From: an uncultured Eubacteriales bacterium
GTDB lineage: Bacteria > Bacillota > Clostridia > Christensenellales > Aristaeellaceae
NCBI GenBank assembly: GCA_902801165.1
Contig: CADCHI010000014.1
Location: forward strand, 1-64,000
Length of the DNA stretch: 64,000 bases
Reading direction: 5' to 3'
Shown piece after piece: positions 1-64,000 of the stretch. Each line of letters begins with the position of its first letter. Positions within the stretch are counted from its first letter, which is position 1. The position numbers and the translations under genes are program-made. The notes below the pieces were generated by a model. It was not told the DNA's origin and ran no database searches. It was given only the letters and a program-made list of their open reading frames with translations.

Positions 1-52
1 GTTAAGCACGCCGCCAGCGTTCGTCCTGAGCCAGGATCAAACTCTGATGTTT
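1..52 (-). rRNA. rrs: 16S ribosomal RNA, 5' end only (partial)
   Basis: The reverse complement of the first 45 bases reads AGAGTTTGATCCTGGCTCAG followed by GACGAACGCTGGCGGC, the universal start of bacterial 16S rRNA (27F primer site). The gene runs leftward out of the window, so only about 50 nt are present. The 5' end is placed from the usual offset of about 8 nt before AGAGTTTGATC and is approximate. Confidence 0.97.
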
Positions 53-279
53 AATCCTTCTCCACTCCGCGGTCCTTCCGCTTCGGCTCGCCAAAGCCTT
101 CGCTTCTCTCCCGCTTCATGGCGTTTTACTCATAGAATTCTGACTGTTCTTCTCCCCTCTCGACGCTCCCTGCCGAAGCAGATCGTCGCATCTCGAGGTT
201 CGTTTTTTCTCTCTTCTCTGTATCGTTTTCAAGGTTCGCTGCTGTCTCTCAAACGCTCTGTTCTCGCGACAGCTTGGTT

Positions 280-308
280 AGTATATCAAAGCCCATTTAT
301 AAAGTCAA
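280..308 (-). promoter_or_regulatory. Sigma-A type promoter for the rRNA operon
   Basis: On the minus strand TTGACT (308-303) and TATACT (285-280) are separated by 17 bp and lie about 230 nt upstream of the 16S 5' end. The spacing and near-consensus boxes suit a strong rRNA promoter, and no coding sequence lies between. The rest of 52-365 is leader and spacer with no gene I can support. Confidence 0.75.
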
Positions 309-365
309 TAGCAAAATATGTTAATTACCGCATTATAACATCAATCGACAGTTTTCCGTCACAAA

Positions 366-947
366 TCAACCCATCAGCGGTTGGATCTGTCGCCCCTCCA
401 GCGCCATCGCCAACGTTTCCGGCAGCTTTTCGAAACGCGCCACCAGGGAATTTGGCTTCCCCAAGGGATCGTCCTGCCGGAAGGGCACAAAGAACATGTT
501 CCGCGTCGACAGCAGCCGCCCCAGATTCTGGGCGTTCTGTCCCAGCGCGTCGTTGCTGGAAACCGCGATCACCACCGGCCGCCCGTTGCGCAGGTGGGAC
601 TTCGCCGCCAGCGTCACCGGCGTGTCCGCGATGCCCGCCGCCAGCTTCGCCAGGGTGTTGCCCGTACACGGCGCGACGACCAGTGCGTCCAGCAGCTTCT
701 TCGGCCCGATGGGCTCCACCTGGGCAAGGGTGCGCAGCGGCTCCCTGCCGGTGATCTCCCGCAGGCGCTCCCGCGTCTGCTCCGCGAGGCCGAACCGCGT
801 ATCCGTCGTCGCCGCGTTGAAGGAGAGTATGGGCGTCAATTCCGCTCCCGTAGCGGCCAGCGCCTCCCACGCCTCAAAAACCGCCTTGAAGGTACAGAAA
901 GACCCCGTCATTGCGCATCCCACGCGCGTTCCCGTCAAATCAATCAT
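366..947 (-). CDS. dpaB: Dipicolinate synthase subunit B (SpoVFB)
   Basis: A 193-residue flavoprotein-fold subunit of dipicolinate synthase, which makes the dipicolinic acid that accumulates with calcium in the spore core. Family hallmarks are visible: the N-terminal VGCAMTGSFCTF segment, PCTGNTLAKLAAGIADTPV in the middle, and PFRQDDPLGKPNSLVA near the end. The start is the ATG at 947, seven bases after GGGAGG; the longer in-frame ATG has no such site. It lies 19 bp after dpaA in the same direction, so the two form one operon. Made in the mother cell in known spore formers. Its presence is the clearest sign that the host makes endospores. Confidence 0.95.
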   Translation of the reverse strand: MIDLTGTRVGCAMTGSFCTFKAVFEAWEALAATGAELTPILSFNAATTDTRFGLAEQTRERLREITGREPLRTLAQVEPIGPKKLLDALVVAPCTGNTLAKLAAGIADTPVTLAAKSHLRNGRPVVIAVSSNDALGQNAQNLGRLLSTRNMFFVPFRQDDPLGKPNSLVARFEKLPETLAMALEGRQIQPLMG

Positions 948-966
948 GTTGATTCCTCCCATTAAA

Positions 967-1764
967 TCAAAGGATGCCCTGCCGAACCATCGACCGCAGC
1001 AGCGCCATCGCGGCGCTCTCCGGGCAGTAACGCCCCGGCAGCCCCGGTTCCCGCCAGGCGCGCAGTCCCAGCTTCCAGGCGGCGCTCAGGTCGACCCCGT
1101 AGGGCGGACTCGCCAGGTCGATGATCATCGCGTCCCGGTCGACCCTGCCCAGGGCTTCCTCGCCCAGGACCAGCTCCGGGGCGGTGTTGAAGATCAAATC
1201 AAATCCCGAAATGGCGTCGGCAACGGCACGGGTATCCACGGCCTCCGCACCGCGCTCCACAGCGCCGTTTCTGCCCTGGGGCCTTCGGGACGCCACGGTC
1301 ACCGTCGAGTTCAGAGCCGCCAGCCGCTCCGTCAGCGACCGGCCGATCCTCCCCCAGCCGATGACCAGGCAGTGCATGTCGCACATGGCGCGTGTCGAGG
1401 CCCGCATGGCCGCCGATATGGCGCCCTCGGCGGTCAGCCCGGCGTTCTCCCGAATCAACGCCTCGTCCGACCACAGGTCGATCACCCGATCATCCTCCAT
1501 CGCGGGATGCTTCGGCCCGCAGAGCGCCAGCTTCGCCCCGCCGCCCATGCGCTCCAACAGCGTTTCCGGCGACAGCAGGCCATTCTTCACCCTTGCGGGA
1601 CACCCGGCGATCAGGCATCCCGACGCCTCGGGCTCGCCGTCCTCCACCGCGGGAATGCCCGGCACAGGCTCCCGTCCCCAGAGTCCGACGCGCTTTCCCC
1701 GCCTTTTCAGCAGCCGCGCCAGCTGTACATAGCGCTCGTCGCCGCCGATGACCACATAGTCCAT
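967..1764 (-). CDS. dpaA: Dipicolinate synthase subunit A (SpoVFA)
   Basis: A 265-residue NAD(P)-binding partner of DpaB that helps convert dihydroxytetrahydrodipicolinate to dipicolinate. The N-terminal MDYVVIGGDERYVQLARLL segment is typical of the family, and a second Rossmann motif (VIGWGRIGRSL) lies near residue 150. The start at 1764 follows AAAGGAGG by eight bases. Length is slightly below the usual 290-300 residues but the domain order is complete. A sigma-K-like promoter lies just upstream (1791-1818), matching the mother-cell control of spoVF known in Bacillus. Confidence 0.95.
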   Translation of the reverse strand: MDYVVIGGDERYVQLARLLKRRGKRVGLWGREPVPGIPAVEDGEPEASGCLIAGCPARVKNGLLSPETLLERMGGGAKLALCGPKHPAMEDDRVIDLWSDEALIRENAGLTAEGAISAAMRASTRAMCDMHCLVIGWGRIGRSLTERLAALNSTVTVASRRPQGRNGAVERGAEAVDTRAVADAISGFDLIFNTAPELVLGEEALGRVDRDAMIIDLASPPYGVDLSAAWKLGLRAWREPGLPGRYCPESAAMALLRSMVRQGIL

Positions 1765-1790
1765 GGCACATCCTCCTTTCAGGCACACCC

Positions 1791-1818
1791 CATCCTATGG
1801 CGGCGGCGCGAAAAGGGT
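1791..1818 (-). promoter_or_regulatory. Sigma-K-like promoter of dpaAB
   Basis: On the minus strand the sequence reads CGCAC, 17 bp, then CATAGGATG. This fits the sigma-K pattern AC-N16/17-CATAnnnTA except for the last base. The same CGCAC and CATAGGATG blocks recur, 16 bp apart, before the prophage-interrupted gene at 14355-14381. Functional assignment is inferred from the consensus and from the known sigma-K control of spoVF. Confidence 0.6.
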
Positions 1819-1847
1819 GCGGCATGAAAACGCGGCCGCATTTCAAA

Positions 1848-1876
1848 TTGAAATACAGCCGCGGGCAAACTATAAT
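1848..1876 (+). promoter_or_regulatory. Sigma-A type promoter of the MerR-like gene
   Basis: TTGAAA (1848-1853) and TATAAT (1871-1876) are 17 bp apart and lie 48 nt before the ATG of the gene at 1924. It overlaps the region upstream of the divergent dpaA promoter. Confidence 0.7.
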
Positions 1877-1923
1877 AAAGTCAGTTCAGGCCCGAACCCA
1901 CAACGCCCAGGAGGAAGCAAACC

Positions 1924-2382
1924 ATGAAGGAATTCTATACGCTGAACGATCTTGCGATGATCACCAGCCTCACCACCCGCACCCTGCGCAACCATCTGCG
2001 GCAGGGCACCCTCTCCGGCGAGAAGATCGACGGAATCTGGACCTTCACCGACGAACAGATCCAGGACTTCCTGGCCCTGCCCGCCGTCCGACAGAGCGTC
2101 GAAGCCCGCCGGAACGCGCCGGTATTCGACTTTCTCGCCGACAACCACAAGCGCGCGAACCGCGCCTGCGTGATCCTGGACTACGTGACGGACGACCGGG
2201 AGGCGAAGGCCCTCTCCCGCTTCTATTGCGATTGCGCCAATCGCGCCTCGGGCATCGAGCTGCGCATCGGCAATACTCCCGGGCACACCCGGGTGATCCT
2301 CTCCGGCGGGGAGGATACGGTGATGGACATCCTGGAGGCCTATTACCGCCGGTCCGATCGGCCCGGGATCGAGAATCCCTGA
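1924..2382 (+). CDS. MerR-like helix-turn-helix protein
   Basis: A 152-residue protein whose first 55 residues form a winged HTH of the MerR/excisionase type: YTLNDLAMITSLTTRTLRNH, a short linker, then GIWTFTDEQIQDF. The remaining 95 residues have no domain I recognise but keep a compact alpha/beta look. The start follows AGGAGG and a good promoter. It stands alone, divergent from dpaA and convergent with the histidine kinase. Likely a small DNA-binding regulator; the ligand and target are unknown. Confidence 0.7.
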   Translation: MKEFYTLNDLAMITSLTTRTLRNHLRQGTLSGEKIDGIWTFTDEQIQDFLALPAVRQSVEARRNAPVFDFLADNHKRANRACVILDYVTDDREAKALSRFYCDCANRASGIELRIGNTPGHTRVILSGGEDTVMDILEAYYRRSDRPGIENP

Positions 2383-2409
2383 AAGGCCGTTCAAGCGCAT
2401 GCCGCTTCG

Positions 2410-3060
2410 TCAACCCGCGCGGACGGCGCGCACCGGCAGGCGCAGCGTGAAGGCGCTGCCCGCGCCGAGGGTCGAGCGCGCCGTGAGCTCTCCGCCCATC
2501 TCCCTCGCCAGCGTTCGGGCGATGGACAGGCCGTGGCCATGGCCCCCTTCGGTCTCCCCGTCCAGGAACACCCAGGGCAGGCGCTCCGGCGGAATGCCCG
2601 GGCCGTCGTCGGCCACGCAGACCTCGGCGAAGTCCCCCAGCGCCCGCCAGGTGACGCGAATCCTGCCGCCCCTGGGTGTAAAGCGCAGCGCGTTGGCGAT
2701 CAGGTTCAGCAGTATGCGGGACAGCCGGTCCTCGTCCAACGCCATCCGCAGGGCGGCCACGTTGCCGGAACACCGCAGCGCCACCCCCGCCTCCGCGGCC
2801 CAGGGCCGGCACCGGCGGCACAGCTCACGGACGCAGGCGGGCAAGTCGCCCTCGACCCAGTGAGGCGCGTCCCGTTCCCCCTGCTCGAGGGCCCGGTCCA
2901 GCAGTCGGCGCATCTGGCCGACGCCATCCATCAGCAGCTCGACGTACTCCGCCGCCGCGCCGTCCCTTCCGTCCAGCTCCATCCGCAGCAGCTGCGCGCA
3001 GCTGGCGACCTGCTGCAGGGGCAGCCGCAGGTCGTGGCTCCATTCGACATCCGCCGTCAT
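2410..3060 (-). CDS. Orphan sensor-less histidine kinase
   Basis: A 216-residue protein consisting only of a transmitter. It has an H box (SHDLRLPLQQV, His near residue 9), an N box (RILLNLIANALRFT), a G1 box (VADDGPGIP) and a G2 box (GHGHGLSIA). There is no sensor or membrane segment and no response regulator beside it. The start at 3060 is preceded by GAAGGG at nine bases. Such short kinases act in the cytoplasm through partner proteins or a distant regulator; in spore formers some feed the sporulation phosphorelay, but nothing here shows that. Confidence 0.75.
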   Translation of the reverse strand: MTADVEWSHDLRLPLQQVASCAQLLRMELDGRDGAAAEYVELLMDGVGQMRRLLDRALEQGERDAPHWVEGDLPACVRELCRRCRPWAAEAGVALRCSGNVAALRMALDEDRLSRILLNLIANALRFTPRGGRIRVTWRALGDFAEVCVADDGPGIPPERLPWVFLDGETEGGHGHGLSIARTLAREMGGELTARSTLGAGSAFTLRLPVRAVRAG

Positions 3061-3165
3061 TTCAACCATCCCTTCCGCGTGTATATGGCATTATATATGC
3101 GGCAGGGCGTTTTTTATGTCGATCCGGTGTAAAAACGGCCGATATCATTCTCAAATAGAAAAACA

Positions 3166-3232
3166 GATCCTTCGCTTCGCTCAGGATGACCGGGTTTCGT
3201 TTCGGTGTCGTCCTGAGCGAAGCAAAGGATCT
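3166..3232. repeat. REP-like inverted repeat
   Basis: Two arms of about 25 bp (GATCCTTCGCTTCGCTCAGG at 3167-3186 and its near-complement up to 3232) surround a 16-nt loop. This is the widespread GTCATTCTGAGCGAAGCGAAGAATCT-type intergenic element. It sits just downstream of ruvA and could act as a transcript end. A related copy lies inside the prophage at 42827-42878. Confidence 0.8.
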
Positions 3233-3269
3233 TCAACATTTATTTGAGGGCAGCACGACTTCTTCGTAC

Positions 3270-3863
3270 TCAGCCCATGCCCTTCAGGGCCAGGAAGATC
3301 AGCTCGTCCACCTTGTTCGACTGATCGACGACCCGGGACACGGCCTTCGCGGCCTCGGACGCGCTGTAGCCCAGGGCCACCAGCGCCGCCACGGCCTCGG
3401 CCTCCGGTCCGGCGGAGGCGGTCTTCGGGGAGACGCCCGCCCCGGCGCCGGTCAGCTGGCTGTCCTCCACCTTGTCCTTCAGCTCCAGCACCAGGCGCTG
3501 GGCCGTCTTCTTGCCGATGCCGGGCACCCGGGTCAGCGCGTTGGCGTCGCCGGAGACCAGCGCCAGCGAAAGGTCCCGCACGCTCATCGAGGACAGGATC
3601 TGCAGCGCCGTGCGGCTGCCGATGCCGCTGACGCCCTTCAGGCGCTCGTACATCGACTTCTCCTCCCGGCTGTAGAAGCCGAAGAGCTCCATGGCGTCCT
3701 CCCGCACGTTCAGAGAGCAGTACAGCTTCATCCGCTCCCCGACCTGCGGCGCCATGGACAGCGTCGCCCCGCTGACCATCAGCAGGTATCCCACGCCGTT
3801 CACGTCCAGCACGATGGAATCGGCGGTCTTCTCGGCCACAATGCCGTCAAAATGGGCAAACAT
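3270..3863 (-). CDS. ruvA: Holliday junction branch migration protein RuvA
   Basis: A 197-residue DNA-binding subunit of the RuvABC resolvasome. Domain I (OB fold) starts MFAHFDGIVAEK; helix-hairpin-helix motifs follow at LKGVSGIGSRTALQIL and LTRVPGIGKKTAQRLVLEL; and domain III ends the protein (EAVAALVALGYSASEAAKAV). Length is normal. It follows ruvC by 53 bp in the same direction. The usual ruvB is not the next gene; a REP-like repeat and an unrelated kinase follow. Confidence 0.97.
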   Translation of the reverse strand: MFAHFDGIVAEKTADSIVLDVNGVGYLLMVSGATLSMAPQVGERMKLYCSLNVREDAMELFGFYSREEKSMYERLKGVSGIGSRTALQILSSMSVRDLSLALVSGDANALTRVPGIGKKTAQRLVLELKDKVEDSQLTGAGAGVSPKTASAGPEAEAVAALVALGYSASEAAKAVSRVVDQSNKVDELIFLALKGMG

Positions 3864-3916
3864 CGGTCATTCTCCCTCCAGAATACAGTATACGACACGG
3901 AGTTCCCGCGCAAATA

Positions 3917-4411
3917 TCATTTGATCTTGAACATCTTCTTCATGTTCATGCTGTTGGCGTGGGTCAGCGCCACGGCCAGCGCGTCGGCGGCGTCGTCCGG
4001 GCGGGCGATGTCCTTCATGTTCAGCAGCATCTTCACCATCATCTGCACCTGGTGCTTGTCCGCGCCACCGTAGCCCGTCACCGCCTGCTTGATCTGCATG
4101 GGGGTGTACTCGTACAGGTTGTCGGTGCGCTGCACCACGGCCACCAGCGCCACGCCTCGCGCCGCGCTGACCGCCATGCCGGTGGTGATGTTCTTGGAGA
4201 AGAACAGCTCCTCGAAGGCCACATCGTCCGGCTGGTAGATGTCCATCAGCTGGTTCATGCCCTGGAAGATCGCCCTCAGCCGCTGGGGCATGGGCTGTCC
4301 GGCCGGGGTGGTCAGCGTGCCGAACTGGATCAGCTTCCGCCTGTCGTTGTTCACCTCGATTACGCCGTAGCCCAGCGTCGCCAGTCCGGGGTCGATGCCC
4401 AGTATAATCAT
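3917..4411 (-). CDS. ruvC: Crossover junction endodeoxyribonuclease RuvC
   Basis: A 164-residue Holliday junction resolvase. Catalytic acidic residues are in place: Asp in IILGIDPGLATLGYG, Glu in DDVAFEELFFSKN, and the C-terminal pair in RPDDAADALAVALTHA. The start at 4411 follows GGGAGG by eight bases and drops five spurious residues. First gene of a ruvC-ruvA unit. Cuts junctions bound by RuvA. Confidence 0.97.
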   Translation of the reverse strand: MIILGIDPGLATLGYGVIEVNNDRRKLIQFGTLTTPAGQPMPQRLRAIFQGMNQLMDIYQPDDVAFEELFFSKNITTGMAVSAARGVALVAVVQRTDNLYEYTPMQIKQAVTGYGGADKHQVQMMVKMLLNMKDIARPDDAADALAVALTHANSMNMKKMFKIK

Positions 4412-4495
4412 GCTCCAGCCTCCCAATGCGCGTCAGATTCGGCTACTATCATAGCACACCCCCGAAAAAAAAGCAAACGCTCAAAAACAGCCGCA

Positions 4496-4525
4496 TTGAC
4501 AACAGGTTAACAGCCATTGTATAAT
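4496..4525 (+). promoter_or_regulatory. Sigma-A type promoter of the zinc-ribbon protein gene
   Basis: A consensus TTGACA (4496-4501) and a consensus TATAAT (4520-4525) are 18 bp apart and lie about 40 nt before the ATG at 4567. Confidence 0.8.
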
Positions 4526-4566
4526 ATAGTAAAATCTTATCATACCACCATTTGGGAGGGATTCCC

Positions 4567-5496
4567 ATGATCCAGTGCAAGATTTGCGGCGGTTCGCTGC
4601 AGATGAATCCCGATTTCAGCGGCGCAACCTGCCCCTGCTGCGGCGTCGTCTATCCACTGGCCCTGCTCCAGCGCATGGCAGCCGAAGGCCAGGGAGCAGC
4701 GCAGAGTTCCGTCCAGCCGGAGCCCGTGCGGCCCGCGCCGGTCCAGACCCAGCCCATCCAGCCGGAGCCCGTGCGGCCTGTGCCGGTCCAGATCCAGCCC
4801 GTTCAGCCGGAGCCCGTGCGGCCCGCGCCGGTTCAGACCCAGCCCATCCAGCCGGAGCCCGTGCGGCCCGTGCCGGTTCAGATCCAGCCCGTTCAGCCGG
4901 AGCCCGTGCGTCCTGTGCCGGTTCAGACCCAGCCGGTAAGGCCCGCACACCACATCGACAACGAGCGCTTCGGGCTTGCCCCCTCCGAGTATCGCACCTT
5001 CAAGACCTTCCCCTACGTGCCCCAGCCGGCCCGCCCCGGGCTGTTTGCGCCTGCCGCCGTCAAGGCGGATTACGAGCAGAAGCTGATTGCCTGGCAGGCA
5101 TACAAGCGCCAGCAGCGCGAAGGCAAGGCGGAGAGGGACGCCTACTTCGACAAATTCTACGAGCAGACCGTGCCGCAGTACACCGTGAAGGAGTGGGAGC
5201 CCTACTTCGAGGGCATTCTGGCCGAGGCGTTCCCGCAGTACGAGCTGCGCAGGAACGTCCCCGCCAGCGACCTCTTTCCCACGCCCTCCAAGAGCTGGAC
5301 GCGCGCCAACTTCGTGCTCATGCAGGGCGGCCGCCCCGCGGTGGCCATCTACCTCGCCTCCAACAAAAAGCGCCTGCGCCCCGGGGCCTGCAAGGCCTGC
5401 ATCAGCCACGGCATACCGGCGCTGACGTTCCACAGCCATTTGTCCAACCGGCGCCAGTACATCGTCGACCGCGTGCGCCGGGCCCTCAATCCCTGA
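4567..5496 (+). CDS. Zinc-ribbon protein with proline-rich repeat linker
   Basis: A 309-residue protein of unknown function. Residues 1-30 form a zinc ribbon (CKICGG...CPCCG). Residues 50-124 are five 15-residue units of the form QPEPVRPxPVQxQPx, an extended proline-rich spacer. The C-terminal 180 residues are a folded domain with many aromatic and basic residues (NFVLMQGGRPAVAIYLASNK, SNRRQYIVDRVRRAL), which looks like a DUF2726/endonuclease-like fold, though I cannot confirm that. The start follows GGGAGG by seven bases. Monocistronic between its own promoter and a perfect palindrome at 5613. Confidence 0.75.
   Translation: MIQCKICGGSLQMNPDFSGATCPCCGVVYPLALLQRMAAEGQGAAQSSVQPEPVRPAPVQTQPIQPEPVRPVPVQIQPVQPEPVRPAPVQTQPIQPEPVRPVPVQIQPVQPEPVRPVPVQTQPVRPAHHIDNERFGLAPSEYRTFKTFPYVPQPARPGLFAPAAVKADYEQKLIAWQAYKRQQREGKAERDAYFDKFYEQTVPQYTVKEWEPYFEGILAEAFPQYELRRNVPASDLFPTPSKSWTRANFVLMQGGRPAVAIYLASNKKRLRPGACKACISHGIPALTFHSHLSNRRQYIVDRVRRALNP
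4714..4938 (+). repeat. Five tandem 45-bp coding repeats
   Basis: Five in-frame 45-bp units each encode QPEP-VRP-x-PVQ-x-QP-x. Units 1 and 3 share Ala and Thr variants while units 2 and 4 share Val and Ile, so an earlier 90-bp pair was itself duplicated. Unit number could vary by slippage. Confidence 0.9.
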
Positions 5497-5612
5497 AAGC
5501 AAGGCGGGCTGGGAACGCATCACCGCATGCGCCCGCGGCGGGCAACGCGCCGGTCCCTCGTGCGAGCGATCGCGCGGCTTTGCGGGCAGCCGGCCGGCGT
5601 ACAGTCCGGTAG

Positions 5613-5638
5613 ATGACCGGGTTAATTAACCCGGTCAT
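5613..5638. promoter_or_regulatory. Perfect 26-bp palindrome
   Basis: Both halves read ATGACCGGGTTAA, a perfect 13-bp inverted repeat with no loop. It lies 117 bp after the zinc-ribbon gene and 107 bp before the reverse transcriptase. With only TTT after it, it is a poor rho-independent terminator. A protein-binding operator or a structural element for the reverse transcriptase locus are alternatives. Confidence 0.7.
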
Positions 5639-5744
5639 TTAATCCCCTTCCCGCCCGCCTTGTGATATTTCCAATACGAACAGTCCCGGTGCGGGCGGTG
5701 GCCGCGCCGGGATTGCCGTATATTCCCCCGAAGGAGGCCCCTCC

Positions 5745-6965
5745 ATGCTGGAAATGCTCAATGACCCCGCCCAGTGGCGCGCCTTCCTGGAGGCCCGCCT
5801 CGCCCAGGGGCACTTGTATCCCGCCGAGGCGGAGGACCTCCAGCGCTTCATCGAGAATGGGGAATACCAAGCCGTAGCCGGCGCGATCCTCTCCGGCACG
5901 CCGATGCCCCTCCCGCGGGCCCGGGAGATCAGCAAGAAGCGCACCGGCAAGACCCGCACCGTGTTCACCTATCCCCGGGCGGAAAACTACGCCTTGAAGC
6001 TGCTGGCCTGGGGATTGCGGCGCTACGACGGCGCGTTTTCCGACAACCTCTACTCCTTCCGGCCCGGTTCAGGCGCGCAGGTGGCCCTGGCCCGGCTGAT
6101 GCGCACGCCGCGATTGAGTGAGTTGTACGCCTACAAGGCCGACATCCACGACTACTTCAACTCCATCGACATCGACAAGCTGATGCCCCGGCTGGTGCGG
6201 GTGATCGGGGACGACCCGGCGCTCCTGGCCTTCATCGAGGGCATGCTGCGCAACCCGCTGGCGCTGAAGGGCGGCGCGCCCACCCCCATGCGCAAGGGCA
6301 TCATGGCCGGGACCCCCATTTCACCGTTCCTGGCCAACATCTACCTGATGGACCTGGACGCGGAGTTCGCCGCGAAGGGCGTGCTCTACGCCCGCTATTC
6401 CGACGACATCCTGGTGTTCGCGCCGACGGCGGAGGCCCTGGAGGAACACATCGCCGCCATCCGCGGGACGCTGACCCAGCTGGGGCTTGAGATCAACCCG
6501 GACAAGGAGTCCCGCGCCCTGCCCCACGAGCCGTGGACCTTCCTCGGCTTCACCTACCGGAACGGCACGCTGGACGTGGCGGACATCTCCGTGGCCAAGT
6601 TGAAGGGCAAGATGCGCCGCAAGGCCCGGGCGCTGCTGCGCTGGCGGCGGCGAAAGGACAAGGACGGCGGCAAGGCCGCCCGCGCCTTCATCCGTCTGTT
6701 CAACGGCAAGCTGTACTCGAACCCCCGAAAGGACGAGCTCACCTGGGCCCGGTGGTACTTCCCCGTCATCAGCACGGACCGAAGCCTGCGGGAGCTGGAC
6801 CGCTACATGCAGGACTGCATCCGCTATATCGTCGCGGGCAACCACGGCAAGAAGCGCTACAATCTCCGCTACGCCACGCTGAAGGCGTGGGGATATCGCC
6901 CGCTGGTGCACGAGTATTACGCCCAGCGCAGGGAGAGCGCCGGGGAATCCGCAGATAAGCCGTGA
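5745..6965 (+). CDS. Stand-alone reverse transcriptase (group II intron-like)
   Basis: A 406-residue RNA-directed DNA polymerase. RT blocks run in order: ISKKRTGKTRTV (RT1), YSFRPG (RT2), YAYKADIHDYFNSID (RT3, first catalytic Asp), GIMAGTPISPFLANIYL (RT4), YARYSDDILVFA (RT5, the YxDD box as YSDD), and LGLEINPDKE with FLGFTYRNG (RT6-7). A basic helical thumb-like tail follows, but I see no HNH endonuclease domain and no intron RNA around it. It is therefore a domesticated or defence-type RT rather than a mobile intron. The start follows GGAGG. It stands alone between a palindrome and a long hairpin. Confidence 0.85.
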   Translation: MLEMLNDPAQWRAFLEARLAQGHLYPAEAEDLQRFIENGEYQAVAGAILSGTPMPLPRAREISKKRTGKTRTVFTYPRAENYALKLLAWGLRRYDGAFSDNLYSFRPGSGAQVALARLMRTPRLSELYAYKADIHDYFNSIDIDKLMPRLVRVIGDDPALLAFIEGMLRNPLALKGGAPTPMRKGIMAGTPISPFLANIYLMDLDAEFAAKGVLYARYSDDILVFAPTAEALEEHIAAIRGTLTQLGLEINPDKESRALPHEPWTFLGFTYRNGTLDVADISVAKLKGKMRRKARALLRWRRRKDKDGGKAARAFIRLFNGKLYSNPRKDELTWARWYFPVISTDRSLRELDRYMQDCIRYIVAGNHGKKRYNLRYATLKAWGYRPLVHEYYAQRRESAGESADKP

Positions 6966-7040
6966 TGCCTCGCCGGTCTCCTGACACCGAATAACCGCCG
7001 TCGGGAACGGCCTTCCAGCCCGCATTCATCGTATAACGCC

Positions 7041-7115
7041 AAAACAGGAGCGCCGCTCGACCTGCCGGACGCGATACTGTATCGCATCCACGGCAGCCGA
7101 GCAGCGCTCTGTTTT
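7041..7115. ncRNA. 75-nt long hairpin downstream of the reverse transcriptase
   Basis: The segment folds almost end to end: AAAACAG pairs with CTGTTTT, then GCGC and GCTCG blocks, CTGCCG with CGGCAG, and an inner 7-bp stem GCGATAC/GTATCGC around a single-base loop. It begins 75 nt after the RT stop codon. The simplest reading is a bidirectional terminator. A structured RNA used by the RT is possible but not shown; I do not see retron msr/msd features such as a branching G next to paired a1/a2 segments. Confidence 0.55.
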
Positions 7116-7144
7116 GGGTCTTCACGGAAAGTTGTGGCTTAGCG

Positions 7145-7266
7145 ACTCCCTCCGTCTCGGCTGCGCCGAGCCACCTCCCTCAAGGAGGGAGGCTCAGTTG
7201 CCTGCTTTCGTTGCCAAAAGGCTCCCTCTCCGAGGGAGCTGGCACGCGCAGCGTGACTGAGGGAGT
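7145..7266. repeat. MITE-like imperfect inverted repeat
   Basis: The left arm ACTCCCTCCGTCTCGGCTGC and the right arm ending CGTGACTGAGGGAGT are complementary with mismatches, and each contains its own small hairpin (CCTCCCTCAAGGAGGGAGG; CTCCCTCTCCGAGGGAG). This is a common dispersed element of gut Clostridia. No gene lies between 6966 and 7348. Confidence 0.75.
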
Positions 7267-7348
7267 TTAACGTAATCCCACATCTTTCCGCGAAGAGCCT
7301 CTGTTTTTCTGTATTCTTCTATCGAACCGCAGTCGTCGGCGCGAACCG

Positions 7349-8191
7349 TCACTGGGCGATGGTGGCGGAATCGAAGGTCATCGTGTAAGCCACCTCGGTG
7401 GCGGGCTTGATGGCCGTGCTGTCCACGGTGATGGCCAGCTTGCGGTCGAAGCCGCTCACCGGCACGGTGAAGGCGGCGTTGCCCTCGGTGTTGGTGGGCA
7501 GGTACTTTTCACCATCCACGATCACGTAGTCGATCTTCTTCGTGCTGAACACGATGTCCGCGGTGCAGGCGCCGTCCGCCACGTGCAGCGTCGCGGGGGA
7601 CTCCAGCGTCGCCTTGCCACTGCCCTCCAGCGCCACCGCCACGGTGTAGTCGCCGTCAGCCAGGCCCAGGGTCTGGGCCGTCACCAGGCTGGCCGCGTTC
7701 CAGGCGGATTCCGGCAGGGAATCGGCGCGGAACAGCAGCGTGCGGGGATACCAGACCTGCTTGCGGGCGCTGTATGCCGCGCACTCCACGCCAGCATCCA
7801 GGGCGGGCACCGGAATGGCGCAGGTGTGGTCATCGGGATCGACCACGACCAGGGCCTCCTCCGCGGCCGCGGCGGCCTCCTCGGCGGTGCCGGGGAACAG
7901 GTACAGGTAGGCGTCGCTCTTCAGGGTCAGCAGTGCGGTCATCTCGCCATTCTCCACCGTCAGCGCGCAGCCGACGATCTTGAACATCGAAGAAGAGCAG
8001 TCCACGGCCACCTCATAGGTGCCGTCGTTCAGGCTCTCGGCGTACACGGGCTCCATGCCCTCCTCCACCACGTCCACCACGTCCGTCATCTCCGAGGCGT
8101 CCGCGACGCCGGAGTGGTCGCCCTCCGCCAGGGCGGAGACCATCGTCAGCAATGCCAGGACAAGGGCCAAAAGGATCGCAATTTTCTTCAT
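7349..8191 (-). CDS. Secreted protein of the cobalamin-riboswitch operon, NEAT-like
   Basis: A 280-residue exported protein. Residues 1-22 are a signal peptide (MKKIAILLALVLALLTMVSA). Two similar beta-rich halves follow: DGTYEVAVDCSSSMFKIVGC and DGDYTVAVALEGSGKATLES, each ending in a domain that touches a Lys/Tyr patch. The pattern of a DGxYxVxV opening with a small helix and aromatic strand resembles haem/tetrapyrrole-binding NEAT-type repeats, but this is a resemblance only. The start at 8191 gives the signal peptide. It follows the exported CbiK with a hairpin between them, so it is probably a surface or lipid-free partner in corrinoid or tetrapyrrole capture. Confidence 0.65.
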   Translation of the reverse strand: MKKIAILLALVLALLTMVSALAEGDHSGVADASEMTDVVDVVEEGMEPVYAESLNDGTYEVAVDCSSSMFKIVGCALTVENGEMTALLTLKSDAYLYLFPGTAEEAAAAAEEALVVVDPDDHTCAIPVPALDAGVECAAYSARKQVWYPRTLLFRADSLPESAWNAASLVTAQTLGLADGDYTVAVALEGSGKATLESPATLHVADGACTADIVFSTKKIDYVIVDGEKYLPTNTEGNAAFTVPVSGFDRKLAITVDSTAIKPATEVAYTMTFDSATIAQ

Positions 8192-8293
8192 AGGGCATCT
8201 CCTCAAATAATCTTCTTCGGCCGGCCATGCCATTGGCACGGCTTCGGCTTTTCGGCGCGCCGGCATTCGCTGTCTGCGCGTCGAAAAGCCGAA

Positions 8294-8319
8294 CCGGGAC
8301 GGCCCGCGAGCCGTCCCGG
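8294..8319 (-). terminator. Hairpin between cbiK and the downstream secreted gene
   Basis: A perfect 10-bp stem CCGGGACGGC/GCCGTCCCGG with a 6-nt loop lies 17 bp after the cbiK stop, followed on the minus strand by TTCGGCTTTT. It may be a terminator or a partial attenuator that lowers expression of the second gene. Confidence 0.55.
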
Positions 8320-8335
8320 CAGTTCAGCGATTCAC

Positions 8336-9268
8336 TTATTCGGCTTCCACCTGAGCCACGGCCGCCTGGGCGTGCTCAACGTAGATCTGCTGGATCTCGG
8401 GAACCTGGCCCAGGCCCTCCAGCACGCACTCGACCTCATAGCCGGCAGCGGTGAAGATGCTCTTCCAGGAATCCTCCTCGTCGCCCGCCATGTCGTTGTT
8501 GGCGTGGTCGCCGCACACGACCATCATGTCGCGCAGCACGACCCTGGTGTAGCCCTTGTCCTTGATGGCCTCGAGGACGTCGTCCACGGACGGCTCGGCC
8601 TCGACGGTGCCCACATAGTAGTTCTCGGCGCCCTTGGCGGTCAGGATCTCCTGCATCTGGGCGTAGACCTTGTTGTACTCATGCTCGGTGCCGTGGCCCA
8701 TGTACACGATGGCGGTGTTGCCGTCGTCATAGTCCTTCAGCAGGTCGATCATGATGTCGGCCACGCGGTCGAAGTCCTCGTCGGAGGTCAGCAGCGGGTC
8801 GGCGACGACGATGGTCTCGAAGTCCTCGGCGCGCTCGGCCAGCTCGGCCACCACGTCGTCATATTCGAAGCCATGCATCAGGTGGGTGGGCTGCACGACC
8901 AGGGTCTTGACGCCATTGGCCACGGCGCGGTCCAGCGCCTCGGTCATGTTGTCGATGTGGATGCCGTCGCGGCGCTCCACGTGGTCGATGATGATCTGGG
9001 CGGTAAAGCCGCGGCGCACGCTGTAATCCGGGATCGCCTCGGCAATGGCGGACTCGATGCCGCCGATGGTCAGCCTGCGGCTGTCGTTGAAGCTGGTGCC
9101 GAAGGACACGACCAGCAGTTCCTTCTCGCCGATGTCATCCTGGTTCAGCACGTTGTCCAGGGTGGCGTCGCCGGTCTCGTAGTTCTCCTCGTCCTCTTCC
9201 TCGGCGAAGGCGGCAAAGCAGCTCAGCGCCAGCACCAGGGCAACCAGGATAGCCAACAGTTTCTTCAT
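8336..9268 (-). CDS. cbiK: Exported sirohydrochlorin cobaltochelatase, CbiK family
   Basis: A 310-residue class II chelatase that inserts cobalt into sirohydrochlorin in anaerobic cobalamin synthesis. After a signal peptide (MKKLLAILVALVLALSC, residues 1-22) and an acidic linker, the CbiK core begins ELLVVSFGTSFNDSR. The metal-binding histidines are visible in YMGHGTEHEYN and MMVVCGDHANNDM. The start at 9268 follows AGAGGAG. It is directly controlled by the cobalamin riboswitch upstream. Exported CbiK is known from Desulfovibrio; outside the cytoplasm it may handle haem or cobalt rather than make B12. The Cys at the signal cleavage region is not a clear lipobox. Confidence 0.92.
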   Translation of the reverse strand: MKKLLAILVALVLALSCFAAFAEEEDEENYETGDATLDNVLNQDDIGEKELLVVSFGTSFNDSRRLTIGGIESAIAEAIPDYSVRRGFTAQIIIDHVERRDGIHIDNMTEALDRAVANGVKTLVVQPTHLMHGFEYDDVVAELAERAEDFETIVVADPLLTSDEDFDRVADIMIDLLKDYDDGNTAIVYMGHGTEHEYNKVYAQMQEILTAKGAENYYVGTVEAEPSVDDVLEAIKDKGYTRVVLRDMMVVCGDHANNDMAGDEEDSWKSIFTAAGYEVECVLEGLGQVPEIQQIYVEHAQAAVAQVEAE

Positions 9269-9433
9269 TGTGAACGCTCCTCTCACTCGTGGGTTTGTTC
9301 GCACCCGACGCGGAAGCCGGCGGCTGACAGGAGCAAATAAAAATCTCCTGCCCACGGGCAAGAGAACGATCGTGGGCGAAGAACCCACGCGCGGTACGAT
9401 CAGTTGCTCGTGATCCGGGACGGCTGTCCCCGT

Positions 9434-9612
9434 ACCGACACAAGGCAGGTTTCCTGACTCAGGGGTCATCGGACGCCGCGGCCTTCCCGGTTTGACACCA
9501 GTGACACGTATTGCGTTGCCCTCACCCATTACAGTGACGAGTTCGTACAGGATTCGCACCTGTTTCCCTATTACCGTCCGGCGCACGCGCCGGACGCACC
9601 TCATGTCCTGTG
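9434..9612 (-). promoter_or_regulatory. Cobalamin riboswitch
   Basis: The minus strand carries the B12-box core GTCAGGAAACCTGCC near 9437-9463, the upstream GTCACTGTAATGGGTGAGG block, the ACAGGTGCGAATCCTGT stem and a further CACTGG/GGGAAGG segment, in the expected order. The leader then runs about 165 nt to cbiK. Binding of adenosyl- or hydroxocobalamin would repress the cbiK operon. Confidence 0.95.
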
Positions 9613-9646
9613 CAGTTGTCAATATCCGCTCTTCACGGACGCCTGT

Positions 9647-9675
9647 ATTGTATCACACCCGCCCCGCAAATGCAA
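9647..9675 (-). promoter_or_regulatory. Sigma-A type promoter of the riboswitch operon
   Basis: On the minus strand TTGCAT (9675-9670) and TACAAT (9652-9647) are 17 bp apart, about 30 nt before the riboswitch begins. Confidence 0.7.
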
Positions 9676-9817
9676 TAACGCGCCCTTTAACAATAAGATA
9701 ATTCCGCCCGAACGCGCGGCTATTGGCGGGATCGGTTGACATCAAAGGGTTCCTGCCCCTCCGATCCATCCCCGCCGTTTTGCTCTATGGCCTGCCGAAC
9801 GGCAGCCCGGGCCGAGG

Positions 9818-9847
9818 TTGACAGCCCTTCGCCGGGCATGGTATCAT
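9818..9847 (+). promoter_or_regulatory. Sigma-A type promoter of the YkgJ-like gene
   Basis: TTGACA (9818-9823) and TATCAT (9842-9847) are 18 bp apart and end 28 nt before the ATG at 9876. The interval 9676-9817 holds no gene I can support. Confidence 0.65.
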
Positions 9848-9875
9848 CTATCCATCCACACCTGAAGGAGCGCTT

Positions 9876-10361
9876 ATGAACCAGGAAATCCTCATCAATG
9901 CCCGGGGCCTGCTGGGCGGCCTGACCCCCATGCTCACCGACTGCGGCCAGCTGTGCGGCGCGGCCTGCTGCCGGCCCGACGAGGACGGCCAGGGCGGCGT
10001 GTACCTGTTCCCCGGTGAGGAGGCGTTGCTCGAGCCGTGCGCCTGGGGCCGCGTCGGGCCCTCCCCCTTCACCCCGATGCTGACCTGCGAGGCCCCCTGC
10101 GACCGGGAGCGCCGACCCCTGGCCTGCCGCATCTTCCCGCTGACGCCGGTCCGGGGCAAGAGCGGGCGGTGGACGGTGCGCATGGACGCCCGCGCCCGGG
10201 CCATGTGCCCGCTGGTGCGCAGCGGCATCGGCGGCCTGGACCCGGATTTCGTCCGCGCCGCCCGGGACGCCCTGCGGCTCATCGCCCGGGACCCCGAGGG
10301 CGACGCCTTCCTGGAGAAGTGGGCTGCGCTGGAGGAGGAATACCGCAGGCCGCTGTGGTAG
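9876..10361 (+). CDS. YkgJ-like cysteine-cluster protein
   Basis: A 161-residue protein with the Cys pattern of the YkgJ family, thought to bind a zinc or iron-sulfur centre: DCGQLCGAACCRPDEDGQGG, MLTCEAPCDRERRPLACRIFPLTP and ARAMCPLVRSG. CRIFPLTP is the family's typical CRxyP box. The start follows AAGGAGCG by five bases. It lies alone just upstream of the M24 peptidase. No specific substrate is known for this family. Confidence 0.75.
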   Translation: MNQEILINARGLLGGLTPMLTDCGQLCGAACCRPDEDGQGGVYLFPGEEALLEPCAWGRVGPSPFTPMLTCEAPCDRERRPLACRIFPLTPVRGKSGRWTVRMDARARAMCPLVRSGIGGLDPDFVRAARDALRLIARDPEGDAFLEKWAALEEEYRRPLW

Positions 10362-10492
10362 GCTGTCCCGCGTCCGGCGGCGGATCACGCCTGCCCGATC
10401 GCGCCAAAAGCCGCCCCGAGCGGTCGTTTCTCCCGATAAAATAACATTTTCCTATGGCAATTCGCCTCAGGATGTGCTATAATGGGGAGAGA

Positions 10493-11611
10493 ATGAGTAT
10501 TTTCGTCCACGCGCATCCCCGCGCGGAGGACCGCAACACTTGGAAGGTGAAGGACTTGAACCATCTTGAGGCGTTTTTGAACGCACTGCAGGCGGACGCG
10601 GCCATCATCCATCGGCCGGAAAACCTGCGCTGGCTGGCCGGCTACACCGGCGAGGGCTGCCTGTTCATCACGAAGGATGCCCACGCCCTGCTGACCGACT
10701 TCCGCTACTACGAGCAGATGCGCCGCCAGTCCCCGGACTGGTCGCTGGTGGAGGTCAAGAGCGGCCGCAGCTATCCCGCTCTGTTGGCGGGCCTGATTCG
10801 CGGCCACAACGCGAAGACCGTGGCCGTGGAGACCGATTATCTCACCTATGACGACTACCGCGCCCTGGCGGAGGCGGCGCCCGAGGCGGAGCTGATTCCC
10901 CTCGCCGGCCTGCCGGAAGCGCTGCGGGAGATCAAGGACGAGGCGGAGCTCGCCTCCATTCGGCGGGCGGCGGCCATCGCCAGCGACGCCTTCGTCAACC
11001 TGCTGCCCCGCATCCACGCGGGCATGACGGAGAAGCAGGTCCAGCGGATGCTGGAGTTTGAGATGCTGGAGCTGGGCAGCGAGGGCGTCGCCTTCGATAC
11101 CATCGCGGCGGCGGGCCTGAACGGCGCACTTCCCCACGCCACCCCCTCCGACCACGTGATCGCCAATGGCGAGCTTCTGACGCTGGACTTCGGCGCCACG
11201 GTGGACGGCTATCGCTCGGACATGACCCGCACGGTGGGCTTCGGCAAGATCGGCCCCGAGCTCCGCGCCATCTACGAGACGGTGCAGACCGCCCAGCAGA
11301 TGGGCCTGGACGCCCTCGCCGTGGGCAAGACCTGCGGGGAGATCGACAAGGTCGCTCGCGATTACATCGACGCCCGCTATCCCGGCGCCTTCGGGCACAG
11401 CCTGGGCCACGGCGTCGGCCTATTCATCCATGAGCAGCCCCGGGTGAGCTCCGGCAACACGGCCGTTTTGAAGTGCGGCCATGTGGTCACGGTGGAGCCC
11501 GGCGTATATATCCCCGGTTTGGGCGGATGCCGGATCGAAGATACGGTGATTATGACTGCGGACGGCGTGATCAACACCATCGCCGCGCCAAAGCATCTGA
11601 TCGAGCTGTAG
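10493..11611 (+). CDS. M24 family Xaa-Pro aminopeptidase
   Basis: A cytoplasmic metallopeptidase of about 372 residues that removes N-terminal residues before proline. The N-terminal creatinase-like domain (NLRWLAGYTGEGCLFIT) is followed by the pita-bread catalytic domain with the five metal ligands in LLTLDFGATVDGYRSDMTRTV (two Asp), GHSLGHGVGLFIHE (His), VTVEPGVYIP (Glu) and CRIEDTV (Glu). The start is uncertain: ATG 10493 lies close behind a TATAAT at 10478, so the TTG at 10556, eight bases after GGAAGG, may be the true start. It precedes efp by 42 bp, a common Firmicute pairing. Confidence 0.92.
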   Translation: MSIFVHAHPRAEDRNTWKVKDLNHLEAFLNALQADAAIIHRPENLRWLAGYTGEGCLFITKDAHALLTDFRYYEQMRRQSPDWSLVEVKSGRSYPALLAGLIRGHNAKTVAVETDYLTYDDYRALAEAAPEAELIPLAGLPEALREIKDEAELASIRRAAAIASDAFVNLLPRIHAGMTEKQVQRMLEFEMLELGSEGVAFDTIAAAGLNGALPHATPSDHVIANGELLTLDFGATVDGYRSDMTRTVGFGKIGPELRAIYETVQTAQQMGLDALAVGKTCGEIDKVARDYIDARYPGAFGHSLGHGVGLFIHEQPRVSSGNTAVLKCGHVVTVEPGVYIPGLGGCRIEDTVIMTADGVINTIAAPKHLIEL

Positions 11612-11653
11612 CCGCGCAACAAAGAACTACTTAATTGAGGAGGCACATTCCCC

Positions 11654-12214
11654 ATGATCAACGCAAGCGATTTCAGAAACGGCGTCACCTTTGAAATGGA
11701 CAACGGCGTTTGGACCATCGTGTCCTTCCTGCATGTCAAGCCCGGCAAAGGCGCGGCCTTTGTGCGCACCAAGATCAAGAACGTCGTCACCGGTTCCGTG
11801 ATCGAGCGCACCTTTAACCCCACTGAAAAGTTCCCCAAGGCCTATATCGAGACCAAGGAGATGCAGTACACCTACAACGACGGCGACTTCTATCACTTCA
11901 TGGACCTGGAGACCTTCGACGACCTGGCCCTGACCCATGAGCAGGTCGAGGACGCCATGCCCTTCGTGAAGGAGAACACCAACGTGACCGTCCGCTTCTT
12001 CAAGGGCGCGCCCTTCAGCGTGCTGCCCCCGAACTTCGTGGAGCTGCAGGTCACCAACACCGAGCCCGGCTTCAAGGGCGATACCGCCGCGAACACCACC
12101 AAGCCCGCCACCTTCGAGACCGGCCTGGTGCTGCAGGTGCCGCTGTTCATCGAGAATGGCGAGGTGCTGAAGATCGACACCCGCGACGGCGGCGAATACC
12201 TGGGCCGCGCATAA
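11654..12214 (+). CDS. efp: Elongation factor P
   Basis: A 186-residue translation factor that relieves ribosomes stalled at polyproline. KOW-like domain I ([20 protein letters not shown]) carries the loop [14 protein letters not shown] with the tip residue usually modified. OB domains II and III follow and end [12 protein letters not shown], the family signature. The start has a GAGGAGG site nine bases away. Length is normal. Confidence 0.98.
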
Positions 12215-12322
12215 GCCAAAATTACAATTGCCGCACAGGCCGATGGAGCAACGCCATCGGCCTTGTGGTATCCTATTGAAAGCATTCCCGGGCCCGCGCC
12301 CGGACGAACAGGAGGTGCAGAC

Positions 12323-12826
12323 ATGGAGAATCTCGGCAAGAAGGTCGGCTTTCTCAAGGGCCTGATGGAGGGCATGGACTTCAAGGCGGACGGCGCCAAC
12401 GGCAAGCTGCTGGCGGGCATCGTGGACCTGCTGGGCGATCTCAGCGACCGCGTGGAGGCCGCCGACGAGCTCCTGGAGGACCTGAACGACTATGTGGAGA
12501 GCATCGACGAAGACCTGACCCAGCTGGAGAGCGAGCACGGCGACCTGGACGACTTCTTCGGCGACGAGGACGAGGATGACGACGAGGACTTCGACGACGT
12601 GTTCGACGGCGGCGAGGACCGGCTCCACCTGCTGCACCCCGCCGACAAGTCCGAGGACGAATCCCTGGCGGGCAACCTGTGCCCCGAGTGCAAGCGGATG
12701 TTCTTCACCTCCCTGAAGGACGCCGACGACGCGGAGTACCTCTGCCCCCACTGCGGCGAGCGGGTCCGTCCCGTCCCCCTCACCCCGGACAACGCCCCCA
12801 TCGCACGGCCGCTGGCCGGGGAATGA
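12323..12826 (+). CDS. CD1247-like protein with C-terminal zinc ribbon
   Basis: A 167-residue protein. The N-terminal 70 residues (LGKKVGFLKGLMEGMDF, then heptad-like leucines) match the CD1247 N-terminal domain found next to efp in many Clostridia. A very acidic stretch (DDFFGDEDEDDDEDFDDVFD) follows, then a C-terminal CPECKRMFF...CPHCGERV zinc ribbon. The start at 12323 follows AGGAGG by seven bases. Function is unknown; sometimes mislabelled as a transcription regulator. Confidence 0.75.
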   Translation: MENLGKKVGFLKGLMEGMDFKADGANGKLLAGIVDLLGDLSDRVEAADELLEDLNDYVESIDEDLTQLESEHGDLDDFFGDEDEDDDEDFDDVFDGGEDRLHLLHPADKSEDESLAGNLCPECKRMFFTSLKDADDAEYLCPHCGERVRPVPLTPDNAPIARPLAGE

Positions 12827-12830
12827 GCCA

Positions 12831-12875
12831 ACAGCAAGAGCCGCCTGCGCAATCAGCGCAGGCGGCTCTTGCTGT
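12831..12875. terminator. Strong hairpin terminator
   Basis: A perfect 20-bp stem (starting ACAGCAAGAGCCGCC) closes a 5-nt loop immediately after the CD1247-like gene. There is no clear T-run, but the stem is strong enough to end transcripts from the efp cluster. Confidence 0.7.
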
Positions 12876-12877
12876 GT

Positions 12878-13023
12878 AGAGTTAAAAGTTTAGAGTTGAG
12901 AGTTGAGATATAGGATGCCGAAGAATGGAAACAGTTCGCCCGCTTCGAAATATCTGCAATTTCGCGGGATCGTCCTCGTATCTGAACCCGCCCCACACCA
13001 ACTTAACTCTTAACTCTAAACTC
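12878..13023. repeat. Inverted pair of GAGTTNAGAGTT arrays (MITE-like)
   Basis: GAGTTAAAAGTTTAGAGTTG at 12878-12897 and its near-complement CTTAACTCTAAACTCTCA ending at 13023 face each other across about 100 bp. Arrays of this kind are dispersed in Clostridia intergenic regions. The right arm touches the stop codon of the SH3 protein gene. Confidence 0.6.
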
Positions 13024-14190
13024 TCACCGTAGCGTCGCCGCCGCGGCCTTCTTGATGGCCGCCTGGTGCTGGGGGCAGACCTTGTTGCTGCCGTGGGTGC
13101 GGCTGTTGGTGAAGTGGATGCAGTGATGGCCGTTGAAGTTGTTGTCGGTGATGGCGCCGCTGCCGTGGGGCATGCAGTTCATGGACGCGGCGTAGTTCAC
13201 CCCGTTGATGGTCACAAAGATCGCCCGTCGATTCCAGGACCAGCTGCCGCAGGCCTTCTTCATGGCCGCGGTGTCCGCCGCCGTCAGGGGCTGGCAATCC
13301 GCGTGGTTGGTGCCGCCCCGGCGCTGCTCCCGCCAGGAGATGCCCGTCTCCACGTCGGTGATCTGGGCCACGACGCCCCGGGCGAAGATCTGCTGGATAT
13401 CGCTGGTCCACCAGTCCATCTCCACGGCGGTCCCCTTGGCGGGCTTCACGGTGGAGTCGCCATAGGAGACGCTCTCCTTCTCCGGCACAACAATGTCCGT
13501 CAGGTCCTTGGACAGGTCCGACTTCTTCATGTAGCCGGTCTTGCCGCCGGCGGTCACCCGGCAGACCTTGCCCTTGACCGCCGTCACGGCCACCTCGGCG
13601 TTCACGCTCAGCGTCGTCAGCGTCTCGCCGCTCTCGCTGTACAGCTTCGCGCCTTCCCTGGCCACGTAGGCCGCGACGCTCTTGCCCTGCTGCGCCACCT
13701 TCGAGGCGGACAGGTCCGATTTCTTCATGTAGCCGGTCTTGCCGTCCACGGTCACCTTGCAGGCCTTGCCCTTCACCGCCGTGACGGTCACCTCGGCGTT
13801 CAGGGTCAGCGTCGCCAGGGTCGCGCCGTCGGCGTCGTAGACCTTCGTGCCGTCCCGCTTGGCGTAGGCGGTGACGTGCTTGCCCGCGTCGCTCTCCTGC
13901 TGCGCCTCCGGCTGGGCGGCGGCGCTCTTGCTCAGCTCGGATTTGAGCATGTAGGCCGTCACGCCGTCTCTCTCGACCCGGCACACCTTGCCCTTCATGC
14001 CGGTCAGCGTCACCGCCGTGTTCACCGGCAGGGTGCCGATCACCTCGCCCTTTGAATCATAGACCTTCGCGCCTTCCACCGCGGCGTACACGGTGGCGGT
14101 CTCCGCCAGCGCCGCCGCCGCGCCGGTCATCGCCAGCGCCAGAATCATCATCGTTGCCAGTATGCGTCGAATCGTTCGGTTGAGCTTCAT
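13024..14190 (-). CDS. Secreted protein with SH3-like repeats
   Basis: A 388-residue exported protein. Residues 1-30 are a signal peptide (RRILATMMILALAMTGAAAALAE). Three SH3-like repeats follow, each of the form VYAAVEGAKVYDSKGEVIGT ... VTLTGMKGKVCRV ... YMLKSELSK. The last 140 residues form a second domain ending in NGHHCIHFTNSRTHGSNKVC, a His/Cys-rich segment common in uncharacterised Clostridia wall proteins that may be catalytic. Probably a cell-wall-associated enzyme. A good promoter lies upstream. Confidence 0.75.
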   Translation of the reverse strand: MKLNRTIRRILATMMILALAMTGAAAALAETATVYAAVEGAKVYDSKGEVIGTLPVNTAVTLTGMKGKVCRVERDGVTAYMLKSELSKSAAAQPEAQQESDAGKHVTAYAKRDGTKVYDADGATLATLTLNAEVTVTAVKGKACKVTVDGKTGYMKKSDLSASKVAQQGKSVAAYVAREGAKLYSESGETLTTLSVNAEVAVTAVKGKVCRVTAGGKTGYMKKSDLSKDLTDIVVPEKESVSYGDSTVKPAKGTAVEMDWWTSDIQQIFARGVVAQITDVETGISWREQRRGGTNHADCQPLTAADTAAMKKACGSWSWNRRAIFVTINGVNYAASMNCMPHGSGAITDNNFNGHHCIHFTNSRTHGSNKVCPQHQAAIKKAAAATLR

Positions 14191-14222
14191 GGGGTGCCTC
14201 CAATGGAACTTGAATTGACCCC

Positions 14223-14251
14223 ATTATATTACAAAATCATTTCAAAATCAA
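14223..14251 (-). promoter_or_regulatory. Sigma-A type promoter of the SH3 protein gene
   Basis: On the minus strand TTGATT (14251-14246) and TATAAT (14228-14223) are exactly 17 bp apart and lie 33 nt before the ATG at 14190. The flanking 14250-14330 is unusually AT-rich. Confidence 0.75.
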
Positions 14252-14354
14252 GTCTTATGCACATATTATCATCATAATTCAAGCTCAATTTAATATATTT
14301 CTGTAATATATTCACTTATGGTGCACATCCGTTCCCCTGTTTCCTTGCTCGCGC

Positions 14355-14381
14355 ACGCTTTTTCTCCCTCGGCATAGGATG
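14355..14381 (+). promoter_or_regulatory. Sigma-K-like promoter of the interrupted gene
   Basis: CGCAC, 16 bp, then CATAGGATG. It fits AC-N16/17-CATAnnnTA and shares both boxes exactly with the promoter of dpaA at 1791-1818. It lies about 50 nt before the start codon at 14430. Assignment is by consensus only. Confidence 0.5.
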
Positions 14382-14429
14382 CACTGTGGACCCGACGGGC
14401 CCGCATCCCATCGACGAGGAGGAATGAAC

Positions 14430-15191
14430 ATGTCATTCTACAGCTACAAGAACAGTAACTCCCAGACCTGTCCCGGCATGGTCAACGGCAACATCCTCTC
14501 CGGGCTGAACCAGCGCGTGTGCGTGCAGGTGAAGAACATCTACGACAGCTGCATGCAGCAGGAGCAGCTGGACGACGAGCGCGTCGTCATCGAGAACATC
14601 GTGCCCGTGCTCCCCGGCTCCGACTGCCTGGGCACCGGCAACCGCCCCTGCTCCTGTGACTGCGAGGGCAACCGCTGCAACTGCGACTGCCCGCCCAGCG
14701 GCATCGGCATCACCCACCAGGAGGCCGTGGAGAACGCCGAAAACGCCCCCGGCCCGCTGCCCCGGCCCTACGGCGCCTGGACGTTCGAGAGCTGCCGCTC
14801 CTCCACCACGGCGGGCCGCATCTCCAACCTGTCCATCGAACGCCTGGGCGACCGGCCCCAGTTCGCCCGGGTGCGCTGCACCGTGGACGTGCCGCTGGAC
14901 GTACTCTTCCTGGACCAGCGCTGCCAGGAGTGGATGGGCCAGACGGTGGTCAAGGTGGACAAGGACATCCTGCTCTGCATCCCCGACGACTCCATCATCC
15001 CCTTCACCCTGGAAAGCCTCGTGAGCGCGATTTGCGTCTCCGGCTCTTACATCGGCAACTGCGCCTTCGACATCACCGTGTGCGTCACCGTCGTGCTGAA
15101 GGTGCTGGCCGAGGTGGACATCCTGATCCCCACCTACGGCTTCTGCCAGGTCCCGCCCTGCGAGGAGTTCGCCGAGCAGATCTGCGACGAA
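14430..15191 (+). CDS. Cys-rich, probably spore-coat protein: 5' part, interrupted by the prophage
   Basis: The first 254 codons of a gene split by prophage insertion. It starts MSFYSYKNSNSQTCPGMV seven bases after GAGGAGG. It has a Cys-rich segment (CSCDCEGNRCNCDCPPSG, residues about 73-90), a long beta-rich body and ends IPTYGFCQVPPCEEFAEQICDE at attL. After attL the frame continues through 37 foreign residues into the phage gene at 15348, ending at 15644. The missing end is at 53972-54202; joined at GAATT the product would be 329 residues. A sigma-K-like promoter, Cys-richness and lack of an export signal suggest a coat or related mother-cell protein. The family is unnamed to me. Confidence 0.8.
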
Positions 15192-15212
15192 TTGCACGCC
15201 TATCTCTCCCGG
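15184..15212 (+). other. attL, left prophage attachment site
   Basis: Host codons read up to GAC; the core GAATT (15189-15193) is shared with attR; then GCACGCC and the phage arm TATCTCTCCCGG (15201-15212) follow. The arm is the exact complement of the arm at attR. The crossover lies within GAATT. Confidence 0.85.
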
Positions 15213-15218
15213 CATACT

Positions 15219-15239
15219 GCCCGCCGTCCCTCGGCGGGC
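15219..15239 (+). terminator. Hairpin just inside attL
   Basis: GCCCGCCG (15219-15226) and CGGCGGGC (15232-15239) form a perfect 8-bp stem with a 5-nt loop. It would stop transcripts entering the prophage from the interrupted coat gene. There is no long T-run. Confidence 0.6.
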
Positions 15240-15287
15240 TTGTCCATTCCCCTCGAAAATTTTTATATAAATTCTTCGTCTTACCTA

Positions 15288-15316
15288 TTGACTTTATATA
15301 AACTCTATGCTATAAT
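15288..15316 (+). promoter_or_regulatory. Strong sigma-A promoter of the left-end phage cluster
   Basis: TTGACT (15288-15293) and TATAAT (15311-15316) are exactly 17 bp apart, 31 nt before the ATG at 15348. It drives rightward genes that are opposite to the lytic operon, so they can be expressed in the lysogen. Confidence 0.8.
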
Positions 15317-15347
15317 AGTATCAGAAATTGAGAGAGGGGAAACGAAA

Positions 15348-15644
15348 ATGAAGGGTACTGAAAAGCAGATCAAGTGGGCCGAGGACATCAAGGCGAACGC
15401 CATCAACACCTGTACCGCTAATATCGAGCGCCTGAGCGGCCAGCCGCTGGACGCGATGAGAGTCGAGGTCTTTAAGGTGATCCGCAAGACCCTGATCGAC
15501 GGCTTCGAGCAGATCGACGACGCGGCTGTCATCATCAACAAGCGGGCCCATTTCGACCCCATGGCGATCATCCGCATGGCGGATCGCACGAGCGAGCTCA
15601 TCAACTCCGGCCACATGACTCTGGAGCAGTTCGCGGCGCGATGA
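15348..15644 (+). CDS. Small phage protein of unknown function next to attL
   Basis: A 98-residue, mainly helical protein (KQIKWAEDIKANAINTCTAN, HFDPMAIIRMADRTSELINS). The opening TEKQIKWAEDIK is common in small proteins of Clostridia mobile elements. It follows GAGAGGGG by eight bases and its own promoter, and overlaps the next gene by ATGA. Being beside attL, expressed apart from the lytic genes and small, it is a candidate recombination directionality factor, but that is inference. Confidence 0.65.
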   Translation: MKGTEKQIKWAEDIKANAINTCTANIERLSGQPLDAMRVEVFKVIRKTLIDGFEQIDDAAVIINKRAHFDPMAIIRMADRTSELINSGHMTLEQFAAR

Positions 15645-16147
15645 TTAAGCACTGTGTGATATGCGGGGCCGCATTCGAGGCCCCGCCCTCGTCGAAGAAG
15701 ATCACCTGCTCCAAGGCATGCAGCACAGTCCGCAAGGCGCAAAGCCACACCGGCAAGCGCAATGAGTGGAGCGAAGCGTCCCGGGTGCGGCTGTCAGAGC
15801 GGCGCAGATCGGAGGGCTACAGCCCCAACGCCCAGGCGGGCCTTGCCGCCGCCATGGCGCTGCCTGAGGGGCAGCGCGGTGAACAGCACCGGAGCGCGAA
15901 GCGGTGGACGCTGATCGCGCCGGACGGCACCCGCTATGAGGTGGTCAACCTGCTGGACTGGGCCCGCAGGCACGCGGAATGGTTTGATGTTGTGGCGGAC
16001 GATGCCGACCGGGATCGCATCGCCGGGAACGTCCTCTCCGGGTTCGGCGGCATCGTGCAGAGCATGATGGGCCGCAAAAAGCGCCCGTGCTACACCTATA
16101 AGGGCTGGCGCCTCGGCGACTGGCCGAAGGACAGGAAGGGAGAATGA
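15641..16147 (+). CDS. Phage protein with N-terminal CxxC zinc motif
   Basis: A 168-residue protein. Residues 1-30 contain CVICGAAFE and KKITCSKACSTVRK, a four-Cys zinc motif of the kind found before HNH or AP2-like DNA-binding domains. A basic middle follows, then TLIAPDGTRYEVVNLLDWARRHAEWF, which resembles a NUMOD/HNH-associated segment, and an aromatic tail (KRPCYTYKGWRLGDWP). It overlaps the previous gene by four bases. Probably DNA binding; function unknown. Confidence 0.65.
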   Translation: MIKHCVICGAAFEAPPSSKKITCSKACSTVRKAQSHTGKRNEWSEASRVRLSERRRSEGYSPNAQAGLAAAMALPEGQRGEQHRSAKRWTLIAPDGTRYEVVNLLDWARRHAEWFDVVADDADRDRIAGNVLSGFGGIVQSMMGRKKRPCYTYKGWRLGDWPKDRKGE

Positions 16148-16151
16148 GACC

Positions 16152-16466
16152 ATGAAGAAGATCATCGACGGCAAGCTGAACGTCACCTTTACCGCAGATG
16201 GCCGGTGTAACCTGATGGCCTCGGAGGACGGCGCGCTGTACGCGGAGACCGTGCTGCCGGAGGACGTCATCGACGAGTACGGTGAGCGTGTCTCTCCTGT
16301 CGGCGAGGACTACGGATATTTTGCCTTGAAGGCGGCCATCGTGGACTTGGCGGAAACCCACGGCATCGATGCCGCAGACCTGGTATTTTGGTATGATGGG
16401 CAGGAGCAATATTTGAGCGAGGATGCACGCGCGGCATGCGCTGTGGCGTCTGACTATCGCGGATGA
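16152..16466 (+). CDS. Small phage protein, KKIIDGK family
   Basis: A 104-residue protein starting MKKIIDGKLNVTFTADGR. Its opening matches that of the next gene (MKKIINGKLYNTD), so the two may share an N-terminal beta hairpin. The rest is acidic. It lies four bases after the previous stop and overlaps the next frame. Unknown function. Confidence 0.55.
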   Translation: MKKIIDGKLNVTFTADGRCNLMASEDGALYAETVLPEDVIDEYGERVSPVGEDYGYFALKAAIVDLAETHGIDAADLVFWYDGQEQYLSEDARAACAVASDYRG

Positions 16467-16480
16467 AAGGAGATAGAGCC

Positions 16481-16912
16481 ATGAAGAAGATCATCAACGG
16501 CAAGCTCTACAACACGGACACGGCGAAGGAATTGGGCCGCGATGGCGGCGGAGACGGCTTCAGGAGTTGGCATGAGGAGCTCTACCAGAAGCGCACCGGC
16601 GAGTATTTTCTGTACGGCGAGGGCGGCCCGGCTACGAAGTACGCCGTCAGTGTCGGCCAGAACAGCTGGAGCGGCGGGTCGCAGATCATCCCGCTGAGCA
16701 TGGACGCCGCCCGTGAGTGGGCGGAGGAACACCTGGACGCGGACGACTACGCCGAGATCTTCGGCATGCCCGGTGAGGGCGACGGCGAGAAGGTGACGCT
16801 GTGCGTACAGCTACCCGCGGCCCTGGACGCGAAGATCCGCGCCGGCGCCGCCCAGGCCGGGAAGAGCCTGACGGCCTACCTGGAGGGCGTGCTGAGCGAA
16901 GCGCTCCGCTGA
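16481..16912 (+). CDS. Mobile-element protein with C-terminal ribbon-helix-helix-like part
   Basis: A 143-residue protein. The N-terminal 90 residues (KKIINGKLYNTDTAKELG, then KRTGEYFLYGEGGPATKYAV) belong to a family that is very common in Clostridia conjugative elements and phages. The last 40 residues (VTLCVQLPAALDAKIRAGAAQAGKSLTAYLEGVL) look like an Arc/RHH DNA-binding unit. The start at 16481 follows AAAGGAG by seven bases. It could be an antitoxin-like regulator, but no toxin lies beside it. Followed by a terminator. Confidence 0.65.
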   Translation: MKKIINGKLYNTDTAKELGRDGGGDGFRSWHEELYQKRTGEYFLYGEGGPATKYAVSVGQNSWSGGSQIIPLSMDAAREWAEEHLDADDYAEIFGMPGEGDGEKVTLCVQLPAALDAKIRAGAAQAGKSLTAYLEGVLSEALR

Positions 16913-16943
16913 TCGCGAGATCCTCGAAAGTTACCGGCAACTT

Positions 16944-16971
16944 AGAAAAGCCCTGATTTCAGGGCTTTTCT
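16944..16971 (+). terminator. Rho-independent terminator of the left-end cluster
   Basis: AGAAAAGCCCTGA pairs with TCAGGGCTTTTCT around a 2-nt loop, giving a stem whose 3' half ends in TTTTCT. It follows the RHH-like gene by 31 bp. Confidence 0.85.
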
Positions 16972-17037
16972 GCTCATCAGAATGATTTTTTTGCTCAACA
17001 GCGCAAGTTAAACGCACGATTATTGATTAAAATGATC

Positions 17038-17075
17038 AAGATGCAGATTCAATTAAAGAAATCTGCATCTTGTTT
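17038..17075 (-). terminator. Terminator at the end of the late operon
   Basis: AAGATGCAGATT (17038-17049) pairs with AATCTGCATCTT (17060-17071), with A/T-rich flanks on both sides. It lies 30 bp after the holin stop on the minus strand and probably ends the long leftward late transcript. Confidence 0.75.
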
Positions 17076-17104
17076 TAATTATCAGATGATTGCTAAACCG
17101 TGCT

Positions 17105-17665
17105 TTACTTATCCTCGTCCTCCGGCTCCCCGTCCACCATCGTCTGGATCATGGCCTTGAGATCGTCGTGACTGTCCGCAGGCGTCTGCGCCTCGGCTTT
17201 GTCAGGGCTCTGCGGCGTGGGCTTCGGCAGTCCATCGGCGTCCTCCCCCTTGCCGCCCTTGTCGCGCATGCTCTCGAATGCCTTTTTGATCTTGTCCGGG
17301 AATGGCACACCCAGGGCGTCGGCATTTTCCAGGATGGAGAGCGCCTCATTGGCGATGTAGTAGCAGAGGCACGCACTCTGGAAGATCATGGCCGTGTTGC
17401 CCATGGCGCGATCCAGCAATGTCGCCAGCAGGACGATGGCCATGATAAAGCCCTTTTTCGCCAGGCCGATAAAGCCCACCTTGGACGACAGGCCGCCGCC
17501 CTCGGTCTTCGGGGATCTGCCGCAGGCCGCGACCACGCAGCCGGTGATGTAGTCGGTCGCCATGACTGCCACCAGGATGGTGTGCATCTGTGTCCACTCT
17601 CCAAACAGGCCCAGCACCGCGCCCGCGACGCCGGCCAGCAGCTTTACGATTTTGTCCCAACTCAT
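17105..17665 (-). CDS. Phage holin
   Basis: A 186-residue membrane protein of the phage_holin_4 / toxin-secretion holin type. Three hydrophobic segments occur in the first 110 residues (KLLAGVAGAVLGLFGEW, ILVAVMATDYITGCVVAA, GFIMAIVLLATLLDRAMG). The family motif ATDYITG is present. A charged, disordered tail of 60 residues is longer than usual. It forms membrane lesions that release the endolysin at 20536. Last gene of the late operon. Confidence 0.88.
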   Translation of the reverse strand: MSWDKIVKLLAGVAGAVLGLFGEWTQMHTILVAVMATDYITGCVVAACGRSPKTEGGGLSSKVGFIGLAKKGFIMAIVLLATLLDRAMGNTAMIFQSACLCYYIANEALSILENADALGVPFPDKIKKAFESMRDKGGKGEDADGLPKPTPQSPDKAEAQTPADSHDDLKAMIQTMVDGEPEDEDK

Positions 17666-17678
17666 TTGATTGACCTCC

Positions 17679-17954
17679 TTATGGGTTGGTCACAGCGGGG
17701 TTAAGCGCGGAAACCTGCGCAGTCAGCTTGGACAGCAGGATAGCATCATCCTGCCTGTAGGTCAGCGTCGTGTCGCCTGTGTCGACCCAGACGTTGTTGT
17801 CCCCGCGCTCCTTTAGCTGTGTCACGGGAGAATCGCGCAATTTCTTCTCTTCGCGCCGGGTCTTGACAGTGGTCATGATGGTGTTGTACGCCCCCGCGAG
17901 TAGCAGGATGACCACGAGGGCGGTCAGGAATTTGTCGCAAGTGAGTTCAGCCAT
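17679..17954 (-). CDS. Phage protein with N-terminal membrane segment
   Basis: A 91-residue protein with one transmembrane helix (FLTALVVILLLAGAYNTIM) followed by a basic then polar tail. It lies 13 bp before the holin, in the position of a spanin-like, antiholin or holin accessory gene, but its sequence does not decide between these. Confidence 0.6.
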   Translation of the reverse strand: MAELTCDKFLTALVVILLLAGAYNTIMTTVKTRREEKKLRDSPVTQLKERGDNNVWVDTGDTTLTYRQDDAILLSKLTAQVSALNPAVTNP

Positions 17955-17973
17955 GTGGCATCAGTCCTTTCGG

Positions 17974-18333
17974 TTATTCTTCCGCAAAGATGCTTTCTTC
18001 GGGTTCAGGCTCAGGCTCCGGGGCCGGGGTCATGTCGGGCATAGCACCGATGACCTCCCGCGCAATCTGTACACCGTCCGAACGCTCCAACGTGACCGTA
18101 GCCATGACGCGGGTCGGGTTGTCTGCGGAGAGGATAGCGGACACGCGGGAGAGGTACTCGGCACGGGCCATGCGGAGGGCCTTTTCGCTGTCGCCGTTGG
18201 GGTTGGCTTCTGTGGAGTTGTAGTTGCGGCTGTCGTACTGCTTGGGATAATCGGGAAGGACGCTATAAACGCCCTCCGGGTGGGTGTTGGAGGTGACAAC
18301 CTGAGTAGCGGTTACGATGTAAATGGTACGCAT
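17974..18333 (-). CDS. Phage protein of unknown function
   Basis: A 119-residue soluble protein starting MRTIYIVTATQVVTSNTHPEGV and ending in an acidic, proline-rich tail (APEPEPEPEES). Similar short proteins often lie between tail fibre and holin genes in Clostridia siphophages. No domain recognised. Confidence 0.6.
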   Translation of the reverse strand: MRTIYIVTATQVVTSNTHPEGVYSVLPDYPKQYDSRNYNSTEANPNGDSEKALRMARAEYLSRVSAILSADNPTRVMATVTLERSDGVQIAREVIGAMPDMTPAPEPEPEPEESIFAEE

Positions 18334-18347
18334 AGTGTTGCTCCTTT

Positions 18348-18965
18348 CTATTCTTCTGGAGGGTAAAGTGTGCCCGTTCTCGGCATAATGGTTTTGCTAA
18401 CGGTGTCATACATTTCGACTACACTTGTAGTCTTATGCTGAATCGGTACAATGTTGTATGTTATGCCATTAGCTTTTTTATGCCTATAATACGCGATTTT
18501 GCCAGATGTATTAGTGCTAAATCCGTAAAACATTAGTAGGTTTTCTGTGCCGTGCGCAAATGTAATTGTTGATACATCAAGTTTGTTGTTGATACCGTCT
18601 ATTGAAAAACGATAATCTTTGTATACCCAAATATGGAAACCCTTATCTCTTTGAATTACAGATAATGGCCAGTAGCAAGCACTATTTGTAGTAGGTATAT
18701 CGCCATATCCTATTCCAAAATTATCTGCATATGGCCCACCAACAATAGCGAAGCGATTATGGTTGTCATTCCATGTTTTTGGCGCAATTATAAATTTATC
18801 TAACCCTAGAGATTCGCATGATGCTTTTGTAATCACTTCGTCTGTTTTATCAAATCCAAACGGCAAAATAACATGGCCTGCTCCGGCTCTCGCATATGCG
18901 ATAAACCGATACCCGGATGGCGGGACACTCTGCCGCATCATGAGCAGCCTTCTCCGCGCTTCCAT
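18348..18965 (-). CDS. Tail-tip / receptor-binding type protein, AT-rich
   Basis: A 205-residue beta-rich protein with many aromatic residues (SGYRFIAYARAGAGHVILPFG, HIWVYKDYRFSIDG). Its ATG overlaps the stop of the collagen-like fibre (TAATG), so the two are translationally coupled. Base composition over 18360-18960 is far lower in GC than the surrounding phage genes, as expected for a recently acquired host-range module. Role is inferred from position. Confidence 0.55.
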   Translation of the reverse strand: MEARRRLLMMRQSVPPSGYRFIAYARAGAGHVILPFGFDKTDEVITKASCESLGLDKFIIAPKTWNDNHNRFAIVGGPYADNFGIGYGDIPTTNSACYWPLSVIQRDKGFHIWVYKDYRFSIDGINNKLDVSTITFAHGTENLLMFYGFSTNTSGKIAYYRHKKANGITYNIVPIQHKTTSVVEMYDTVSKTIMPRTGTLYPPEE

Positions 18966-20404
18966 TAACTCCACTGTCCCATCACCCCGTACACGCCATC
19001 TGCAATATTGATCTCGTAGGTTGTGTTCGCTTCGCAAGTTCCGTCCCAGCCGCTCGCCCATTTCATTGTCTGCCCCGTCGGCGGTGTCACGGTCAGCACT
19101 GCCGGGGTTGACCCGCTGGTGAACACCACGTCCACGCACCCGCTTGCCGGGAGTGTGATGTCTATGGTCGTGACCTCTCCGCAGACGTAGCGGATACCGG
19201 GAAGAGCGGTGATGACCGGGGCTGTACCAGAGACGGAGACGGGAGAGGTGAGCATGGTAGAGATGGCGGATTTCTGGGCTTCAGGGTAAACGCCGACAGT
19301 GGTCTGAGAGATGGAGGCCATGTCTGCACCGGCTGCTTTAGCAAGGCCGTAGAAGGTGGATTCGTGCTGATTATGCGGAGTTATAGGCCACCACATACTC
19401 GTTGACAATTTTATTGCCTTGGTACCGGCTGTCACTATTTCCAAGCGTCCGTCAATAGCGTTTATTCCTCGGTCGTAAAATGATCTAACAACTCCTTGAA
19501 CAGCACCGCTTGCGTTCGGCACATTCGCCACGCCCTGTGCATCCAGCACTGACACCCCGTTGACCTGCACGTCCTGCACAGCGCCGCCACCATCCATCAC
19601 ATCAAAGCTGTGCGGCCCAGTTGCGTCCGTGATGGTAACACGATGCCCGCCGGCGATGTCCGTAACCGTGATGGTCGGGGAGATGCCGTCCGTGCCAGCT
19701 GGGCCAGTGGCACCAGTCGGGCCAGTAGGCCCAACGGGGCCGGTATCACCCTTCGCGCCCGTGTCACCCTTCGGCCCTTGTTCACCCTGAACACCCTGTT
19801 CGCCTTGCGGCCCGGCAGGCCCGGTCAAACCGCGCTCGCCCTGAGGCCCTTGTGGGCCTGTCGCGCCAGTATCTCCACGCGGGATGCCGAAGGTCAGCGT
19901 CACCACGCCGTCAGGAGCCACGGATTTCTCGACGGTTGCCGCGCTGCCGGGAGTCAGGGTATTCGCGTCAACGCCCATATTCTGGACGCTCTCAGCCGCG
20001 CCCTCTGCCGCTTCCACGCCCGCATTGAGCGCCGCTATGGCCTGATCTATCACGGTCTGCTCGGCGGGAGTAGGCGGCTCATCCGTAGGCTGGGGCCTCT
20101 TGTTGACCGGGATAATGATAGCATAGACAGTCTCGCCATCATTCGGGCCAGCATGAAGGAAAATCCAAGCGTAGATGGTCTGGCCCGTTTTCAAGTACTC
20201 ATACGGGATTTCGACCTCGTTGTTTGTGCCGATCTGCTCCTTCGCCGTGCCAACCTCATTCTGATTGCTGAAATGCACCTGAAAGGAGTTCGGCAAATCA
20301 AGCCCTTCAAAACGAAGGATTTGACCGTAGTCCCACTGCCAAGCCGCCGCAGTTCTGACGACTTTCGAGCCGCCAAACGCCGCAACAACAATGTTGGTAG
20401 TCAC
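18965..20404 (-). CDS. Tail fibre with collagen-like repeats
   Basis: A 479-residue fibre. Residues 1-115 form a beta-sandwich anchor ([20 protein letters not shown], BppU-like in placement). A helical region of about 60 residues follows, then about 20 uninterrupted Gly-X-Y triplets ([20 protein letters not shown] onward, residues about 190-255), and a C-terminal adhesin-like part ending in a jelly-roll style domain. The start is the GTG at 20404, seven bases after GGAGG, overlapping the previous stop as GTGA. Binds the host surface or extends the tip protein downstream. Confidence 0.82.
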
Positions 20405-20532
20405 TCGTCCCACCTCCTGCATGACAAAATCATAACTACCGCGCAAATGGCGATCAGACCCAGAATCGCGCCCCAGCCCCAGCGCAGTATCAGGTCTGCC
20501 CTCGCCACCGCTTCGAGTATCGTCCTCTCCAT
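20401..20532 (-). CDS. Small single-pass membrane protein
   Basis: A 43-residue protein: [14 protein letters not shown], then a transmembrane helix ([17 protein letters not shown]) and a short basic end. It lies between the endolysin and the fibre, overlapping the fibre start by four bases. Perhaps a lysis accessory protein; no family recognised. Confidence 0.55.
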
Positions 20533-20535
20533 ACG

Positions 20536-21573
20536 TCAGCCCTCAATCCGGCCGTATTTGGAGGACACCCAGGCGTTTTCGCCCTTGAACTCCACAAGAT
20601 ACCAGTTGCGCCCATCGTGAACCTTCGTCACGTCCTGATAGCCCAACCGGTCATCCCTATGCGCCACGCCCAGAATCCGGGATTCCGTGCCGGGTGCGCT
20701 CCGCACGTTCACGCTGTTGCCGGTAATGAGAACGTACTTCCGGCCATCGAGGGCCTTTGCCAAGGCATCCCGCGTCGCCGCGTCGTACACACCGGTCAAG
20801 TCAAGCCCGTGATCCTGCTGGAAGTCCTTCAAGGCTTTGAGGGTTTCACTACCGAAGTCCCCGTCCGCGCCGTACTTCGGAAGGGCATAGCCCAGCCGCA
20901 TCAGCTTGCGCTGCATGTCCCGAACGTCCGCGCCCTCGTCGCCGTATCTCAGGCCATCCACAGCGGGTTCAGACGGCGTTTCTACCGCGGTTCCCTCGTA
21001 GTCGAAATACTTGTCCATCAGGCCCCAGAAGTTCGGCTTGCGGCTGTACAGCTTCGACTTCACCACGCCGTAGGCCACGCCCTTCGCCTCGATGATGTAC
21101 CAGTCGCCCTCCGGGTGGCCCTCCTTCACCGGCTTCCACAGGTAGGCCACGTGGTGGATGCTCCCCGCACTGGAATTGCTCCAGAACACCGCCGCGCCGG
21201 GAACGCGAAACGCTGCGGGAATCATGCCGGAACCCTTCGAGGAACACCACTCGGCGTAATTGTGCCGCGCCTTGGAGTTAATGCATGTGCCGGTGTAAAT
21301 CTCGTAGATGCCCTCGGCCATGCCGTTGCAGTCCCAAACGCGGGTACACTTCTTGCGCCACTTGAGCGCCGCCGCGCGCTGGCTGCCGCTGTACTGCGTG
21401 TAGTAGTAGCCGTTCTCCTTCCACGAACTCTTGCACTTGCTCTCCGGCACGGACAGGTCGAGGTAGCCGGTGCGCGGGTTCTGGCCGTAGCTGCCCATGA
21501 TGTAGCCATCGCCCCGGTTCAGGGCGGCAACGAGTTCTTCAACGAACTTGCCAATCGGCATTCGCTTTGCCAT
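20536..21573 (-). CDS. Endolysin: NlpC/P60-like peptidase, PG-binding and SH3 domains
   Basis: A 345-residue lysin. The N-terminal 170 residues are an NlpC/P60-like domain with the catalytic Cys in [18 protein letters not shown] and a His in [13 protein letters not shown] peptidoglycan-binding domain follows ([22 protein letters not shown], residues about 205-270), then a C-terminal SH3-like domain ([18 protein letters not shown]). It degrades host wall peptides once the holin opens the membrane. Placed among tail genes, upstream of the fibre. Confidence 0.88.
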
Positions 21574-21585
21574 GCTGTACCCTCC

Positions 21586-22323
21586 TTAAATCCTGATTAC
21601 GATTGCCGTGTACTGCATGTAAGCCCGCGCCGTCATGGTGCGGCCGGAGGCTCCGGCATTGATGGCCAGCGCCACCGTCTGGGCAGTGCCGTCCGACGTG
21701 ATGGTGCCCATCACCATGGCGTTCATGCCCACGGTGTTCCCGGACACGCCGTCGCTGACGACGGACTCGATGGTCTGCGAGTCGCCGTATTTGACCTTGA
21801 GCCGCCCGCTGCCGGCGTCCTGGTGCACATAGGCGAACGCGATCAGCAGGTAGTTGCCGGCGGGGAGCGTCACGGAGACGGACGCGATGTTCACGTCCGC
21901 GTTGTCCGCGGACGTGACTGCGTTTTGGAGGTAGTTGTTGATCGGCCTATAGACCGCGTTACCCAGCGCGACCCGCGCTCCCTGCACTGTGTCCGCGCCG
22001 GTGCCGCCGTTGGCAACCGACAGCGGACCGCCGATGGACTGCAGCGCCGCCGCCAGCGTGGCCACGTCGATCTTCGCCGCCGCGCCGCCGTGGCCCACAG
22101 GGAGCTCGTCGGTGCCCTCCAGCTCCTCCAGGCTCTCCAGTTCGCTGTAGGTGTCAAGCTTCGCCGCCAGGCCCTCCACCCTGGCCGTCTCCTCCGCCGC
22201 CAGGGCGTCGCCCACGGCCTTCGCGTCGGCGGCCATGCCCTCGATGGACAGGGACGGGTCCACCGGGCGGGAAACGCTCTCCGCCGGCGTGACGGTGAAA
22301 TTGATCTCAGGAATGTCCGGCAT
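21586..22323 (-). CDS. Phage tail/baseplate protein
   Basis: A 245-residue protein. The N-terminal third is helical (MAADAKAVGDALAAEETARVEGLAAKL); the rest is beta-rich with Gly/Thr repeats (GGPLSVANGGTGADTVQGAR) typical of tail fibre tips, ending NAGASGRTMTARAYMQYTAIVIRI. Probably a minor structural protein at the tail tip. It follows the next upstream gene by three bases. Confidence 0.65.
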   Translation of the reverse strand: MPDIPEINFTVTPAESVSRPVDPSLSIEGMAADAKAVGDALAAEETARVEGLAAKLDTYSELESLEELEGTDELPVGHGGAAAKIDVATLAAALQSIGGPLSVANGGTGADTVQGARVALGNAVYRPINNYLQNAVTSADNADVNIASVSVTLPAGNYLLIAFAYVHQDAGSGRLKVKYGDSQTIESVVSDGVSGNTVGMNAMVMGTITSDGTAQTVALAINAGASGRTMTARAYMQYTAIVIRI

Positions 22324-22326
22324 CTC

Positions 22327-22701
22327 TTAAACCTCCCCTACTACCGCCAGCAGCTCCATGCTGTTGGGCCGCTGCGGCGTGATGACCTGGTCGCCGTTGA
22401 TGATCCTGCCGGACTCATCGTAATACGGGCCCAGGATGTAGCGCACGTCCCAGTTGTAGACGCCCGTCGCCAGGGCGTCCGTGTCCGGGTTGTGAAAGTC
22501 CACCTGAAACGCGCCATTGCCCAGCGTCTCGTCGGTCAGGCCGTAGGCCTGCTCGAATACGATGTTGCCGGACCCGTTTTTCAGCGTGAACAGGGCCCTG
22601 TCCGCCTCGGCGAAGGTGTGGCCCGTCGCCCGGACGATGAAGCTGGCCGTGTCGCCCCGGCTCAGGTGGATCATCTTGGTGTCGTCGTCGATCCAGAACA
22701 T
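22327..22701 (-). CDS. Tail-associated protein, BppU-like fold
   Basis: A 124-residue protein starting MFWIDDDTKMIHLSRGDTASFIVRA. The pattern with FTLKNGSGNIVFEQ and GVYNWDVRYILGP resembles the N-terminal beta-sandwich of BppU-type baseplate proteins, but this is a weak match. The start at 22701 overlaps the previous stop. Confidence 0.6.
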   Translation of the reverse strand: MFWIDDDTKMIHLSRGDTASFIVRATGHTFAEADRALFTLKNGSGNIVFEQAYGLTDETLGNGAFQVDFHNPDTDALATGVYNWDVRYILGPYYDESGRIINGDQVITPQRPNSMELLAVVGEV

Positions 22702-22976
22702 CAACTCGCCTCCCTCGTCAGGGCCGCCCGCACCATGCCGTCGCTGGTAAACAGCCCGGTGATGGTGCCATAGCCCTCGTAGCGGTCCACCATCTCGCCG
22801 TACTGGTAGACGATGGCCGCGGTGTTCTCCGGCGCGGACAGCAGCGCGAAGGCCTCCGGCAGCGTCACGCCCGCCAGGTACAGCCACAGCACGCCGTCCG
22901 CATAGCCCGCCTCGCTGCCCTCCAGCGCCACCTCGGCGTCACTGCCCGCCGCCAGAATCAGCCGTCTGCCGCTCAT
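22701..22976 (-). CDS. Small tail-region protein
   Basis: A 91-residue protein (MSGRRLILAAGSDAEVALEG, then an acidic mixed sequence). It is short, sits in the tail-tip cluster and overlaps both neighbours. No domain recognised. Confidence 0.55.
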   Translation of the reverse strand: MSGRRLILAAGSDAEVALEGSEAGYADGVLWLYLAGVTLPEAFALLSAPENTAAIVYQYGEMVDRYEGYGTITGLFTSDGMVRAALTREAS

Positions 22977-23112
22977 TTTCCATCGCCTCCAGTTCGGTGT
23001 AGATGTCCTCCAGCGTGTTGTAGATCGCCGTCATCGTCCGCGCGTTCTCGGGCGTCGGCTGGAGCGTCAGCTTTTGCAGGGCCTTGTAGATCCCCGCGAT
23101 TCGGTTTTTCAT
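22939..23112 (-). CDS. Small helical protein before the tail-tip genes
   Basis: A 57-residue protein (MKNRIAGIYKALQKLTLQPT ... YNTLEDIYTELEAMENE), nearly all helix. The frame is open between the tail endopeptidase gene and 22976 and overlaps the next gene by 38 bp. It begins ten bases after the endopeptidase stop. Short proteins with this look are frequent at this point in Clostridia siphophages. Confidence 0.55.
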   Translation of the reverse strand: MKNRIAGIYKALQKLTLQPTPENARTMTAIYNTLEDIYTELEAMENERQTADSGGGQ

Positions 23113-23122
23113 GGTGCCCTCC

Positions 23123-24964
23123 TTAGTCGCCGGCGCCCCATCCGATGACGTTGTAGGTCGTGCCGTCCACGGTGATGGTACGCCTGTAGAAGCTGTAGCC
23201 GCCCATACGGATGTCCCGCGCGTTGCACAGCGTCATGGTGGTGGTGCCGCTCAGCAGGTTGTCGATGCGGGCGTTTGCCGCGCTCAGCTGGCTGGCGGTG
23301 ACGTAGCCCGTCAGGTTGATCTTGCTGGCGCTGATGTCCACGCTCTCGGCGCTGGCGTTGATGGAGGACAGCACGTTTCCCTTGTCCACAACCGCAATGG
23401 CTACGCCGTCGCGCTTGACGTACAGCCCAGCGCCGTCGATCAGCTGAACGTTGGTGCCGTCCGTCGTGAACTTGCCCACGACGCTTGTGATGCTGTCCCG
23501 GTTCTGCCAGATACCGGAACCCTGAATCGTGGTGACATCGCCCTCCAGGGTGGTCGTCCGGCTGGCCACGGAGCTCACCGCGTCCGCGGTCTGCGTAATG
23601 CGGGTGGATAGGCCGCCCTCCGCCGTGGTGGCCCGGGCGACCTCGCTGGTGATGCGGCCCGCCTCCACCGTGATCCGGCTGGACAGGCTGCCCTCGGCGT
23701 CCTGCGCCCTCTGGGCCTCCAGGGTGATGGCGTTTTCGTTGGCCGTGATCGCCGTCTGCGCGGTGACCATGTCGCCCTCGGTCTTGATGACCCGCTGATA
23801 GATGCCGGTGCCGTCCACCATGATCGACGCCACGCGGGACCAGTCCACGTTCCCGGCTTCGTCGGTGCCCGCCACGGCCTCGGCCACGATCAGGACGTGG
23901 TCGGTGGTGTCCTCAATCCAGGCGTGATCCTCCTCCTGCGACTGGGCGCTGCCGCCGGCGTTGCGGGAGCCGCTGCCGGAGGTCTGCTTGAGTATGCTGG
24001 CCACGTCGATCAGTTCGTTCGCCAGGGTGACGGTCACGGTCTCCGGCTGCCGGATCTTGTCCGACCACGACAGCCGCGTGATGGTCTCCCGGATGGTGGT
24101 GCCGAACTCCGGCAGGGGCACCCGGCACACTCGGCCCAGCGTCAGCTTGTCCAGCGGCTCGCCGGTGGCCCGGCTCAGCTCCAGCGCCGTGGCGGTGATG
24201 CTCACCGACGGCTCGGCGTGGCGGCTCAGCTTGTCCTCGGCCCAGGCCCGAAGCATCTCCTTGCTTCGGATGCTCTGGTCGGTCTCTGTGTGGGCGATGA
24301 CGCCGTAGACGTCCTCGTTTTTGCTCACGTAGTCGCCCGCGATGTGGATGTTTCGCGCCCCGACCGGGTAGAATCGGGTGTACATGCCCGACCGGTCCAC
24401 CACGCGCCGCAGCGCCACCAGGTTGCGGCTGGCCCGCAGTTCGCTGGCCACGTCGTCGGACTTTTTGACGATGTGCAACTTGAAGGGCAGCGTGGTCAGG
24501 TCGTACTCCCACCGCCAGCCGTCCAGCGTGCCGCAGATCGTTTCCAGCGCGGCGAAAACCGTTTGGTTGTTGAACTGATACGGCAGCGTCCGGCTGAACT
24601 CAAACCGGCCCAGCGTCCAGATGGACTGCCGGCTCAGCGCCTGCCGGGCCATGCTCTCCGCGCTGGCGTTGCTGCCGCCCAGGCTGCCGAAGATCAGCAC
24701 GTCCTTGAGTGTGGAAATCACGTGCTCCAGCTGGACCGTGCGCGTGTCCCGCTCGTAGGCAGTCTCCACGCTCTTGACCCGCCAGATGATGCCCTTGCCC
24801 GGGTCGGTGTCGTCCTTGATCCAGTCGTCGACGGTCAGCACCGGGGCCTCCGGACCGATGGTGATGCTCGACGTGCTGACGCCCCTGTCGATCAGGTTGA
24901 GCGGCTGCGTCTCCGGGTAAAATACCGCCTTCGGCGTCAGCGTCTGTCCCGCCAGCAGGATCAT
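23123..24964 (-). CDS. Tail-tip lysin / prophage endopeptidase tail protein
   Basis: A 613-residue protein of the siphovirus tail-associated type (ReqiPepy6 Gp37 / prophage endopeptidase tail). The N-terminal 340 residues are the gp27-like hub (LAGQTLTPKAVFYPETQPLN, DGWRWEYDLTTLPFKLHIVKK, GEPLDKLTLGRVCRVPLPEF). The C-terminal 270 residues are coiled coil with Ala/Thr/Glu repeats (ITLEAQRAQDAEGSLSSRIT). It follows the distal tail protein with ATGA overlap, the normal gene order. Confidence 0.85.
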   Translation of the reverse strand: MILLAGQTLTPKAVFYPETQPLNLIDRGVSTSSITIGPEAPVLTVDDWIKDDTDPGKGIIWRVKSVETAYERDTRTVQLEHVISTLKDVLIFGSLGGSNASAESMARQALSRQSIWTLGRFEFSRTLPYQFNNQTVFAALETICGTLDGWRWEYDLTTLPFKLHIVKKSDDVASELRASRNLVALRRVVDRSGMYTRFYPVGARNIHIAGDYVSKNEDVYGVIAHTETDQSIRSKEMLRAWAEDKLSRHAEPSVSITATALELSRATGEPLDKLTLGRVCRVPLPEFGTTIRETITRLSWSDKIRQPETVTVTLANELIDVASILKQTSGSGSRNAGGSAQSQEEDHAWIEDTTDHVLIVAEAVAGTDEAGNVDWSRVASIMVDGTGIYQRVIKTEGDMVTAQTAITANENAITLEAQRAQDAEGSLSSRITVEAGRITSEVARATTAEGGLSTRITQTADAVSSVASRTTTLEGDVTTIQGSGIWQNRDSITSVVGKFTTDGTNVQLIDGAGLYVKRDGVAIAVVDKGNVLSSINASAESVDISASKINLTGYVTASQLSAANARIDNLLSGTTTMTLCNARDIRMGGYSFYRRTITVDGTTYNVIGWGAGD

Positions 24965-25761
24965 CACACATACCTCCCATAGCACCGCACGGTCAGCAGG
25001 CCCGCCCGCCGCGCCGTCCAGCCGACGGTCACGCTGCCGGGGGAGACCTTGAGCTCATCGTCGCTCTCGGCCTTCCGCGCGGCCATCGCCGACCGCCAGG
25101 CGCCCGCGCCGTCCCGAATGCGGATGCGCAGCAGGCCCTCGGCGTCGTGGTCGAGCTCCAGCGTCTCCCCGGGCGTCAGGCCCAGGGCCTCGAACGCCAT
25201 GGAGCAGGTCCCCGCCGTCAGGGTAAACTCCGACAGCTCGGCGGTGGACGTGTTGGTCAGGCTGAACTCCAACATGCTTGGCGCGGTGCCCGCGATCTCC
25301 AGCGCCTTCGAGTTGCCCTTCGTGGTCGGGGCCACGAAGCTGGACGGGTTGGTGCTCTGCCAGAAGGGCACGCCGTAAGCCCGGAATGTGATCGTGTACT
25401 CACTGGCCCACTCGGCCTGGTCGCCCGCCGCCGGCAGCTGCGCGCACCGCACGTAGATCCGCCGGTCCGGGCGGATGTTGGTCGTCAGCCAGCCGCCGCC
25501 CATGGCCCAGGCGGCCACCTTTTCAAAGATCTCGCTGCGCTGCACCAGCTCGTCCGCGCTGGACCTCAGCCGGATCCCGAAGCGCACGGACACGTCCAGC
25601 GCGTCCCGCACTTCGGAGACGACCCGCAGGCCGCCTCCAAATCGGTTGGCGGTGGTGATGTTCAGCCGCGCCGCCCCTTCGGTGACGCCCAGCACCAGCA
25701 CGCGCTCGTCCAGCTCGTCCAACTGCGCGCCATTCAGCGCCGCCCGGTGTTTAAGCTGCAT
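24964..25761 (-). CDS. Distal tail protein (Dit family)
   Basis: A 265-residue protein that connects the tail tube to the tip. Sequence blocks such as LDELDERVLVLGVTEGAARL and ITTANRFGGGLRVVSEVRDA match the siphovirus family of tail proteins (Gp19.5-like), and the C-terminal half contains the galectin-like beta-sandwich (LELDHDAEGLLRIRIRDGAG). It lies between the tape measure and endopeptidase genes, as expected. Confidence 0.82.
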   Translation of the reverse strand: MQLKHRAALNGAQLDELDERVLVLGVTEGAARLNITTANRFGGGLRVVSEVRDALDVSVRFGIRLRSSADELVQRSEIFEKVAAWAMGGGWLTTNIRPDRRIYVRCAQLPAAGDQAEWASEYTITFRAYGVPFWQSTNPSSFVAPTTKGNSKALEIAGTAPSMLEFSLTNTSTAELSEFTLTAGTCSMAFEALGLTPGETLELDHDAEGLLRIRIRDGAGAWRSAMAARKAESDDELKVSPGSVTVGWTARRAGLLTVRCYGRYV

Positions 25762-25765
25762 ATCA

Positions 25766-27910
25766 TCACCTCAATTCCGCGTAGGCCCTGCCGCCGATGG
25801 CCTGGCTCACATAGGGTGCGGTGGCCTCGCCGACCTCACGGCCGTCCAGGTTGACCTTGATCTTGCTCACGGCCTGCACCACGGCACGCGCCACGGCTGC
25901 CGGCAGGCCCTTCAAGCCGTTCAGGCCGTCCGCCATGGCGGTGTCTTTGTTATCTCCATTGGTCCCGCGGGCCACGCCCTCGGCGACGGCCTCCTCGATG
26001 TCGTGGTAGTCAATCCAGTCCATGTTGCCGTAGCCCTCGGCGTCTCGCCATTCGCTGTACCGCTTCATCAGGTCCGTCGCGCCGTCCATGCCGTAAAAGC
26101 GCTCCGACGCCTCCGTGGCCCTCTCTCCGATGGCCTGAAATTCATCGTCGGTGTAGTTGGTCATGTCGTCGATGGCCGCCTGAAGGTCCCGCTGGGTCTT
26201 TATGACGTCGTCCAGGGCGGCAAGCAGTTCGCCGTCGCTCTTTTCGATGGCCTCCGTGCTGCCGATCGGGCCGTATTCCTGCCGGTAGTCCGCTGCCTGT
26301 TTGTACAGGTAGCCGATGGCTGCCGCGATGCCTGCCTTCGGGATGAGGTCCTTTACCCAGGTTGCAAAGGCGCCCGCGACCGATGCCGCGCCTACGCCTC
26401 CTGCGCCGGCTGCCGATGCCGCGCCGGCGCCGCCAGCGGCAGCAGCTCCAGCGCCTTCGGCAGCCGCGCCCAGCCCGTTGAATGCGGAAATCACCTTCAG
26501 CTGCGCGGCCATGCCCGCGATCTGGAGGCCGACGGCGCCCAACTTCGTCAGCAGGCTCGCACCGAAGATGCCCGCCAGCGCAATGCCGACGGCATCGGCG
26601 TTGTCCAGGATCCACTGGAGCGTCTCTTCGATACCCAGCAGCAGCTTGCCGATGCCGGCGATCACCGGGTCGTCGTCGTCCGCCCAGTCGGAGCCGATCT
26701 CTTTCAGCAGCTCCAGGCCCTCTTCTATGGCCACCTTGACCTTCGCGAAAAACTCCTTGATGTTCTGCTTCAGCTTCTCCAGCGCCGCTTCACGGTCCTC
26801 ATCGGTTTCGGCCTTCATGAAGTCATTCAGGGCGCCCAGGCTGCCCTGGACGTTGACGATCAGGTCCGCAGAGATCTCGCCCAGGCCGCCAGCGACGGAC
26901 CTTTTCAGCGAATCCCACATTGCCAACGTCTTTTGCATCTCTTCGTGGACGTCGCTCATCGTTTTGATCGTCTCTGAGTCAATGCCGAAGCCGCCATTGT
27001 CTGCGTCGAAGTCGTCCAGGTTGTCCCGGATTGTCTCCCAGTCGTTCAGGATGTCCATGGCCTTCGTGGCCTTCTTCTCGCCGAAGATGGTCTCCCAAAA
27101 CTCATCGGTCAGCTGGCCTTTGCTTCGCAACTCATAGGCCCGCTCCATCACGGCGATGGCATAATCCCAGTCGTTTTTATAGTTGACATCGGACACGCCC
27201 AGCAGTTCGGTGATCTTATCACCCTTGCCGCCCAGATTGATGCGGCTCACGATGCTCTCAAAATCCGAAAACTGATTACCTGCGGACCGTACCGCGTTTT
27301 CCCATTTCTGGATGGTTGCCGCGTCGGTGTTCCAGTAGCCGGCGATGTCGCTCCATTCGTTCGCCTTCGCTGCCGTCTCGCCGATAAAATCCCACAATTC
27401 CACGGCCACGTCGCGAACCGTGTCGATCAGCCCCGTGAAGATGCCCTGCAGCGCCCCGCTCACGCTATCGCCGATGGAGGCGATGCTCTGGACGGCGTCG
27501 GCGAAGCTCTTCGAGGCCGTCACGCCCTCGGCGGTGGCGTCGCTGGCCCCGCGCATGCCGTTCTCCAGCGTGCCCAGCTCGTTGGACATGTTGGCCAGCG
27601 TGGTGCGCGCCTGGTTCAGCTTCTGCTCCCACTTCTGGACCACGTCCTCATTGTCGCCGTAGTCCCTCTTGGCCTCGTCCAGGGCCTTGCGGAGGGTCTC
27701 GACGACCTTCTCCTGTTCCTTGATTTGCTTCTGCAGGCTCTTGGCCCGGGCCTCGTTCTTCTGCTGGGCGGTGGCGTTCGCGCCCATCTCGGCGGTCTCC
27801 GCCTTCAGTTCGGAGCGCAGGGTTTTCAGGTTGCGCTGGGCGGCCTGCAGCGCGGAGTTGTACTCCCGCTCGCCGTCCAGCCGTATCGTCTGTTTGATCT
27901 CGTTCGCCAT
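25766..27910 (-). CDS. Tail tape measure protein
   Basis: A 714-residue protein. Residues 1-130 are charged coiled coil (LKTLRSELKAETAEMGANAT, QKQIKEQEKVVETLRKALDE), then hydrophobic segments and Gly/Ala-rich stretch (GAGAAAAGGAGAASAAGAG) near residue 500, and a helical end. The start at 27910 follows GGGAGGTG. It sets tail length and lies directly after the chaperone gene G/GT, the standard order. Length suggests a tail of about 100 nm by the usual rule. Confidence 0.92.
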   Translation of the reverse strand: MANEIKQTIRLDGEREYNSALQAAQRNLKTLRSELKAETAEMGANATAQQKNEARAKSLQKQIKEQEKVVETLRKALDEAKRDYGDNEDVVQKWEQKLNQARTTLANMSNELGTLENGMRGASDATAEGVTASKSFADAVQSIASIGDSVSGALQGIFTGLIDTVRDVAVELWDFIGETAAKANEWSDIAGYWNTDAATIQKWENAVRSAGNQFSDFESIVSRINLGGKGDKITELLGVSDVNYKNDWDYAIAVMERAYELRSKGQLTDEFWETIFGEKKATKAMDILNDWETIRDNLDDFDADNGGFGIDSETIKTMSDVHEEMQKTLAMWDSLKRSVAGGLGEISADLIVNVQGSLGALNDFMKAETDEDREAALEKLKQNIKEFFAKVKVAIEEGLELLKEIGSDWADDDDPVIAGIGKLLLGIEETLQWILDNADAVGIALAGIFGASLLTKLGAVGLQIAGMAAQLKVISAFNGLGAAAEGAGAAAAGGAGAASAAGAGGVGAASVAGAFATWVKDLIPKAGIAAAIGYLYKQAADYRQEYGPIGSTEAIEKSDGELLAALDDVIKTQRDLQAAIDDMTNYTDDEFQAIGERATEASERFYGMDGATDLMKRYSEWRDAEGYGNMDWIDYHDIEEAVAEGVARGTNGDNKDTAMADGLNGLKGLPAAVARAVVQAVSKIKVNLDGREVGEATAPYVSQAIGGRAYAELR

Positions 27911-27926
27911 GCCCGTCACCTCCCCA

Positions 27927-28474
27927 TCAGATCAGGCCCGTCCGCCGGGCGATCTTCGCGCCCATCAGCCTGGCGTCATACTCGGCCCGCAGCTTGTAAA
28001 GGTCCAATATCCAGCCCGGCAGCATGTGCCGCGCCTCCGAAAACGTCACCCCGGCGATCAGCGCGCAGCTGTAATACTCCCGCGCGCGCATGGACCGCCG
28101 GTCTACCCGTTTTTTCGCTCTATCTGTTCGAGGTAGCCGTCGTGGACGTCGTCGTCGGCCTCGCCGCCGTTCGTCGTCTCCACGTGCATGCCTTCTTTCA
28201 TAGCGGCCTTGATCGCGTCCGCCACCGTTTTGAACGTGCTCATGGGCGCGTGTTTCAGCGCCGCCTCGGTCACGTCCATCTCTTTGCCCTCAAAGTCCCT
28301 CTGGCAGTTCGCCATGATGACGAACACCTTGCGCACCGGGCCGACCTTGCCCTCGCCGATGGCCTCCAGCATGCCCTTCAGGCTGCCGTATTCCTGCTCC
28401 ACCTGCTCCAGAGCGTCCAGGTCGAACCGCAGCCCGTACTCCTGGCCGTTAACAGTCACATTTGCCATGGTCAA
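27927..28474 (-). CDS. Tail assembly chaperone GT (made by -1 frameshift)
   Basis: Translation of G to its A AAA AAC site (28115-28109), a shift of one base back, and continued reading through CGG GTA GAC give an additional 60-residue T segment (MRAREYYSCALIAGVTFSEA, ending RRTGLI). The T frame has a stop at 27927-27929 and ends 17 bp before the tape measure start. G and GT are chaperones of the tape measure in siphophages, and the shift is their known mode of expression. The shift itself is inferred from the site. Confidence 0.8.
28103..28474 (-). CDS. Tail assembly chaperone G
   Basis: A 123-residue protein (MANVTVNGQEYGLRFDLDAL ... YLEQIERKNG) with an acidic C-terminal quarter, in the position between the major tail protein and the tape measure. 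Its stop is six bases after the slippery heptamer, so most ribosomes end here and a minority make GT. Confidence 0.85.
   Translation of the reverse strand: MTMANVTVNGQEYGLRFDLDALEQVEQEYGSLKGMLEAIGEGKVGPVRKVFVIMANCQRDFEGKEMDVTEAALKHAPMSTFKTVADAIKAAMKEGMHVETTNGGEADDDVHDGYLEQIERKNG
28109..28115 (-). promoter_or_regulatory. Slippery heptamer A AAA AAC for -1 frameshifting
   Basis: Six adenines followed by C, read in the zero frame as CGA AAA AAC, match the X XXY YYZ rule. After the shift the frame opens for 61 codons to the GT stop at 27927. Confidence 0.85.
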
Positions 28475-28519
28475 ATCCTCCCCTGTTTATGGGGCGGGGT
28501 TACCCCCGCCCGCGTGTCG

Positions 28520-29095
28520 TCAGGCGCTGATGCCCGCCTTGCCGTTCAGCCAGGTCCTGGCCTCCGCCTCGGTGGTGGCGCGGTGCGTGGCGTACCACTT
28601 CACCTTGCCGGCGGGCTCCAGGGTCACGGCCATGCCGGAGCCGGTCAGGTTGAAGCTCTGATACTGCAGGTTCTCACCCTTGGTCGTGGCGTTGTCGTCG
28701 GCCATGCCGAACTGCATTTTGTGATGCCAGTACGCGACATAGCTGATCACGCCGGACGTCACCTCCATGGTGATGTAGCCAAAGCCCACATAGGGCGCGG
28801 CGTCGCCCACCACGTTCAGGGTGCCGTCGTTGTCCGCCTCGTAGCCCAGCAGGTCCTCCCGCGCGTCGTCGGGCAGCCTGGCCAGCTCCAGCGCAACGTC
28901 CACGCCCGTGATGCTGTTGTCGCTCTCGATCTTGTGGTTGTCGGCGTCCTGCCGCACGTTCGCGCGGTTGATGGTGACGTTCGCCGCGATCATCAGGTCG
29001 GGGATCGTCTTGCCGCCGGTGTAGGTCATGGCGCTGTCCGCGCCGCCCCCGCTGACCTTCGCGTAGGTCAGTCCCTTCAGGCCGATTTTAGCCAT
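28520..29095 (-). CDS. Major tail tube protein
   Basis: A 191-residue protein of the phi13/TP901-1 tail family: MAKIGLKGLTYAKVSGGGAD, VTINRANVRQDADNHKIESD, and ELARLPDDAREDLLGYEA, which is a typical tail tube signature. Beta-rich throughout. It stands between head-tail joining genes and the chaperone genes. Confidence 0.88.
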   Translation of the reverse strand: MAKIGLKGLTYAKVSGGGADSAMTYTGGKTIPDLMIAANVTINRANVRQDADNHKIESDNSITGVDVALELARLPDDAREDLLGYEADNDGTLNVVGDAAPYVGFGYITMEVTSGVISYVAYWHHKMQFGMADDNATTKGENLQYQSFNLTGSGMAVTLEPAGKVKWYATHRATTEAEARTWLNGKAGISA

Positions 29096-29110
29096 TGATT
29101 AATCCCTCCG

Positions 29111-29581
29111 TTATTTCCGTTTCCCGTCGTGGCCGCTGGGCTTGTTCGGCGTCAGCTCCACCTGCGGCACCTGCCCGGTCCTGCCAAACTCATCCCAAAC
29201 GGCCTGCATGGCCGGGACGGCGAAGTCGGCGCTGTAGGCGTCGGCATCGTCCACCCAGTAGGTGGCCGGCATCTTGCTGGTGCCGTAGTGGAGTACGAAG
29301 GCCTTCTGGGCGTTGCGGACGCCCTTGTGGTCCTTGCCCTGCGGGTAAATGTCGATGTAGAGGACGTCCCCCGCCCCCTTCGGCTCGTGCGCGAAGCCGA
29401 TGCTCTCAATCATGTCGCCTGTGTCCCTCAGGCCGTGCTCCTCGGCTGCCAGCTTCCAGGCCTTCTTCACGCCCTCGGCCCCGGCCTGCAGCACCGCCTT
29501 CGCGACGTCGCCGGTCAGCTGCTGGCGCTTGCGCATGTCGGTCAGGAGCTCGTCCAGGCCGCTCGTTTCAAACCGCGCCAT
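29111..29581 (-). CDS. HK97 gp10-like head-tail joining protein
   Basis: A 156-residue protein. The N-terminal FETSGLDELLTDMRKRQQ and the central KKAWKLAAEEHGLRDTGDMIESIGFA match the HK97 gp10 (tail completion) family. Placed upstream of the major tail protein with 15 bp between. Confidence 0.82.
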   Translation of the reverse strand: MARFETSGLDELLTDMRKRQQLTGDVAKAVLQAGAEGVKKAWKLAAEEHGLRDTGDMIESIGFAHEPKGAGDVLYIDIYPQGKDHKGVRNAQKAFVLHYGTSKMPATYWVDDADAYSADFAVPAMQAVWDEFGRTGQVPQVELTPNKPSGHDGKRK

Positions 29582-29582
29582 G

Positions 29583-29897
29583 TCAATACGCCTCGCAGTC
29601 GAAGATGTGGTGGATGTAGCCGGTGTCCGCCTCGTAGTCGGTCAGGTGCGCGAAGCACACCGCCGGCGTGGCCTCCAGGGCCGCCTCCAGGGCCGAGGCG
29701 ATGGCGTCGCCCTCGGTCTTGGTGAACCGGTCGATGGCGAAGCTCCGCGCGCCGTGGTGCCTGTCGTCGGCCATGTCGCCCAGCAGCCGGCGCTCCCGCC
29801 ATACGGTGTAGGCGTCGCTGCCGGTGTGGGCGCTGTCGTAGTGTCCGGCTGTGGGATCCACGCTGACCACCAGCGCCTTGATCTCGTCCAGCGTCAT
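29583..29897 (-). CDS. Head-tail connector / tail completion protein
   Basis: A 104-residue protein (MTLDEIKALVVSVDPTAGHY). Its small alpha/beta pattern and place between the stopper and gp10-like genes match tail terminator proteins (gp17-like / DUF3168). No single motif decides this. Confidence 0.65.
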   Translation of the reverse strand: MTLDEIKALVVSVDPTAGHYDSAHTGSDAYTVWRERRLLGDMADDRHHGARSFAIDRFTKTEGDAIASALEAALEATPAVCFAHLTDYEADTGYIHHIFDCEAY

Positions 29898-30241
29898 GGC
29901 GTCACCACCTCCAGCGACAGGTCCGTGATGGGCTCGCCGTTGTCGGCATCGGTGCCGTGGTAGGCGCGAGTCACCTCATAGACCACGCCGTCCTCGGCGC
30001 TCAGCAGCACCCGGTCGTGGTTGTTGATCCGCCGGTTCTGCAGGATGCGCACGCGAGTGTCCGTTCGCACGTTCTCCCGCGGGCCCGCTGGGCGGACCGG
30101 CGCGGTCTCGAAGTTCAGCTCGCCATACCATCCCTCGGCGATCAGCGTGTCCTGATAGACCGGCATCGCCCCGGCCCCGGCGACGTTGGTCTTGTGGTAG
30201 ACCTTGCAAATGCCCGTGTCCAGGATCATCTGTTCAGCCAC
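29894..30241 (-). CDS. Head closure (stopper) protein
   Basis: A 115-residue protein with the beta-barrel look of SPP1 gp16-type head closure proteins (NVRTDTRVRILQNRRINNHD, DGVVYEVTRAYHGT). It overlaps the gp6-like gene upstream by 16 bp and the next gene by four. Confidence 0.7.
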   Translation of the reverse strand: MAEQMILDTGICKVYHKTNVAGAGAMPVYQDTLIAEGWYGELNFETAPVRPAGPRENVRTDTRVRILQNRRINNHDRVLLSAEDGVVYEVTRAYHGTDADNGEPITDLSLEVVTP

Positions 30242-30498
30242 CTTTCACGGCGTCTCAGCCGCAGCCAGTCAGGCATCCCGGTGCCCTTGTCCCTGGACTG
30301 GTACTGCCAGACGGTGTAGTCCACCACCAGCATCAGGTCGGCGGTGGTGTCCGTCAGCACGATGCCGGTGGACTCCAGCTCGCCGATGGCCGCCTCGATG
30401 CGGGCAGTCAGCATGTCGTCCAGGGAGGTGTCCCCGCTGGTGCGGTTCAGGCGCGCCTTCACGAGCGTCAGGGCCTGATTGTTGTCAATGCTCGCCAC
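30226..30498 (-). CDS. Head-tail adaptor (gp6/gp15-like)
   Basis: A 90-residue helical protein (NNQALTLVKARLNRTSGDTS, LMLVVDYTVWQYQSRDKG) of the phage gp6-like / DNA-packaging connector family. It lies directly after the capsid gene, the usual position. Confidence 0.8.
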   Translation of the reverse strand: MASIDNNQALTLVKARLNRTSGDTSLDDMLTARIEAAIGELESTGIVLTDTTADLMLVVDYTVWQYQSRDKGTGMPDWLRLRRRERWLNR

Positions 30499-30527
30499 GG
30501 TTATCCCTCCCCGTCAGTTGTTCGCCG

Positions 30528-31976
30528 TCAGGCGTTCGCGGTGTCGGCCGCGAAGGTCACGGCGGAGACGTCCACGGTGCCGCCATTGATGGCGATCGCC
30601 ACGAAGGACTCAGCGATGACGGGCTGGCCGTCGTAGCGGGCGGTCGCCTTGAACACGGTCTGGTCCTCGATGAAGCGATAGTGCTCAGACTGGGCCACCT
30701 GCCTGCCAGCGCGCTCCGCGGCCAGGTAGTTCATGCCATAGCCGGCGATGATCACGTTGTCGGGGATGAAGTCCAGCTCCACCACGTCGCCGCCCAGGAT
30801 GGGCATCACGTTGCTCATGCCGGACACGATGGCGCCCGCGGCGTTGATGCTCATGGCCTCGGAGACCAGCTTCATGTGGGTGGCCTCGTTCATCGCCCAG
30901 AACTTGCCGCCGGCGGAGTACTTCTTCTTCGCGGCGCCGAAGGCGGCGATGATGGCCTGGTACAGCTTCAGACCCACGCTGTTCGCGGCGGTGATGCTGA
31001 TGATGTTGCTGGTGTGCAGGTCGACCCAGGGGCGGGCGGTGGCGCGATAGTCATCAGGCTGCGCGGTCTGGGCCAGGCGGGTCACGATGCCCAGAGGCAT
31101 CTTGGTGCCGGTGCCGTACAGGATGGCCTTGTCCACGGCCAGGGCCTCAGCGCGGGCCAGGGCGTGGATGATCTGGAAGACCAGCTCGACGTCGTTGTCC
31201 TCCTTGAGGGAATTGCAGATCGCCACGAAGGCGCCGACCTTGTAGCCGTCCACCTCGGTGTCGTTGAAGGTCAGGTCGATTTCATTGAGCTTGCCGCACA
31301 TCTCGGTCCAGATGGCCTCGGGCACGGTGCCCATGATCACCTGGCGGGCGACGCCGCCGACGGTCTGCCGGTTCACGTGGGGCAGCATCAGGCTGTTCTC
31401 CTCCACGATCTCGCGGATCATGGGCAGCATCACGTTGGGGATGGTCAGCTGGCCGCCGTTGATGGCGCGCTTCTGGCCGATCATGCTGCGCATGTTCTCG
31501 GCGAAGGTCTTCAGCTCGGAGTGGTCGGTCAGGCTGCGGGTGATGAACTCGCGGCGGGCCTGGGCGCGCAGCTGCGCGGGGGTGTACAGGTTGGACATGG
31601 TGTTCATGCTCCTTTCGTTCTCAGCGGGCGCGGGGGCGCCGGCGGTCTCGGGCTCCTGCTCGGTGGCCCGGTTGTTCAGCTCATCGAGCTGGCCCTGCAG
31701 CTCATTGATGGCCGTCTCCAGCTCGGTGATGTTGCCGTCGTTCTCAGAGATCTCGGCCTCCAGGGCATCCATCTCGGCGACGAACTCGTTCACAGCGGTC
31801 TCGGCCTCGGCCTGTTCCTCGGCCTGCATTTCCGCCTGCAGGTCGCTCTCCAGCTCGGCCTCGCGCTTCTTCATCTCGTCCAGCTTCGCGGCCAGCTCGG
31901 TCCGCTTCGCCATCAGGGGCTCCAGCAGGCCGCGCTTCTCGTTCAGCTTGCGATTCAGGATCAGCTGCTTAAGCAT
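30528..31976 (-). CDS. Major capsid protein, HK97 family
   Basis: A 482-residue protein. The first 115 residues are coiled coil (KRTELAAKLDEMKKREAELE, many Glu/Gln) forming the delta scaffolding domain that the protease removes. The mature HK97 fold begins near MSNLYTPAQLRAQARREFIT and contains PLGIVTRLAQ and the A-domain end (YDGQPVIAESFVAI). The start at 31976 follows AGGTAACG and overlaps the protease stop. Forms the icosahedral head. Confidence 0.93.
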   Translation of the reverse strand: MLKQLILNRKLNEKRGLLEPLMAKRTELAAKLDEMKKREAELESDLQAEMQAEEQAEAETAVNEFVAEMDALEAEISENDGNITELETAINELQGQLDELNNRATEQEPETAGAPAPAENERSMNTMSNLYTPAQLRAQARREFITRSLTDHSELKTFAENMRSMIGQKRAINGGQLTIPNVMLPMIREIVEENSLMLPHVNRQTVGGVARQVIMGTVPEAIWTEMCGKLNEIDLTFNDTEVDGYKVGAFVAICNSLKEDNDVELVFQIIHALARAEALAVDKAILYGTGTKMPLGIVTRLAQTAQPDDYRATARPWVDLHTSNIISITAANSVGLKLYQAIIAAFGAAKKKYSAGGKFWAMNEATHMKLVSEAMSINAAGAIVSGMSNVMPILGGDVVELDFIPDNVIIAGYGMNYLAAERAGRQVAQSEHYRFIEDQTVFKATARYDGQPVIAESFVAIAINGGTVDVSAVTFAADTANA

Positions 31977-32568
31977 TCTCGTTACCTCCGTTCTGTCCGG
32001 CTCTGTGGAGCCGGTCGAGCATCTTTGCGCGCCAGGCATCGCCCATGCGCTTCTGGATGGCGTCGTAGCTCGCCTTGCGGGCCGCGACGCCGGTCTCCTT
32101 GTAGGCCGGGAAGGTGACGACCGACACCTCGTACAGCTTGACCTTCTTGATCGTCCAGTGGACGGAGCCGTCCTCGCGGATCTCCTGCTCCTCGTCTAGG
32201 ATGTCGAAGCCGAAGGAGCCCTGCGTCACGTCGCCGCGTTTGTTGCGCGCGTAGACGTTCATGGCGTCGCTGTCGTCAGGGTTGATCAGGACGCTGGCCC
32301 ACAGGCCATGGTCGTCCGCCCGCAGCGTCAGCGTGCCGGCCGTGTTGCGGCCCAGCACCAGGTGCGTGACGTGATCCACCAGGCAGCGGATGTCGTCGCC
32401 CAGGGCGCCGTCGAAGGCGTGCGGGTCGACGGATTCAGACGCGCCCGGGAAAAGGTCGTACTTGCTGCCGAACACGGCGAAGTAGCCCTCGATGCGCCGC
32501 TCGTTGCCTTCCTCGCGGACGTCGAAGTGGGTGTCAATCGTTCTAATCTGCATGCCCGTTCGTTCCAT
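31969..32568 (-). CDS. HK97 prohead protease (U35)
   Basis: A 199-residue serine protease. RRIEGYFAVFGSKYDLFPG at the start, the catalytic His in CLVDHVTHLVLGRN and the Ser in KRGDVTQGSFGFDILDEE match the family. The start at 32568 is chosen because AAGGAG lies nine bases before it; it overlaps the portal gene by 26 bp. It cleaves the capsid delta domain in assembly. Confidence 0.93.
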   Translation of the reverse strand: MERTGMQIRTIDTHFDVREEGNERRIEGYFAVFGSKYDLFPGASESVDPHAFDGALGDDIRCLVDHVTHLVLGRNTAGTLTLRADDHGLWASVLINPDDSDAMNVYARNKRGDVTQGSFGFDILDEEQEIREDGSVHWTIKKVKLYEVSVVTFPAYKETGVAARKASYDAIQKRMGDAWRAKMLDRLHRAGQNGGNENA

Positions 32569-33790
32569 CGTTGTCGTCACCTCCTTCCCCCTTGCCGTTC
32601 AGCTTGGCCATGTAGTCCTTGAGTTTCTTTTGGTAGCCCAGCAGATTCACAGGCAGATAGTTCTCCAGCAGGAAGATCTCGTCCATCTCCGGGTCCGGCG
32701 GCATGCTCAGCCAGTCGCGCAGCTCGTTGCGCCGCATGGCGGCCCGGTCCACCAGCTCCTTGCCGGCGTTGACCAGGTCGGGGATGCTGTAGTTGTACAG
32801 GCTGCGTGGGTTGAAGGACCAGTACAGCTCCGGCGACCACAGCAGACCGCGGGTGAGCACCTGCTCGATCTCCTTCGCCAGCGCCATCACGTCCACGGTG
32901 ATAAAGTGCTGGTACTCCTCTTTGTTGTAATCGCCCACGCCCACCAGGAAGGGCGGCACGCCCATCATCGCGGCAATGGAGCGCTTGTCCAGCTCCATGT
33001 CGTCCCGGATGGCCAGGTCGGCCATGGTCAGCGGCCGGACCTGCTCCACGCTGAACGCCTCGGCGGGGATGAACCAGGGCTTGCCGTCGTCGCTCGCGTC
33101 GATGTAGTCGTCGCGCAGCTTCTGGCGGCCCTCGGCGCTGGCGAACTCCTCCGTCAGGCCGTCCACCTTCACGATGATCGATGGCGAGGGGCTTTCCTTC
33201 AGCGCCTGCCGGGTCGCGCTGGACTGCCGCAGACTCTTCACCGCGTCGCCCAGCTCCGCCGCGAAGCCCTTGCCATTCCAGGGCTGGTTCGGGTCGGGGT
33301 TGTGTCGGAAGTGGAGCACCTCGTCGGGGCTGTAGATCTTCCCGCGGTAGCTGATCCGGTAGTCGTCCAGGCCGTAGGCCGTCAGGGCCACCTGGTCCGG
33401 CGGCAGCGGGATCAGCTCCTCCAGGTAGCCGTCCCGGTAGATCGGCACCGTGATCTGATTGCCACGCTCCAGCAGCGCGTGCACCAGGATGTGCATAAAG
33501 TCCGACCGGCACAGGTACCGGGAGGGCTCGATGTCTAGGCGCCGCGAGAGCTCGTTCCGCTCCCGGATGTCGCCCTTGTCGGTGTTGCGCATCAGGCGGA
33601 TGGTCATGGACCCGATCAGCTTCGCGTATACGTTGATGCACATCTGCACCTCCGGGCACTTCATGACCGGCTTGTAGCCGTCCGCGCAGAGGATCTTCCA
33701 GACGTCCTCCGAAGTCAGCGCCACCCCGACGGTGGACCGCTTCTGCGGGGCGTCGCGCCCGTAGCGCTTGGCCTTTACGTGTTTACCCAT
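32543..33790 (-). CDS. Portal protein, HK97 family
   Basis: A 415-residue dodecameric channel protein. Typical blocks: [24 protein letters not shown] near the N-terminus, [20 protein letters not shown] in the middle and [17 protein letters not shown] toward the end. It overlaps the terminase large subunit gene by eight bases. DNA enters and leaves the head through it. Confidence 0.94.
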
Positions 33791-35582
33791 CGTTCTTTAC
33801 CTCATTTCCAAACCAGGTCGCGGCCCTGCTGGATTTCTCCATGGCCTCAAGCATGCGCACCGTGGCGAACACATCGGCATCGAATACGTCGATACGCTGC
33901 TCCGGCTGCACCTTCTCGTACTGGATCATGTCGTCTGTCTTTTCGATCGCCCGCACGTTCATGACGCAATATTCATAGGGCTCCGCGCCCAGGTAGTACA
34001 GGTGGTCGTTCTTCGCCGCCACCTCGATGTGGCGGAAGCCCTCGGACTTTTTGTAAAAGTACTGGGGCTGGTCGATGATCTTGAAGCCGGCCTTTTTCAT
34101 GGCCAGGAAGTACTCCCGGCAGAATTTGCGGTCGTGGCCCACCTGGACGATGTTGAAGCCCATGGCCCGCATCCTGATGAACCACGCCACCACCCTGTCG
34201 TGGTCGTTGGTCGGCGCGTTGCACATCTCCAGCCACCCGTCGTCCTGCCAGCCGAACAGCGGGATCTTGTCGTGGTCGGCCTTCTCGGCCGCCGCCACGA
34301 TCGGGAACCAGCAGTGCGGGATCGTGATGTCGATGCCCTTGTACTGTCCGTGGAGGGCCGCCGCGGTCAGGTCGTGCAGCTTGGACAGGTCCGCGCCGCC
34401 GTACCACTTCACGCGCAGCCGCGCCAGGTGCTTGAGCTTCTGCTCCAGCGTCCAGTCGGCCACGATTCCCAGCGCCGCCTCGGCCCGTCCGTTGGATCGT
34501 CTGAATTCGTTGATGTTGAAATAGGCTTTTTCCGACGTCGTGAACACGTTCAGCCGCTTGGACAGGAATTCCTTGCGGACCTGCGGATCGTTCTGCGCCT
34601 GCAATGCGTCGTTGATGGCGTCCGCCGGGCGGATGGTCACACCCCAATTCGGATTGGCTTTCTGCATCTGAATCGGGTTTGTGTAGTCCACGTCCCCGTT
34701 CTCATCCTGGTCGGCGGCACAGATGAAGATAAAGTATTGGTCGTCCTTTACCGTGCCGCGCAGGACCTTGCGGCAGTATTCGAGGCGCTGAGCACAGAAT
34801 CCGACGCCATCGTCCCCGGCGGTGGTGATGCCGATCACCAACTTGTTTGTGTAGCCCAGAGTCGCCTCCTGGAGGATCGTGTACTGCTTCGCGCTCCGAT
34901 AGGCGTGCATTTCGTCCGCGATGACAACGTTGCAGTTGAAAGAGTCCTGCTTGTCCGGGTTCGAGGCCAGCGCATGTAGCTCCACGCTGCCACCCGCCAC
35001 GGACCTGTTGACCACGGAGTGCTCGAAGCTGTTGTTTTTGATCTTCCAGCCGGCCTTCTTCAGCGCGTCCGGCGTCGGGTACATCAACCGGACGTTGTAC
35101 TCCCAGCTGTCGAAGGTCTCCATGGCCTGCTTCAGGGCAGCGCCCACGACGTATACCTTTGCGCCGCTGGCCGCCTCCAGCAGCGACAGGGCCCAGGCCA
35201 GCGCCGACGCGAACAGCGTCTTGGAGTTTTTGCGTGGAATGAAGATAAAGGCTTCTTTGACCAGGCGCTCATTCGTCCCGGCCTTGTAGAAGATCAGCAG
35301 GCCGTAGACAATGAACTTCTGCCAGCTCTCCAGCAGGAAGGGCCGCCCGCGCATCGGCTGCGCGTCCAGCGATTGCCCTTGCCGGTGGTGGTAGGTCGTT
35401 TCGATGATGCCGATCACGAAGTCGGCGTCCCTGGTGCGGACGTCCAGATCCTCGCGCTCCAAGAACTCCAGGAACCTGCGGCAGCCCAGCACGCGGTCCT
35501 CGCCCGCTATGATCCTGCCGTCAATGACGCCGTGAACATACTCCAGCACCTCGGCGGCGTATTTGCCGATCAGCCGCTTCAC
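33783..35582 (-). CDS. Terminase large subunit
   Basis: A 599-residue packaging motor. The ATPase half shows a Walker A variant ([16 protein letters not shown]) and Walker B ([11 protein letters not shown]); the nuclease half carries acidic residues in [14 protein letters not shown] and [19 protein letters not shown]. The set with P27-like TerS, HNH gene and HK97 portal suggests cos-type packaging. Overlaps both neighbours by a few bases. Confidence 0.95.
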
Positions 35583-35956
35583 GTTCCATCAACTACCCGG
35601 AATTTGCTCATCATCGCCGTCAGCGGGTCGACCTCTTCATGCGCCGTCATAGCCGCTTCGTTGATCCTCTTCAGGCCGGCGGGAGTGAGGCCCAGATCCC
35701 GCCAATATGAGAGCGCGTCCCTGTTCAGGTCGTTGATCATGCGCAGCGCGGGGTTTTGCTCGAAGTTGGTAACGCCGGCTTTGTTGGTGTGCATCACCAG
35801 GATGTTGCCGCCGGACTTTTTGAAGAGCTGCTGCGCCATGTCCCGCCGGGCGAGAATATCGGCCAGCGTGGCGATCACATCGTCGAAGTATTCACGATAC
35901 GTTCCTGCTTCCTTGCAGCTCTCCGTGATCCGTTTCATCCATTTCAGCTTTGTCAC
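35579..35956 (-). CDS. Terminase small subunit, P27 family
   Basis: A 125-residue protein. The helical core ([53 protein letters not shown]) matches the P27 family. The start is a GTG at 35956 that overlaps the end of the PLD-like gene by 65 bp. It recognises phage DNA ends and loads TerL. Confidence 0.88.
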
Positions 35957-36713
35957 GCTCCCACCCCCTCTCCGGTATCACATAGGGCTCCACCTCCGAC
36001 GTCGCCGCGTCGAAGGATCGAATGCCGTTGAACAGTTGCACATAGTCCGCGGCCAGCTGCCGGTCCACCGTGATGACGGTGTTCTCGCTCCTCGGATTCG
36101 TGTTCACGTTGGCCGATGATTCGATCAAGCAGTCGAAGCGCTCCCCGATCACAACCATCACCTTCGAGTGGTTGCGGAATACGGCTATGCGGCCGCCGCA
36201 CTCTTTCACAAAATCCAGCGCCGCGTTGTATACCTCCGAATAGCTCCCCGGGAAGATCTCGCCGACGTAGAAGTCCACGCGGCCCAGCATCCCGCGCCGG
36301 TGCCATTCGCGCAGGTCGTCCACATCCTCCCCCGCCATGCACCAGGTGGACAGCGCCAGGTAGAGCACGCGCTGCTGGCGAAGGACGTGCTTGAAGAAGG
36401 TCAGGCTGTCAACATCCCCGAAAGAAAAGCAGTGGTAGCAGTCGCCCTCCCTGAAATACCAATCCAGCTGCCGCGACAGCGCCTCTTCGCTGGCGGCTTT
36501 TCGTGACAGGTGCCGGTGTCCGTAGCGGTGTGAGACACGGATCGACGGCTTCGCTTCCTCGACAGCGTTTTCTTCGCCAGCCTCCACAACCTCGGCTTCA
36601 GCTTTGTCCTCGTTAGCCCCCCCGATTTTTTTCGGATGGATGGCCGGAGAGCCCAGTCGGAAAGACAGCTGATCCTCGCCCAGTTCAAAGCTGAAATTCG
36701 CCTTAACCGACAT
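35892..36713 (-). CDS. Phospholipase D-like nuclease-fold protein
   Basis: A 273-residue protein. After an acidic N-terminal region (SFELGEDQLSFRLGSPAIHP) comes a single PLD-like domain with a HxKxxV motif variant (FRNHSKVMVVIGERFDCLIESSANVNTN) and a conserved S/N cluster after it. The canonical HKD second copy is absent, so it may act as a dimer. It lies between the HNH gene and TerS. Such PLD-like genes occur beside terminases in some Clostridia phages; a packaging or DNA-processing role is inferred. The start at 36713 follows AAAGGGG. Confidence 0.75.
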   Translation of the reverse strand: MSVKANFSFELGEDQLSFRLGSPAIHPKKIGGANEDKAEAEVVEAGEENAVEEAKPSIRVSHRYGHRHLSRKAASEEALSRQLDWYFREGDCYHCFSFGDVDSLTFFKHVLRQQRVLYLALSTWCMAGEDVDDLREWHRRGMLGRVDFYVGEIFPGSYSEVYNAALDFVKECGGRIAVFRNHSKVMVVIGERFDCLIESSANVNTNPRSENTVITVDRQLAADYVQLFNGIRSFDAATSEVEPYVIPERGWERDKAEMDETDHGELQGSRNVS

Positions 36714-36759
36714 CGCCGACCCCTTTCGTCTCAAATCCGCCCCGCGGATATAAATGATT

Positions 36760-36930
36760 ACCCCAACCGGCAGGGCACTCCCCTTAATCGAGGCGCGGAG
36801 GGTGGGGGGTACCCCCTTCTTCTCAATTCGCGCGCGCGAGCGCGTGAGGTCCCCCCATTCCATCCATCATCCCGGCCGCGCCGTTTTCCCAGGCCCGCGT
36901 TTTTTCGCGTTTTTCCCGCGTTTTTTCGCG
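36760..36930 (-). other. Candidate cos region beside the HNH and terminase genes
   Basis: A gene-free 170-bp stretch with a perfect 12-bp palindrome (GGGGGTACCCCC at 36805-36816), an alternating CG run (36830-36842) and a repeated CCCGCGTTTTTTCGCG motif around 36894-36930. In cos phages with an HNH-TerS-TerL order the end site lies here. No cohesive end can be read from an integrated copy. Confidence 0.3.
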
Positions 36931-36934
36931 CCTG

Positions 36935-37207
36935 CTAATACCAATACTTCCCGCGTTTCCCCTTTTCGGGGTGGGCCTTGTTGTGGCAGGCCTCGCACAG
37001 TGCCCGGCCATTACTCACCACATACTGGAGTTCGGGGTATTCATCCCGATGTTTCACGTGGTGGGCGGTCGTCGCCCGCACGGGCAGGCCATCGCGCCCG
37101 ACGCGCCCGTACCTCCGGCACTCTTCGCACAGGTACCCGGCCCGCCTCAGCACAGCATTCCGCCATGCCTTGTGCTTGTTCCCATCGTAGTAAGGATCAT
37201 GTGGCAT
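36935..37207 (-). CDS. HNH endonuclease of the packaging module
   Basis: A 90-residue nuclease. CEECRRYGRVGRDGLPVRA, ATTAHHVKHRDEYPELQYV and SNGRALCEACHNKAHPEKG give the zinc-linked HNH core with its three histidines. The start at 37207 follows GGGGATG. In HK97-like cos phages such HNH proteins work with the terminase to cut DNA at cos. It is the first gene of the late block. Confidence 0.92.
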   Translation of the reverse strand: MPHDPYYDGNKHKAWRNAVLRRAGYLCEECRRYGRVGRDGLPVRATTAHHVKHRDEYPELQYVVSNGRALCEACHNKAHPEKGKRGKYWY

Positions 37208-37314
37208 CCGCTCATCCCCTTTCGCGCCACGCCTGCCGGGCCTACATGAACACGCCGCGCGGCGCGCGGCCCTTCGACCGACGCGCCCGGAAGCGCTTCG
37301 GCAGGCATAGCAAA

Positions 37315-37341
37315 GCCCCGCGCTCACTCCAAGCGCGGGGC
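37315..37341 (-). terminator. Hairpin in the late leader
   Basis: GCCCCGCGCTT pairs with AAGCGCGGGGC-type arms around a short loop, followed on the minus strand by TTTG. It lies between the late -10 (37413) and the HNH gene and may be a terminator used with antitermination of the late operon. Confidence 0.55.
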
Positions 37342-37412
37342 CTCATATCGCAGGCGGGTCAGTATGGCGCATCCCCAGGGGTCCGGGATTAACTCCACCT
37401 GTCGACGCTGAC

Positions 37413-37418
37413 ATTATA
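37413..37418 (-). promoter_or_regulatory. -10 box of a probable late promoter
   Basis: A consensus TATAAT on the minus strand lies 206 nt before the HNH start. No good -35 lies at 16-18 bp, which would fit a promoter needing a phage activator, perhaps the protein encoded just upstream at 37444. Promoter strength is uncertain. Confidence 0.45.
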
Positions 37419-37443
37419 GCATGCCAGCGCGCCCAATTATTTA

Positions 37444-37851
37444 TCATCTTTCGACCTCATCGAGCCTCTTGTCCAGGGCCACGAAGAAGGCCAGCCTGGC
37501 AGCATAGAACTGAGCAAAGCCGCACGGCGGCCGGATCTGCTCATAGTTGCCGCCCCTGGAGACGGACCGGAGCACGGCCTTGCCGACCACGGGCCCGCAG
37601 GCGCTGGCGAGGGCGTCGTCGATGGCGCGCAGCCGTCTGGCGGCGATGCCGTCGGCGAGGCGAGCGGCGGCGTTGCCGGTGGGATCGTTAGGGCTCCACG
37701 CGCCGCTCCCTTCGGGGCGGTCCTCGATCCCGGCGCGGGCGAGGGCATCGCGCCGCCGATAGGCGTCGTACTGTTGACAGATGGCCATCAGCTCCCGATA
37801 CCTTGCCGGAGAGATCCCGGCCCTGGCCAGCGCCTTCGGATGTCGCTTCAT
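37444..37851 (-). CDS. Phage protein upstream of the late operon
   Basis: A 135-residue basic, helical protein (KALARAGISPARYRELMAIC, AARLADGIAARRLRAIDDAL, GFAQFYAARLAFFVALD). Its position just before the late promoter region is that of ArpU/RinA-type late activators, and its size fits, but I do not recognise their motifs. The start follows GGGAGG by eight bases. Confidence 0.6.
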   Translation of the reverse strand: MKRHPKALARAGISPARYRELMAICQQYDAYRRRDALARAGIEDRPEGSGAWSPNDPTGNAAARLADGIAARRLRAIDDALASACGPVVGKAVLRSVSRGGNYEQIRPPCGFAQFYAARLAFFVALDKRLDEVER

Positions 37852-37866
37852 CGTCTCGCCTCCCCG

Positions 37867-38169
37867 CTATTCGTTCTCCAGCATCCTCTCGATCATCCGG
37901 GCCTGTTTCCGCACGGCGATCTCCCGGACCCGCTCCACGCCCCGGTCGTTGAGCGCGGCGCTCTTGAGCATGTCGATCATGATCTCGACGTCGGCGATCT
38001 CCTCCAGCATCCTGTCCTGGGCCTCCACCAGCGTGACGGGCGTCTCCCCGTGCATCACCCTGACGACCTTCAGCGCGGCCTGGCAAAGCTCGGCGCTCTC
38101 CTCTGCCAGCTGGCGCAGCACATACTCCTGTCCGTACTGATCCACGATCCTGCTCATCCAATCCTTCAC
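37867..38169 (-). CDS. MazG-like nucleotide pyrophosphohydrolase domain protein
   Basis: A 100-residue all-helical protein. LAEESAELCQAALKVVRVMH and RMLEEIADVEIMIDML contain the paired acidic motifs (EExxE and ExxD) that bind magnesium in MazG/dUTPase-like enzymes. The start at 38169 (GTG) is eight bases after GGAGG. It probably hydrolyses nucleotide triphosphates or alarmones during infection. Confidence 0.72.
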   Translation of the reverse strand: MKDWMSRIVDQYGQEYVLRQLAEESAELCQAALKVVRVMHGETPVTLVEAQDRMLEEIADVEIMIDMLKSAALNDRGVERVREIAVRKQARMIERMLENE

Positions 38170-38181
38170 GCGCACCCCTCC

Positions 38182-38742
38182 TCAATATCCCAATATCTTC
38201 ATGATCTCCCGTTCGGCCCGCTCTTGTTTCCGCGCCTCCCGGCGCCTCACGACCTCGGCCAGGCTGATCCCGCTGCCGCTCATCTGGGCGTAGATGGTCC
38301 CGGGCTTCACGCCGTAGCGCCTGGCCACGTCGGCCACGGTCATCATCTGCCCGTTGATCCTGTAGGCCTTCGGTTTGCACCGCACATAGCCCTCCCGCGC
38401 CCGGTCCCGGAAGTGGTCGATGGCCGCATCCATGCTCGGCGGCTTGCCGTCCGGCCCCCGGTGCATGGACCGCCAGCAGCTGAGGGTGTGCTTGTTGATT
38501 CCCAACATCCTGGCGATCTCGTCGGTGGTCATCCAGCGCCCCTCGATCAGGTACCGCCAGTTCTTGTCCTTCATGTTCCCGAAGGCCCCGGCGCGGTACA
38601 TGTCCACCATGGCCTGGTAGGATACGCCGCCCATGCGGCTTCGCCGTATCCGCACGCCGTGAGGCGTGCTCCCGATCAGCGCGGCGATCTCGTCCACGGT
38701 CAACATCTGCCCGTCCACCGGATACCGTCCCCTCATCCCCAT
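38182..38742 (-). CDS. Triple helix-turn-helix protein
   Basis: A 186-residue protein with three related units: VDGQMLTVDEIAALIGSTPH, IEGRWMTTDEIARMLGINKH and INGQMMTVADVARRYGVKPG, at about residues 8, 64 and 129. Each is a GxxMT-DExA HTH, so the protein seems built by internal triplication. It overlaps the next gene upstream. It may read a repeated DNA site or act as an adaptor. Ends in a basic helix (RRREARKQERAEREIMK). Confidence 0.65.
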   Translation of the reverse strand: MGMRGRYPVDGQMLTVDEIAALIGSTPHGVRIRRSRMGGVSYQAMVDMYRAGAFGNMKDKNWRYLIEGRWMTTDEIARMLGINKHTLSCWRSMHRGPDGKPPSMDAAIDHFRDRAREGYVRCKPKAYRINGQMMTVADVARRYGVKPGTIYAQMSGSGISLAEVVRRREARKQERAEREIMKILGY

Positions 38743-39146
38743 TTCACTTTCCCCATCAGCTCCTTCCCCGGCCTCCCGGTCCAATACCGCACATGCGGGT
38801 TGTGTCCGGGCCTGCCGGGCATGTCGTCCAGGGACACCTCTGTCCAGCCGTCCAGGGTCTCGCCCTTGGAGATGACGCCCACCAGCTCGCCGCGCTCGGT
38901 CTCCACCTCGTCGCACTCGCACCACGCCGGCAGAAAGCCGTGCTCGTCCACCATCGGATTCTCTTTAAAGTCCTCCGCGGTGATGATCCTCGGCGCCTCG
39001 GCCCTCAACATGGCGATGGCCTGGTCAAGGCACTCCACCGCCTCACCCTTGGCCCGCTCGCTGACGATTTCACCTCCCAAAATGACCAGGCTTTCAATCC
39101 GCGTCAGCCCTTTTATGGTCTTTTCCCTTAATCTCTCATCCGCCAT
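38733..39146 (-). CDS. DUF551-like phage protein
   Basis: A 137-residue protein. The N-terminal helical half (TIKGLTRIESLVILGGEIVS, EAVECLDQAIAMLR) is joined to FLPAWCECDEVETERGELVG and a C-terminal VRYWTGRPGKE that resembles the end of DUF551 proteins. Unknown function; common in early regions of Clostridia phages. Confidence 0.6.
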   Translation of the reverse strand: MADERLREKTIKGLTRIESLVILGGEIVSERAKGEAVECLDQAIAMLRAEAPRIITAEDFKENPMVDEHGFLPAWCECDEVETERGELVGVISKGETLDGWTEVSLDDMPGRPGHNPHVRYWTGRPGKELMGKVKWG

Positions 39147-39170
39147 ACCTCAAACCCCTTTCAGCCATTT

Positions 39171-39207
39171 CTAATCCCTAATTCCTAATCCCTAATCCCT
39201 AATTCTT
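39171..39207. repeat. CTAATCCCTAATT array, left copy
   Basis: Three to four CTAATCC(C)TAATT units lie at the end of the HUH gene and overlap its stop codon. They are the inverse of the array at 40234-40268, so the HUH gene sits between inverted arrays. Confidence 0.75.
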
Positions 39208-40131
39208 CATCCTCGCCCTCTCCCACGGCATACCCCCGCCTCCTTTCCGCCTCATCCGCACATAGATATACGCCCCCGGCAAAAAGTCGGAGTATCGCAC
39301 GTCGGGCAGCTCCACCACCTTGTAATCGGGGTAGAGCTTTTCCAGGATCTCGCGCCCGTTCTTCTGGATGTCCGCGGCCAGCAGCATCAGCCGCCGCCGG
39401 CTGATGCGCCGGTCAGACACCACCGGCACGGGCTTTTTCAAATTCCGGGAGTGGGTCCACCAGCGCCCGCCCCGCTTTTGCTTGGTAAAATACCGGGCCA
39501 GCCTGGCCGCGCCGTCGTTTTCGAGGCCCAGCCTGGCATTCTGTGACCGGCCCGCCCTCCAGCAGGCCTCGACCACCTCCGGCGTGATGCCGGGCCCCTC
39601 GAAGACGCAATGGTGGTGCAGCTTCCTGGGCAGCCCCGGCACCGGCTCCTTTTCGCCCTCCTCGGTCACGACGTTCCACTTCAAATCCGACGGCTTTCCC
39701 CCGGCCTTCACCACGCGCCGCCTGAGCCGCTCCAGCATGTTCCGCATTTCCCGCTTCGCGTCCACATAGTCCCACGGCAGGCCGCGCTTCATGTAGGTCT
39801 CCGCCAGCTCGTCCAGGTTCATCATGCCGTAGTCCTCCACCGGATAGGCATAGGTCAGGGTGGACACCACCGCGCGCTCGGTGAAGTTCGCCTCGATCAG
39901 GCGCATCATGGCCCGCTCCCGGTTCCGGGCGTTGATCCGCTCCATCGCCGGTGTGGACTTCCGCCGCTTGACCTCCCGTTTCAGACCCTCGGTGATCTCC
40001 GCCTTCGGGTGGATCATCAGCTCCATGGACCGCCCCGCCCGGATCGACGTCGTTCGCACGCCCTCCACGCCGCGCCCGTCATACTCCCCCTCCGGCAGAT
40101 CATACAATACCTCGTAATCCTTCGCCCTCAT
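39199..40131 (-). CDS. Rolling-circle replication-associated HUH protein
   Basis: A 310-residue protein. VVSTLTYAYPVEDYG is followed by the HUH motif KLHHHCVFEGPG (about residue 175), a helix ENDGAARLARYFTKQ with the catalytic Tyr (YxxxK), and basic C-terminal segments (RDRRISRRRLMLLAADIQKN-like). This matches the family called rolling-circle replication-associated in Clostridia mobile elements. The start at 40131 follows GGAGGG. It would nick and join one strand; whether it starts phage replication is inference. Flanked by inverted TAATCC arrays. Confidence 0.75.
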   Translation of the reverse strand: MRAKDYEVLYDLPEGEYDGRGVEGVRTTSIRAGRSMELMIHPKAEITEGLKREVKRRKSTPAMERINARNRERAMMRLIEANFTERAVVSTLTYAYPVEDYGMMNLDELAETYMKRGLPWDYVDAKREMRNMLERLRRRVVKAGGKPSDLKWNVVTEEGEKEPVPGLPRKLHHHCVFEGPGITPEVVEACWRAGRSQNARLGLENDGAARLARYFTKQKRGGRWWTHSRNLKKPVPVVSDRRISRRRLMLLAADIQKNGREILEKLYPDYKVVELPDVRYSDFLPGAYIYVRMRRKGGGGMPWERARMKN

Positions 40132-40233
40132 GGTGCCCTCCACGCGACGCGCATGTCAGATTTTAATGCGGTATACAAGCCCGCGCAGGGCGTTTGCCGC
40201 CCCTCGCCTTATAGTAGAAGAAAGTACCCTCTC

Positions 40234-40268
40234 GAATTAGGAATTAGGAATGAGGAATTAGGAATTGA
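40234..40268. repeat. AATTAGGAATTAGGAAT array, right copy
   Basis: Tandem GAATTAG/GAATGAG units face the array at 39171-39207 in inverted orientation, with the HUH gene between them. A third array lies at 47085-47119. Confidence 0.75.
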
Positions 40269-40277
40269 GTGTCCACA

Positions 40278-40649
40278 TTAGCCTCCCTGTTTCATCGCTT
40301 TCTTTTCGATTCTCTTCCGGATCCTGCGCGCTTGCTCGCTCTCGCGCTTCTTCCGGGTGCAGGTGGGGCAGCGCGTCTGGCCCTCGGTCGCCTGGCGCTT
40401 CCCGCAGTCGATGCACAGCCCCTCGGCTTTTAGCCGCACCCGACGTTCCCGGTTGTAGCTGTTGCGCTTCACCCTGTCGGGGTCCCGGCGCTCGGCCAGT
40501 GCCAGCTTGCGCTACATGCACTTCTTGCAGTAGGTCCGCCCCGGTTCGGCGTAGGACTTCTTGCAGTTGTAGCAGATGCCCCTGTCCACGTACCAGCGGT
40601 ACAACTCCCGTTGGTACTGCTTCATCGCTTCCACCGACTTGTAAGCCAT
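40278..40649 (-). pseudogene. Zinc-finger phage protein split by an in-frame TAG codon
   Basis: From ATG 40649 one frame reads through 45 residues (MAYKSVEAMKQYQRELYRWY ... ICYNCKKSYAEPG ... CKKCM), then TAG at 40514-40512, then a further 77 residues (CIDCGKRQATEGQTRCPTCTRKK) to 40278. Both halves carry CxxC zinc motifs, and full-length relatives carry both. The second half could restart at the ATG at 40472. This may be a nonsense mutation (CAG to TAG is one step) or natural readthrough. I see no suppressor tRNA in the window. Confidence 0.6.
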
Positions 40650-40664
40650 CGCGTCACCTCCTGC

Positions 40665-41651
40665 CTACATCAGCCGCTTGTGGGCCTGCTTCACGGCGTC
40701 GTCGGCGATCTTCGCATAGATCAGCGTCGTGGCAATGGATTCATGCCCCAGCATCTGCTGAACCTGTTCGATGGGCATTCCACGATGCAGCGCAGTTGTC
40801 GCCGCAGTTCGCCTAAACTTGTGTGGGTGCACATCTTTTACCCCTGCTTTCGCGCCTAACTCGCGCACCATTGCCTCCAATGTGCCGATCGCCAGCCGAC
40901 TGTGGTGACATTGTTCACCGGCGAACAGTGCGGGGGCATCGTCATTTCTGGTATTCAAGTACAGCCTTAAAGCCACTTGTGCCCTGGCGTTCAAGAATAC
41001 GCGCCGCTCCTTCTGGCCCTTGCCGAACACCACGATCTCATCGCCATTTACATCGTCGCGGTTCATGCCGTTGATCTCGCCTACGCGACAGCCGGTACTC
41101 AGCAACACCTCCAGAAGCGCCGTCATGCGCAGATCACCTTGACACGCAATGCGCAGCAGTTCCTGTTCCTCGGCAGAGAACGGCTTCTTCACCCTCTTCT
41201 CTGCCTTGATGCATTTGACGCCCGCCGCCGGATTCCCCGGACTGACGTCATTCGCGCTCGCCCAGGCGAAGAAGGATTTGAGCACCCGCAGTTCGTTGTC
41301 CTGCGATGCCTTTGACAGATCGTCCCTCTGGCCTCGGACGGCGATGTAATATCGCACGTCGTCAATCTTCACCTGGGCAAATGGCTTTGGCATCTCCAGC
41401 ATGAACCGCTTGAGCACGCTGCTGTAGAATTTGATCGTTGCCTTTGTGCAGCCCTCTACCATCTTGCAGGCAAGGAATCTCCGAAGTTCAACGGCTCTCT
41501 TGTCAGCATCTGCCGGAATCAGATCTGTGCATTCTTCGGTCAGCGTGAGCCCATGAAGGACGATGTGCATTGCCGTTTGCATGGCCTCGGGCGTCAGCTC
41601 CTTGCCGTCCAACTCAACCATTACCCGCTGCACAAACTCTTCGTGCGTCAA
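40665..41651 (-). CDS. Tyrosine recombinase, XerC/D-like
   Basis: A 328-residue recombinase. The N-terminal SAM-like domain is followed by the catalytic residues: Arg in LLSTGCRVGEINGMN, Lys in VVFGKGQKERRV, His-x-x-Arg in HPHKFRRTAATT, His in MLGHESIATT and the nucleophile Tyr in TTLIYAKIAD. The start is a TTG at 41651, overlapping the methylase-like gene. Since the serine recombinase explains integration, this one may resolve phage multimers, act on another site or mark an older insertion. Confidence 0.9.
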   Translation of the reverse strand: MTHEEFVQRVMVELDGKELTPEAMQTAMHIVLHGLTLTEECTDLIPADADKRAVELRRFLACKMVEGCTKATIKFYSSVLKRFMLEMPKPFAQVKIDDVRYYIAVRGQRDDLSKASQDNELRVLKSFFAWASANDVSPGNPAAGVKCIKAEKRVKKPFSAEEQELLRIACQGDLRMTALLEVLLSTGCRVGEINGMNRDDVNGDEIVVFGKGQKERRVFLNARAQVALRLYLNTRNDDAPALFAGEQCHHSRLAIGTLEAMVRELGAKAGVKDVHPHKFRRTAATTALHRGMPIEQVQQMLGHESIATTLIYAKIADDAVKQAHKRLM

Positions 41652-41655
41652 TCCC

Positions 41656-42576
41656 TCACCCCCCAAAGTCAAACATGATCTGTCCCGCGTTCTTCTTCCT
41701 CACGCTCACCGTGAAGCCGGGCGCGGATTCCTCCGGGTTCTCAGTGCCTCCATGCGCGGAGCTGGGTTCAGGCTTCCCGGCGTCGGTCTGTGCCTCCGGC
41801 GCTTCCACGGGTTTCAGCGCCTTCCGGCCCACCGCGCCGAAGATCTCCCGCGCCTTGGCGATGGACCTTCGCACCGTCCATGCCTCGTGGTAGAACATCG
41901 GCGTGTACCAGCACCGGCTGGAGGCCTCCCCGAACAGCACGTGTCCGGTCTGGGGCGCGGCAAGCGTGTCGCCGATGACCACATACCCCGCACACCCCAG
42001 CAGCGACAGCTGTATGTAGCACATCAGGGCCGTGGTGCTGTCGATGTCCTGGGCGACGAACAGCGTGTTCCGCTGGTAGTCGAAGCCCATCCTCCGCAGC
42101 TCGTTCGCCGCCGCCACCAGGGTCGCCCCGGCACCGCAGGCGCAGTCGTTGATGGAGATGTATCCCTGCCGCGCCATTTCCGCGTCCAGCACCTCCTGGG
42201 TGATCTCCATGCGGGCCATGGCCTGGCACAGGCCGTAGGGCGTGAAGAACTGCCCGCCGTACTTGTTGCCCAGCTCCAGCCCCATGTACAACTCGCCGAG
42301 GAAGTCGCAGCCCGGGTATCGCTCCATGCCGTTCACGATCTCGCCGTACAGCTGCGGGAACACCTTGCGCTCCTTCTCGTCGTACTTCTGAATGATGCGC
42401 ATGTACTGGGCCTCCCGGTCCTCGGCGAAGCGCTTGTCCACGGCGTTCGAGATCGCGCAGGCCACCATCCAGATGAAGTCCTGCCATACCTCGTGCCGGC
42501 TGAACCTGTAGCACAGCTGGTCATACAGCTTCGACAGCGCCCGCTGGTGCTCATTCTGTCCCGCGTAGCTGGCCAT
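41656..42576 (-). CDS. N6-DNA-methylase-like protein lacking the NPPY motif
   Basis: A 306-residue protein with a type I M-subunit-like fold. Motif X and I are recognisable (GGQFFTPYGLCQAMARM, INDCACGAGATLVAAANELR) and an acidic SAM-ribose motif (VAQDIDSTTALMCYIQLSLL). At the place of motif IV ([DN]PP[YF]) the sequence reads GDTLAAPQTGHVLFGEA and has no NPPY. It may bind SAM and DNA without methylating, or use another motif. Ends in a disordered tail. The start at 42576 follows GGAGG. No restriction partner is nearby. Confidence 0.75.
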   Translation of the reverse strand: MASYAGQNEHQRALSKLYDQLCYRFSRHEVWQDFIWMVACAISNAVDKRFAEDREAQYMRIIQKYDEKERKVFPQLYGEIVNGMERYPGCDFLGELYMGLELGNKYGGQFFTPYGLCQAMARMEITQEVLDAEMARQGYISINDCACGAGATLVAAANELRRMGFDYQRNTLFVAQDIDSTTALMCYIQLSLLGCAGYVVIGDTLAAPQTGHVLFGEASSRCWYTPMFYHEAWTVRRSIAKAREIFGAVGRKALKPVEAPEAQTDAGKPEPSSAHGGTENPEESAPGFTVSVRKKNAGQIMFDFGG

Positions 42577-42826
42577 ACTCTTATTCCTCCAATACCAAAG
42601 CTCCGGGGACGGAGCCGCTCCATTCGCATTATGGACACTATGCCTCAATACACCATTTGTTGTCATGTTGTCATGTAACCGCGGCGGTATGTTATCCTCA
42701 ACCCGTCGCCGTGCCCCGTCCCCGGTCCTTCGGCATCGAAGGCCATCACATAATCTTCCTCATTCCGTCCCCCCCTTCCTCACTGTCTTCCCTTTCGGGT
42801 CTGTTTTTGTCCCCGGCCTGTCGCCC

Positions 42827-42878
42827 TGTCATTCTGAACGAAGCGTTGCCGAAGGCTTAGCGAAGCGTCAAGAATCTT
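42827..42878. repeat. REP-like element inside the prophage
   Basis: GTCATTCTGAACGAAGCG and GAAGGCTTAGCGAAGCGTCA belong to the same dispersed family as 3166-3232. The interval 42577-42885 also has a direct TGTTGTCATG repeat near 42660 but no gene I can support. Confidence 0.65.
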
Positions 42879-42885
42879 CCGGCCC

Positions 42886-44040
42886 CTACTCGCCCATTTC
42901 CTCCGCCATCTTTTCGCACGCCCTCCGGATCGCGGTGGCGTACCTCCCGCCGACCTCGCCGTCCTCCTGGACGACGGTGGCCAGCAGCTCCCGCACGGCC
43001 TTGAACTCGCCCACCAGGCGCTCGTAGCCCATGCGCAGCCGGGCGACGGCCTCGGACCTCGGCTTCTCGTTTCGCAGGCGCTCCAGCTCGGCGGCGACGT
43101 CCGCCGGCAGCACCTCCACGCGCTCAGGCTCCCGGGCCTCCAGCTCGCTGATCCGCTCCTTCGCTTCGTTCAGCTTCGCCTGGGTCTCGTTCGCTCGCTG
43201 TACGGCGTCGGATGCCCGGGCCGCGGCCTTCGAGGCCTCGTCGGCGGCGCGGCTGGACACCTTGCGCATCTCGTCGGCGGTCTCCTCGGCGGCCTTCGCC
43301 CTGGCCTGGGCCTGCTCCACGGCCTCGTGCTCCTTCATCAGGGCCCGGTTCGCGGCCTCGGCGCGCTCGTGGGCGTCCATCAGGCTGTCCAGCTTCAGCT
43401 GGTCGGCCTCCTTGTCCGCCTTCATCCGCTTGATCTCCTCCTGGAGCTGCCGCACGCTCATCTCCGCGGCCTGTTCGGCCAGGTCCTCCCGGATCTCCTC
43501 CGGCGCGGACAGCAGGGCCACGGCCTTGGAGTAGTCCAGTTCGGACACCGACGCCGGGATCCCCTCCCGCCCGTAGACCTCGAACAGCCGCATCAGGTCC
43601 TGGGCGCGGCGTTCGGAGTAGTGCACGTTCAGCTTCAGCCACTCGCCCCACCGGCCCCTGGGCACCAGGCCCTTGGCCTCGATCAGGCGGCGGCCCACCT
43701 TCAGCGCGCCGGACAGGGCCGCGTCCCGCACCTGCTCCTCGATGGCCCGCACCTCGGCGGCGATGGCGCTCAGCCGTGACGCGCTCGCCGGCGCGATCTC
43801 ACTCCAGTCGCCGGCCTCCGGTTCCTCCTCCAAAAGCCTTCCCCCTTGGGGAAGGTGGCACGGCGAAGCCGTGACGGATGAGGTCGTCTCTCCGACCTCC
43901 CCGGTCGCCTCCTGCCTGTTGCCCTCTTCCCCCGCAAACGTCTGCGGATTGATCAAATTCCCCTCCGCGTCGTACCCCTCGGCCCTTCCTGTTCCCTTCA
44001 AAAGCTCATCCAGATCCATCTGACCCCTGAGTTCGCTCAC
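42886..44040 (-). CDS. DUF3102-like early phage protein
   Basis: A 384-residue protein. Residues 80-170 match DUF3102 (IEEQVRDAALSGALKVGRRL, WGEWLKLNVHYSERRAQDLM), a domain linked to phage/plasmid DNA binding. The second half is long coiled coil rich in Ala/Glu (AADEASKAAARASDAVQRAN). Residues about 47-65 (TTSSVTASPCHLPQGG) are encoded by a host-type repeat read in frame. The start is a GTG overlapping the PcfJ stop. Confidence 0.72.
   Translation of the reverse strand: MSELRGQMDLDELLKGTGRAEGYDAEGNLINPQTFAGEEGNRQEATGEVGETTSSVTASPCHLPQGGRLLEEEPEAGDWSEIAPASASRLSAIAAEVRAIEEQVRDAALSGALKVGRRLIEAKGLVPRGRWGEWLKLNVHYSERRAQDLMRLFEVYGREGIPASVSELDYSKAVALLSAPEEIREDLAEQAAEMSVRQLQEEIKRMKADKEADQLKLDSLMDAHERAEAANRALMKEHEAVEQAQARAKAAEETADEMRKVSSRAADEASKAAARASDAVQRANETQAKLNEAKERISELEAREPERVEVLPADVAAELERLRNEKPRSEAVARLRMGYERLVGEFKAVRELLATVVQEDGEVGGRYATAIRRACEKMAEEMGE
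43834..43892. repeat. REP-like repeat within a coding region
   Basis: AAGCCTTCCCCCTTGGGGAA plus GGCACGGCGAAGCCGTGACG, each a small hairpin, followed by GATGAGG. The same family occurs at 45892-45935, 47254 and 47794. Here it is translated inside the DUF3102-like gene with no stop. Confidence 0.8.
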
Positions 44041-45812
44041 GCCGTTTTCCTCCCTTTCTCATCGCGTCCGTGGGCCCGGTTCCACGCGGCCCAGAAGTTC
44101 CGCAGCTGCTTCTTCGTGCCCGGCTCCATCACCGGCCCGTCGCTGGATGTGTATGCAAAGTCGTTTCGATAGCCCCGATCCTGCACCAGCCGCCCGCGCG
44201 TCGAAAACTCCACCGCCCGCCAGGGCTCGTCCGGCTCCTCGGCGCGGCGCAGGCAGCAGATGATGGTCGATCCCTTCACGTAGCTCTCAGCGTAGCTGCC
44301 GATGCAGATCGCCAGGGCCCTGCCCTCGGCGATCACCTCGGCGGCGCTGTCGTAGGGGCGAAGCACCAGCCCCGCCGCCTCGAAGGTGTACTCCTTCCGC
44401 AGCTTTTCCAGCCGCTTGTCGAAGTCCTTCGCCTGGGCCTCGATCTTCCGCAGCGTCTCGGCGTCCTTCAGCGCGTTCTCCCGGGCAATCATCCGCTGGT
44501 GCATCTGCCGCACGTCCCGCGGCAGGATCAGTTGCGGGTCGGTCAGGTCCTCGCCCAGCCGGCGCAGCTGCCGGATGTAGTCCCGCCACTCCGTGGCGTG
44601 CTCCAGCTCCCGGAGGACGATCCGCCGGTATACCTTGCGCCTCAGCTTCTCCGGCGTGCCCGCCGCCTTCAGGAGGTCGGACACGGTCTCCGAATAGTCC
44701 CGGGTCCCCGGCGCGATCAGGCCCAGCCGGTAGGCTGCCATGCCGTGGCCCTTCTGCACCATCTCGGCCACCTCGCTGATCTTCACGCCCTCCAGGCCCA
44801 GCTTCCGCAGCTTGTTCAGGCACTCCAGCGCCTCCGTGGTCAGCTGGACGCCGTCCCGCCGCGCCTCGAACCACTGGCCCTCCGTCAGGCCCAGCAGCTC
44901 CCGGGGCTTCTTCGCCCGCTGGTTCGCGATCACGTCCCTCGGGATGCTGTTCATCCGCATCAGCTGGGCCGCCAGCGGCCTCTGGCCGCTCTTCGCCAGG
45001 TACTCCAGCCAGGGCCGCTTCGCGCAGCTGGCCACGGCGTGCAGCTCCAGCGCCGCCCTCGGCTCCAGGCTCCCGTTCAGCAGGTCGTACAGCCGCCCGA
45101 TCCGGGTGCCCCGCAGGGCGTCCCGGAACTGCCTGTAATTGGTGTAGTAGTCGATGGTCTTGCCGTTCCATTCCCTGTGGTCCGGCGCGACGCCCTCGAT
45201 GCTGTGCCAGTAGCACAGGCCGTTCCCGAAGGCCGCGCCGGACGGCGTCTGCCAGTCCGGGGCCCACGTGCCCGGGTACACCTGGGCCGTGCCGACGCCC
45301 CAATTATGGTTTTTGTAAACCGTCGCCGCCCTGCCGGGCCTGAACAGGTACACCGCCCCGGGGTGGACGAGCGCCGGCTTACCCTCCGGGTTGTCCCAGC
45401 GGGAGTCCCGCCACACGTGGACCGCCGTCATGATCAATATCTCCGGGTCCAGCACGCTCTTGCGCCACTCGTACACCACGAACTCGTCGAACAGCTTCTT
45501 GTGGCCCCGCGCCACCTGCCGGTACTCCGCCGGCGTGCCGCAGCTTGGGCAGCACACACTCGTGCCGTGCCGGAACCGCAGGTCTCCCAGGTTCCGCCCG
45601 CAGGCCGTGCACCATGCCACCGGCGGCTTGTCCCGCCCCTCGGCGGGGTACTTCCATATGTAGTGCTTCACTCGCAGGCGGATGGTCTCCCATCCCTCCG
45701 GCGTCACCAGGTTCGCGGCCCCGCCCACGTGGGCGAGCACCCGCTCGAATTTCATCTTGCCCTTGCCGTCGTCGGCCCAGTCCGCCGGCGGCATCATCGG
45801 TATGCCGCACAC
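44037..45812 (-). CDS. pcfJ: PcfJ-like protein
   Basis: A 591-residue protein of the PcfJ family, first described in enterococcal conjugative plasmid pCF10 and common in phages and conjugative elements of Firmicutes. It has an N-terminal zinc ribbon (WCTACGRNL ... CCPSCGTP, residues about 70-95), a long helical middle and a C-terminal ALAICIGSYAESYVKGSTII block followed by AVEFSTRGRLVQDRGY. The start at 45812 (GTG) follows GGGAGG by eight bases, one base after the pcfK stop. Function is unsettled. Confidence 0.85.
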   Translation of the reverse strand: MCGIPMMPPADWADDGKGKMKFERVLAHVGGAANLVTPEGWETIRLRVKHYIWKYPAEGRDKPPVAWCTACGRNLGDLRFRHGTSVCCPSCGTPAEYRQVARGHKKLFDEFVVYEWRKSVLDPEILIMTAVHVWRDSRWDNPEGKPALVHPGAVYLFRPGRAATVYKNHNWGVGTAQVYPGTWAPDWQTPSGAAFGNGLCYWHSIEGVAPDHREWNGKTIDYYTNYRQFRDALRGTRIGRLYDLLNGSLEPRAALELHAVASCAKRPWLEYLAKSGQRPLAAQLMRMNSIPRDVIANQRAKKPRELLGLTEGQWFEARRDGVQLTTEALECLNKLRKLGLEGVKISEVAEMVQKGHGMAAYRLGLIAPGTRDYSETVSDLLKAAGTPEKLRRKVYRRIVLRELEHATEWRDYIRQLRRLGEDLTDPQLILPRDVRQMHQRMIARENALKDAETLRKIEAQAKDFDKRLEKLRKEYTFEAAGLVLRPYDSAAEVIAEGRALAICIGSYAESYVKGSTIICCLRRAEEPDEPWRAVEFSTRGRLVQDRGYRNDFAYTSSDGPVMEPGTKKQLRNFWAAWNRAHGRDEKGRKTA

Positions 45813-45813
45813 G

Positions 45814-46299
45814 TCACAGACCTCCCAGCAGCGCGTCCAGGTCAAACGGGTCCGCAGCCGCAGACGTCTGCGCCTCCTCGGCGTCCGTCATTGCCTTCCC
45901 CTCTGGGGAAGGTGCCCCGTCAGGGGCGGATGAGGTCGTCTCCCCGGTCGTCTCGGCGGTCGTCTCCCCGGCCTCCCCGGCATCCTTACTGTTGCCTGTT
46001 GCCTCCTGCCTGCTGCCTTCCTCTCCCACCCCGTAATACTTGCATATCACGCTCTCGGCGGTCTCCGGCGGCATGTAATAGCAGCTGCCCTCCCTGTGCT
46101 CCCGGGCGTAGTGCTCCATAGCTCCATACGCGCCCTTCAGGGTCTTGCCTTTCTGGAGCACGGCCCCGGCCCAGTCGGGGTGGGCCTCCAGCAGCGCCGT
46201 CATGATCTCGCCAACGGCGCGGATCGCCGCGCCGTTGGTCTTCGTGGTGGCCATCTCGTCCCGGATCTTGTCGATGGCCTCGGTGATGTTCGCGCTCAC
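45814..46299 (-). CDS. pcfK: PcfK-like protein (AcrIIA9-related)
   Basis: A 161-residue protein. The N-terminal 90 residues (GEIMTALLEAHPDWAGAVLQ, LKGAYGAMEHYAREHREGSC, ESVICKYYGV) match the PcfK fold, whose relatives include the Cas9 inhibitor AcrIIA9. The middle (GSRQEATGNSKDAG ... TTSSAPDGAPSPEGK) is encoded by repeat DNA. A short acidic end follows. The GTG start overlaps the previous stop. Pairs with PcfJ as in other elements. An anti-Cas9 role is possible but not shown. Confidence 0.72.
   Translation of the reverse strand: MSANITEAIDKIRDEMATTKTNGAAIRAVGEIMTALLEAHPDWAGAVLQKGKTLKGAYGAMEHYAREHREGSCYYMPPETAESVICKYYGVGEEGSRQEATGNSKDAGEAGETTAETTGETTSSAPDGAPSPEGKAMTDAEEAQTSAAADPFDLDALLGGL
45892..46020. 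repeat. REP-like repeat and low-complexity run within pcfK
   Basis: GCCTTCCCCTCTGGGGAAGG plus GATGAGGTCGTCTCC and a TTGCCTGTTGCCTCCTGCCT run repeat motifs seen at 43834-43940 and 47960-47990. All are translated without a stop codon. Confidence 0.75.
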
Positions 46300-46625
46300 G
46301 CCTTCCCACCCCCGAACAGCTTCTTCAGGTCGTCCGGCGATATCTTCACCGCGCCGTGGACCATTCTCTGGCCCTGCCTGTATTCCCGCGCTCGCCTCAG
46401 CCCGTCCGCGATGATCGCGGACTCCATCAAGATGTCATTCTCGAAGATCGACTCCGCGATGTCCAGCTTGTCCACGCTCTCCAGAGCGACCCGCTGGCCC
46501 TTGTCCTCGTCCTCGTCAGAGATCGCCGCGAAATAGAACTTGTCACACTCCACGCCCACGCGGTACTCCGCCCGCAGCTCCTCCGCCGGATCCAGCGCCT
46601 CTACCTTGATTCGATACTTTGCCAT
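46296..46625 (-). CDS. Early phage protein of unknown function
   Basis: A 109-residue protein (MAKYRIKVEALDPAEELRAE) with an acidic middle (AAISDEDEDKGQRVALESVD) and a C-terminal KISPDDLKKLFGG. It follows AAGGGAG and overlaps the pcfK start. No domain recognised; similar short genes often precede pcfK. Confidence 0.6.
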   Translation of the reverse strand: MAKYRIKVEALDPAEELRAEYRVGVECDKFYFAAISDEDEDKGQRVALESVDKLDIAESIFENDILMESAIIADGLRRAREYRQGQRMVHGAVKISPDDLKKLFGGGKA

Positions 46626-46652
46626 ACTCGTTTACTCCCTTCGGTCGTATTT

Positions 46653-46747
46653 TGAGTGTTGAGTGTGGAGGGTGGAGGGTGGAGTTATGGTTTGCCGGCC
46701 CCCGGCATTCTTCAACTCCAAACTCCAAACTCCAAACTCCAAACTTT
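46653..46747. repeat. GAGTGTTGAG and CTCCAAA arrays
   Basis: A GAGTGTTGAGTGTGGAGGGT run at 46653-46672 faces tandem AACTCCAAACTCCAA at 46714-46747. Together they form an imperfect inverted structure between two phage genes, similar in style to the element at 12878-13023. Confidence 0.6.
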
Positions 46748-46858
46748 TTAATCGTCGTCGTCGTTCGCCTTGAACAGCGCGGCGATGATAAACCCCACCA
46801 CGATGCCGGCGGCCAGGCCGATGAGCCCCGCCAGCCCCGTCCATGCGTCGAAAAACAT
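46748..46858 (-). CDS. Small phage membrane protein
   Basis: A 36-residue protein with one transmembrane helix (GLIGLAAGIVVGFIIAALF) and an acidic NDDDD tail. It overlaps the stop of the previous gene by ATGA. Function unknown; may act in superinfection exclusion or lysis control. Confidence 0.55.
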   Translation of the reverse strand: MFFDAWTGLAGLIGLAAGIVVGFIIAALFKANDDDD

Positions 46859-47064
46859 CACAGCTCCCGCCTCCTGTACCTCAGTGTGTTGATCTTGCCC
46901 TCCAGGACCTCGCGCCGGTTCATCTGGGCCTTGATAAAGGCGAAGTCCTTGTCTATCACGTCGCCGGTGTGACCCTCCTCGATGTCCCTGGCCATGTCCC
47001 GGCACGCCCTGGCGATGGTGCCCAGCACCTCGGCCCGCATGTCCTTATAGGTCTGAATGACCAT
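46858..47064 (-). CDS. Small helical phage protein
   Basis: A 68-residue protein (TYKDMRAEVLGTIARACRDM, NRREVLEGKINTLRYRRREL), helical and charged. It is coupled to the membrane protein gene downstream. No family recognised. Confidence 0.55.
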   Translation of the reverse strand: MVIQTYKDMRAEVLGTIARACRDMARDIEEGHTGDVIDKDFAFIKAQMNRREVLEGKINTLRYRRREL

Positions 47065-47084
47065 AGTGCCACCTCCATGGTGGA

Positions 47085-47119
47085 ATTAGGAATTAGGAAT
47101 GAGGAATCAGGAATTAGAA
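47085..47119. repeat. AATTAGGAATTAGGAAT array, third copy
   Basis: GAATTAGGAATTAGGAATGA and GGAATCAGGAATTAG repeat the units seen at 40234-40268. Intergenic. Confidence 0.75.
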
Positions 47120-47141
47120 GAAGCTGCTGCCGCGCTTCCTG

Positions 47142-47250
47142 AAGCCCTCCCCTTTGGGGGACCGAGCGCCCGGAAAACAGTCCGGTGGACTGTTTTTAGC
47201 GAGGTCGGGCTGGCAAGCCCCCGCACGAACGCCCGGGTCTGCCTGCCCTC
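47142..47250. repeat. REP-like repeat, diverged copy A
   Basis: Contains a perfect hairpin at 47174-47196: 10-bp arms AAAACAGTCC/GGACTGTTTT around GGT. Flanks are related to copies B and C but diverged. Confidence 0.8.
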
Positions 47251-47253
47251 CAA

Positions 47254-47352
47254 AAGCCTTCCCCTTTGGGGCATCGAATGCCCGGAAAACAGTCCGGTGG
47301 ACTGTTTTCAGTGAGATGGGGCCGGCAGGCCCGTGGAATGGTGGCACGGCGC
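47254..47352. repeat. 99-bp repeat, copy B
   Basis: Identical over 99 bp to copy C at 47794-47892, 540 bp away in the same direction. It holds the AAAACAGTCC/GGACTGTTTT hairpin. The end of the gene at 47308 is encoded in it. Confidence 0.9.
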
Positions 47353-47481
47353 GCCATCCCCAAACGCCCAGCCCAAGCCGGCGATGCCCAGCACCACCAG
47401 CAGCACGCCGAGCCCGAAGATCAGCAGCGCCCCGAAGGCCCAGGCTCCGGCCTCCATGCCCCTGTTCAGCGCCTCGATCAC
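47308..47481 (-). CDS. Small membrane protein with repeat-encoded tail
   Basis: A 57-residue protein starting with GTG after GGAGGTG. A long transmembrane helix (FGALLIFGLGVLLVVLGIAG) is followed by DGAPCHHSTGLPAPSH, which is encoded by repeat copy B. Thus the repeat supplied the C-terminus and the stop codon. Unknown function. Confidence 0.55.
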   Translation of the reverse strand: MIEALNRGMEAGAWAFGALLIFGLGVLLVVLGIAGLGWAFGDGAPCHHSTGLPAPSH

Positions 47482-47762
47482 GCGACCACCTCCCCGCGCT
47501 GATCGACGATCACGAGCTTGCCGGCGGGGTCCATGCGTCCCGCCTTGATCTCGGCGACCAGTATGCCTACCACCCGCCGGGCGCTCTTGATGCCCGGATA
47601 GCCGATTGCGCCTTCCCGGCTCCACGTCCAAAATGGCACCCGCAGCTCGCCGACGCCCTCGGCGTCGTACCGGCCAAACCCGGCGAACCAATCGCCCCGC
47701 TGGACGGCCACGATGTAATACTGTTTGGCCCTCTGGGCCTTCTGCTCCCGCTTGCTTATCAT
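47478..47762 (-). CDS. Small phage protein with basic start
   Basis: A 94-residue protein (MISKREQKAQRAKQYYIVAV, REGAIGYPGIKSARRVVGIL). Alpha/beta; no domain recognised. It overlaps the membrane protein start by four bases. Both genes sit between 99-bp repeats B and C. Confidence 0.6.
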   Translation of the reverse strand: MISKREQKAQRAKQYYIVAVQRGDWFAGFGRYDAEGVGELRVPFWTWSREGAIGYPGIKSARRVVGILVAEIKAGRMDPAGKLVIVDQRGEVVA

Positions 47763-47793
47763 CTGATGTTCCCCCTGTTCTGCGCTCTCTCGT

Positions 47794-47892
47794 AAGCCTT
47801 CCCCTTTGGGGCATCGAATGCCCGGAAAACAGTCCGGTGGACTGTTTTCAGTGAGATGGGGCCGGCAGGCCCGTGGAATGGTGGCACGGCGC
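47794..47892. repeat. 99-bp repeat, copy C
   Basis: Identical to copy B. It is followed by GCATGGTGGCACGGCGCAGC, a further piece of the same repeat family, up to about 47930. No gene lies between 47763 and 47984. Confidence 0.9.
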
Positions 47893-47984
47893 ATGGTGGC
47901 ACGGCGCAGCCGTGACGGATGAGGTTGACATGCCGCCCGCCTCTGCGCCCTCGCCTCCCCGGCATTCTGACTGTTGCCTGTTGC

Positions 47985-48338
47985 CTAATCCCCCAACACC
48001 TTCGCCTGCGCCCTGTACGCCTGGACGACCGCCCACACGATCAGCGCCCACCCGGCCTGGAGCCGCCGGACGCCGCGCCGCAGCGCCCCGGGGGCGACCT
48101 GGCCGTGGTCGGCCTGGGCCTTGGCGATCAGCAGCGCCCAGTCCTCCGGCGTGCGGCCCCGGTGGACGGCCACGTTTTTGATGTCCTCGGCGGTCCGCTG
48201 CCGCCGGATTTCCTCCTGGACCAGCGCCATCTGGTCCGCCTGGAGGGGCGCTCGCCGCGTCCCCTCCGCCACGCCCTCGGCCAGGGCGGCAGCGATCTGC
48301 ATGTCGCCGCCCAGCCGGATCACATAACCGCGCTTCAT
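47985..48338 (-). CDS. Early phage protein, hydrophobic C-terminus
   Basis: A 117-residue protein. The helical, charged first half (MALVQEEIRRQRTAEDIKNV) is followed by LQAGWALIVWAVVQAYRAQA, a possible membrane helix. The start has GGAGGGG. Unknown function. Confidence 0.6.
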   Translation of the reverse strand: MKRGYVIRLGGDMQIAAALAEGVAEGTRRAPLQADQMALVQEEIRRQRTAEDIKNVAVHRGRTPEDWALLIAKAQADHGQVAPGALRRGVRRLQAGWALIVWAVVQAYRAQAKVLGD

Positions 48339-48350
48339 GGCTCGCCCCTC

Positions 48351-48584
48351 CTAATCCAGCTCGATCACCAGCTCCGAGCCCGCCATCAACCGCGGCTCCG
48401 TTTCCATCTGCACCGACTTCACCGCGCGCTCGCCGAAGGCTTCCAGCACCTCGTCGGTCTCATCGTTCGCGCCGATGATGAACGTCAGCGAGCCCTCCAG
48501 CCGCCCGGTGATCCTGTAGATCATCCGCGCCGCCGTCATGGCCAGCTCCGGCTCCACCACATCCAGCAGTTCCTTCAGTGTCAT
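48351..48584 (-). CDS. Small early phage protein
   Basis: A 77-residue protein (MTLKELLDVVEPELAMTAAR, FGERAVKSVQMETEPRLMAG), alpha/beta, starting after GGAGG. Similar short genes of the MTLKELL type are common in early regions of Clostridia phages. Confidence 0.6.
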   Translation of the reverse strand: MTLKELLDVVEPELAMTAARMIYRITGRLEGSLTFIIGANDETDEVLEAFGERAVKSVQMETEPRLMAGSELVIELD

Positions 48585-48744
48585 ACCCCTGTACCTCCAT
48601 ACTCTTGATTAATATCGCCCCGGCGGTCCGGGCGGTCTCCCGCCGCCGCCGTTCGATCTCGTCCCTCGGGATGCCCGCGTAGCAGCTGTCGTCCACGCGG
48701 ATCACGCCGCCCCATCGGTGCCGGATCTCCCTGACGATCGCCAC
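48460..48744 (-). CDS. Small early phage protein, long overlap with the next gene
   Basis: A GTG-started frame after AAGGGGG. Its first 57 residues (MAIVREIRHRWGGVIRVDDS, RDEIERRRRETARTAGAILI) look like a real family of short phage proteins. The last 37 residues run over the next gene in another frame and look unlike protein, so the natural stop may have been lost. Confidence 0.5.
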   Translation of the reverse strand: MAIVREIRHRWGGVIRVDDSCYAGIPRDEIERRRRETARTAGAILIKSMEVQGYDTEGTAGCGGAGAGHDGGADDLQDHRAAGGLADVHHRRER

Positions 48745-48785
48745 GCAAACACCCCCTTCGGCTCAGTCTATGCCGCTGCCCTCAC

Positions 48786-49160
48786 TCAATCGCTCATTGT
48801 GAACGTATACGGAATGATCTGCTGCGGCAGGAAGTTGATCTCATAATGGTACTTGTCCACAAAAGCGCCGTTGATGTCCTCCACCACGTAGGTGGTCCAT
48901 GTGTTCAAGCTCACAAAGTGCTTTTTGTACTGTCCCGGCGCGACCTCCATGATGATGTCGATGTCGCCGCTGCTCTGCTTGACCGACAGCAGGCCCACGA
49001 CCTCCAGCAGGACCTTGTCCGTCCGGGTGTTGTACACGGTGACGCGCCGCTGGACATTGAAGTTGTCCGCCTCTTTTGAAACGTTCCGCGAGACGACGTC
49101 AGCCTCTTCGCAGCCGGTCAGCATCAGCACAAGCGCCACGATCAGCGCAAATACAGCCAT
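48786..49160 (-). CDS. Phage lipoprotein, possible superinfection exclusion
   Basis: A 124-residue lipoprotein: signal segment MAVFALIVALVLMLTGC with lipobox LTGC, then a beta-sandwich-like sequence (VSKEADNFNVQRRVTVYNTR, YVVEDINGAFVDKYHYEINF). Such beta-sandwich lipoproteins are frequent beside lysogeny genes in Clostridia prophages. The start at 49160 gives the signal peptide. Membrane-anchored outside; exclusion of related phages is inferred. Confidence 0.72.
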   Translation of the reverse strand: MAVFALIVALVLMLTGCEEADVVSRNVSKEADNFNVQRRVTVYNTRTDKVLLEVVGLLSVKQSSGDIDIIMEVAPGQYKKHFVSLNTWTTYVVEDINGAFVDKYHYEINFLPQQIIPYTFTMSD

Positions 49161-49244
49161 TCGCTTGATGGAGCATCCCTCCCGTCCCTGTCTTGCGCCC
49201 CTCGGCGCGGTCGTGCTATAATCCCCTCGAAAGGGGTGTTGCTT

Positions 49245-49670
49245 GTGAAACCGAAGCCCATCCGTGAAGCAGTCGTAAAGCTCTACATGGCCGCGCTGAT
49301 CGCGCAGTACCGCGCCCTCGGCGCGAATTACATCGAGCTGGATGTCCCCGCCCTGGAGACGATTCGCCTTCGCGCCGACTTCGCCAGCGTGATCGACCAC
49401 CTGGCCGCGCGTGGATTGGTTGAAGTCCAGCCCGGTGAAGATGGCCCCTATGCCGTCGTCCTTACTGATGCCGGCATGAAGTATTTCGAGGATGACCGCA
49501 CCGCCCGGTCAGAACGCAGGTGGACGCGCGGCCTCGCCATCGCGGCGATCATCATATCCCTGGCGGCTCTGCTTCTCGAATTTGAATCCCGCGGCTATTT
49601 CGATTGGCTCAAAACCATCCGAAGTGCGCCGCAATCCTCAGAACAGTCGCCGCAAGGCCTATCACAATAG
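49245..49670 (+). CDS. Winged-helix membrane protein
   Basis: A 141-residue protein. Residues 1-75 look like a winged helix (IREAVVKLYMAALIAQYRAL, VIDHLAARGLVEVQPGEDGP, VVLTDAGMKYFEDD). A transmembrane helix follows (GLAIAAIIISLAALLLEF). Start GTG at 49245, eight bases after AAGGGG, with a TATAAT nearby at 49216. It reads rightward within the leftward early block, like a lysogen-expressed gene. Confidence 0.6.
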   Translation: MKPKPIREAVVKLYMAALIAQYRALGANYIELDVPALETIRLRADFASVIDHLAARGLVEVQPGEDGPYAVVLTDAGMKYFEDDRTARSERRWTRGLAIAAIIISLAALLLEFESRGYFDWLKTIRSAPQSSEQSPQGLSQ

Positions 49671-49710
49671 CGGCGATCGAAATGATTCGCGTTGTCCGAT
49701 CAGATCTCAT
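49609..49710 (-). CDS. Tiny membrane protein
   Basis: A 33-residue frame (MRSDRTTRIISIAAIVIGLA, then ATVLRIAAHFGWF) with one transmembrane helix and a GGGGG site before it. It follows the Cro-like gene by ten bases and overlaps the end of the convergent gene at 49245. Weak evidence. Confidence 0.4.
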   Translation of the reverse strand: MRSDRTTRIISIAAIVIGLAATVLRIAAHFGWF

Positions 49711-49720
49711 GTTGTCCCCC

Positions 49721-49957
49721 TTACGCCGTTGCCGGTTGCCCATTTGGTGACTTCTGCCGCAAAAAAATATTCACCATTTCCTCCACCGAGGTGCCCAGCT
49801 TCCCCGCCAGGGCGGCAGTCTCGGCCAGGGTGGGCTCCCTGGTGCCGTTCGTGATGACGTTCAAGCGCTGTTTGGTCCATCCCAACTCCTGCGCGAGCTG
49901 TGTTTCGGTCTCGTATTGGCTGTAAATCAGCCCCCGAAGTGCCGCGATCTTCGCCAT
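49721..49957 (-). CDS. Cro-like helix-turn-helix protein
   Basis: A 78-residue HTH protein: ETETQLAQELGWTKQRLNVI with TNGTREPTLAETAALAGKLG. The start at 49957 follows AAAGGAGG. It is the first leftward gene of the switch, under a perfect sigma-A promoter, as Cro-type proteins are. The DNA near its 3' end contains another TTTGGTGAC motif. Confidence 0.75.
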   Translation of the reverse strand: MAKIAALRGLIYSQYETETQLAQELGWTKQRLNVITNGTREPTLAETAALAGKLGTSVEEMVNIFLRQKSPNGQPATA

Positions 49958-49984
49958 TTGTGTGTCGCCTCCTTTCGTCATCCG

Positions 49985-50080
49985 TTTGGTTACAGGCCAA
50001 TTATAGCATCCATTCCCTTTTTTGTCAACTATTTGGTGACATTTTCTTTCCTCGCGTTTTTGGGTCTTGTTTTTGGTGAC
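49985..50080. promoter_or_regulatory. Lysis-lysogeny operator set: three TTTGGTKAC sites
   Basis: TTTGGTTAC at 49985-49993, TTTGGTGAC at 50032-50040 and TTTGGTGAC at 50072-50080 lie in the divergent region between Cro- and CI-like genes, spaced 47 and 40 bp. They flank or overlap the promoters below. A fourth copy is at 49743-49751. Confidence 0.6.
50000..50028 (-). promoter_or_regulatory. Leftward early promoter (PL-like), perfect consensus
   Basis: On the minus strand TTGACA (50028-50023) and TATAAT (50005-50000) are 17 bp apart. It drives the Cro-like gene and the early block. Confidence 0.85.
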
Positions 50081-50095
50081 TCTCTGTGTTATATT
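50067..50095 (+). promoter_or_regulatory. Repressor promoter (PR/M-like), weak
   Basis: TTGTTT (50067-50072) and TATATT (50090-50095) are 17 bp apart, with an operator in the spacer, 34 nt before the CI-like start. Confidence 0.55.
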
Positions 50096-50128
50096 AATAG
50101 TAGCTTTTCAATGACTGGAGGCTATAGC

Positions 50129-50527
50129 ATGAGTGACTTTGGCGACACTTTACGGAAAATTCGCACTTTACGTGGAATGACACAAGATGATTTTGCTGCC
50201 CTTCTCGGCACCACGAAACAGGTCATCAGCCGTTATGAGAATAACCAGCGCTCCCCGAAGATTTCTGTAGTGGCTGAGTATGCGGAAATACTCGGCATCC
50301 CCGTGTGTGTGCTGACCGGCGACGCGCCTCTCGAGGCAGTCACGGATGTCGATTCCTCCAAGCTTTCCACTCGGCCTCCTATCGAGTTGTCAGCACAGGA
50401 GCGTGGTTTGGTTGAGGACTTTCGCTCGCTAAACCGCCAGGGGCAGGAATACATCCTGCAAACGATGGCAATGGCAGCCACGATATATAAAAATGATCCT
50501 GTTTCCCGCATGGCGGATCAGGCGTGA
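50129..50527 (+). CDS. CI-like repressor
   Basis: A 132-residue protein. HTH_3 domain: LRKIRTLRGMTQDDFAALLG, TTKQVISRYENNQRSPKISV. No LexA/S24 protease domain follows; instead a short helical end (EDFRSLNRQGQEYILQTMAM), so induction must differ from RecA-driven cleavage. The start follows GGAGG. It is divergent from the Cro-like gene with shared operators. Confidence 0.82.
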   Translation: MSDFGDTLRKIRTLRGMTQDDFAALLGTTKQVISRYENNQRSPKISVVAEYAEILGIPVCVLTGDAPLEAVTDVDSSKLSTRPPIELSAQERGLVEDFRSLNRQGQEYILQTMAMAATIYKNDPVSRMADQA

Positions 50528-50549
50528 CGACACGAAGGAGCGATGACAG

Positions 50550-51056
50550 ATGAACACCCATGATAATGGCCTTTTTGAGGACCGCGGCTATGAGTCTATA
50601 TGCCGCGTTCTCATTTCAATGATCAATTCAGACGACGCGGCTGAAGCATGCGAGCTGAAGAACCTCAAAACCGGTGCTTCCGTGTACATGTTTGACTCTG
50701 TTGCCATTTACATCAGGATCAACAGCCGCGCCGCCCGCCTCGAAACCTCATGTGCTTCGGCGGAGCGTTACGTCGGCGTGTGCGCCTCGATCTACAAGCA
50801 CAGGGATGTTGTGTGTGTCGATCTTGCGTGCCCCGTTCATGATGCCCCGCATGTCCGCGCTCTCGTAAACGATGTCTACAACGAACGCTATCAGTCCTAT
50901 CTTTATGGCAGCTCTCTTGCCTGCTGTAATGAGTTTATAGCCTGCTCAGACGCCATGCGATGCGTCAAGGCGGGCGACCCGTATTATCTCAAATGTCTGT
51001 ACCGCCGAAACCTGGCGTCCGGACGAATTTTCTACGGTCGCAACAAAAACGCATAA
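50550..51056 (+). CDS. Unknown protein between repressor and exonuclease
   Basis: A 168-residue protein rich in Cys (nine) and Tyr (MNTHDNGLFEDRGYESICRV, VCVDLACPVHDAPHVRALVN). No motif recognised. Lower GC than the rest of the phage. It sits in the same rightward unit as CI and the integrase, so may be expressed in the lysogen. Confidence 0.6.
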   Translation: MNTHDNGLFEDRGYESICRVLISMINSDDAAEACELKNLKTGASVYMFDSVAIYIRINSRAARLETSCASAERYVGVCASIYKHRDVVCVDLACPVHDAPHVRALVNDVYNERYQSYLYGSSLACCNEFIACSDAMRCVKAGDPYYLKCLYRRNLASGRIFYGRNKNA

Positions 51057-51072
51057 TGCCGGAGGTGTGCCT

Positions 51073-52335
51073 GTGCGCTATCTGTTTTACGATGTTGAGA
51101 CTCCAAACCGGCGCAACGATTCCATCTGCGCTGTAGGCTGGGCGTTGTATGACGGGCTTGTAGAGGTCTCCCAGGAATATCAACTGATTGATCCCCGCGC
51201 TGACTTCGATGTCTTCAATTCGCGCATCCACGGTATCTACGCCGCAGACGTGGCGGGCATGCCGACCTTTGGCGAATACTGGACGAGCACGCTTGCTACA
51301 CTCATGTCCAGCGCTATCGTCGTCGCCCATAACGCCAACTTCGATATGTCCGTCACTTCAAAGGCGCTCGACCGCGAGGGGACCGAACTGCCGCGCGTTA
51401 TGTACATCGACACCCTGCCTGCGCTTCGCGCTCTGTTCCCTGGGCAGTCCTGTAAGCTGACTGATCTCGCGAAGATGTACGGCTATAGCTATACCGCTCA
51501 CAACGCGGGCGAAGACGCCGTTATCCTCGCGGACATACTCAGCGCCATCTGCATGGAGCGCGACTATGACAGCTTCGACGAGCTGTTCGACGTCGCGAAC
51601 GCAAAACCACAAACGGCCCAGCTTTACGCGGCCAGGCCGGAACCGGCGTGTCGGGTCTCCCCTTCCGAACGATACCGTGAGAAGCTCCAGAAAATCATCG
51701 ACGGTGCAAAGCGAAAAGGCGTCGATCTGACCGACATACACTTCGCGTTTCATGGCAACCTTAATAACCCGGAATTGATGCGAGTCGGCGGGCTTGACCT
51801 GATCGTCCAGGCTCTCGGCGGCGTGTACCATGCCAGCGTAAGTAAAAAGGTGGATTACCTGGTATGTTTCGACGGCGAAGAAACGGGCAGCGTGCGAAAA
51901 GCCAAAACACTGATAGATGCCGGCGCACAGATACAGATCATCGAAACGGACGCCTTTCTTAACCTTATCGGCTACCGTGTCGCCGAGCCCAACCATGTTG
52001 GACCTGCCCATATAAGGGAGCGTAAGTCCGAATCCCAACGGCAAAAGGATGAGGAAGCGCGGCTCAAGTACGAAGCGCGGCAACAAAAAGCCGCTGCCAG
52101 AGCGGAGCGGGAGGCCCGCAAAGCACAAAGGCAATGCGCTGACAGGCATCGCCATGCGGTGCTCCAGCTTACGCTCGACGGCGACGTCGTGCGGCAGTTT
52201 TCATCCGTCGCCGAGGCGGCTGAAACTCTCGGCATCAATAAATACAGCATCAAAGATGCTGCTCGCGGCAAGCAAAAAACGGCCGGCGGCTATCGTTGGA
52301 CCCGTGTTGCCGACGACGGCGAACCGGGCAAGTAA
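51073..52335 (+). CDS. Exonuclease-BRCT-NUMOD fusion protein
   Basis: A 420-residue protein. Residues 1-170 are a DEDDh 3'-5' exonuclease (FYDVETPNRRND, AHNANFDMSV, HNAGEDAVI). Residues about 225-300 are a BRCT-like domain (LMRVGGLDLIVQALGGVYHA, YLVCFDGEETGSVRKAKTL), a basic coiled coil comes next, and residues 360-412 are a NUMOD1-like DNA-binding motif (FSSVAEAAETLGINKYSIKD, GKQKTAGGYRW). GTG start after GGAGG. It resembles the epsilon/BRCT proteins of Firmicutes but with an added homing-endonuclease-type DNA binder. Located between repressor and integrase. Confidence 0.82.
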   Translation: MRYLFYDVETPNRRNDSICAVGWALYDGLVEVSQEYQLIDPRADFDVFNSRIHGIYAADVAGMPTFGEYWTSTLATLMSSAIVVAHNANFDMSVTSKALDREGTELPRVMYIDTLPALRALFPGQSCKLTDLAKMYGYSYTAHNAGEDAVILADILSAICMERDYDSFDELFDVANAKPQTAQLYAARPEPACRVSPSERYREKLQKIIDGAKRKGVDLTDIHFAFHGNLNNPELMRVGGLDLIVQALGGVYHASVSKKVDYLVCFDGEETGSVRKAKTLIDAGAQIQIIETDAFLNLIGYRVAEPNHVGPAHIRERKSESQRQKDEEARLKYEARQQKAAARAEREARKAQRQCADRHRHAVLQLTLDGDVVRQFSSVAEAAETLGINKYSIKDAARGKQKTAGGYRWTRVADDGEPGK

Positions 52336-52372
52336 TCCATAGACCCCTTATTCCGCTGACGGAGGTATCCCC

Positions 52373-53947
52373 ATGAAACACCTGGACCCCGGCGGGCGCT
52401 ACTGCGCCTACCTGCGCAAATCCCGCCGCGACCTGGAGCTGGAGGCCCTCGGCCAGGGCGAGACCCTCGCCCGCCACGAGCGCCAGCTGAATGAGCTGGC
52501 GCAGCGCCTCGGCATCCGCATATCCCGCACCTACCGGGAGATCGTCTCCGGCGACACCCTCTCGGAGCGCCCCCAGGCGCAGCAGCTGCTGGAGGACGTC
52601 AACGCCGGCATGTGGGACGGCGTGCTGGCCATGGACGTGGACCGCTTCGGCCGCGGCGACAGCATCGACCAGGGCGTGATCATGCAGTCATTTTTCTATT
52701 CCGGCACGCTCATCGTCACCCCGGACAAGATCTACGACCCCGCCGACGACTCCGACGCGGAATTTTTCGAGGTCAAGCTGTTCTTCGCCCGCCGGGAGTA
52801 TGCCATGATCAAAAAGCGCATGCAGCGCGGGCGCATCCTCTCCGTGATGGACGGGTGCTACCTCGGCCCGGACCTCTACGGCTACCGGCGCGTCAAGCTC
52901 AAGGGCCGCAAGGGCTGGAGCCTGGAGATCGTGCCCGATCAGGCCGAGATCGTCCGCGCCATGTTCGGCTGGTACGCCTACGGCATGGACGGCCACCCCG
53001 TCGGCGCGGAGACCATCGCCCGCCGCCTCAACGACATGGGCGTCGCCACCGCCCGGGGCAACCGCTGGACCGCCTCAACGGTGAAATGCCTGTTGCAAAA
53101 CCCCACCTACGCCGGGAAGATCCGCTGGAACACCCGCAAGCAGCAGATCAGGATCGTGGACGGGCGCCGCGTCAAGTCCCGCCCGAAGTGCGACGACCCG
53201 ATCCTGGTGGACGGTCTCCACGCGCCCATCGTCGACGCGGACCTCTGGCAGCGCGTCTCCGATCAGTTCGCCACCCACTCCCGCCAGCCGAAGAGCGCCA
53301 CCCGCCACCTGGTCAACCCCTTCGCCGGCCTCTTGGTGTGCGGCGAGTGCGGCCACATGATGCAGATCAAGGGCGACCCCAACCGCCGCGGCGACTTCAT
53401 CGGCTGCGTGACGCAGGATTGCCCCACCTATTCCGCCTATGTCTTTGTCCTGGAGGACATGGTCCTGGAGTTCCTCGCCGGCTGGATCGCCGACGCGGAG
53501 GCGGAGCTCACAGGCGCGCCCGTCCCGGATCCCGACGCCCAGGCCCGCGCCGCCGCCCGCGCCCAGCTCGCCGAGCGCCTGGACACCCTCCAGCAGCAGT
53601 CCGGCCGCCTCTATGACCTGCTGGAGCAGGGCGTCTATACCATCGCCGTCTACCGCCAGCGCCGCGCGTCCCTCGACGCGCAGATCGCGGAGGCCATCGC
53701 CCAGCTCGACGCCCTCGACGCCGAAGCGCCGCGCCGTCCCTCCCTGGTGCCCCTGCTCCCGCAGCTGCGCACCGTCGTGGACACCTACCGCGCCGCCCCC
53801 GATGCCGCCGAGAAAAACCGCCTGCTCCGCACCGTGATCGACCGCATCATCTACACCAAGCCCCGCCGCCTCTACCGAAACAATAACCTCGGCGACTACA
53901 TCACCCTCACCATCTACCCCAAATACCCCGCTTTTTTTGACGAATAA
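52373..53947 (+). CDS. Large serine recombinase (phage integrase)
   Basis: A 524-residue site-specific recombinase. The catalytic Ser is residue 17 (YLRKSRRD), with the resolvase fold to about residue 150 (AMDVDRFGRGD). The recombinase domain follows (LYGYRRVKLKGR, RRLNDMGVATARGNRWTAST), a zinc ribbon (LLVCGECGHMM ... GCVTQDCP), and a coiled coil (QLAERLDTLQQQSGRLYDLL) with a C-terminal beta part. Its stop lies two bases before the attR arm. It can integrate alone; excision needs a directionality factor not yet identified here. Confidence 0.96.
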   Translation: MKHLDPGGRYCAYLRKSRRDLELEALGQGETLARHERQLNELAQRLGIRISRTYREIVSGDTLSERPQAQQLLEDVNAGMWDGVLAMDVDRFGRGDSIDQGVIMQSFFYSGTLIVTPDKIYDPADDSDAEFFEVKLFFARREYAMIKKRMQRGRILSVMDGCYLGPDLYGYRRVKLKGRKGWSLEIVPDQAEIVRAMFGWYAYGMDGHPVGAETIARRLNDMGVATARGNRWTASTVKCLLQNPTYAGKIRWNTRKQQIRIVDGRRVKSRPKCDDPILVDGLHAPIVDADLWQRVSDQFATHSRQPKSATRHLVNPFAGLLVCGECGHMMQIKGDPNRRGDFIGCVTQDCPTYSAYVFVLEDMVLEFLAGWIADAEAELTGAPVPDPDAQARAAARAQLAERLDTLQQQSGRLYDLLEQGVYTIAVYRQRRASLDAQIAEAIAQLDALDAEAPRRPSLVPLLPQLRTVVDTYRAAPDAAEKNRLLRTVIDRIIYTKPRRLYRNNNLGDYITLTIYPKYPAFFDE

Positions 53948-53949
53948 TA

Positions 53950-53976
53950 CCGGGAGAGATAATGGTGGGATGAATT
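53950..53976 (+). other. attR, right prophage attachment site
   Basis: The phage arm CCGGGAGAGATA (53950-53961), ten bases, then the core GAATT (53972-53976) followed by host codons TTC TTC TCG. The arm is the exact complement of that in attL. Confidence 0.85.
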
Positions 53977-54202
53977 CTTCTCGCTGCCCCTCTTCCCCCA
54001 GTCCTCCTGCGCCTTCGAGCAGGTGTCGGACGCCTCTACGGACGGCACCGCCACCGCGGCCACCGGCGGCTGCTACAGCTGCGGCCCTGTGAACCCGGTG
54101 CGCCCCGCGCGGATGCGCCAGTGCTCCAACTGCGGCACCACCTGCGCCGGAGACAGCACCCTCTGCCCCCGCTGCGGCGCGACCATGACCACGCTGAACT
54201 GA
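53972..54202 (+). CDS. Interrupted coat-type gene: 3' part
   Basis: GAA plus 75 codons that continue the frame of 14430-15191: FFSLPLFPQSSCAFEQ, a Thr/Ala/Gly linker, CYSCGPVNP and a zinc-ribbon-like CSNCGTTCAG ... CPRCGATMTTLN. It has no start codon of its own with a ribosome site, so in the lysogen it cannot be made. After excision it forms the tail of a 329-residue protein. No mutation breaks the frame, as expected if it is restored at times. Confidence 0.82.
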   Translation, partial: EFFSLPLFPQSSCAFEQVSDASTDGTATAATGGCYSCGPVNPVRPARMRQCSNCGTTCAGDSTLCPRCGATMTTLN

Positions 54203-54217
54203 CACGATTGGACAGGA

Positions 54218-54247
54218 AAGCCCCCGCATCGACGATGCGGGGGCTCA
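54218..54247 (+). terminator. Terminator of the interrupted gene
   Basis: AGCCCCCGCATCG pairs with CGATGCGGGGGCT around a 2-nt loop, 16 bp after the stop codon. Confidence 0.8.
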
Positions 54248-54340
54248 AATCGTGGATAAGGGGTTTATTTACTTTTTCGGTTCTTCACGTTTTTCTGGGG
54301 AAACCCCTCTCAGTCAGCCTGCGGCTGCCAGCTCGCCAGT

Positions 54341-55404
54341 TTGTCAAGTAAGTGCAACAGAGAGAGAAGAGAAAACATCACTGGGAGATTTCCAGCCAAG
54401 GCACTTGCGAGGTCTGGAGTTGACGAGAGAAACGATGGATTGAAGATTTTCATCAGAAAGCGAGAGGAAATCGCAGCCTTTGGGGAAGAAGAATCTCAGC
54501 AAGCCGTTGATGTTTTCGTTGGAGCCGCGCTGCCAGGGAGAATGGGGAGCGGCGAAGAATACAGGGGCCTTAAGAGATTGTTCCAACTTTCTGAACCAGG
54601 CGAACTCAGAGCCATTATCGAGAGAGAGGCTGCGAACAGGCAGACCATCGAGGGCATCGAGGACAGCGCGGAAGGTGTCCTCGGGCTTCTTGGTCTTAAG
54701 CAGCGCGGCGCAGAGGAACCTGCTTTTGCGATCCACGAAGGTGACGATTCGACCCTTGCCAACAGCACCGCAAACGGTATCGCCCTCCCAGTCGCCAATG
54801 CGCAGACGGTTGAGGATTTCCTCTGGCCATTCAGCAATGAGACGATCGGGGTGGATAGTATTGTAGTTGGCGTTGCGGGTCTGAATTCTCTTGCCTCTGC
54901 GGCGCAGGTGCATCTTACGGGAGAAGCCCTTCAACGCATTGCGCTTTAACCAGCGATAGATGGTACTGAACCCGACGGGATCGTCAGGATGCTGAAGCCT
55001 CCACGTCTCGGCAATGCATTCCGGCGACCAGTACAGGGCCAGTTTCTCCCGCACATAAGTGCCCAGTTCGGTCCCCTCTGACAGCCGCTTCATCGGATGG
55101 CTCTGCCGCCGGCGGCAGATTGTCTGAATCTGTGCCCGCCAATGGTGATAGCCTTCCCGGCTTTTGTTGCGGGTGATCTCCCGGCTCACGGAGGAAGGCG
55201 CTCTTCCCAGCGCCCTGGCGATCTGCCTGACGCCATAACCTTCCTCCAAAAGTTTTTGTAGATATTTTCTCTCTTCCAGTGTATAATGTGAGTAGGACAA
55301 CACAGTTCACTCCTTAGATGTTTGTTTCGTCACTCACATTCTACACGAGTTTGGCTGTGTTGTCTCCCTTTTTTGGGTGTTGCACTTCACATGATAACCT
55401 GTCC
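54341..55404. mobile_element. IS30-family insertion sequence
   Basis: One transposase gene between inverted ends: left TTGTCAAGTAAGTGCAACA (54341-54359) and right GGTTATCATGTGAAGTGCAA reading inward from about 55402. The AAGTGCAACA core is identical. A target duplication is not clear. About 1.06 kb. Confidence 0.8.
54344..55303 (-). CDS. IS30-family transposase
   Basis: A 319-residue transposase. N-terminal HTH (YTLEERKYLQKLLEEGYGVR, IARALGRAPSSVSREITRN), then a DDE core: RIGDWEGDTVCGA (Asp), VRSLSLDNGSEFAW (Asp) and HSPWQRGSNENINGLLR (Glu). The full length is present with no stops, so it may be active. The stop codon lies inside the left inverted repeat. Confidence 0.95.
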   Translation of the reverse strand: MLSYSHYTLEERKYLQKLLEEGYGVRQIARALGRAPSSVSREITRNKSREGYHHWRAQIQTICRRRQSHPMKRLSEGTELGTYVREKLALYWSPECIAETWRLQHPDDPVGFSTIYRWLKRNALKGFSRKMHLRRRGKRIQTRNANYNTIHPDRLIAEWPEEILNRLRIGDWEGDTVCGAVGKGRIVTFVDRKSRFLCAALLKTKKPEDTFRAVLDALDGLPVRSLSLDNGSEFAWFRKLEQSLKAPVFFAAPHSPWQRGSNENINGLLRFFFPKGCDFLSLSDENLQSIVSLVNSRPRKCLGWKSPSDVFSSLSVALT

Positions 55405-55474
55405 TCTCCCCCTCACGGGGGAGAGCCAAGCACTGAAATATAAACTTGCCTCGCCCCCGTGAGGGGGAGAGGTG
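55405..55474. repeat. REP-like inverted repeat
   Basis: CCTCTCCCCCTCACGGGGGA starting at 55405 and its near-complement ending at 55474 differ at one position in 23 and each forms its own hairpin. The segment to 55500 repeats GCCCGAAGGGCGGAG, a common dispersed sequence. Confidence 0.75.
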
Positions 55475-55508
55475 CCCGAAGGGCGGAGAGGGGGCATCTA
55501 TTGGGCAT

Positions 55509-56426
55509 CTATTCCCCAAGTTTCCGTGAAGAGCCACTTTTTCGCAGCACCCAGACGTACCGTCCGGTATCCTCCCGGCTGCCGTGGTAGTCGCCGAACA
55601 GGTCGACCACCTCCAGGCCGCAGAGCTCGATCAGGTACAGCATCTCCTGCTTGTAGGTCTGGCGCATCTTCAGCGGGCGGACGCGCTCGGCGATCACGCT
55701 GCCCGCCTCGTCAAGGGTCTCGAACTTCCAGTTGCCGTACATCAGCTGAGTCCTAGAGTCTGTTTCTAAAATGCCAGAAGCGCATTTTCGGCGTATTTGA
55801 CTGCATTTCTGCGTTGATTTCCCTTGATTTACCGCCAGTAAACCCGCGGACACTCTAGGGTCGTAGGTGATGGCGTTGTAGATGCGCTCGCGCCGTCCGT
55901 CGCGGTTGGTGTACTCCAGCCGGAATGTGTAATCCTCCGTGCCTGTGCGCATCTGCCGGGTCTGGAAAAGCGGGTGTGGCGCGAAGGTGTTCAGCGTCAG
56001 CAGGCCGTCCTCTGTCAGGCAGTCCCGCATGCTCAGCAGCGCCTTGCGCTGGTCCTGGGGCGTCAGCAAGTGCATGAAGCCGCCCCGGGCAATGACGACG
56101 AGGGAATACCGGCGGCCGGGATGCAGGTCCGTCATGTTGGCGGCAAAGACGCGGGGATGGAGCCCCAGCGCCTCGGCCTTCCTGCGGGTCACGTCGCACA
56201 TGGCCTCGGAAATGTCGGTGCCCTCGGCGTCAAGGCCCGCCTGCAGCAGGGGCAGCAGCACCGCCCCGGTACCGCAGGCCACATCCAGCGTTCCGGCCTG
56301 GCCGTGGGTCCGGGCCAGATCGAGGTAGAAGTCCTGGAAGCCTTCGTAGTTGTCGTGCTCGCTATACATCACATCCAGATAGGCGTCGTAGTTCTCCGCC
56401 ACATCCCGGTAGTCGTGCAGGTCCAT
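55509..56426 (-). CDS. SAM-dependent methyltransferase with in-frame MITE insertion
   Basis: A 305-residue class I methyltransferase. Motif I is LDVACGTGAVLLPLLQAG (residues about 47-64), followed by GTDISEAMCDVTRRKAEALG and LVVIARGGFMHLLTPQDQRKA. After ITYDPR the sequence VSAGLLAVNQGKSTQKCSQI and up to 34 residues in all is encoded by a 102-bp insertion (55755-55856), after which TQLMYGNWKFE resumes the family sequence. Whether the enlarged protein still folds is open. Alone downstream of the exporter operon. Confidence 0.82.
   Translation of the reverse strand: MDLHDYRDVAENYDAYLDVMYSEHDNYEGFQDFYLDLARTHGQAGTLDVACGTGAVLLPLLQAGLDAEGTDISEAMCDVTRRKAEALGLHPRVFAANMTDLHPGRRYSLVVIARGGFMHLLTPQDQRKALLSMRDCLTEDGLLTLNTFAPHPLFQTRQMRTGTEDYTFRLEYTNRDGRRERIYNAITYDPRVSAGLLAVNQGKSTQKCSQIRRKCASGILETDSRTQLMYGNWKFETLDEAGSVIAERVRPLKMRQTYKQEMLYLIELCGLEVVDLFGDYHGSREDTGRYVWVLRKSGSSRKLGE
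55753..55858. mobile_element. MITE with CTAG target duplication inside a gene
   Basis: Ends AGAGTCTGTTTC and its partial complement (GGACACT) lie between two CTAG copies at 55753-55756 and 55855-55858. The insertion adds 102 bp, a multiple of three, and carries no stop in the gene's frame. CTAG duplication suits the IS427 group of IS5. Confidence 0.7.
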
Positions 56427-56453
56427 GCCCGGCCTCCTTCCCGGTTCCTCCCG

Positions 56454-58304
56454 TCAGGTCAGCTCGCTCTTTCCGGTGTACAGCTCGTAATACCGGCCCT
56501 TCATGGCCAGCAGGTCGTCGTGGTCGCCGCGCTCGATGATCTCGCCGTTTTCCAGCACCATGATGGCGTCGGCGTTGCGGACGGTGGACAGGCGGTGTGC
56601 GATGACGAAGGTGGTTCGATCCTTCATCAGCGTGTCCATGCCCTGCTCGATGTGGCGCTCGGTGCGGGTGTCGACGGAGGACGTGGCCTCATCCAGCACC
56701 AGGATCGGCGCCTTGCTCAGGGCCGCGCGCGCGATGTTCAGCAGCTGCCGCTGTCCCTGGGACAGGTTGGCGCCGTCGCCCTCGATCATCGTGTCGTAGC
56801 CGTCGGACAGGCGGCGGATGAAGCTGTCGGCGCTGGCGGTCTTCGCCGCGGCGATGACCTCCTCGTCGGTGGCGTCCAGCCTGCCGTAGCGGATGTTCTC
56901 CATCACGGTGCCGGTGAACAGGTGAGTGTCCTGGAGCACCATGGCGATGTTCCGCCGCAGGTAGGCCCGGGGCAGCTTCTGGATGTCGATGCCGTCGATG
57001 GTGATCTTGCCGGAATCGATGTCGTAGAACCGGTTCAGCAGATTGGTGATGGTGGTCTTGCCCGCGCCGGTGGAGCCCACGAAGGCGATCTTCTGACCCG
57101 GCTTGGCGTACAGGCTGATGTGCTTCAGCACGGTCTTCTCCGGCACGTAGCCGAAGGTGACGTCGTCCAGCACCACGTGGCCGGCCAGCTTCTCGGGCAC
57201 CACGGCGTCGTCGGCGTCCGCGGCCTCCGGCTCGCGGTCCATCAGGCTGAACACGCGCTCCGCGCCGGCCAGGGCGGAGAAAATCGTGGCCATCTGCTGG
57301 GAGATCTCGTTGATCGGGCGGGAGAACTGGCGGGCGTAGTTGACGAAGATCGCCAGGCCGCCCACGTCGAACCGGCCCAAGGCGCACAGCACGCCGCCGA
57401 TGCCGGCGGTCAGCGCGTAGCTGATCTGGGTGGTGTTGCCCATGACGGGGCCCATGATGCCGCCGAAGAACATGGCCTTCTGCTGCTTGCCGCGCAGGTC
57501 GTCGTTCAGCTCCCCGAACTCCTCCTCGCACTCGGCCTCGTGGTTGAACACCTTGACCACCTTCTGGCCGGCCACGGTCTCCTCGATGTAGCCGTTCACC
57601 GCGCCGAGGGCGGCCTGCTGGGCGGAGTAGTACTTGCGGCTCTTGTTGATGAGGACCCTGCCGCCAAAGGCGAAGATCGGTATGAACACCAGCGTGATCA
57701 GCGTCAGCCAGATGTTGGTGTAGATCATCATCACCAGCGTGCCCACCAGGTTGATGATGCCGGAAACCATGCTCATCAGCGACTGGTCCAGCATCATGCC
57801 GATGTTGTCCACGTCGTTGGTGAAGCGGCTCATCAAATCGCCGATGGTCTCATTGTCGTGGAAGCGCAGCGGCAGCTTCTCCACCTTGGTGAACAGGTCG
57901 TTGCGGATGCTCTGGATGGCGCTGCGGGAGATCCCGATCATCAGCTTGCTCTGCAGCCAGGTGCCCAGCACGGCGACCAGGTAGATGCCCACCATCACGC
58001 CGATCATCATGGCCAGGTAGGCCACCCGGTCGGCGGCGGGAGTTTCCGCGTTGGCGATGTTGTTGATCACCGGGCGCAGCACGTAGCCGCCCGCGAGGCT
58101 CGCGGCGGTGCTCATCAGCATGCACAGGAACACCAGCACCAGGCGGAACTTGTACTGGCTGATGTAGCCCAGGATGCGGCCGACCGTCTCCCGGGAGTGC
58201 TTCGGCTTGCCCTTGAAGTTGTTGGTGGCTGCCATCGGACCGCGGCCGGAGGGGGCTGCGGCGCTGTTGTACTGCTTTTGCAGCTGTTCCAGTGTCCGTG
58301 CCAT
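56454..58304 (-). CDS. ABC exporter half-transporter, active-site subunit
   Basis: A 616-residue ABC exporter with an extended N-terminus of about 40 residues. Six membrane helices precede the ATPase: Walker A GSTGAGKTT, signature LSQGQRQLL, Walker B ILVLDEATSS with the catalytic Glu. It overlaps its partner by one codon, so the two form a heterodimer for drug or lipid export. Last gene of the MarR operon. Confidence 0.92.
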   Translation of the reverse strand: MARTLEQLQKQYNSAAAPSGRGPMAATNNFKGKPKHSRETVGRILGYISQYKFRLVLVFLCMLMSTAASLAGGYVLRPVINNIANAETPAADRVAYLAMMIGVMVGIYLVAVLGTWLQSKLMIGISRSAIQSIRNDLFTKVEKLPLRFHDNETIGDLMSRFTNDVDNIGMMLDQSLMSMVSGIINLVGTLVMMIYTNIWLTLITLVFIPIFAFGGRVLINKSRKYYSAQQAALGAVNGYIEETVAGQKVVKVFNHEAECEEEFGELNDDLRGKQQKAMFFGGIMGPVMGNTTQISYALTAGIGGVLCALGRFDVGGLAIFVNYARQFSRPINEISQQMATIFSALAGAERVFSLMDREPEAADADDAVVPEKLAGHVVLDDVTFGYVPEKTVLKHISLYAKPGQKIAFVGSTGAGKTTITNLLNRFYDIDSGKITIDGIDIQKLPRAYLRRNIAMVLQDTHLFTGTVMENIRYGRLDATDEEVIAAAKTASADSFIRRLSDGYDTMIEGDGANLSQGQRQLLNIARAALSKAPILVLDEATSSVDTRTERHIEQGMDTLMKDRTTFVIAHRLSTVRNADAIMVLENGEIIERGDHDDLLAMKGRYYELYTGKSELT

Positions 58305-60058
58305 TATTCCGCCTCCTTTCCGCTCGCCGCGGCGGGCGCGTCGCCCCGCACCTGGGAGTGATAGATCTCCTGGTATTCGCGGTTGTTCGCCAGCAGCTCG
58401 TCATGGGTGCCCACGCCGGTGATCGCGCCGTCGTCCATCACGATGATCTTGTCCGCCTCCTGCACGGAGGAAATGCGCTGGGCGATGATCAGCTTCGTGG
58501 AGTCCTTCAGCTCGTTGCGGAAGGCCCTGCGGATGGACGCCTCGGTGGCGGTGTCCACGGCGCTGGTGGAGTCATCCAGGATCAGTATCTTCGGGTGCTT
58601 CAGCAGCGCGCGGGCGATGCACAGGCGCTGCTTCTGGCCGCCGGACACGTTCACGCCGCCCTGCTCCAGCTCGGTCTCATAGCCGTCGGCGAAGCTGCGG
58701 ATGAAGCCGTCCGCCTGGGCGCTCTTTGCCGCCTCGGCCATCTCGGCCTCGGTAGCCGCCGCGTCGCCCCAGCGCAGGTTGTCGGCGATGGAGCCAGAGA
58801 ACAGCACGTTCTTCTGCAGCACCATGCCCACGCCCTCGCGCAGGTGGAACAGGCTGTAGTCCTTCACGTCGATACCATCCACCAGCACCTGGCCCGCGTC
58901 CACGTCGTACAGCCGCGGGATCATGGACACCAGGGTGCTCTTGCCGCAGCCGGTGGAGCCGATGATGCCCACCGTTTCGCCGGCGTTGATCTTCAGGTTG
59001 ATGTCGGCCAGCACCCGGTTCTCGGAGTTCTTGTAGTAGCGGAAGGACACGTTCCTGAACTCGATGTCGCCGCGCTCCACGCGGGCGTCCTTGCGGGCGG
59101 CGTCGTCGTCGTTCAGATCCACCTTCTCCAGCATGACCTCCTTCACGCGGCGGCTGGAGGCCAAGGCGCGGGAGCTGTTCATGAACAGCATGGACAGCAT
59201 CATCAGGGACATCAGGATCTGGGTGATGTAGGTCAGGAAGGCGGAGAAGTCGCCCACCAGCATCTTGCCGCCGATCACCTGGTTGCCGCCAAACCACACC
59301 ACCGCCAGGGAGGTGAGGTTCATCAGCAGCATCATGATGGGCATCATGAAGATGACCACGTTCAACGCCCGCAGGGCGGCGTTCTTCAGGTCGGCGTTGG
59401 ACTCGCGGAACTTCTCCTCCTCGAAGTCCTCCCGCACGAAGGACTTCACCACGCGGATGTTGGTCAGGCTCTCCTGGATGCGGGAGTTCAGCTTGTCGAT
59501 CTTCTCCTGCATGGCGGTGAACCGGGGGAAGCCGGTGCGGATCACCAGGAACTCCACCGCCAGCAGCACCGGGATCGTGACCGCCAACACCCGCGCCAGC
59601 TCCGGATTCATGGCGATGGCCATGATCAGCGCGCCGATCAGCATGCCGGGAGCCCGCAGGAACATGCGCAGCATCATGTTCACGAAGTTCTGCAGCTGGG
59701 TGATGTCGTTGGTCAGGCGGGTGACCAGCGAGCCAGTGGAATACTTGTCGATGTTGGCGAAGGAGAACTGCTGCACCTTGCCGTAGACATCCCGGCGCAG
59801 GTCGGAGGCGAAGTTTACCGCCGCCTTCGCGCCGAAGTAGGCCCCGCCCACGCCGCCGCCCATCATCAGCACGGCGGTGAGGATCATCAGCAGGCAGGTG
59901 AGGACGATATAGCCCACGTTGTGGGTCTCCACGCCCACGTTCAAAATCTGGGAGTAGAGCCGGGGCATGATGATCTCACCCAGCACCTCCACGATCATGC
60001 AAAGCGGACCGAGGATAAAGTATTTCAGGTAGGGCTTGACGTATTTGCTCCATTTCAT
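58304..60058 (-). CDS. ABC exporter half-transporter, degenerate-site subunit
   Basis: A 584-residue ABC exporter. Walker A GSTGCGKST, signature VSGGQKQRL, and a Walker B of ILILDDSTSA in which the usual catalytic Glu is Asp. This asymmetry is typical of heterodimeric exporters such as BmrC/D or TM287/288. It follows the MarR gene by six bases. Confidence 0.92.
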   Translation of the reverse strand: MKWSKYVKPYLKYFILGPLCMIVEVLGEIIMPRLYSQILNVGVETHNVGYIVLTCLLMILTAVLMMGGGVGGAYFGAKAAVNFASDLRRDVYGKVQQFSFANIDKYSTGSLVTRLTNDITQLQNFVNMMLRMFLRAPGMLIGALIMAIAMNPELARVLAVTIPVLLAVEFLVIRTGFPRFTAMQEKIDKLNSRIQESLTNIRVVKSFVREDFEEEKFRESNADLKNAALRALNVVIFMMPIMMLLMNLTSLAVVWFGGNQVIGGKMLVGDFSAFLTYITQILMSLMMLSMLFMNSSRALASSRRVKEVMLEKVDLNDDDAARKDARVERGDIEFRNVSFRYYKNSENRVLADINLKINAGETVGIIGSTGCGKSTLVSMIPRLYDVDAGQVLVDGIDVKDYSLFHLREGVGMVLQKNVLFSGSIADNLRWGDAAATEAEMAEAAKSAQADGFIRSFADGYETELEQGGVNVSGGQKQRLCIARALLKHPKILILDDSTSAVDTATEASIRRAFRNELKDSTKLIIAQRISSVQEADKIIVMDDGAITGVGTHDELLANNREYQEIYHSQVRGDAPAAASGKEAE

Positions 60059-60064
60059 CGGCCG

Positions 60065-60553
60065 TTACAGCCTCCTTTCCGTTTCGGGGGCGGCGTCGCG
60101 CCGCTCCATCCGGCCCAGGTTGTCCAGGATGCGGCCCAGCGTGCCGGAAAGCGCCGCGAGCTCCGCGTCGGAGATACCCTCGAACATGTCCGTGCCGATC
60201 TGCCTGAACACCTCGAGGGAATCCTGCACCAGCTTCTGCCCCTCGGGCCGCAGGCTGACGGCGTTGCAGCGTCCGTCGGCGCCGTCGGTCTTTTCGATCA
60301 GCCCCGCCGCGCTCAGGTGCTTCAGCGTCCGGGCCACGCAGGCCGGGCTGACGTCCATGGCGTCGGCGATGTCCTTCTGGCTGGCGCTGGTGCCCAGCTT
60401 GGACAGCTTCATCAGCATGCGGTGCTGGCTGTGGTGCACCCCCATGCCGTCGACCCGCCGCTCGACGATGCGGTGGTGCAGCCGCATCGTGCGGATCAGC
60501 GCGTCGATGCTCTCCCGTATCCTCTCGGCGCGGTCGCGCGGTTGAGAATCCAT
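60065..60553 (-). CDS. MarR-family regulator
   Basis: A 162-residue winged helix protein (HRMLMKLSKLGTSASQKDIA, VSPACVARTLKHLSAAGLIE, KTDGADGRCNAVSLRPEGQK). First gene of the operon with the two ABC subunits, so it is most likely their repressor. The start follows GGAGGAAGGGG. An inverted repeat in its promoter is a likely self-operator. Confidence 0.88.
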   Translation of the reverse strand: MDSQPRDRAERIRESIDALIRTMRLHHRIVERRVDGMGVHHSQHRMLMKLSKLGTSASQKDIADAMDVSPACVARTLKHLSAAGLIEKTDGADGRCNAVSLRPEGQKLVQDSLEVFRQIGTDMFEGISDAELAALSGTLGRILDNLGRMERRDAAPETERRL

Positions 60554-60587
60554 TCCCCTTCCTCCTTGCGCAGGTTAAAATTCATTA

Positions 60588-60611
60588 ACACGTTCATCGT
60601 TAACGTGTCAA
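60588..60611 (-). promoter_or_regulatory. MarR operon promoter and operator
   Basis: ACACGTT (60588-60594) and AACGTGT (60602-60608) form an inverted repeat with 7-nt spacing. On the minus strand TTGACA (60611-60606) starts just before it and GTTAAT follows at 16 bp, so a bound regulator would block the promoter. Confidence 0.6.
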
Positions 60612-60683
60612 CAATTATACCATTGCCCCTTGCAGCCGTCAAGCCGGCACCGGCGCGAATCACGTTAAATCCCGGGTTGAAGG

Positions 60684-60720
60684 GCATAAAAACCCCTTCG
60701 ACCGAAAACGGCCGAAGGGG
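60684..60720 (-). terminator. Rho-independent terminator of the EF-G-like gene
   Basis: On the minus strand CCCCTTCGGCCG pairs with CGGTCGAAGGGG around TTTT and is followed by TTTTTA, 38 bp after the stop codon. Confidence 0.9.
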
Positions 60721-60758
60721 CAGTGGATATGAAGGGATTGCGAGCGTGACGTGACGGA

Positions 60759-62840
60759 TTAATCGTCGTCCTCCTCCTCGGCCTTGTAGGCGTCGATGAC
60801 CTTCTTGGCCTCGTTGGCGGGGACCTCCTCATAGCGCTCGAACTTCATGGTGAAGGAGCCGCGGCCCTGGGTCATGGAGCGCAGGTCGGTGGCATACTTG
60901 AACATCTCGGACAGCGGGGCCTCGCCGATGACGCGCTGGAGCTCGCCCACCTTCTCGGAGCCCAGGATGCGGCCGCGACGCTTGCTGATGTCGCCATAGA
61001 TGTCGCCCACGTTGGCATCGGGCACATCCACTTCCACGTGGTAGATGGGCTCGAGGAGGACCGGGGACGCGGTGGTCAGCTGCTTGAAGGCCAGGCGCGC
61101 GGCGGTCTTGAACGCCATTTCAGAGGAGTCGACCGGATGGTAGCCGCCGTCGTACAGCTCAGCGGTCAGGCCCACAACGGGGAAGCCGGCCAGCACGCCG
61201 TGGCGGATGTTCTCGATCAGGCCCTTCTCAACGGCCGGGATGTACTGGCGCGGGACGGTGCCGCCCACGACGCTGTCAACAAAGTGGAACTCGGTGTCGT
61301 TCGGGTCCTCGTTGGGACGGAAGCGGATCTTGACGTCGCCGAACTGGCCGTGGCCGCCGGACTGCTTCTTGTGGCGTCCCTGGACGTCGATGGGCTTGCG
61401 GATGGACTCGCGGTACGGGATCTTGGGATCGCGCAGGTCGCACTCCACCTTGAACTTGGAGGCCAGCTTCGCGGCCACCACGTCGATGGACATCTCGCCG
61501 ATGCCGCTCAGCACGGACTCGGCGGTCTCAACGTTCTTCTCGACCTTGATGGTGGGATCCTCCTCCATCAGGCGGGCCAGACCGGAGAAGATCTTGTCTT
61601 CCTCACCGGCCTTCTTGGCGTACACGGCCTTGGAGATGTTGGGGGCCGGGAACTCCATATCCGGGAACTGAACGGGGTTGTTGGCATCGCACAGGGTGTG
61701 GCCGGTGGCCAGGGACTGGAGCTTGGCCAGCGCGCACAGGTCGCCCGCGCACACCTTCTGGGTGGTGCTCTGCTGCTTGCCCTTCAGGATGTAGATGGTG
61801 CCGGGCTTCTCGGACTTCTCGGCGTTCACGTTGTACAGCGCGGTGCTGCTCTCCAGCGTGCCGGAGGTGATCTTCAGCAGGCTCAGCTTGCCCACGAAGG
61901 GGTCAGCCATGGTCTTGAACACGCGGGCGGAGAAGGGCTGGTCGTCAGCGCACACGCGCTCGACGGTCTCGCCGTTCTTCGGGTTCACGCCCTCGAGCAC
62001 CCGGCCGGCCGGGGAGGGCATCAGGTCGATGATGTTGTCCAGCAGCTTGGCCATGCCGATGCGGGTCAGGCTGGAGCAGCACACCACGGGAACCACCGTG
62101 CCGTCCACGATGCCCTTGCGCAGGCCGTGCATCATCTCTTCGGGGGAGAGCTCGCCTTCCTCGAAGTACTTCTCCATCAGCTCGTCCTCGGCGCCGGCCG
62201 CGGCTTCCATGATGGCTTCGCGGGCCTTCTCCACCTCGTCAGCCATGCTGGTGGGGATGTCGATGGCCTTCAGGGTCTTGCCCTCGCCGGTGAACGCCTT
62301 GTTCTCCAGCACGCAGACCACGCCCGCGAACTTGCCGCCCTCGATGATGGGCAGCTCGATGGGCGCGATGTGGCTGCCGTACTTGTCGGTGATGGTGCCC
62401 AGCGCCTTGGTGAAGTTGGCGTTCTCCTGGTCCATCTTGTTGATGACGATCATGCGGGAGGAATGGGTCTTGTCGCACATGGCCCAGGCCTTCTCCGCGC
62501 CGACATCCAGGCCGGACACGGCGCCCACGACGATCAGCGCGCCTTCGCACACGTTCATCGGGCCCACCTGCTCGCCGGCGAAATCAAAGTAGCCGGGAAT
62601 ATCCACCAGATTGACCTTCTTGTCCTTCCACTCCAGCGGCGCCATGGCGGCGGAGATGGAGATGTGGCGCTTGATCTCTTCCGGATCGTAGTCCATGGTG
62701 GCCTGGCCGTCTTCGACGCGGCCCTGGCGATCGATCGCCCCGGCGCTGAACAGCAGCGCCTCGGCCAGCGTGGTCTTGCCCACGCTGCCATGACCCACGA
62801 TGGTCAGGTTGCGGATATTCTTGGCCTGATAATCTTTCAT
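60759..62840 (-). CDS. Elongation factor G-like GTPase (FusA2 type)
   Basis: A 693-residue translational GTPase. G1 GHGSVGKTT, G3 DIPGYFDFAG and G4 NKMDQENAN are visible, then domains II-V (ISKRRGRILGSEK in domain V). The G1 box GHGSVGKT and the lack of str-operon neighbours (rpsL, rpsG, tuf) suggest the second EF-G type of Firmicutes rather than the housekeeping FusA. It may aid ribosome recycling or special growth states. Ends in an acidic tail. Confidence 0.85.
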   Translation of the reverse strand: MKDYQAKNIRNLTIVGHGSVGKTTLAEALLFSAGAIDRQGRVEDGQATMDYDPEEIKRHISISAAMAPLEWKDKKVNLVDIPGYFDFAGEQVGPMNVCEGALIVVGAVSGLDVGAEKAWAMCDKTHSSRMIVINKMDQENANFTKALGTITDKYGSHIAPIELPIIEGGKFAGVVCVLENKAFTGEGKTLKAIDIPTSMADEVEKAREAIMEAAAGAEDELMEKYFEEGELSPEEMMHGLRKGIVDGTVVPVVCCSSLTRIGMAKLLDNIIDLMPSPAGRVLEGVNPKNGETVERVCADDQPFSARVFKTMADPFVGKLSLLKITSGTLESSTALYNVNAEKSEKPGTIYILKGKQQSTTQKVCAGDLCALAKLQSLATGHTLCDANNPVQFPDMEFPAPNISKAVYAKKAGEEDKIFSGLARLMEEDPTIKVEKNVETAESVLSGIGEMSIDVVAAKLASKFKVECDLRDPKIPYRESIRKPIDVQGRHKKQSGGHGQFGDVKIRFRPNEDPNDTEFHFVDSVVGGTVPRQYIPAVEKGLIENIRHGVLAGFPVVGLTAELYDGGYHPVDSSEMAFKTAARLAFKQLTTASPVLLEPIYHVEVDVPDANVGDIYGDISKRRGRILGSEKVGELQRVIGEAPLSEMFKYATDLRSMTQGRGSFTMKFERYEEVPANEAKKVIDAYKAEEEDDD

Positions 62841-63076
62841 GTGAATTCCCCCTGTATTATTTTTACTGCGCGCACAAGCGCAACGGATTGTTTGACCCTA
62901 TACGCGCTTATTTGCCATAGTATATTCATTTTAACAGAAAAGCGTCGATTTGAAAAGCCCCTTTGGGAAGGATTTTTTCAATTTGCGGTGAATTTACCTT
63001 ATATTGCGTTAAATATCTGCGCCTGCGGGCCCGTCGCGATCGCGGCCGCCCCGACAGGCGTCAAGGAGTTCCGTCC

Positions 63077-64000
63077 ATGATCCACGCCCTTCCCCCCAAG
63101 CGCGCCCTTCCGGCCCTGCTGCTGGCCCTACTGCTGGCCCTCTCCCCCGCCGCCTCGGCCCACACCCGGCAGGAGGTCCGCGCGGCCTACGCCGAAGCCG
63201 CCTCCGGCCAGTCGGGCTCGCCCTATGCCGAGGCGCCCGCGGTCGCCGCGCCCTACGCCCCCGGCGCGCTGACGGAGGACGCGACGGCAGAGGCCCTCGG
63301 CTACCTGAACTTCGCCCGCTGGCTGGCGGGCCTCGAGCCGGTGGCGGAGAGCACCATCTACGACTACCAGTGCCAGCACGGCGCGGTGCTGCTGGCGGCG
63401 CTGGACTACGTGGACCACAACGCCCCCCAGCCCGCGGACATGGACCGCAACTTCTATGACTCCGCCCACATCGCCACCTCCTCCGGCAACATCGCCCGCT
63501 TCAACTGGATGCGGGACACCATCCTCCGGGAGGGCGTCGAGTACTTCCTCCGGGACGACGGCGACGCCAACCTTGCCAACCTGGGGCACCGCCGCTGGGC
63601 GCTGAACCCGCTGATGGCCGCCACCGGCTTCGGCCTGGCCAACGCCCGGTCCGGCATGAGTTACGTGGTGATGTACGCCCACGACCTGGGCAATCCCGAA
63701 GCCGAGTGGGACAGCGTCCTCTGGCCCGCCGCCGGGGCCTTCCCCGCGGAGCTGATCCACGATCACCTGGCCTGGTCCGTGGTCCTGAACCCGGACGCCT
63801 ACGACATGACCGACTTCCGCCCCCAGGTGACCCTCTCCGAGGCAAGCGGCCTGAGCTTCCGCTTCGACCCCGCCGAGGGCGACGGCGACGGCTGGTGCGC
63901 CCTGAACCTGGAGGGCTACGGCGCGGGTCCCTGCCTGATCTTCCGGCCGGACTTCACCGGCACGGGCTTCACCGACTACCAGCAGAACCAGCGCTGGACG
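63077..64000 (+). CDS. Secreted CAP-domain protein (cut by window end)
   Basis: At least 308 residues; the frame is open to the last base. A signal peptide (LPALLLALLLALSPAASA) precedes a linker and a CAP/SCP-like domain: LGYLNFARWLAGLEPV, QHGAVLLAALDYVDH, NLANLGHRRWALNP. CAP proteins of Firmicutes act at the cell surface, and in spore formers some belong to the spore (YkwD type). The start follows AAGGAG by eight bases. Confidence 0.82.
   Translation, partial: MIHALPPKRALPALLLALLLALSPAASAHTRQEVRAAYAEAASGQSGSPYAEAPAVAAPYAPGALTEDATAEALGYLNFARWLAGLEPVAESTIYDYQCQHGAVLLAALDYVDHNAPQPADMDRNFYDSAHIATSSGNIARFNWMRDTILREGVEYFLRDDGDANLANLGHRRWALNPLMAATGFGLANARSGMSYVVMYAHDLGNPEAEWDSVLWPAAGAFPAELIHDHLAWSVVLNPDAYDMTDFRPQVTLSEASGLSFRFDPAEGDGDGWCALNLEGYGAGPCLIFRPDFTGTGFTDYQQNQRWT

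Follow-up and report, generated by a model that had tools for sequence, protein, structure and literature searches.

A class of sporulation gene-intervening elements has been described that comprises skin, SPbeta, vfbin, gin and yin. SPbeta in spsM of Bacillus subtilis is, in the cited passages of its description, a complete prophage that carries a large serine recombinase (LSR) and restores a sigma-K-controlled sporulation gene by its precise excision, and it has sprB with a mother-cell promoter (PMC4191935). The skin element, an LSR element within the mother-cell sporulation gene sigK, is described for B. subtilis and C. difficile, and yin is a prophage-like LSR element in the SigK-regulated clostridial gene yabG of Clostridium botulinum, reported as unique to one strain (cited passages of PMC10747680). 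Elements other than phages can do this as well, as exemplified by gin in gerE of Bacillus cereus, which in the excerpted account spans 28.6 kb and has three recombinases (PMC5595907). In the excerpts of the literature compared here, rearrangements of sporulation genes are single cases from Bacillus and a few clostridia. A further point of comparison is the convergence of diverse LSRs on one coding target in common; the targets named in the cited part of that work are a magnesium chelatase-type gene, a prolyl isomerase and competence genes, which, unlike the target here, are non-sporulation genes (PMC10083194).

The locus studied here lies in a window of 64,000 nucleotides (assembly GCA_902801165.1, contig CADCHI010000014.1, positions 1-64,000) from an uncultured Eubacteriales bacterium, whose own genome we call G000. 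A prophage of 38,783 bp (15189-53971) interrupts a 329-codon host gene on the forward strand. Codons 1-254 (14430-15191), which have homologues in relatives, end with GAC-GAA, and the 3' part of 75 codons (codons 255-329 and the stop, 53975-54202) resumes with TTC-TTC and closes in a CxxC...CxxC tail. Two copies of GAATT, one at attL (15189-15193) and one at attR (53972-53976), are spaced 38,783 bp apart, and joining both parts yields a single open frame of 329 amino acids. The coordinates and in-frame join of the original prediction are thus exact. Since in-frame restoration is expected from any precise excision, it proves little alone. The prediction had also been tied beforehand to prophage-free relatives carrying the joined 329-residue gene, and this gene, spanning residues 1-328 or 1-329, was found in seven of the ten other same-genus genomes in a 200-genome family sample. 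The element therefore splits a coding gene between its att sites, and precise excision would restore a frame that exists joined in relatives. In the remaining three same-genus genomes the gene had no match; G060, G172 and G182, of the same genus, have spoIVA and no match to it.

By its gene content, the element is a temperate siphovirus with an LSR integrase, with genes found for head, tail, packaging, lysis, replication, repressor and integrase. A PHROG scan of 30 hand-picked prophage ORFs gave matches at E up to 0.001 for 14 of them. On the reverse strand these include a holin (17105-17665; phrog_199, E 2e-21), tail fibre (18965-20446), endolysin (20536-21573), minor head/tail protein (23123-24985), tape measure protein (25766-27919), major tail protein (28520-29095), major head protein (30528-32039; phrog_10, E 4e-46), terminase large subunit (33783-35582; phrog_9, E 4e-107) and replication initiation protein (39199-40143; phrog_3584, E 4e-51). 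On the forward strand follow a repressor-type transcriptional regulator (49916-50527), a DnaQ-type exonuclease with a NUMOD-like end, found by domain search (51067-52335), and the LSR (52373-53947; phrog_95), whose frame is intact with three LSR domains (PF00239, PF07508 and PF13408). Four small forward-strand ORFs between attL and the holin (15348-16912) had no Pfam match over cut-off and none in PADLOC. Upstream of them lies a sigma-70-like promoter (15288-15316, forward strand; TTGACT-17-TATAAT, 11/12 matches), the only one in 14250-17100, where 1.2 are expected in shuffles.

The interrupted gene is probably part of the sporulation programme, as its distribution and upstream region suggest. 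A match was found in 95 of 200 family genomes, G000 included. Gene and spoIVA occur together in 90 genomes, the gene alone in five, spoIVA with no match to the gene in nine and neither in 96, an association with an odds ratio of 192 that is not corrected for shared descent. A sigma-K-like promoter precedes the split gene (14355-14380, forward strand), a point of likeness to spsM, and 30 of the 32 upstream regions have a similar box, where 0.24 would be expected and 200 mononucleotide shuffles gave two at most. The core site itself falls within a highly conserved motif. Co-occurrence with spoIVA and the promoter indirectly favour the earlier designation as a probable spore-coat gene, but neither a family name nor spore localisation was found for it. 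The 254-residue part had no Pfam match, no Pfam or NCBIfam family was assigned to the host protein or in a scan of 14 members, and comparison with PDB sequences gave no convincing relative (best E 0.25); an AlphaFold model from an alignment of two sequences reached a mean pLDDT of 39.9. The C-terminal tail had been called zinc-ribbon-like, and a Pfam zinc ribbon does match there, but below threshold (E 5e-4; 19.8 bits, cut-off 27). The analysis points to a sporulation-type protein with no family name that is conserved across an order. G000 also has a full-length SpoIVA, a SpoIVB peptidase gene (domain 2-210 of 210) and two sigma-E/K-type genes, both under the SigK model cut-off. Both of the latter are uninterrupted, in contrast to the sigK gene that holds skin, and the gene split in this genome has the look of a structural one.

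The attachment site narrows the likely point of crossover. The reconstructed attP has perfect 12-nt inverted-repeat arms, CCGGGAGAGATA (53950-53961) and TATCTCTCCCGG (15201-15212), flanking GA, and the LSR ORF stops 2 nt short of the right arm (53950-53961). Pairing extends over 19 of 26 positions, a value that none of 1000 shuffles equalled, and the centre of the dyad is the codon-254 GA. All ten GA-core elements with both ends have a dyad with GA at its centre, with 17-23 of 26 positions paired and 0/1000 shuffles as good in each case, and in every one of the ten pairs GA is the portion of GAATT common to both ends. The GAATT core of the original prediction is present at both ends, but strand exchange most likely takes place at the GA dinucleotide (15189-15190 at attL) rather than over the whole of it. 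The attP of G033 has no such dyad (10/26 paired, 124/1000 shuffles as good). The dyad test left out G424.

Many insertions besides the window prophage occur at this place in the gene. Among the 148 family genomes that matched the gene, at least 12, from seven genera, have it split at the same place, as do at least two genomes of another family among the matches listed in the order search. The 12 split genes are a lower bound, since splits were detected by match end and that of G007 was caught only by reading the translation; G260, G171, G240, G257 and G140, with partial or contig-cut matches, were not counted. Use of the same gene stretch in several genera differs from the one-strain occurrence reported for yin. 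Open frames are kept by all the gene halves that were found, 14 N-halves and 13 C-halves, so that the absence of decay in either part, asserted for this locus, is true here and extends across the split genes. Beside complete prophages there are compact elements with an LSR frame, of 2.4 kb (G354), 3.9 kb (G424) and 6.3 kb (G033). As judged by reading, those of G354 and G033 have no phage genes and in this resemble gin, although that of G354 has one recombinase and a fraction of gin's length.

For three split same-genus genes, constraint on the C-half is not relaxed (mean pN/pS 0.56 for split-intact and 0.62 for intact-intact comparisons) and the mean for the N-half is higher in split-intact pairs (0.33 vs 0.21); with the age of the insertions not established, this comparison is weak evidence either way. 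Some elements may have lost mobility. G007 has an LSR that lacks its N-terminal part while the gene is still split, and its element looks trapped. G424, whose recombinase is shorter than the others, and G033, with no attP dyad, may be unable to excise. In G259 only the N-half was seen, with the LSR at a contig end; in G042 the LSR lies 1.5 kb away from the C-half; and the coat N-half of L105 has no normal start codon.

The recombinases are related to one another. The 13 coat-gene recombinases placed on the tree all belong to a single 20-row group that includes free phages (support 94/99, just below the tree tool's own star); G081, G653 and G259, with partial sequences, and G007 and G328, which were not collected, are omitted. 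Taken by itself, the GA-core group does not form a single clade (six changes, four forced), as free-phage rows, a GT-core clade and G079 are placed among its rows. A related recombinase clade splits spoIVB, and other related recombinases adjoin CotJC-type manganese-catalase genes (six catalase-type fragments tested, that of L259 not among them). In G236, one contig holds both the LSR and the spoIVB C-half, which lie about 9 kb apart.

We think it fairly probable that this temperate siphovirus, integrated by its LSR into codon 254 (at GA) of a sporulation-type coat gene, is excised in the mother cell and the gene thereby rejoined, and the element is best read as a candidate member of the skin, SPbeta, gin and yin class. 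The phage would integrate into the conserved gene; in the mother cell, the recombinase and a putative directionality factor would excise it; the 329-codon gene would be rejoined and its product would appear at a late stage of sporulation; and the prophage would stay in the chromosome of the spore. Mother-cell excision would make the insertion nearly cost-free, which would explain the frequent use of the site, as for SPbeta in spsM. The related elements at almost the same spot in other species suggest that the gene may be rejoined only at spore formation. SPbeta differs in host gene and lineage, and the SPbeta-group recombinase among the matches listed is 25% identical to the one here.

Searches for excision and its control gave little. 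No joined attB was present in the own assembly, and viral contigs held no exact match to the attP arms of the window prophage. Within this prophage, a fixed-motif scan showed no excess of sigma-E, -G or -K motifs, a PWM built from 30 coat promoters gave no match of 8 bits or more, and no directionality factor was found, nor a counterpart of sprB or its mother-cell promoter, a difference from SPbeta. Motifs calibrated on spoIVA upstreams occurred in 14 element sequences 18 times for sigma-E (5.5 expected in shuffles) and 20 times for sigma-K (28.7 expected). The single sigma-E-like site in the window prophage, at window position 40081 and common to G285, was the one followed up; it lies antisense within the replication gene and is explained by coding constraint, and we give the excess no weight. 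None of the three kinds of scan gave a convincing sporulation promoter; this is weak evidence, since even the -35 of the SPbeta factor is imperfect in the cited account (PMC4191935).

These negative scans fit ordinary lysogeny, in which an LSR lineage simply targets a highly conserved stretch of coding DNA, the cell can do without the coat protein, and phage induction, unconnected with sporulation, is the only trigger of excision. The frequent convergence of LSRs on conserved non-sporulation sites (cited part of PMC10083194) and the split gene kept beside a truncated LSR in G007 agree with it, as do phage contigs that combine a related recombinase with a free attP-like dyad. A loose script rule finds these in 16 of 80 contigs, some of which have other cores by eye. 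The combination is seen in contigs L033, L035, L036, L038 and L040, and in two of their genomes, G121 and G283, the coat-gene match extends past the junction. The contigs are weak evidence for excision, since a free phage fits them equally well. We nevertheless regard this account as doubtful, though credible, for it hardly explains why small elements retain a recombinase frame beside open gene halves, or why related recombinases lie in spoIVB and against CotJC-type genes. That the prophage is instead an off-switch, with lysogens whose spores are altered or absent for as long as the phage stays and gut lineages losing sporulation generally, is very improbable: the spoIVA-bearing G060, G172 and G182 and the splitting of spoIVB, which in B. 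subtilis is required for sigma-K activation, speak for it, against the undecayed split halves and the sporulation genes that G000 retains.

A broader proposal is tentative, and we would stop short of calling it probable. One LSR lineage may have specialised in sporulation genes; its members, which range from whole phages down to an element of 2.4 kb containing hardly more than a recombinase, lie in or next to three of these (the sigma-K-type coat gene, spoIVB and the CotJC-type catalase) in several genera of gut Clostridia. Such genes would be safe harbours since the cost disappears when the element is excised in a mother cell that is going to die, and the smallest elements would be phages reduced to pure developmental switches.

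What appears new here is recurrence, one conserved gene being invaded repeatedly by one recombinase lineage, in a large and mostly unnamed group. The forms from full prophage to 2.4 kb provide a natural series for the passage from phage to developmental switch, and the recombinases come with mapped att sites. The case bears on why phages choose sporulation genes and on whether gut spores depend on phage excision.

The predicted splitting of a 329-codon host gene, hereafter the coat gene, by a 38.8-kb prophage was correct: the 5' part of 254 codons lies at 14430-15191 and the 3' part of 75 codons plus stop at 53975-54202, and GAATT is present at both prophage ends with a spacing of 38,783 bp. 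Rejoining the prophage ends yields an attP whose two 12-nt arms, CCGGGAGAGATA (at 53950) and TATCTCTCCCGG (at 15201), are perfect inverted repeats and whose dyad is centred on GA, bases 1-2 of codon 254. The prophage encodes a 524-aa large serine recombinase (LSR) with resolvase, recombinase and zinc-ribbon domains, whose stop lies 2 nt short of the right attP arm, and a siphovirus set that includes holin, tail fibre, endolysin, tape measure, major tail protein, major head protein, terminase, replication initiator and repressor. At its left end (15288-16912), a near-consensus sigma-70 promoter precedes four small genes to which no function could be assigned; on three related contigs, L033, L035 and L036, sequence that looks holin-like by eye lies close after attP. 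An IS30-type transposase-like ORF (by reading; 54344-55303, minus strand) lies just 3' of the split gene, and the left flank holds an RT-5 RNA (5527-5651, 63.7 bits) and a cobalamin riboswitch (9427-9618, 106.6 bits).

The joined gene sought in relatives without the prophage is indeed there: 7 of the 10 other same-genus genomes sampled carry it uninterrupted (residues 1-328 or 1-329, 78-88% identity), and the remaining 3 have no match. Matches to the joined 329-aa protein occur in 95 of 200 family genomes, its own included; matches to a junction-spanning query occur in 148 of 308 family genomes and, for the order, in 264 of the 396 genomes sampled (90 of 142 genera). The place of insertion is a highly conserved motif, EEFAENVCDEFFSLPLFP.

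Pfam and NCBIfam gave no family match for the 254-aa part, and the tail resembles a zinc ribbon below threshold. The gene is tied to sporulation because its distribution follows SpoIVA and a sigma-K-type box lies upstream. Across 200 genomes, counted singly irrespective of shared descent, 90 have both the gene and SpoIVA (TIGR02836), 5 the gene only, 9 SpoIVA only and 96 neither. The pattern AC-N16-(C/A)ATA-NNN-T, which fits the sigma-K consensus, occurs upstream in 30 of 32 loci (mononucleotide shuffles: mean 0.24, maximum 2 of 32). With a second pattern set, the sigma-K-type pattern was found in 27 of 32 coat versus 0 of 18 spoIVA upstream regions, and the sigma-E-type pattern in 2 of 32 versus 12 of 18. 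By these indirect signs, the coat gene is very likely to belong to the sporulation programme. The host genome encodes a full-length SpoIVA (on C30) and a complete SpoIVB peptidase domain; its two sigma-E/K-type genes are uninterrupted, both scoring under the SigK model cut-off, and a second SpoIVA-like match lies in two pieces at C70:23893-25361.

The coat gene is split at the same place in at least 12 of the 148 matching family genomes, from 7 genera (the window's own, G000, and G280, G285, G181, G191, G033, G258, G259, G094, G300, G042 and G007), and in two genomes of another family of the order (G354 and G424). All 10 elements with both ends and the GA core, the predicted crossover dinucleotide, have an attP dyad centred on GA (17-23 of 26 positions paired; equalled by 0 of 1000 shuffles in each), and their arm sequences vary from element to element. 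The core is shifted upstream, to GTGT, in G033, G354 and G424. The G354 attP forms a dyad whose GT centre belongs to a Val codon and lies 9 nt upstream of GA (21 of 26 paired); that of G033 has no dyad (10 of 26 paired, with 124 of 1000 shuffles as good). In G285 and viral contig L105 the LSR adjoins the N-half, on the opposite strand.

An LSR survey of the 308 family genomes (E up to 1e-60) gave 21 recombinase places: 10 share a contig with the coat gene and are assigned to it, with G259 probably there too, five are assigned to spoIVB (four adjacent, one on the same contig), four lie on contigs with attP-like sequence after the LSR and one is at no known site. The 3' piece adjoining the spoIVB LSRs is a SpoIVB C-terminus (PF05580 positions 191-210, E 8e-6). 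A PF05580 scan of 36 genomes, 35 with a match, found spoIVB split after ...GAVTHV in five (G144, G235, G236, G249 and G258; elements L207 1397-8552 in G258, L208 1568-14062 in G249, L209, L210 and L211/L212); in G258 both the coat gene and spoIVB are split. In two of these elements, of 7.1 and 12.4 kb, the longer ORFs include cargo-type genes, by reading only arabinofuranosidase-like, radical SAM-like and phosphatase-like, and no obvious phage genes were seen among those ORFs. In G191 and G064 spoIVB is intact, with an extra C-terminal copy about 0.75 kb downstream (L213 1447-2331 and L214 1545-2376, minus strand) that resembles the footprint of an earlier insertion.

At seven further loci (five viral contigs, G434 and G563), a manganese-catalase-type piece directly follows a related LSR (L255 4612, L259 4621, L284 4591, L295 4588, L302 4610, L151 3115 and L153 2220, minus strand). 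All six pieces tested match PF05067, a family of manganese catalases in general; we presume them to be CotJC from a motif. Two papers place the C. difficile phage phi027 beside a cotJC-like gene (PMC11222575, PMC12122855).

The main rival explanation is that LSRs simply converge on conserved targets without any sporulation link, and conserved targets are often common to several LSRs, according to one study (PMC10083194). In a 32-row LSR tree, the 13 coat-gene LSRs placed form one group with G079 and six LSRs that have free attP-like sequence, or the end of the contig, after them (support 94/99, slightly under the level the tool stars). GA-core rows alone need six changes because other rows lie among them. 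The three shifted-core LSRs form one clade (100/100) and the five spoIVB LSRs another, outside the coat-gene group (100/100); all site labels together need 9 changes versus 19.2 in shuffles. We read this as a long-standing preference of one LSR lineage for the coat gene, not a series of unrelated accidents.

Some elements are strongly reduced. That of G354 (2.4 kb) holds a 510-aa LSR and a small helix-turn-helix gene; that of G424 (3.9 kb) a shorter LSR, a gene with DUF6273 and another whose collagen-like match is weak (E 0.012, below cut-off); and that of G033 measures 6.3 kb, with an LSR. The G424 LSR frame (L145 1378-2703, minus strand) continues in frame into the coat-gene C-half, and the G033 element encodes an HD-domain response regulator together with an Hpt protein and a hybrid histidine kinase (L057 3861-7913). 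The original statement that neither gene part had decayed holds throughout: each of the 14 N-halves and 13 C-halves found stays open as far as its natural end or the junction. Small elements with an LSR frame and open gene halves are the pattern that would be expected under selection for excision. For G033 its missing dyad, and for G424 its short LSR, speak against such selection; the contrary case is G007, whose 16-kb phage-derived element in the coat gene has an LSR without its N-terminal part (L094 1558-2445, minus strand).

By analogy with SPbeta in spsM, the prophage would be excised in the mother cell. For SPbeta, excision timing is attributed to a mother-cell-expressed directionality factor (PMC4191935). 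No such factor was found here, and promoter scans of the elements revealed no promoter for one. In B. subtilis spoIVB acts in the forespore, so the mother-cell model suits spoIVB less well. Searches of open PMC literature for sporulation rearrangements, intervening elements and prophages at spoIVB or cotJC turned up work on skin, SPbeta, gin and yin, with vfbin also named; among the titles and abstract openings listed, none describes the coat gene or a split spoIVB, and the spoIVB search gave no paper. In-frame restoration alone carries no weight as evidence, because every precise excision would restore the frame; the case for developmental excision lies in recurrence, reduction and the choice of target. 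The analysis shows the att anatomy, an intact LSR frame, a conserved target and promoter box, and recurrence; we regard the window element as a candidate addition to the known class of intervening elements, a class defined by sporulation-specific excision.
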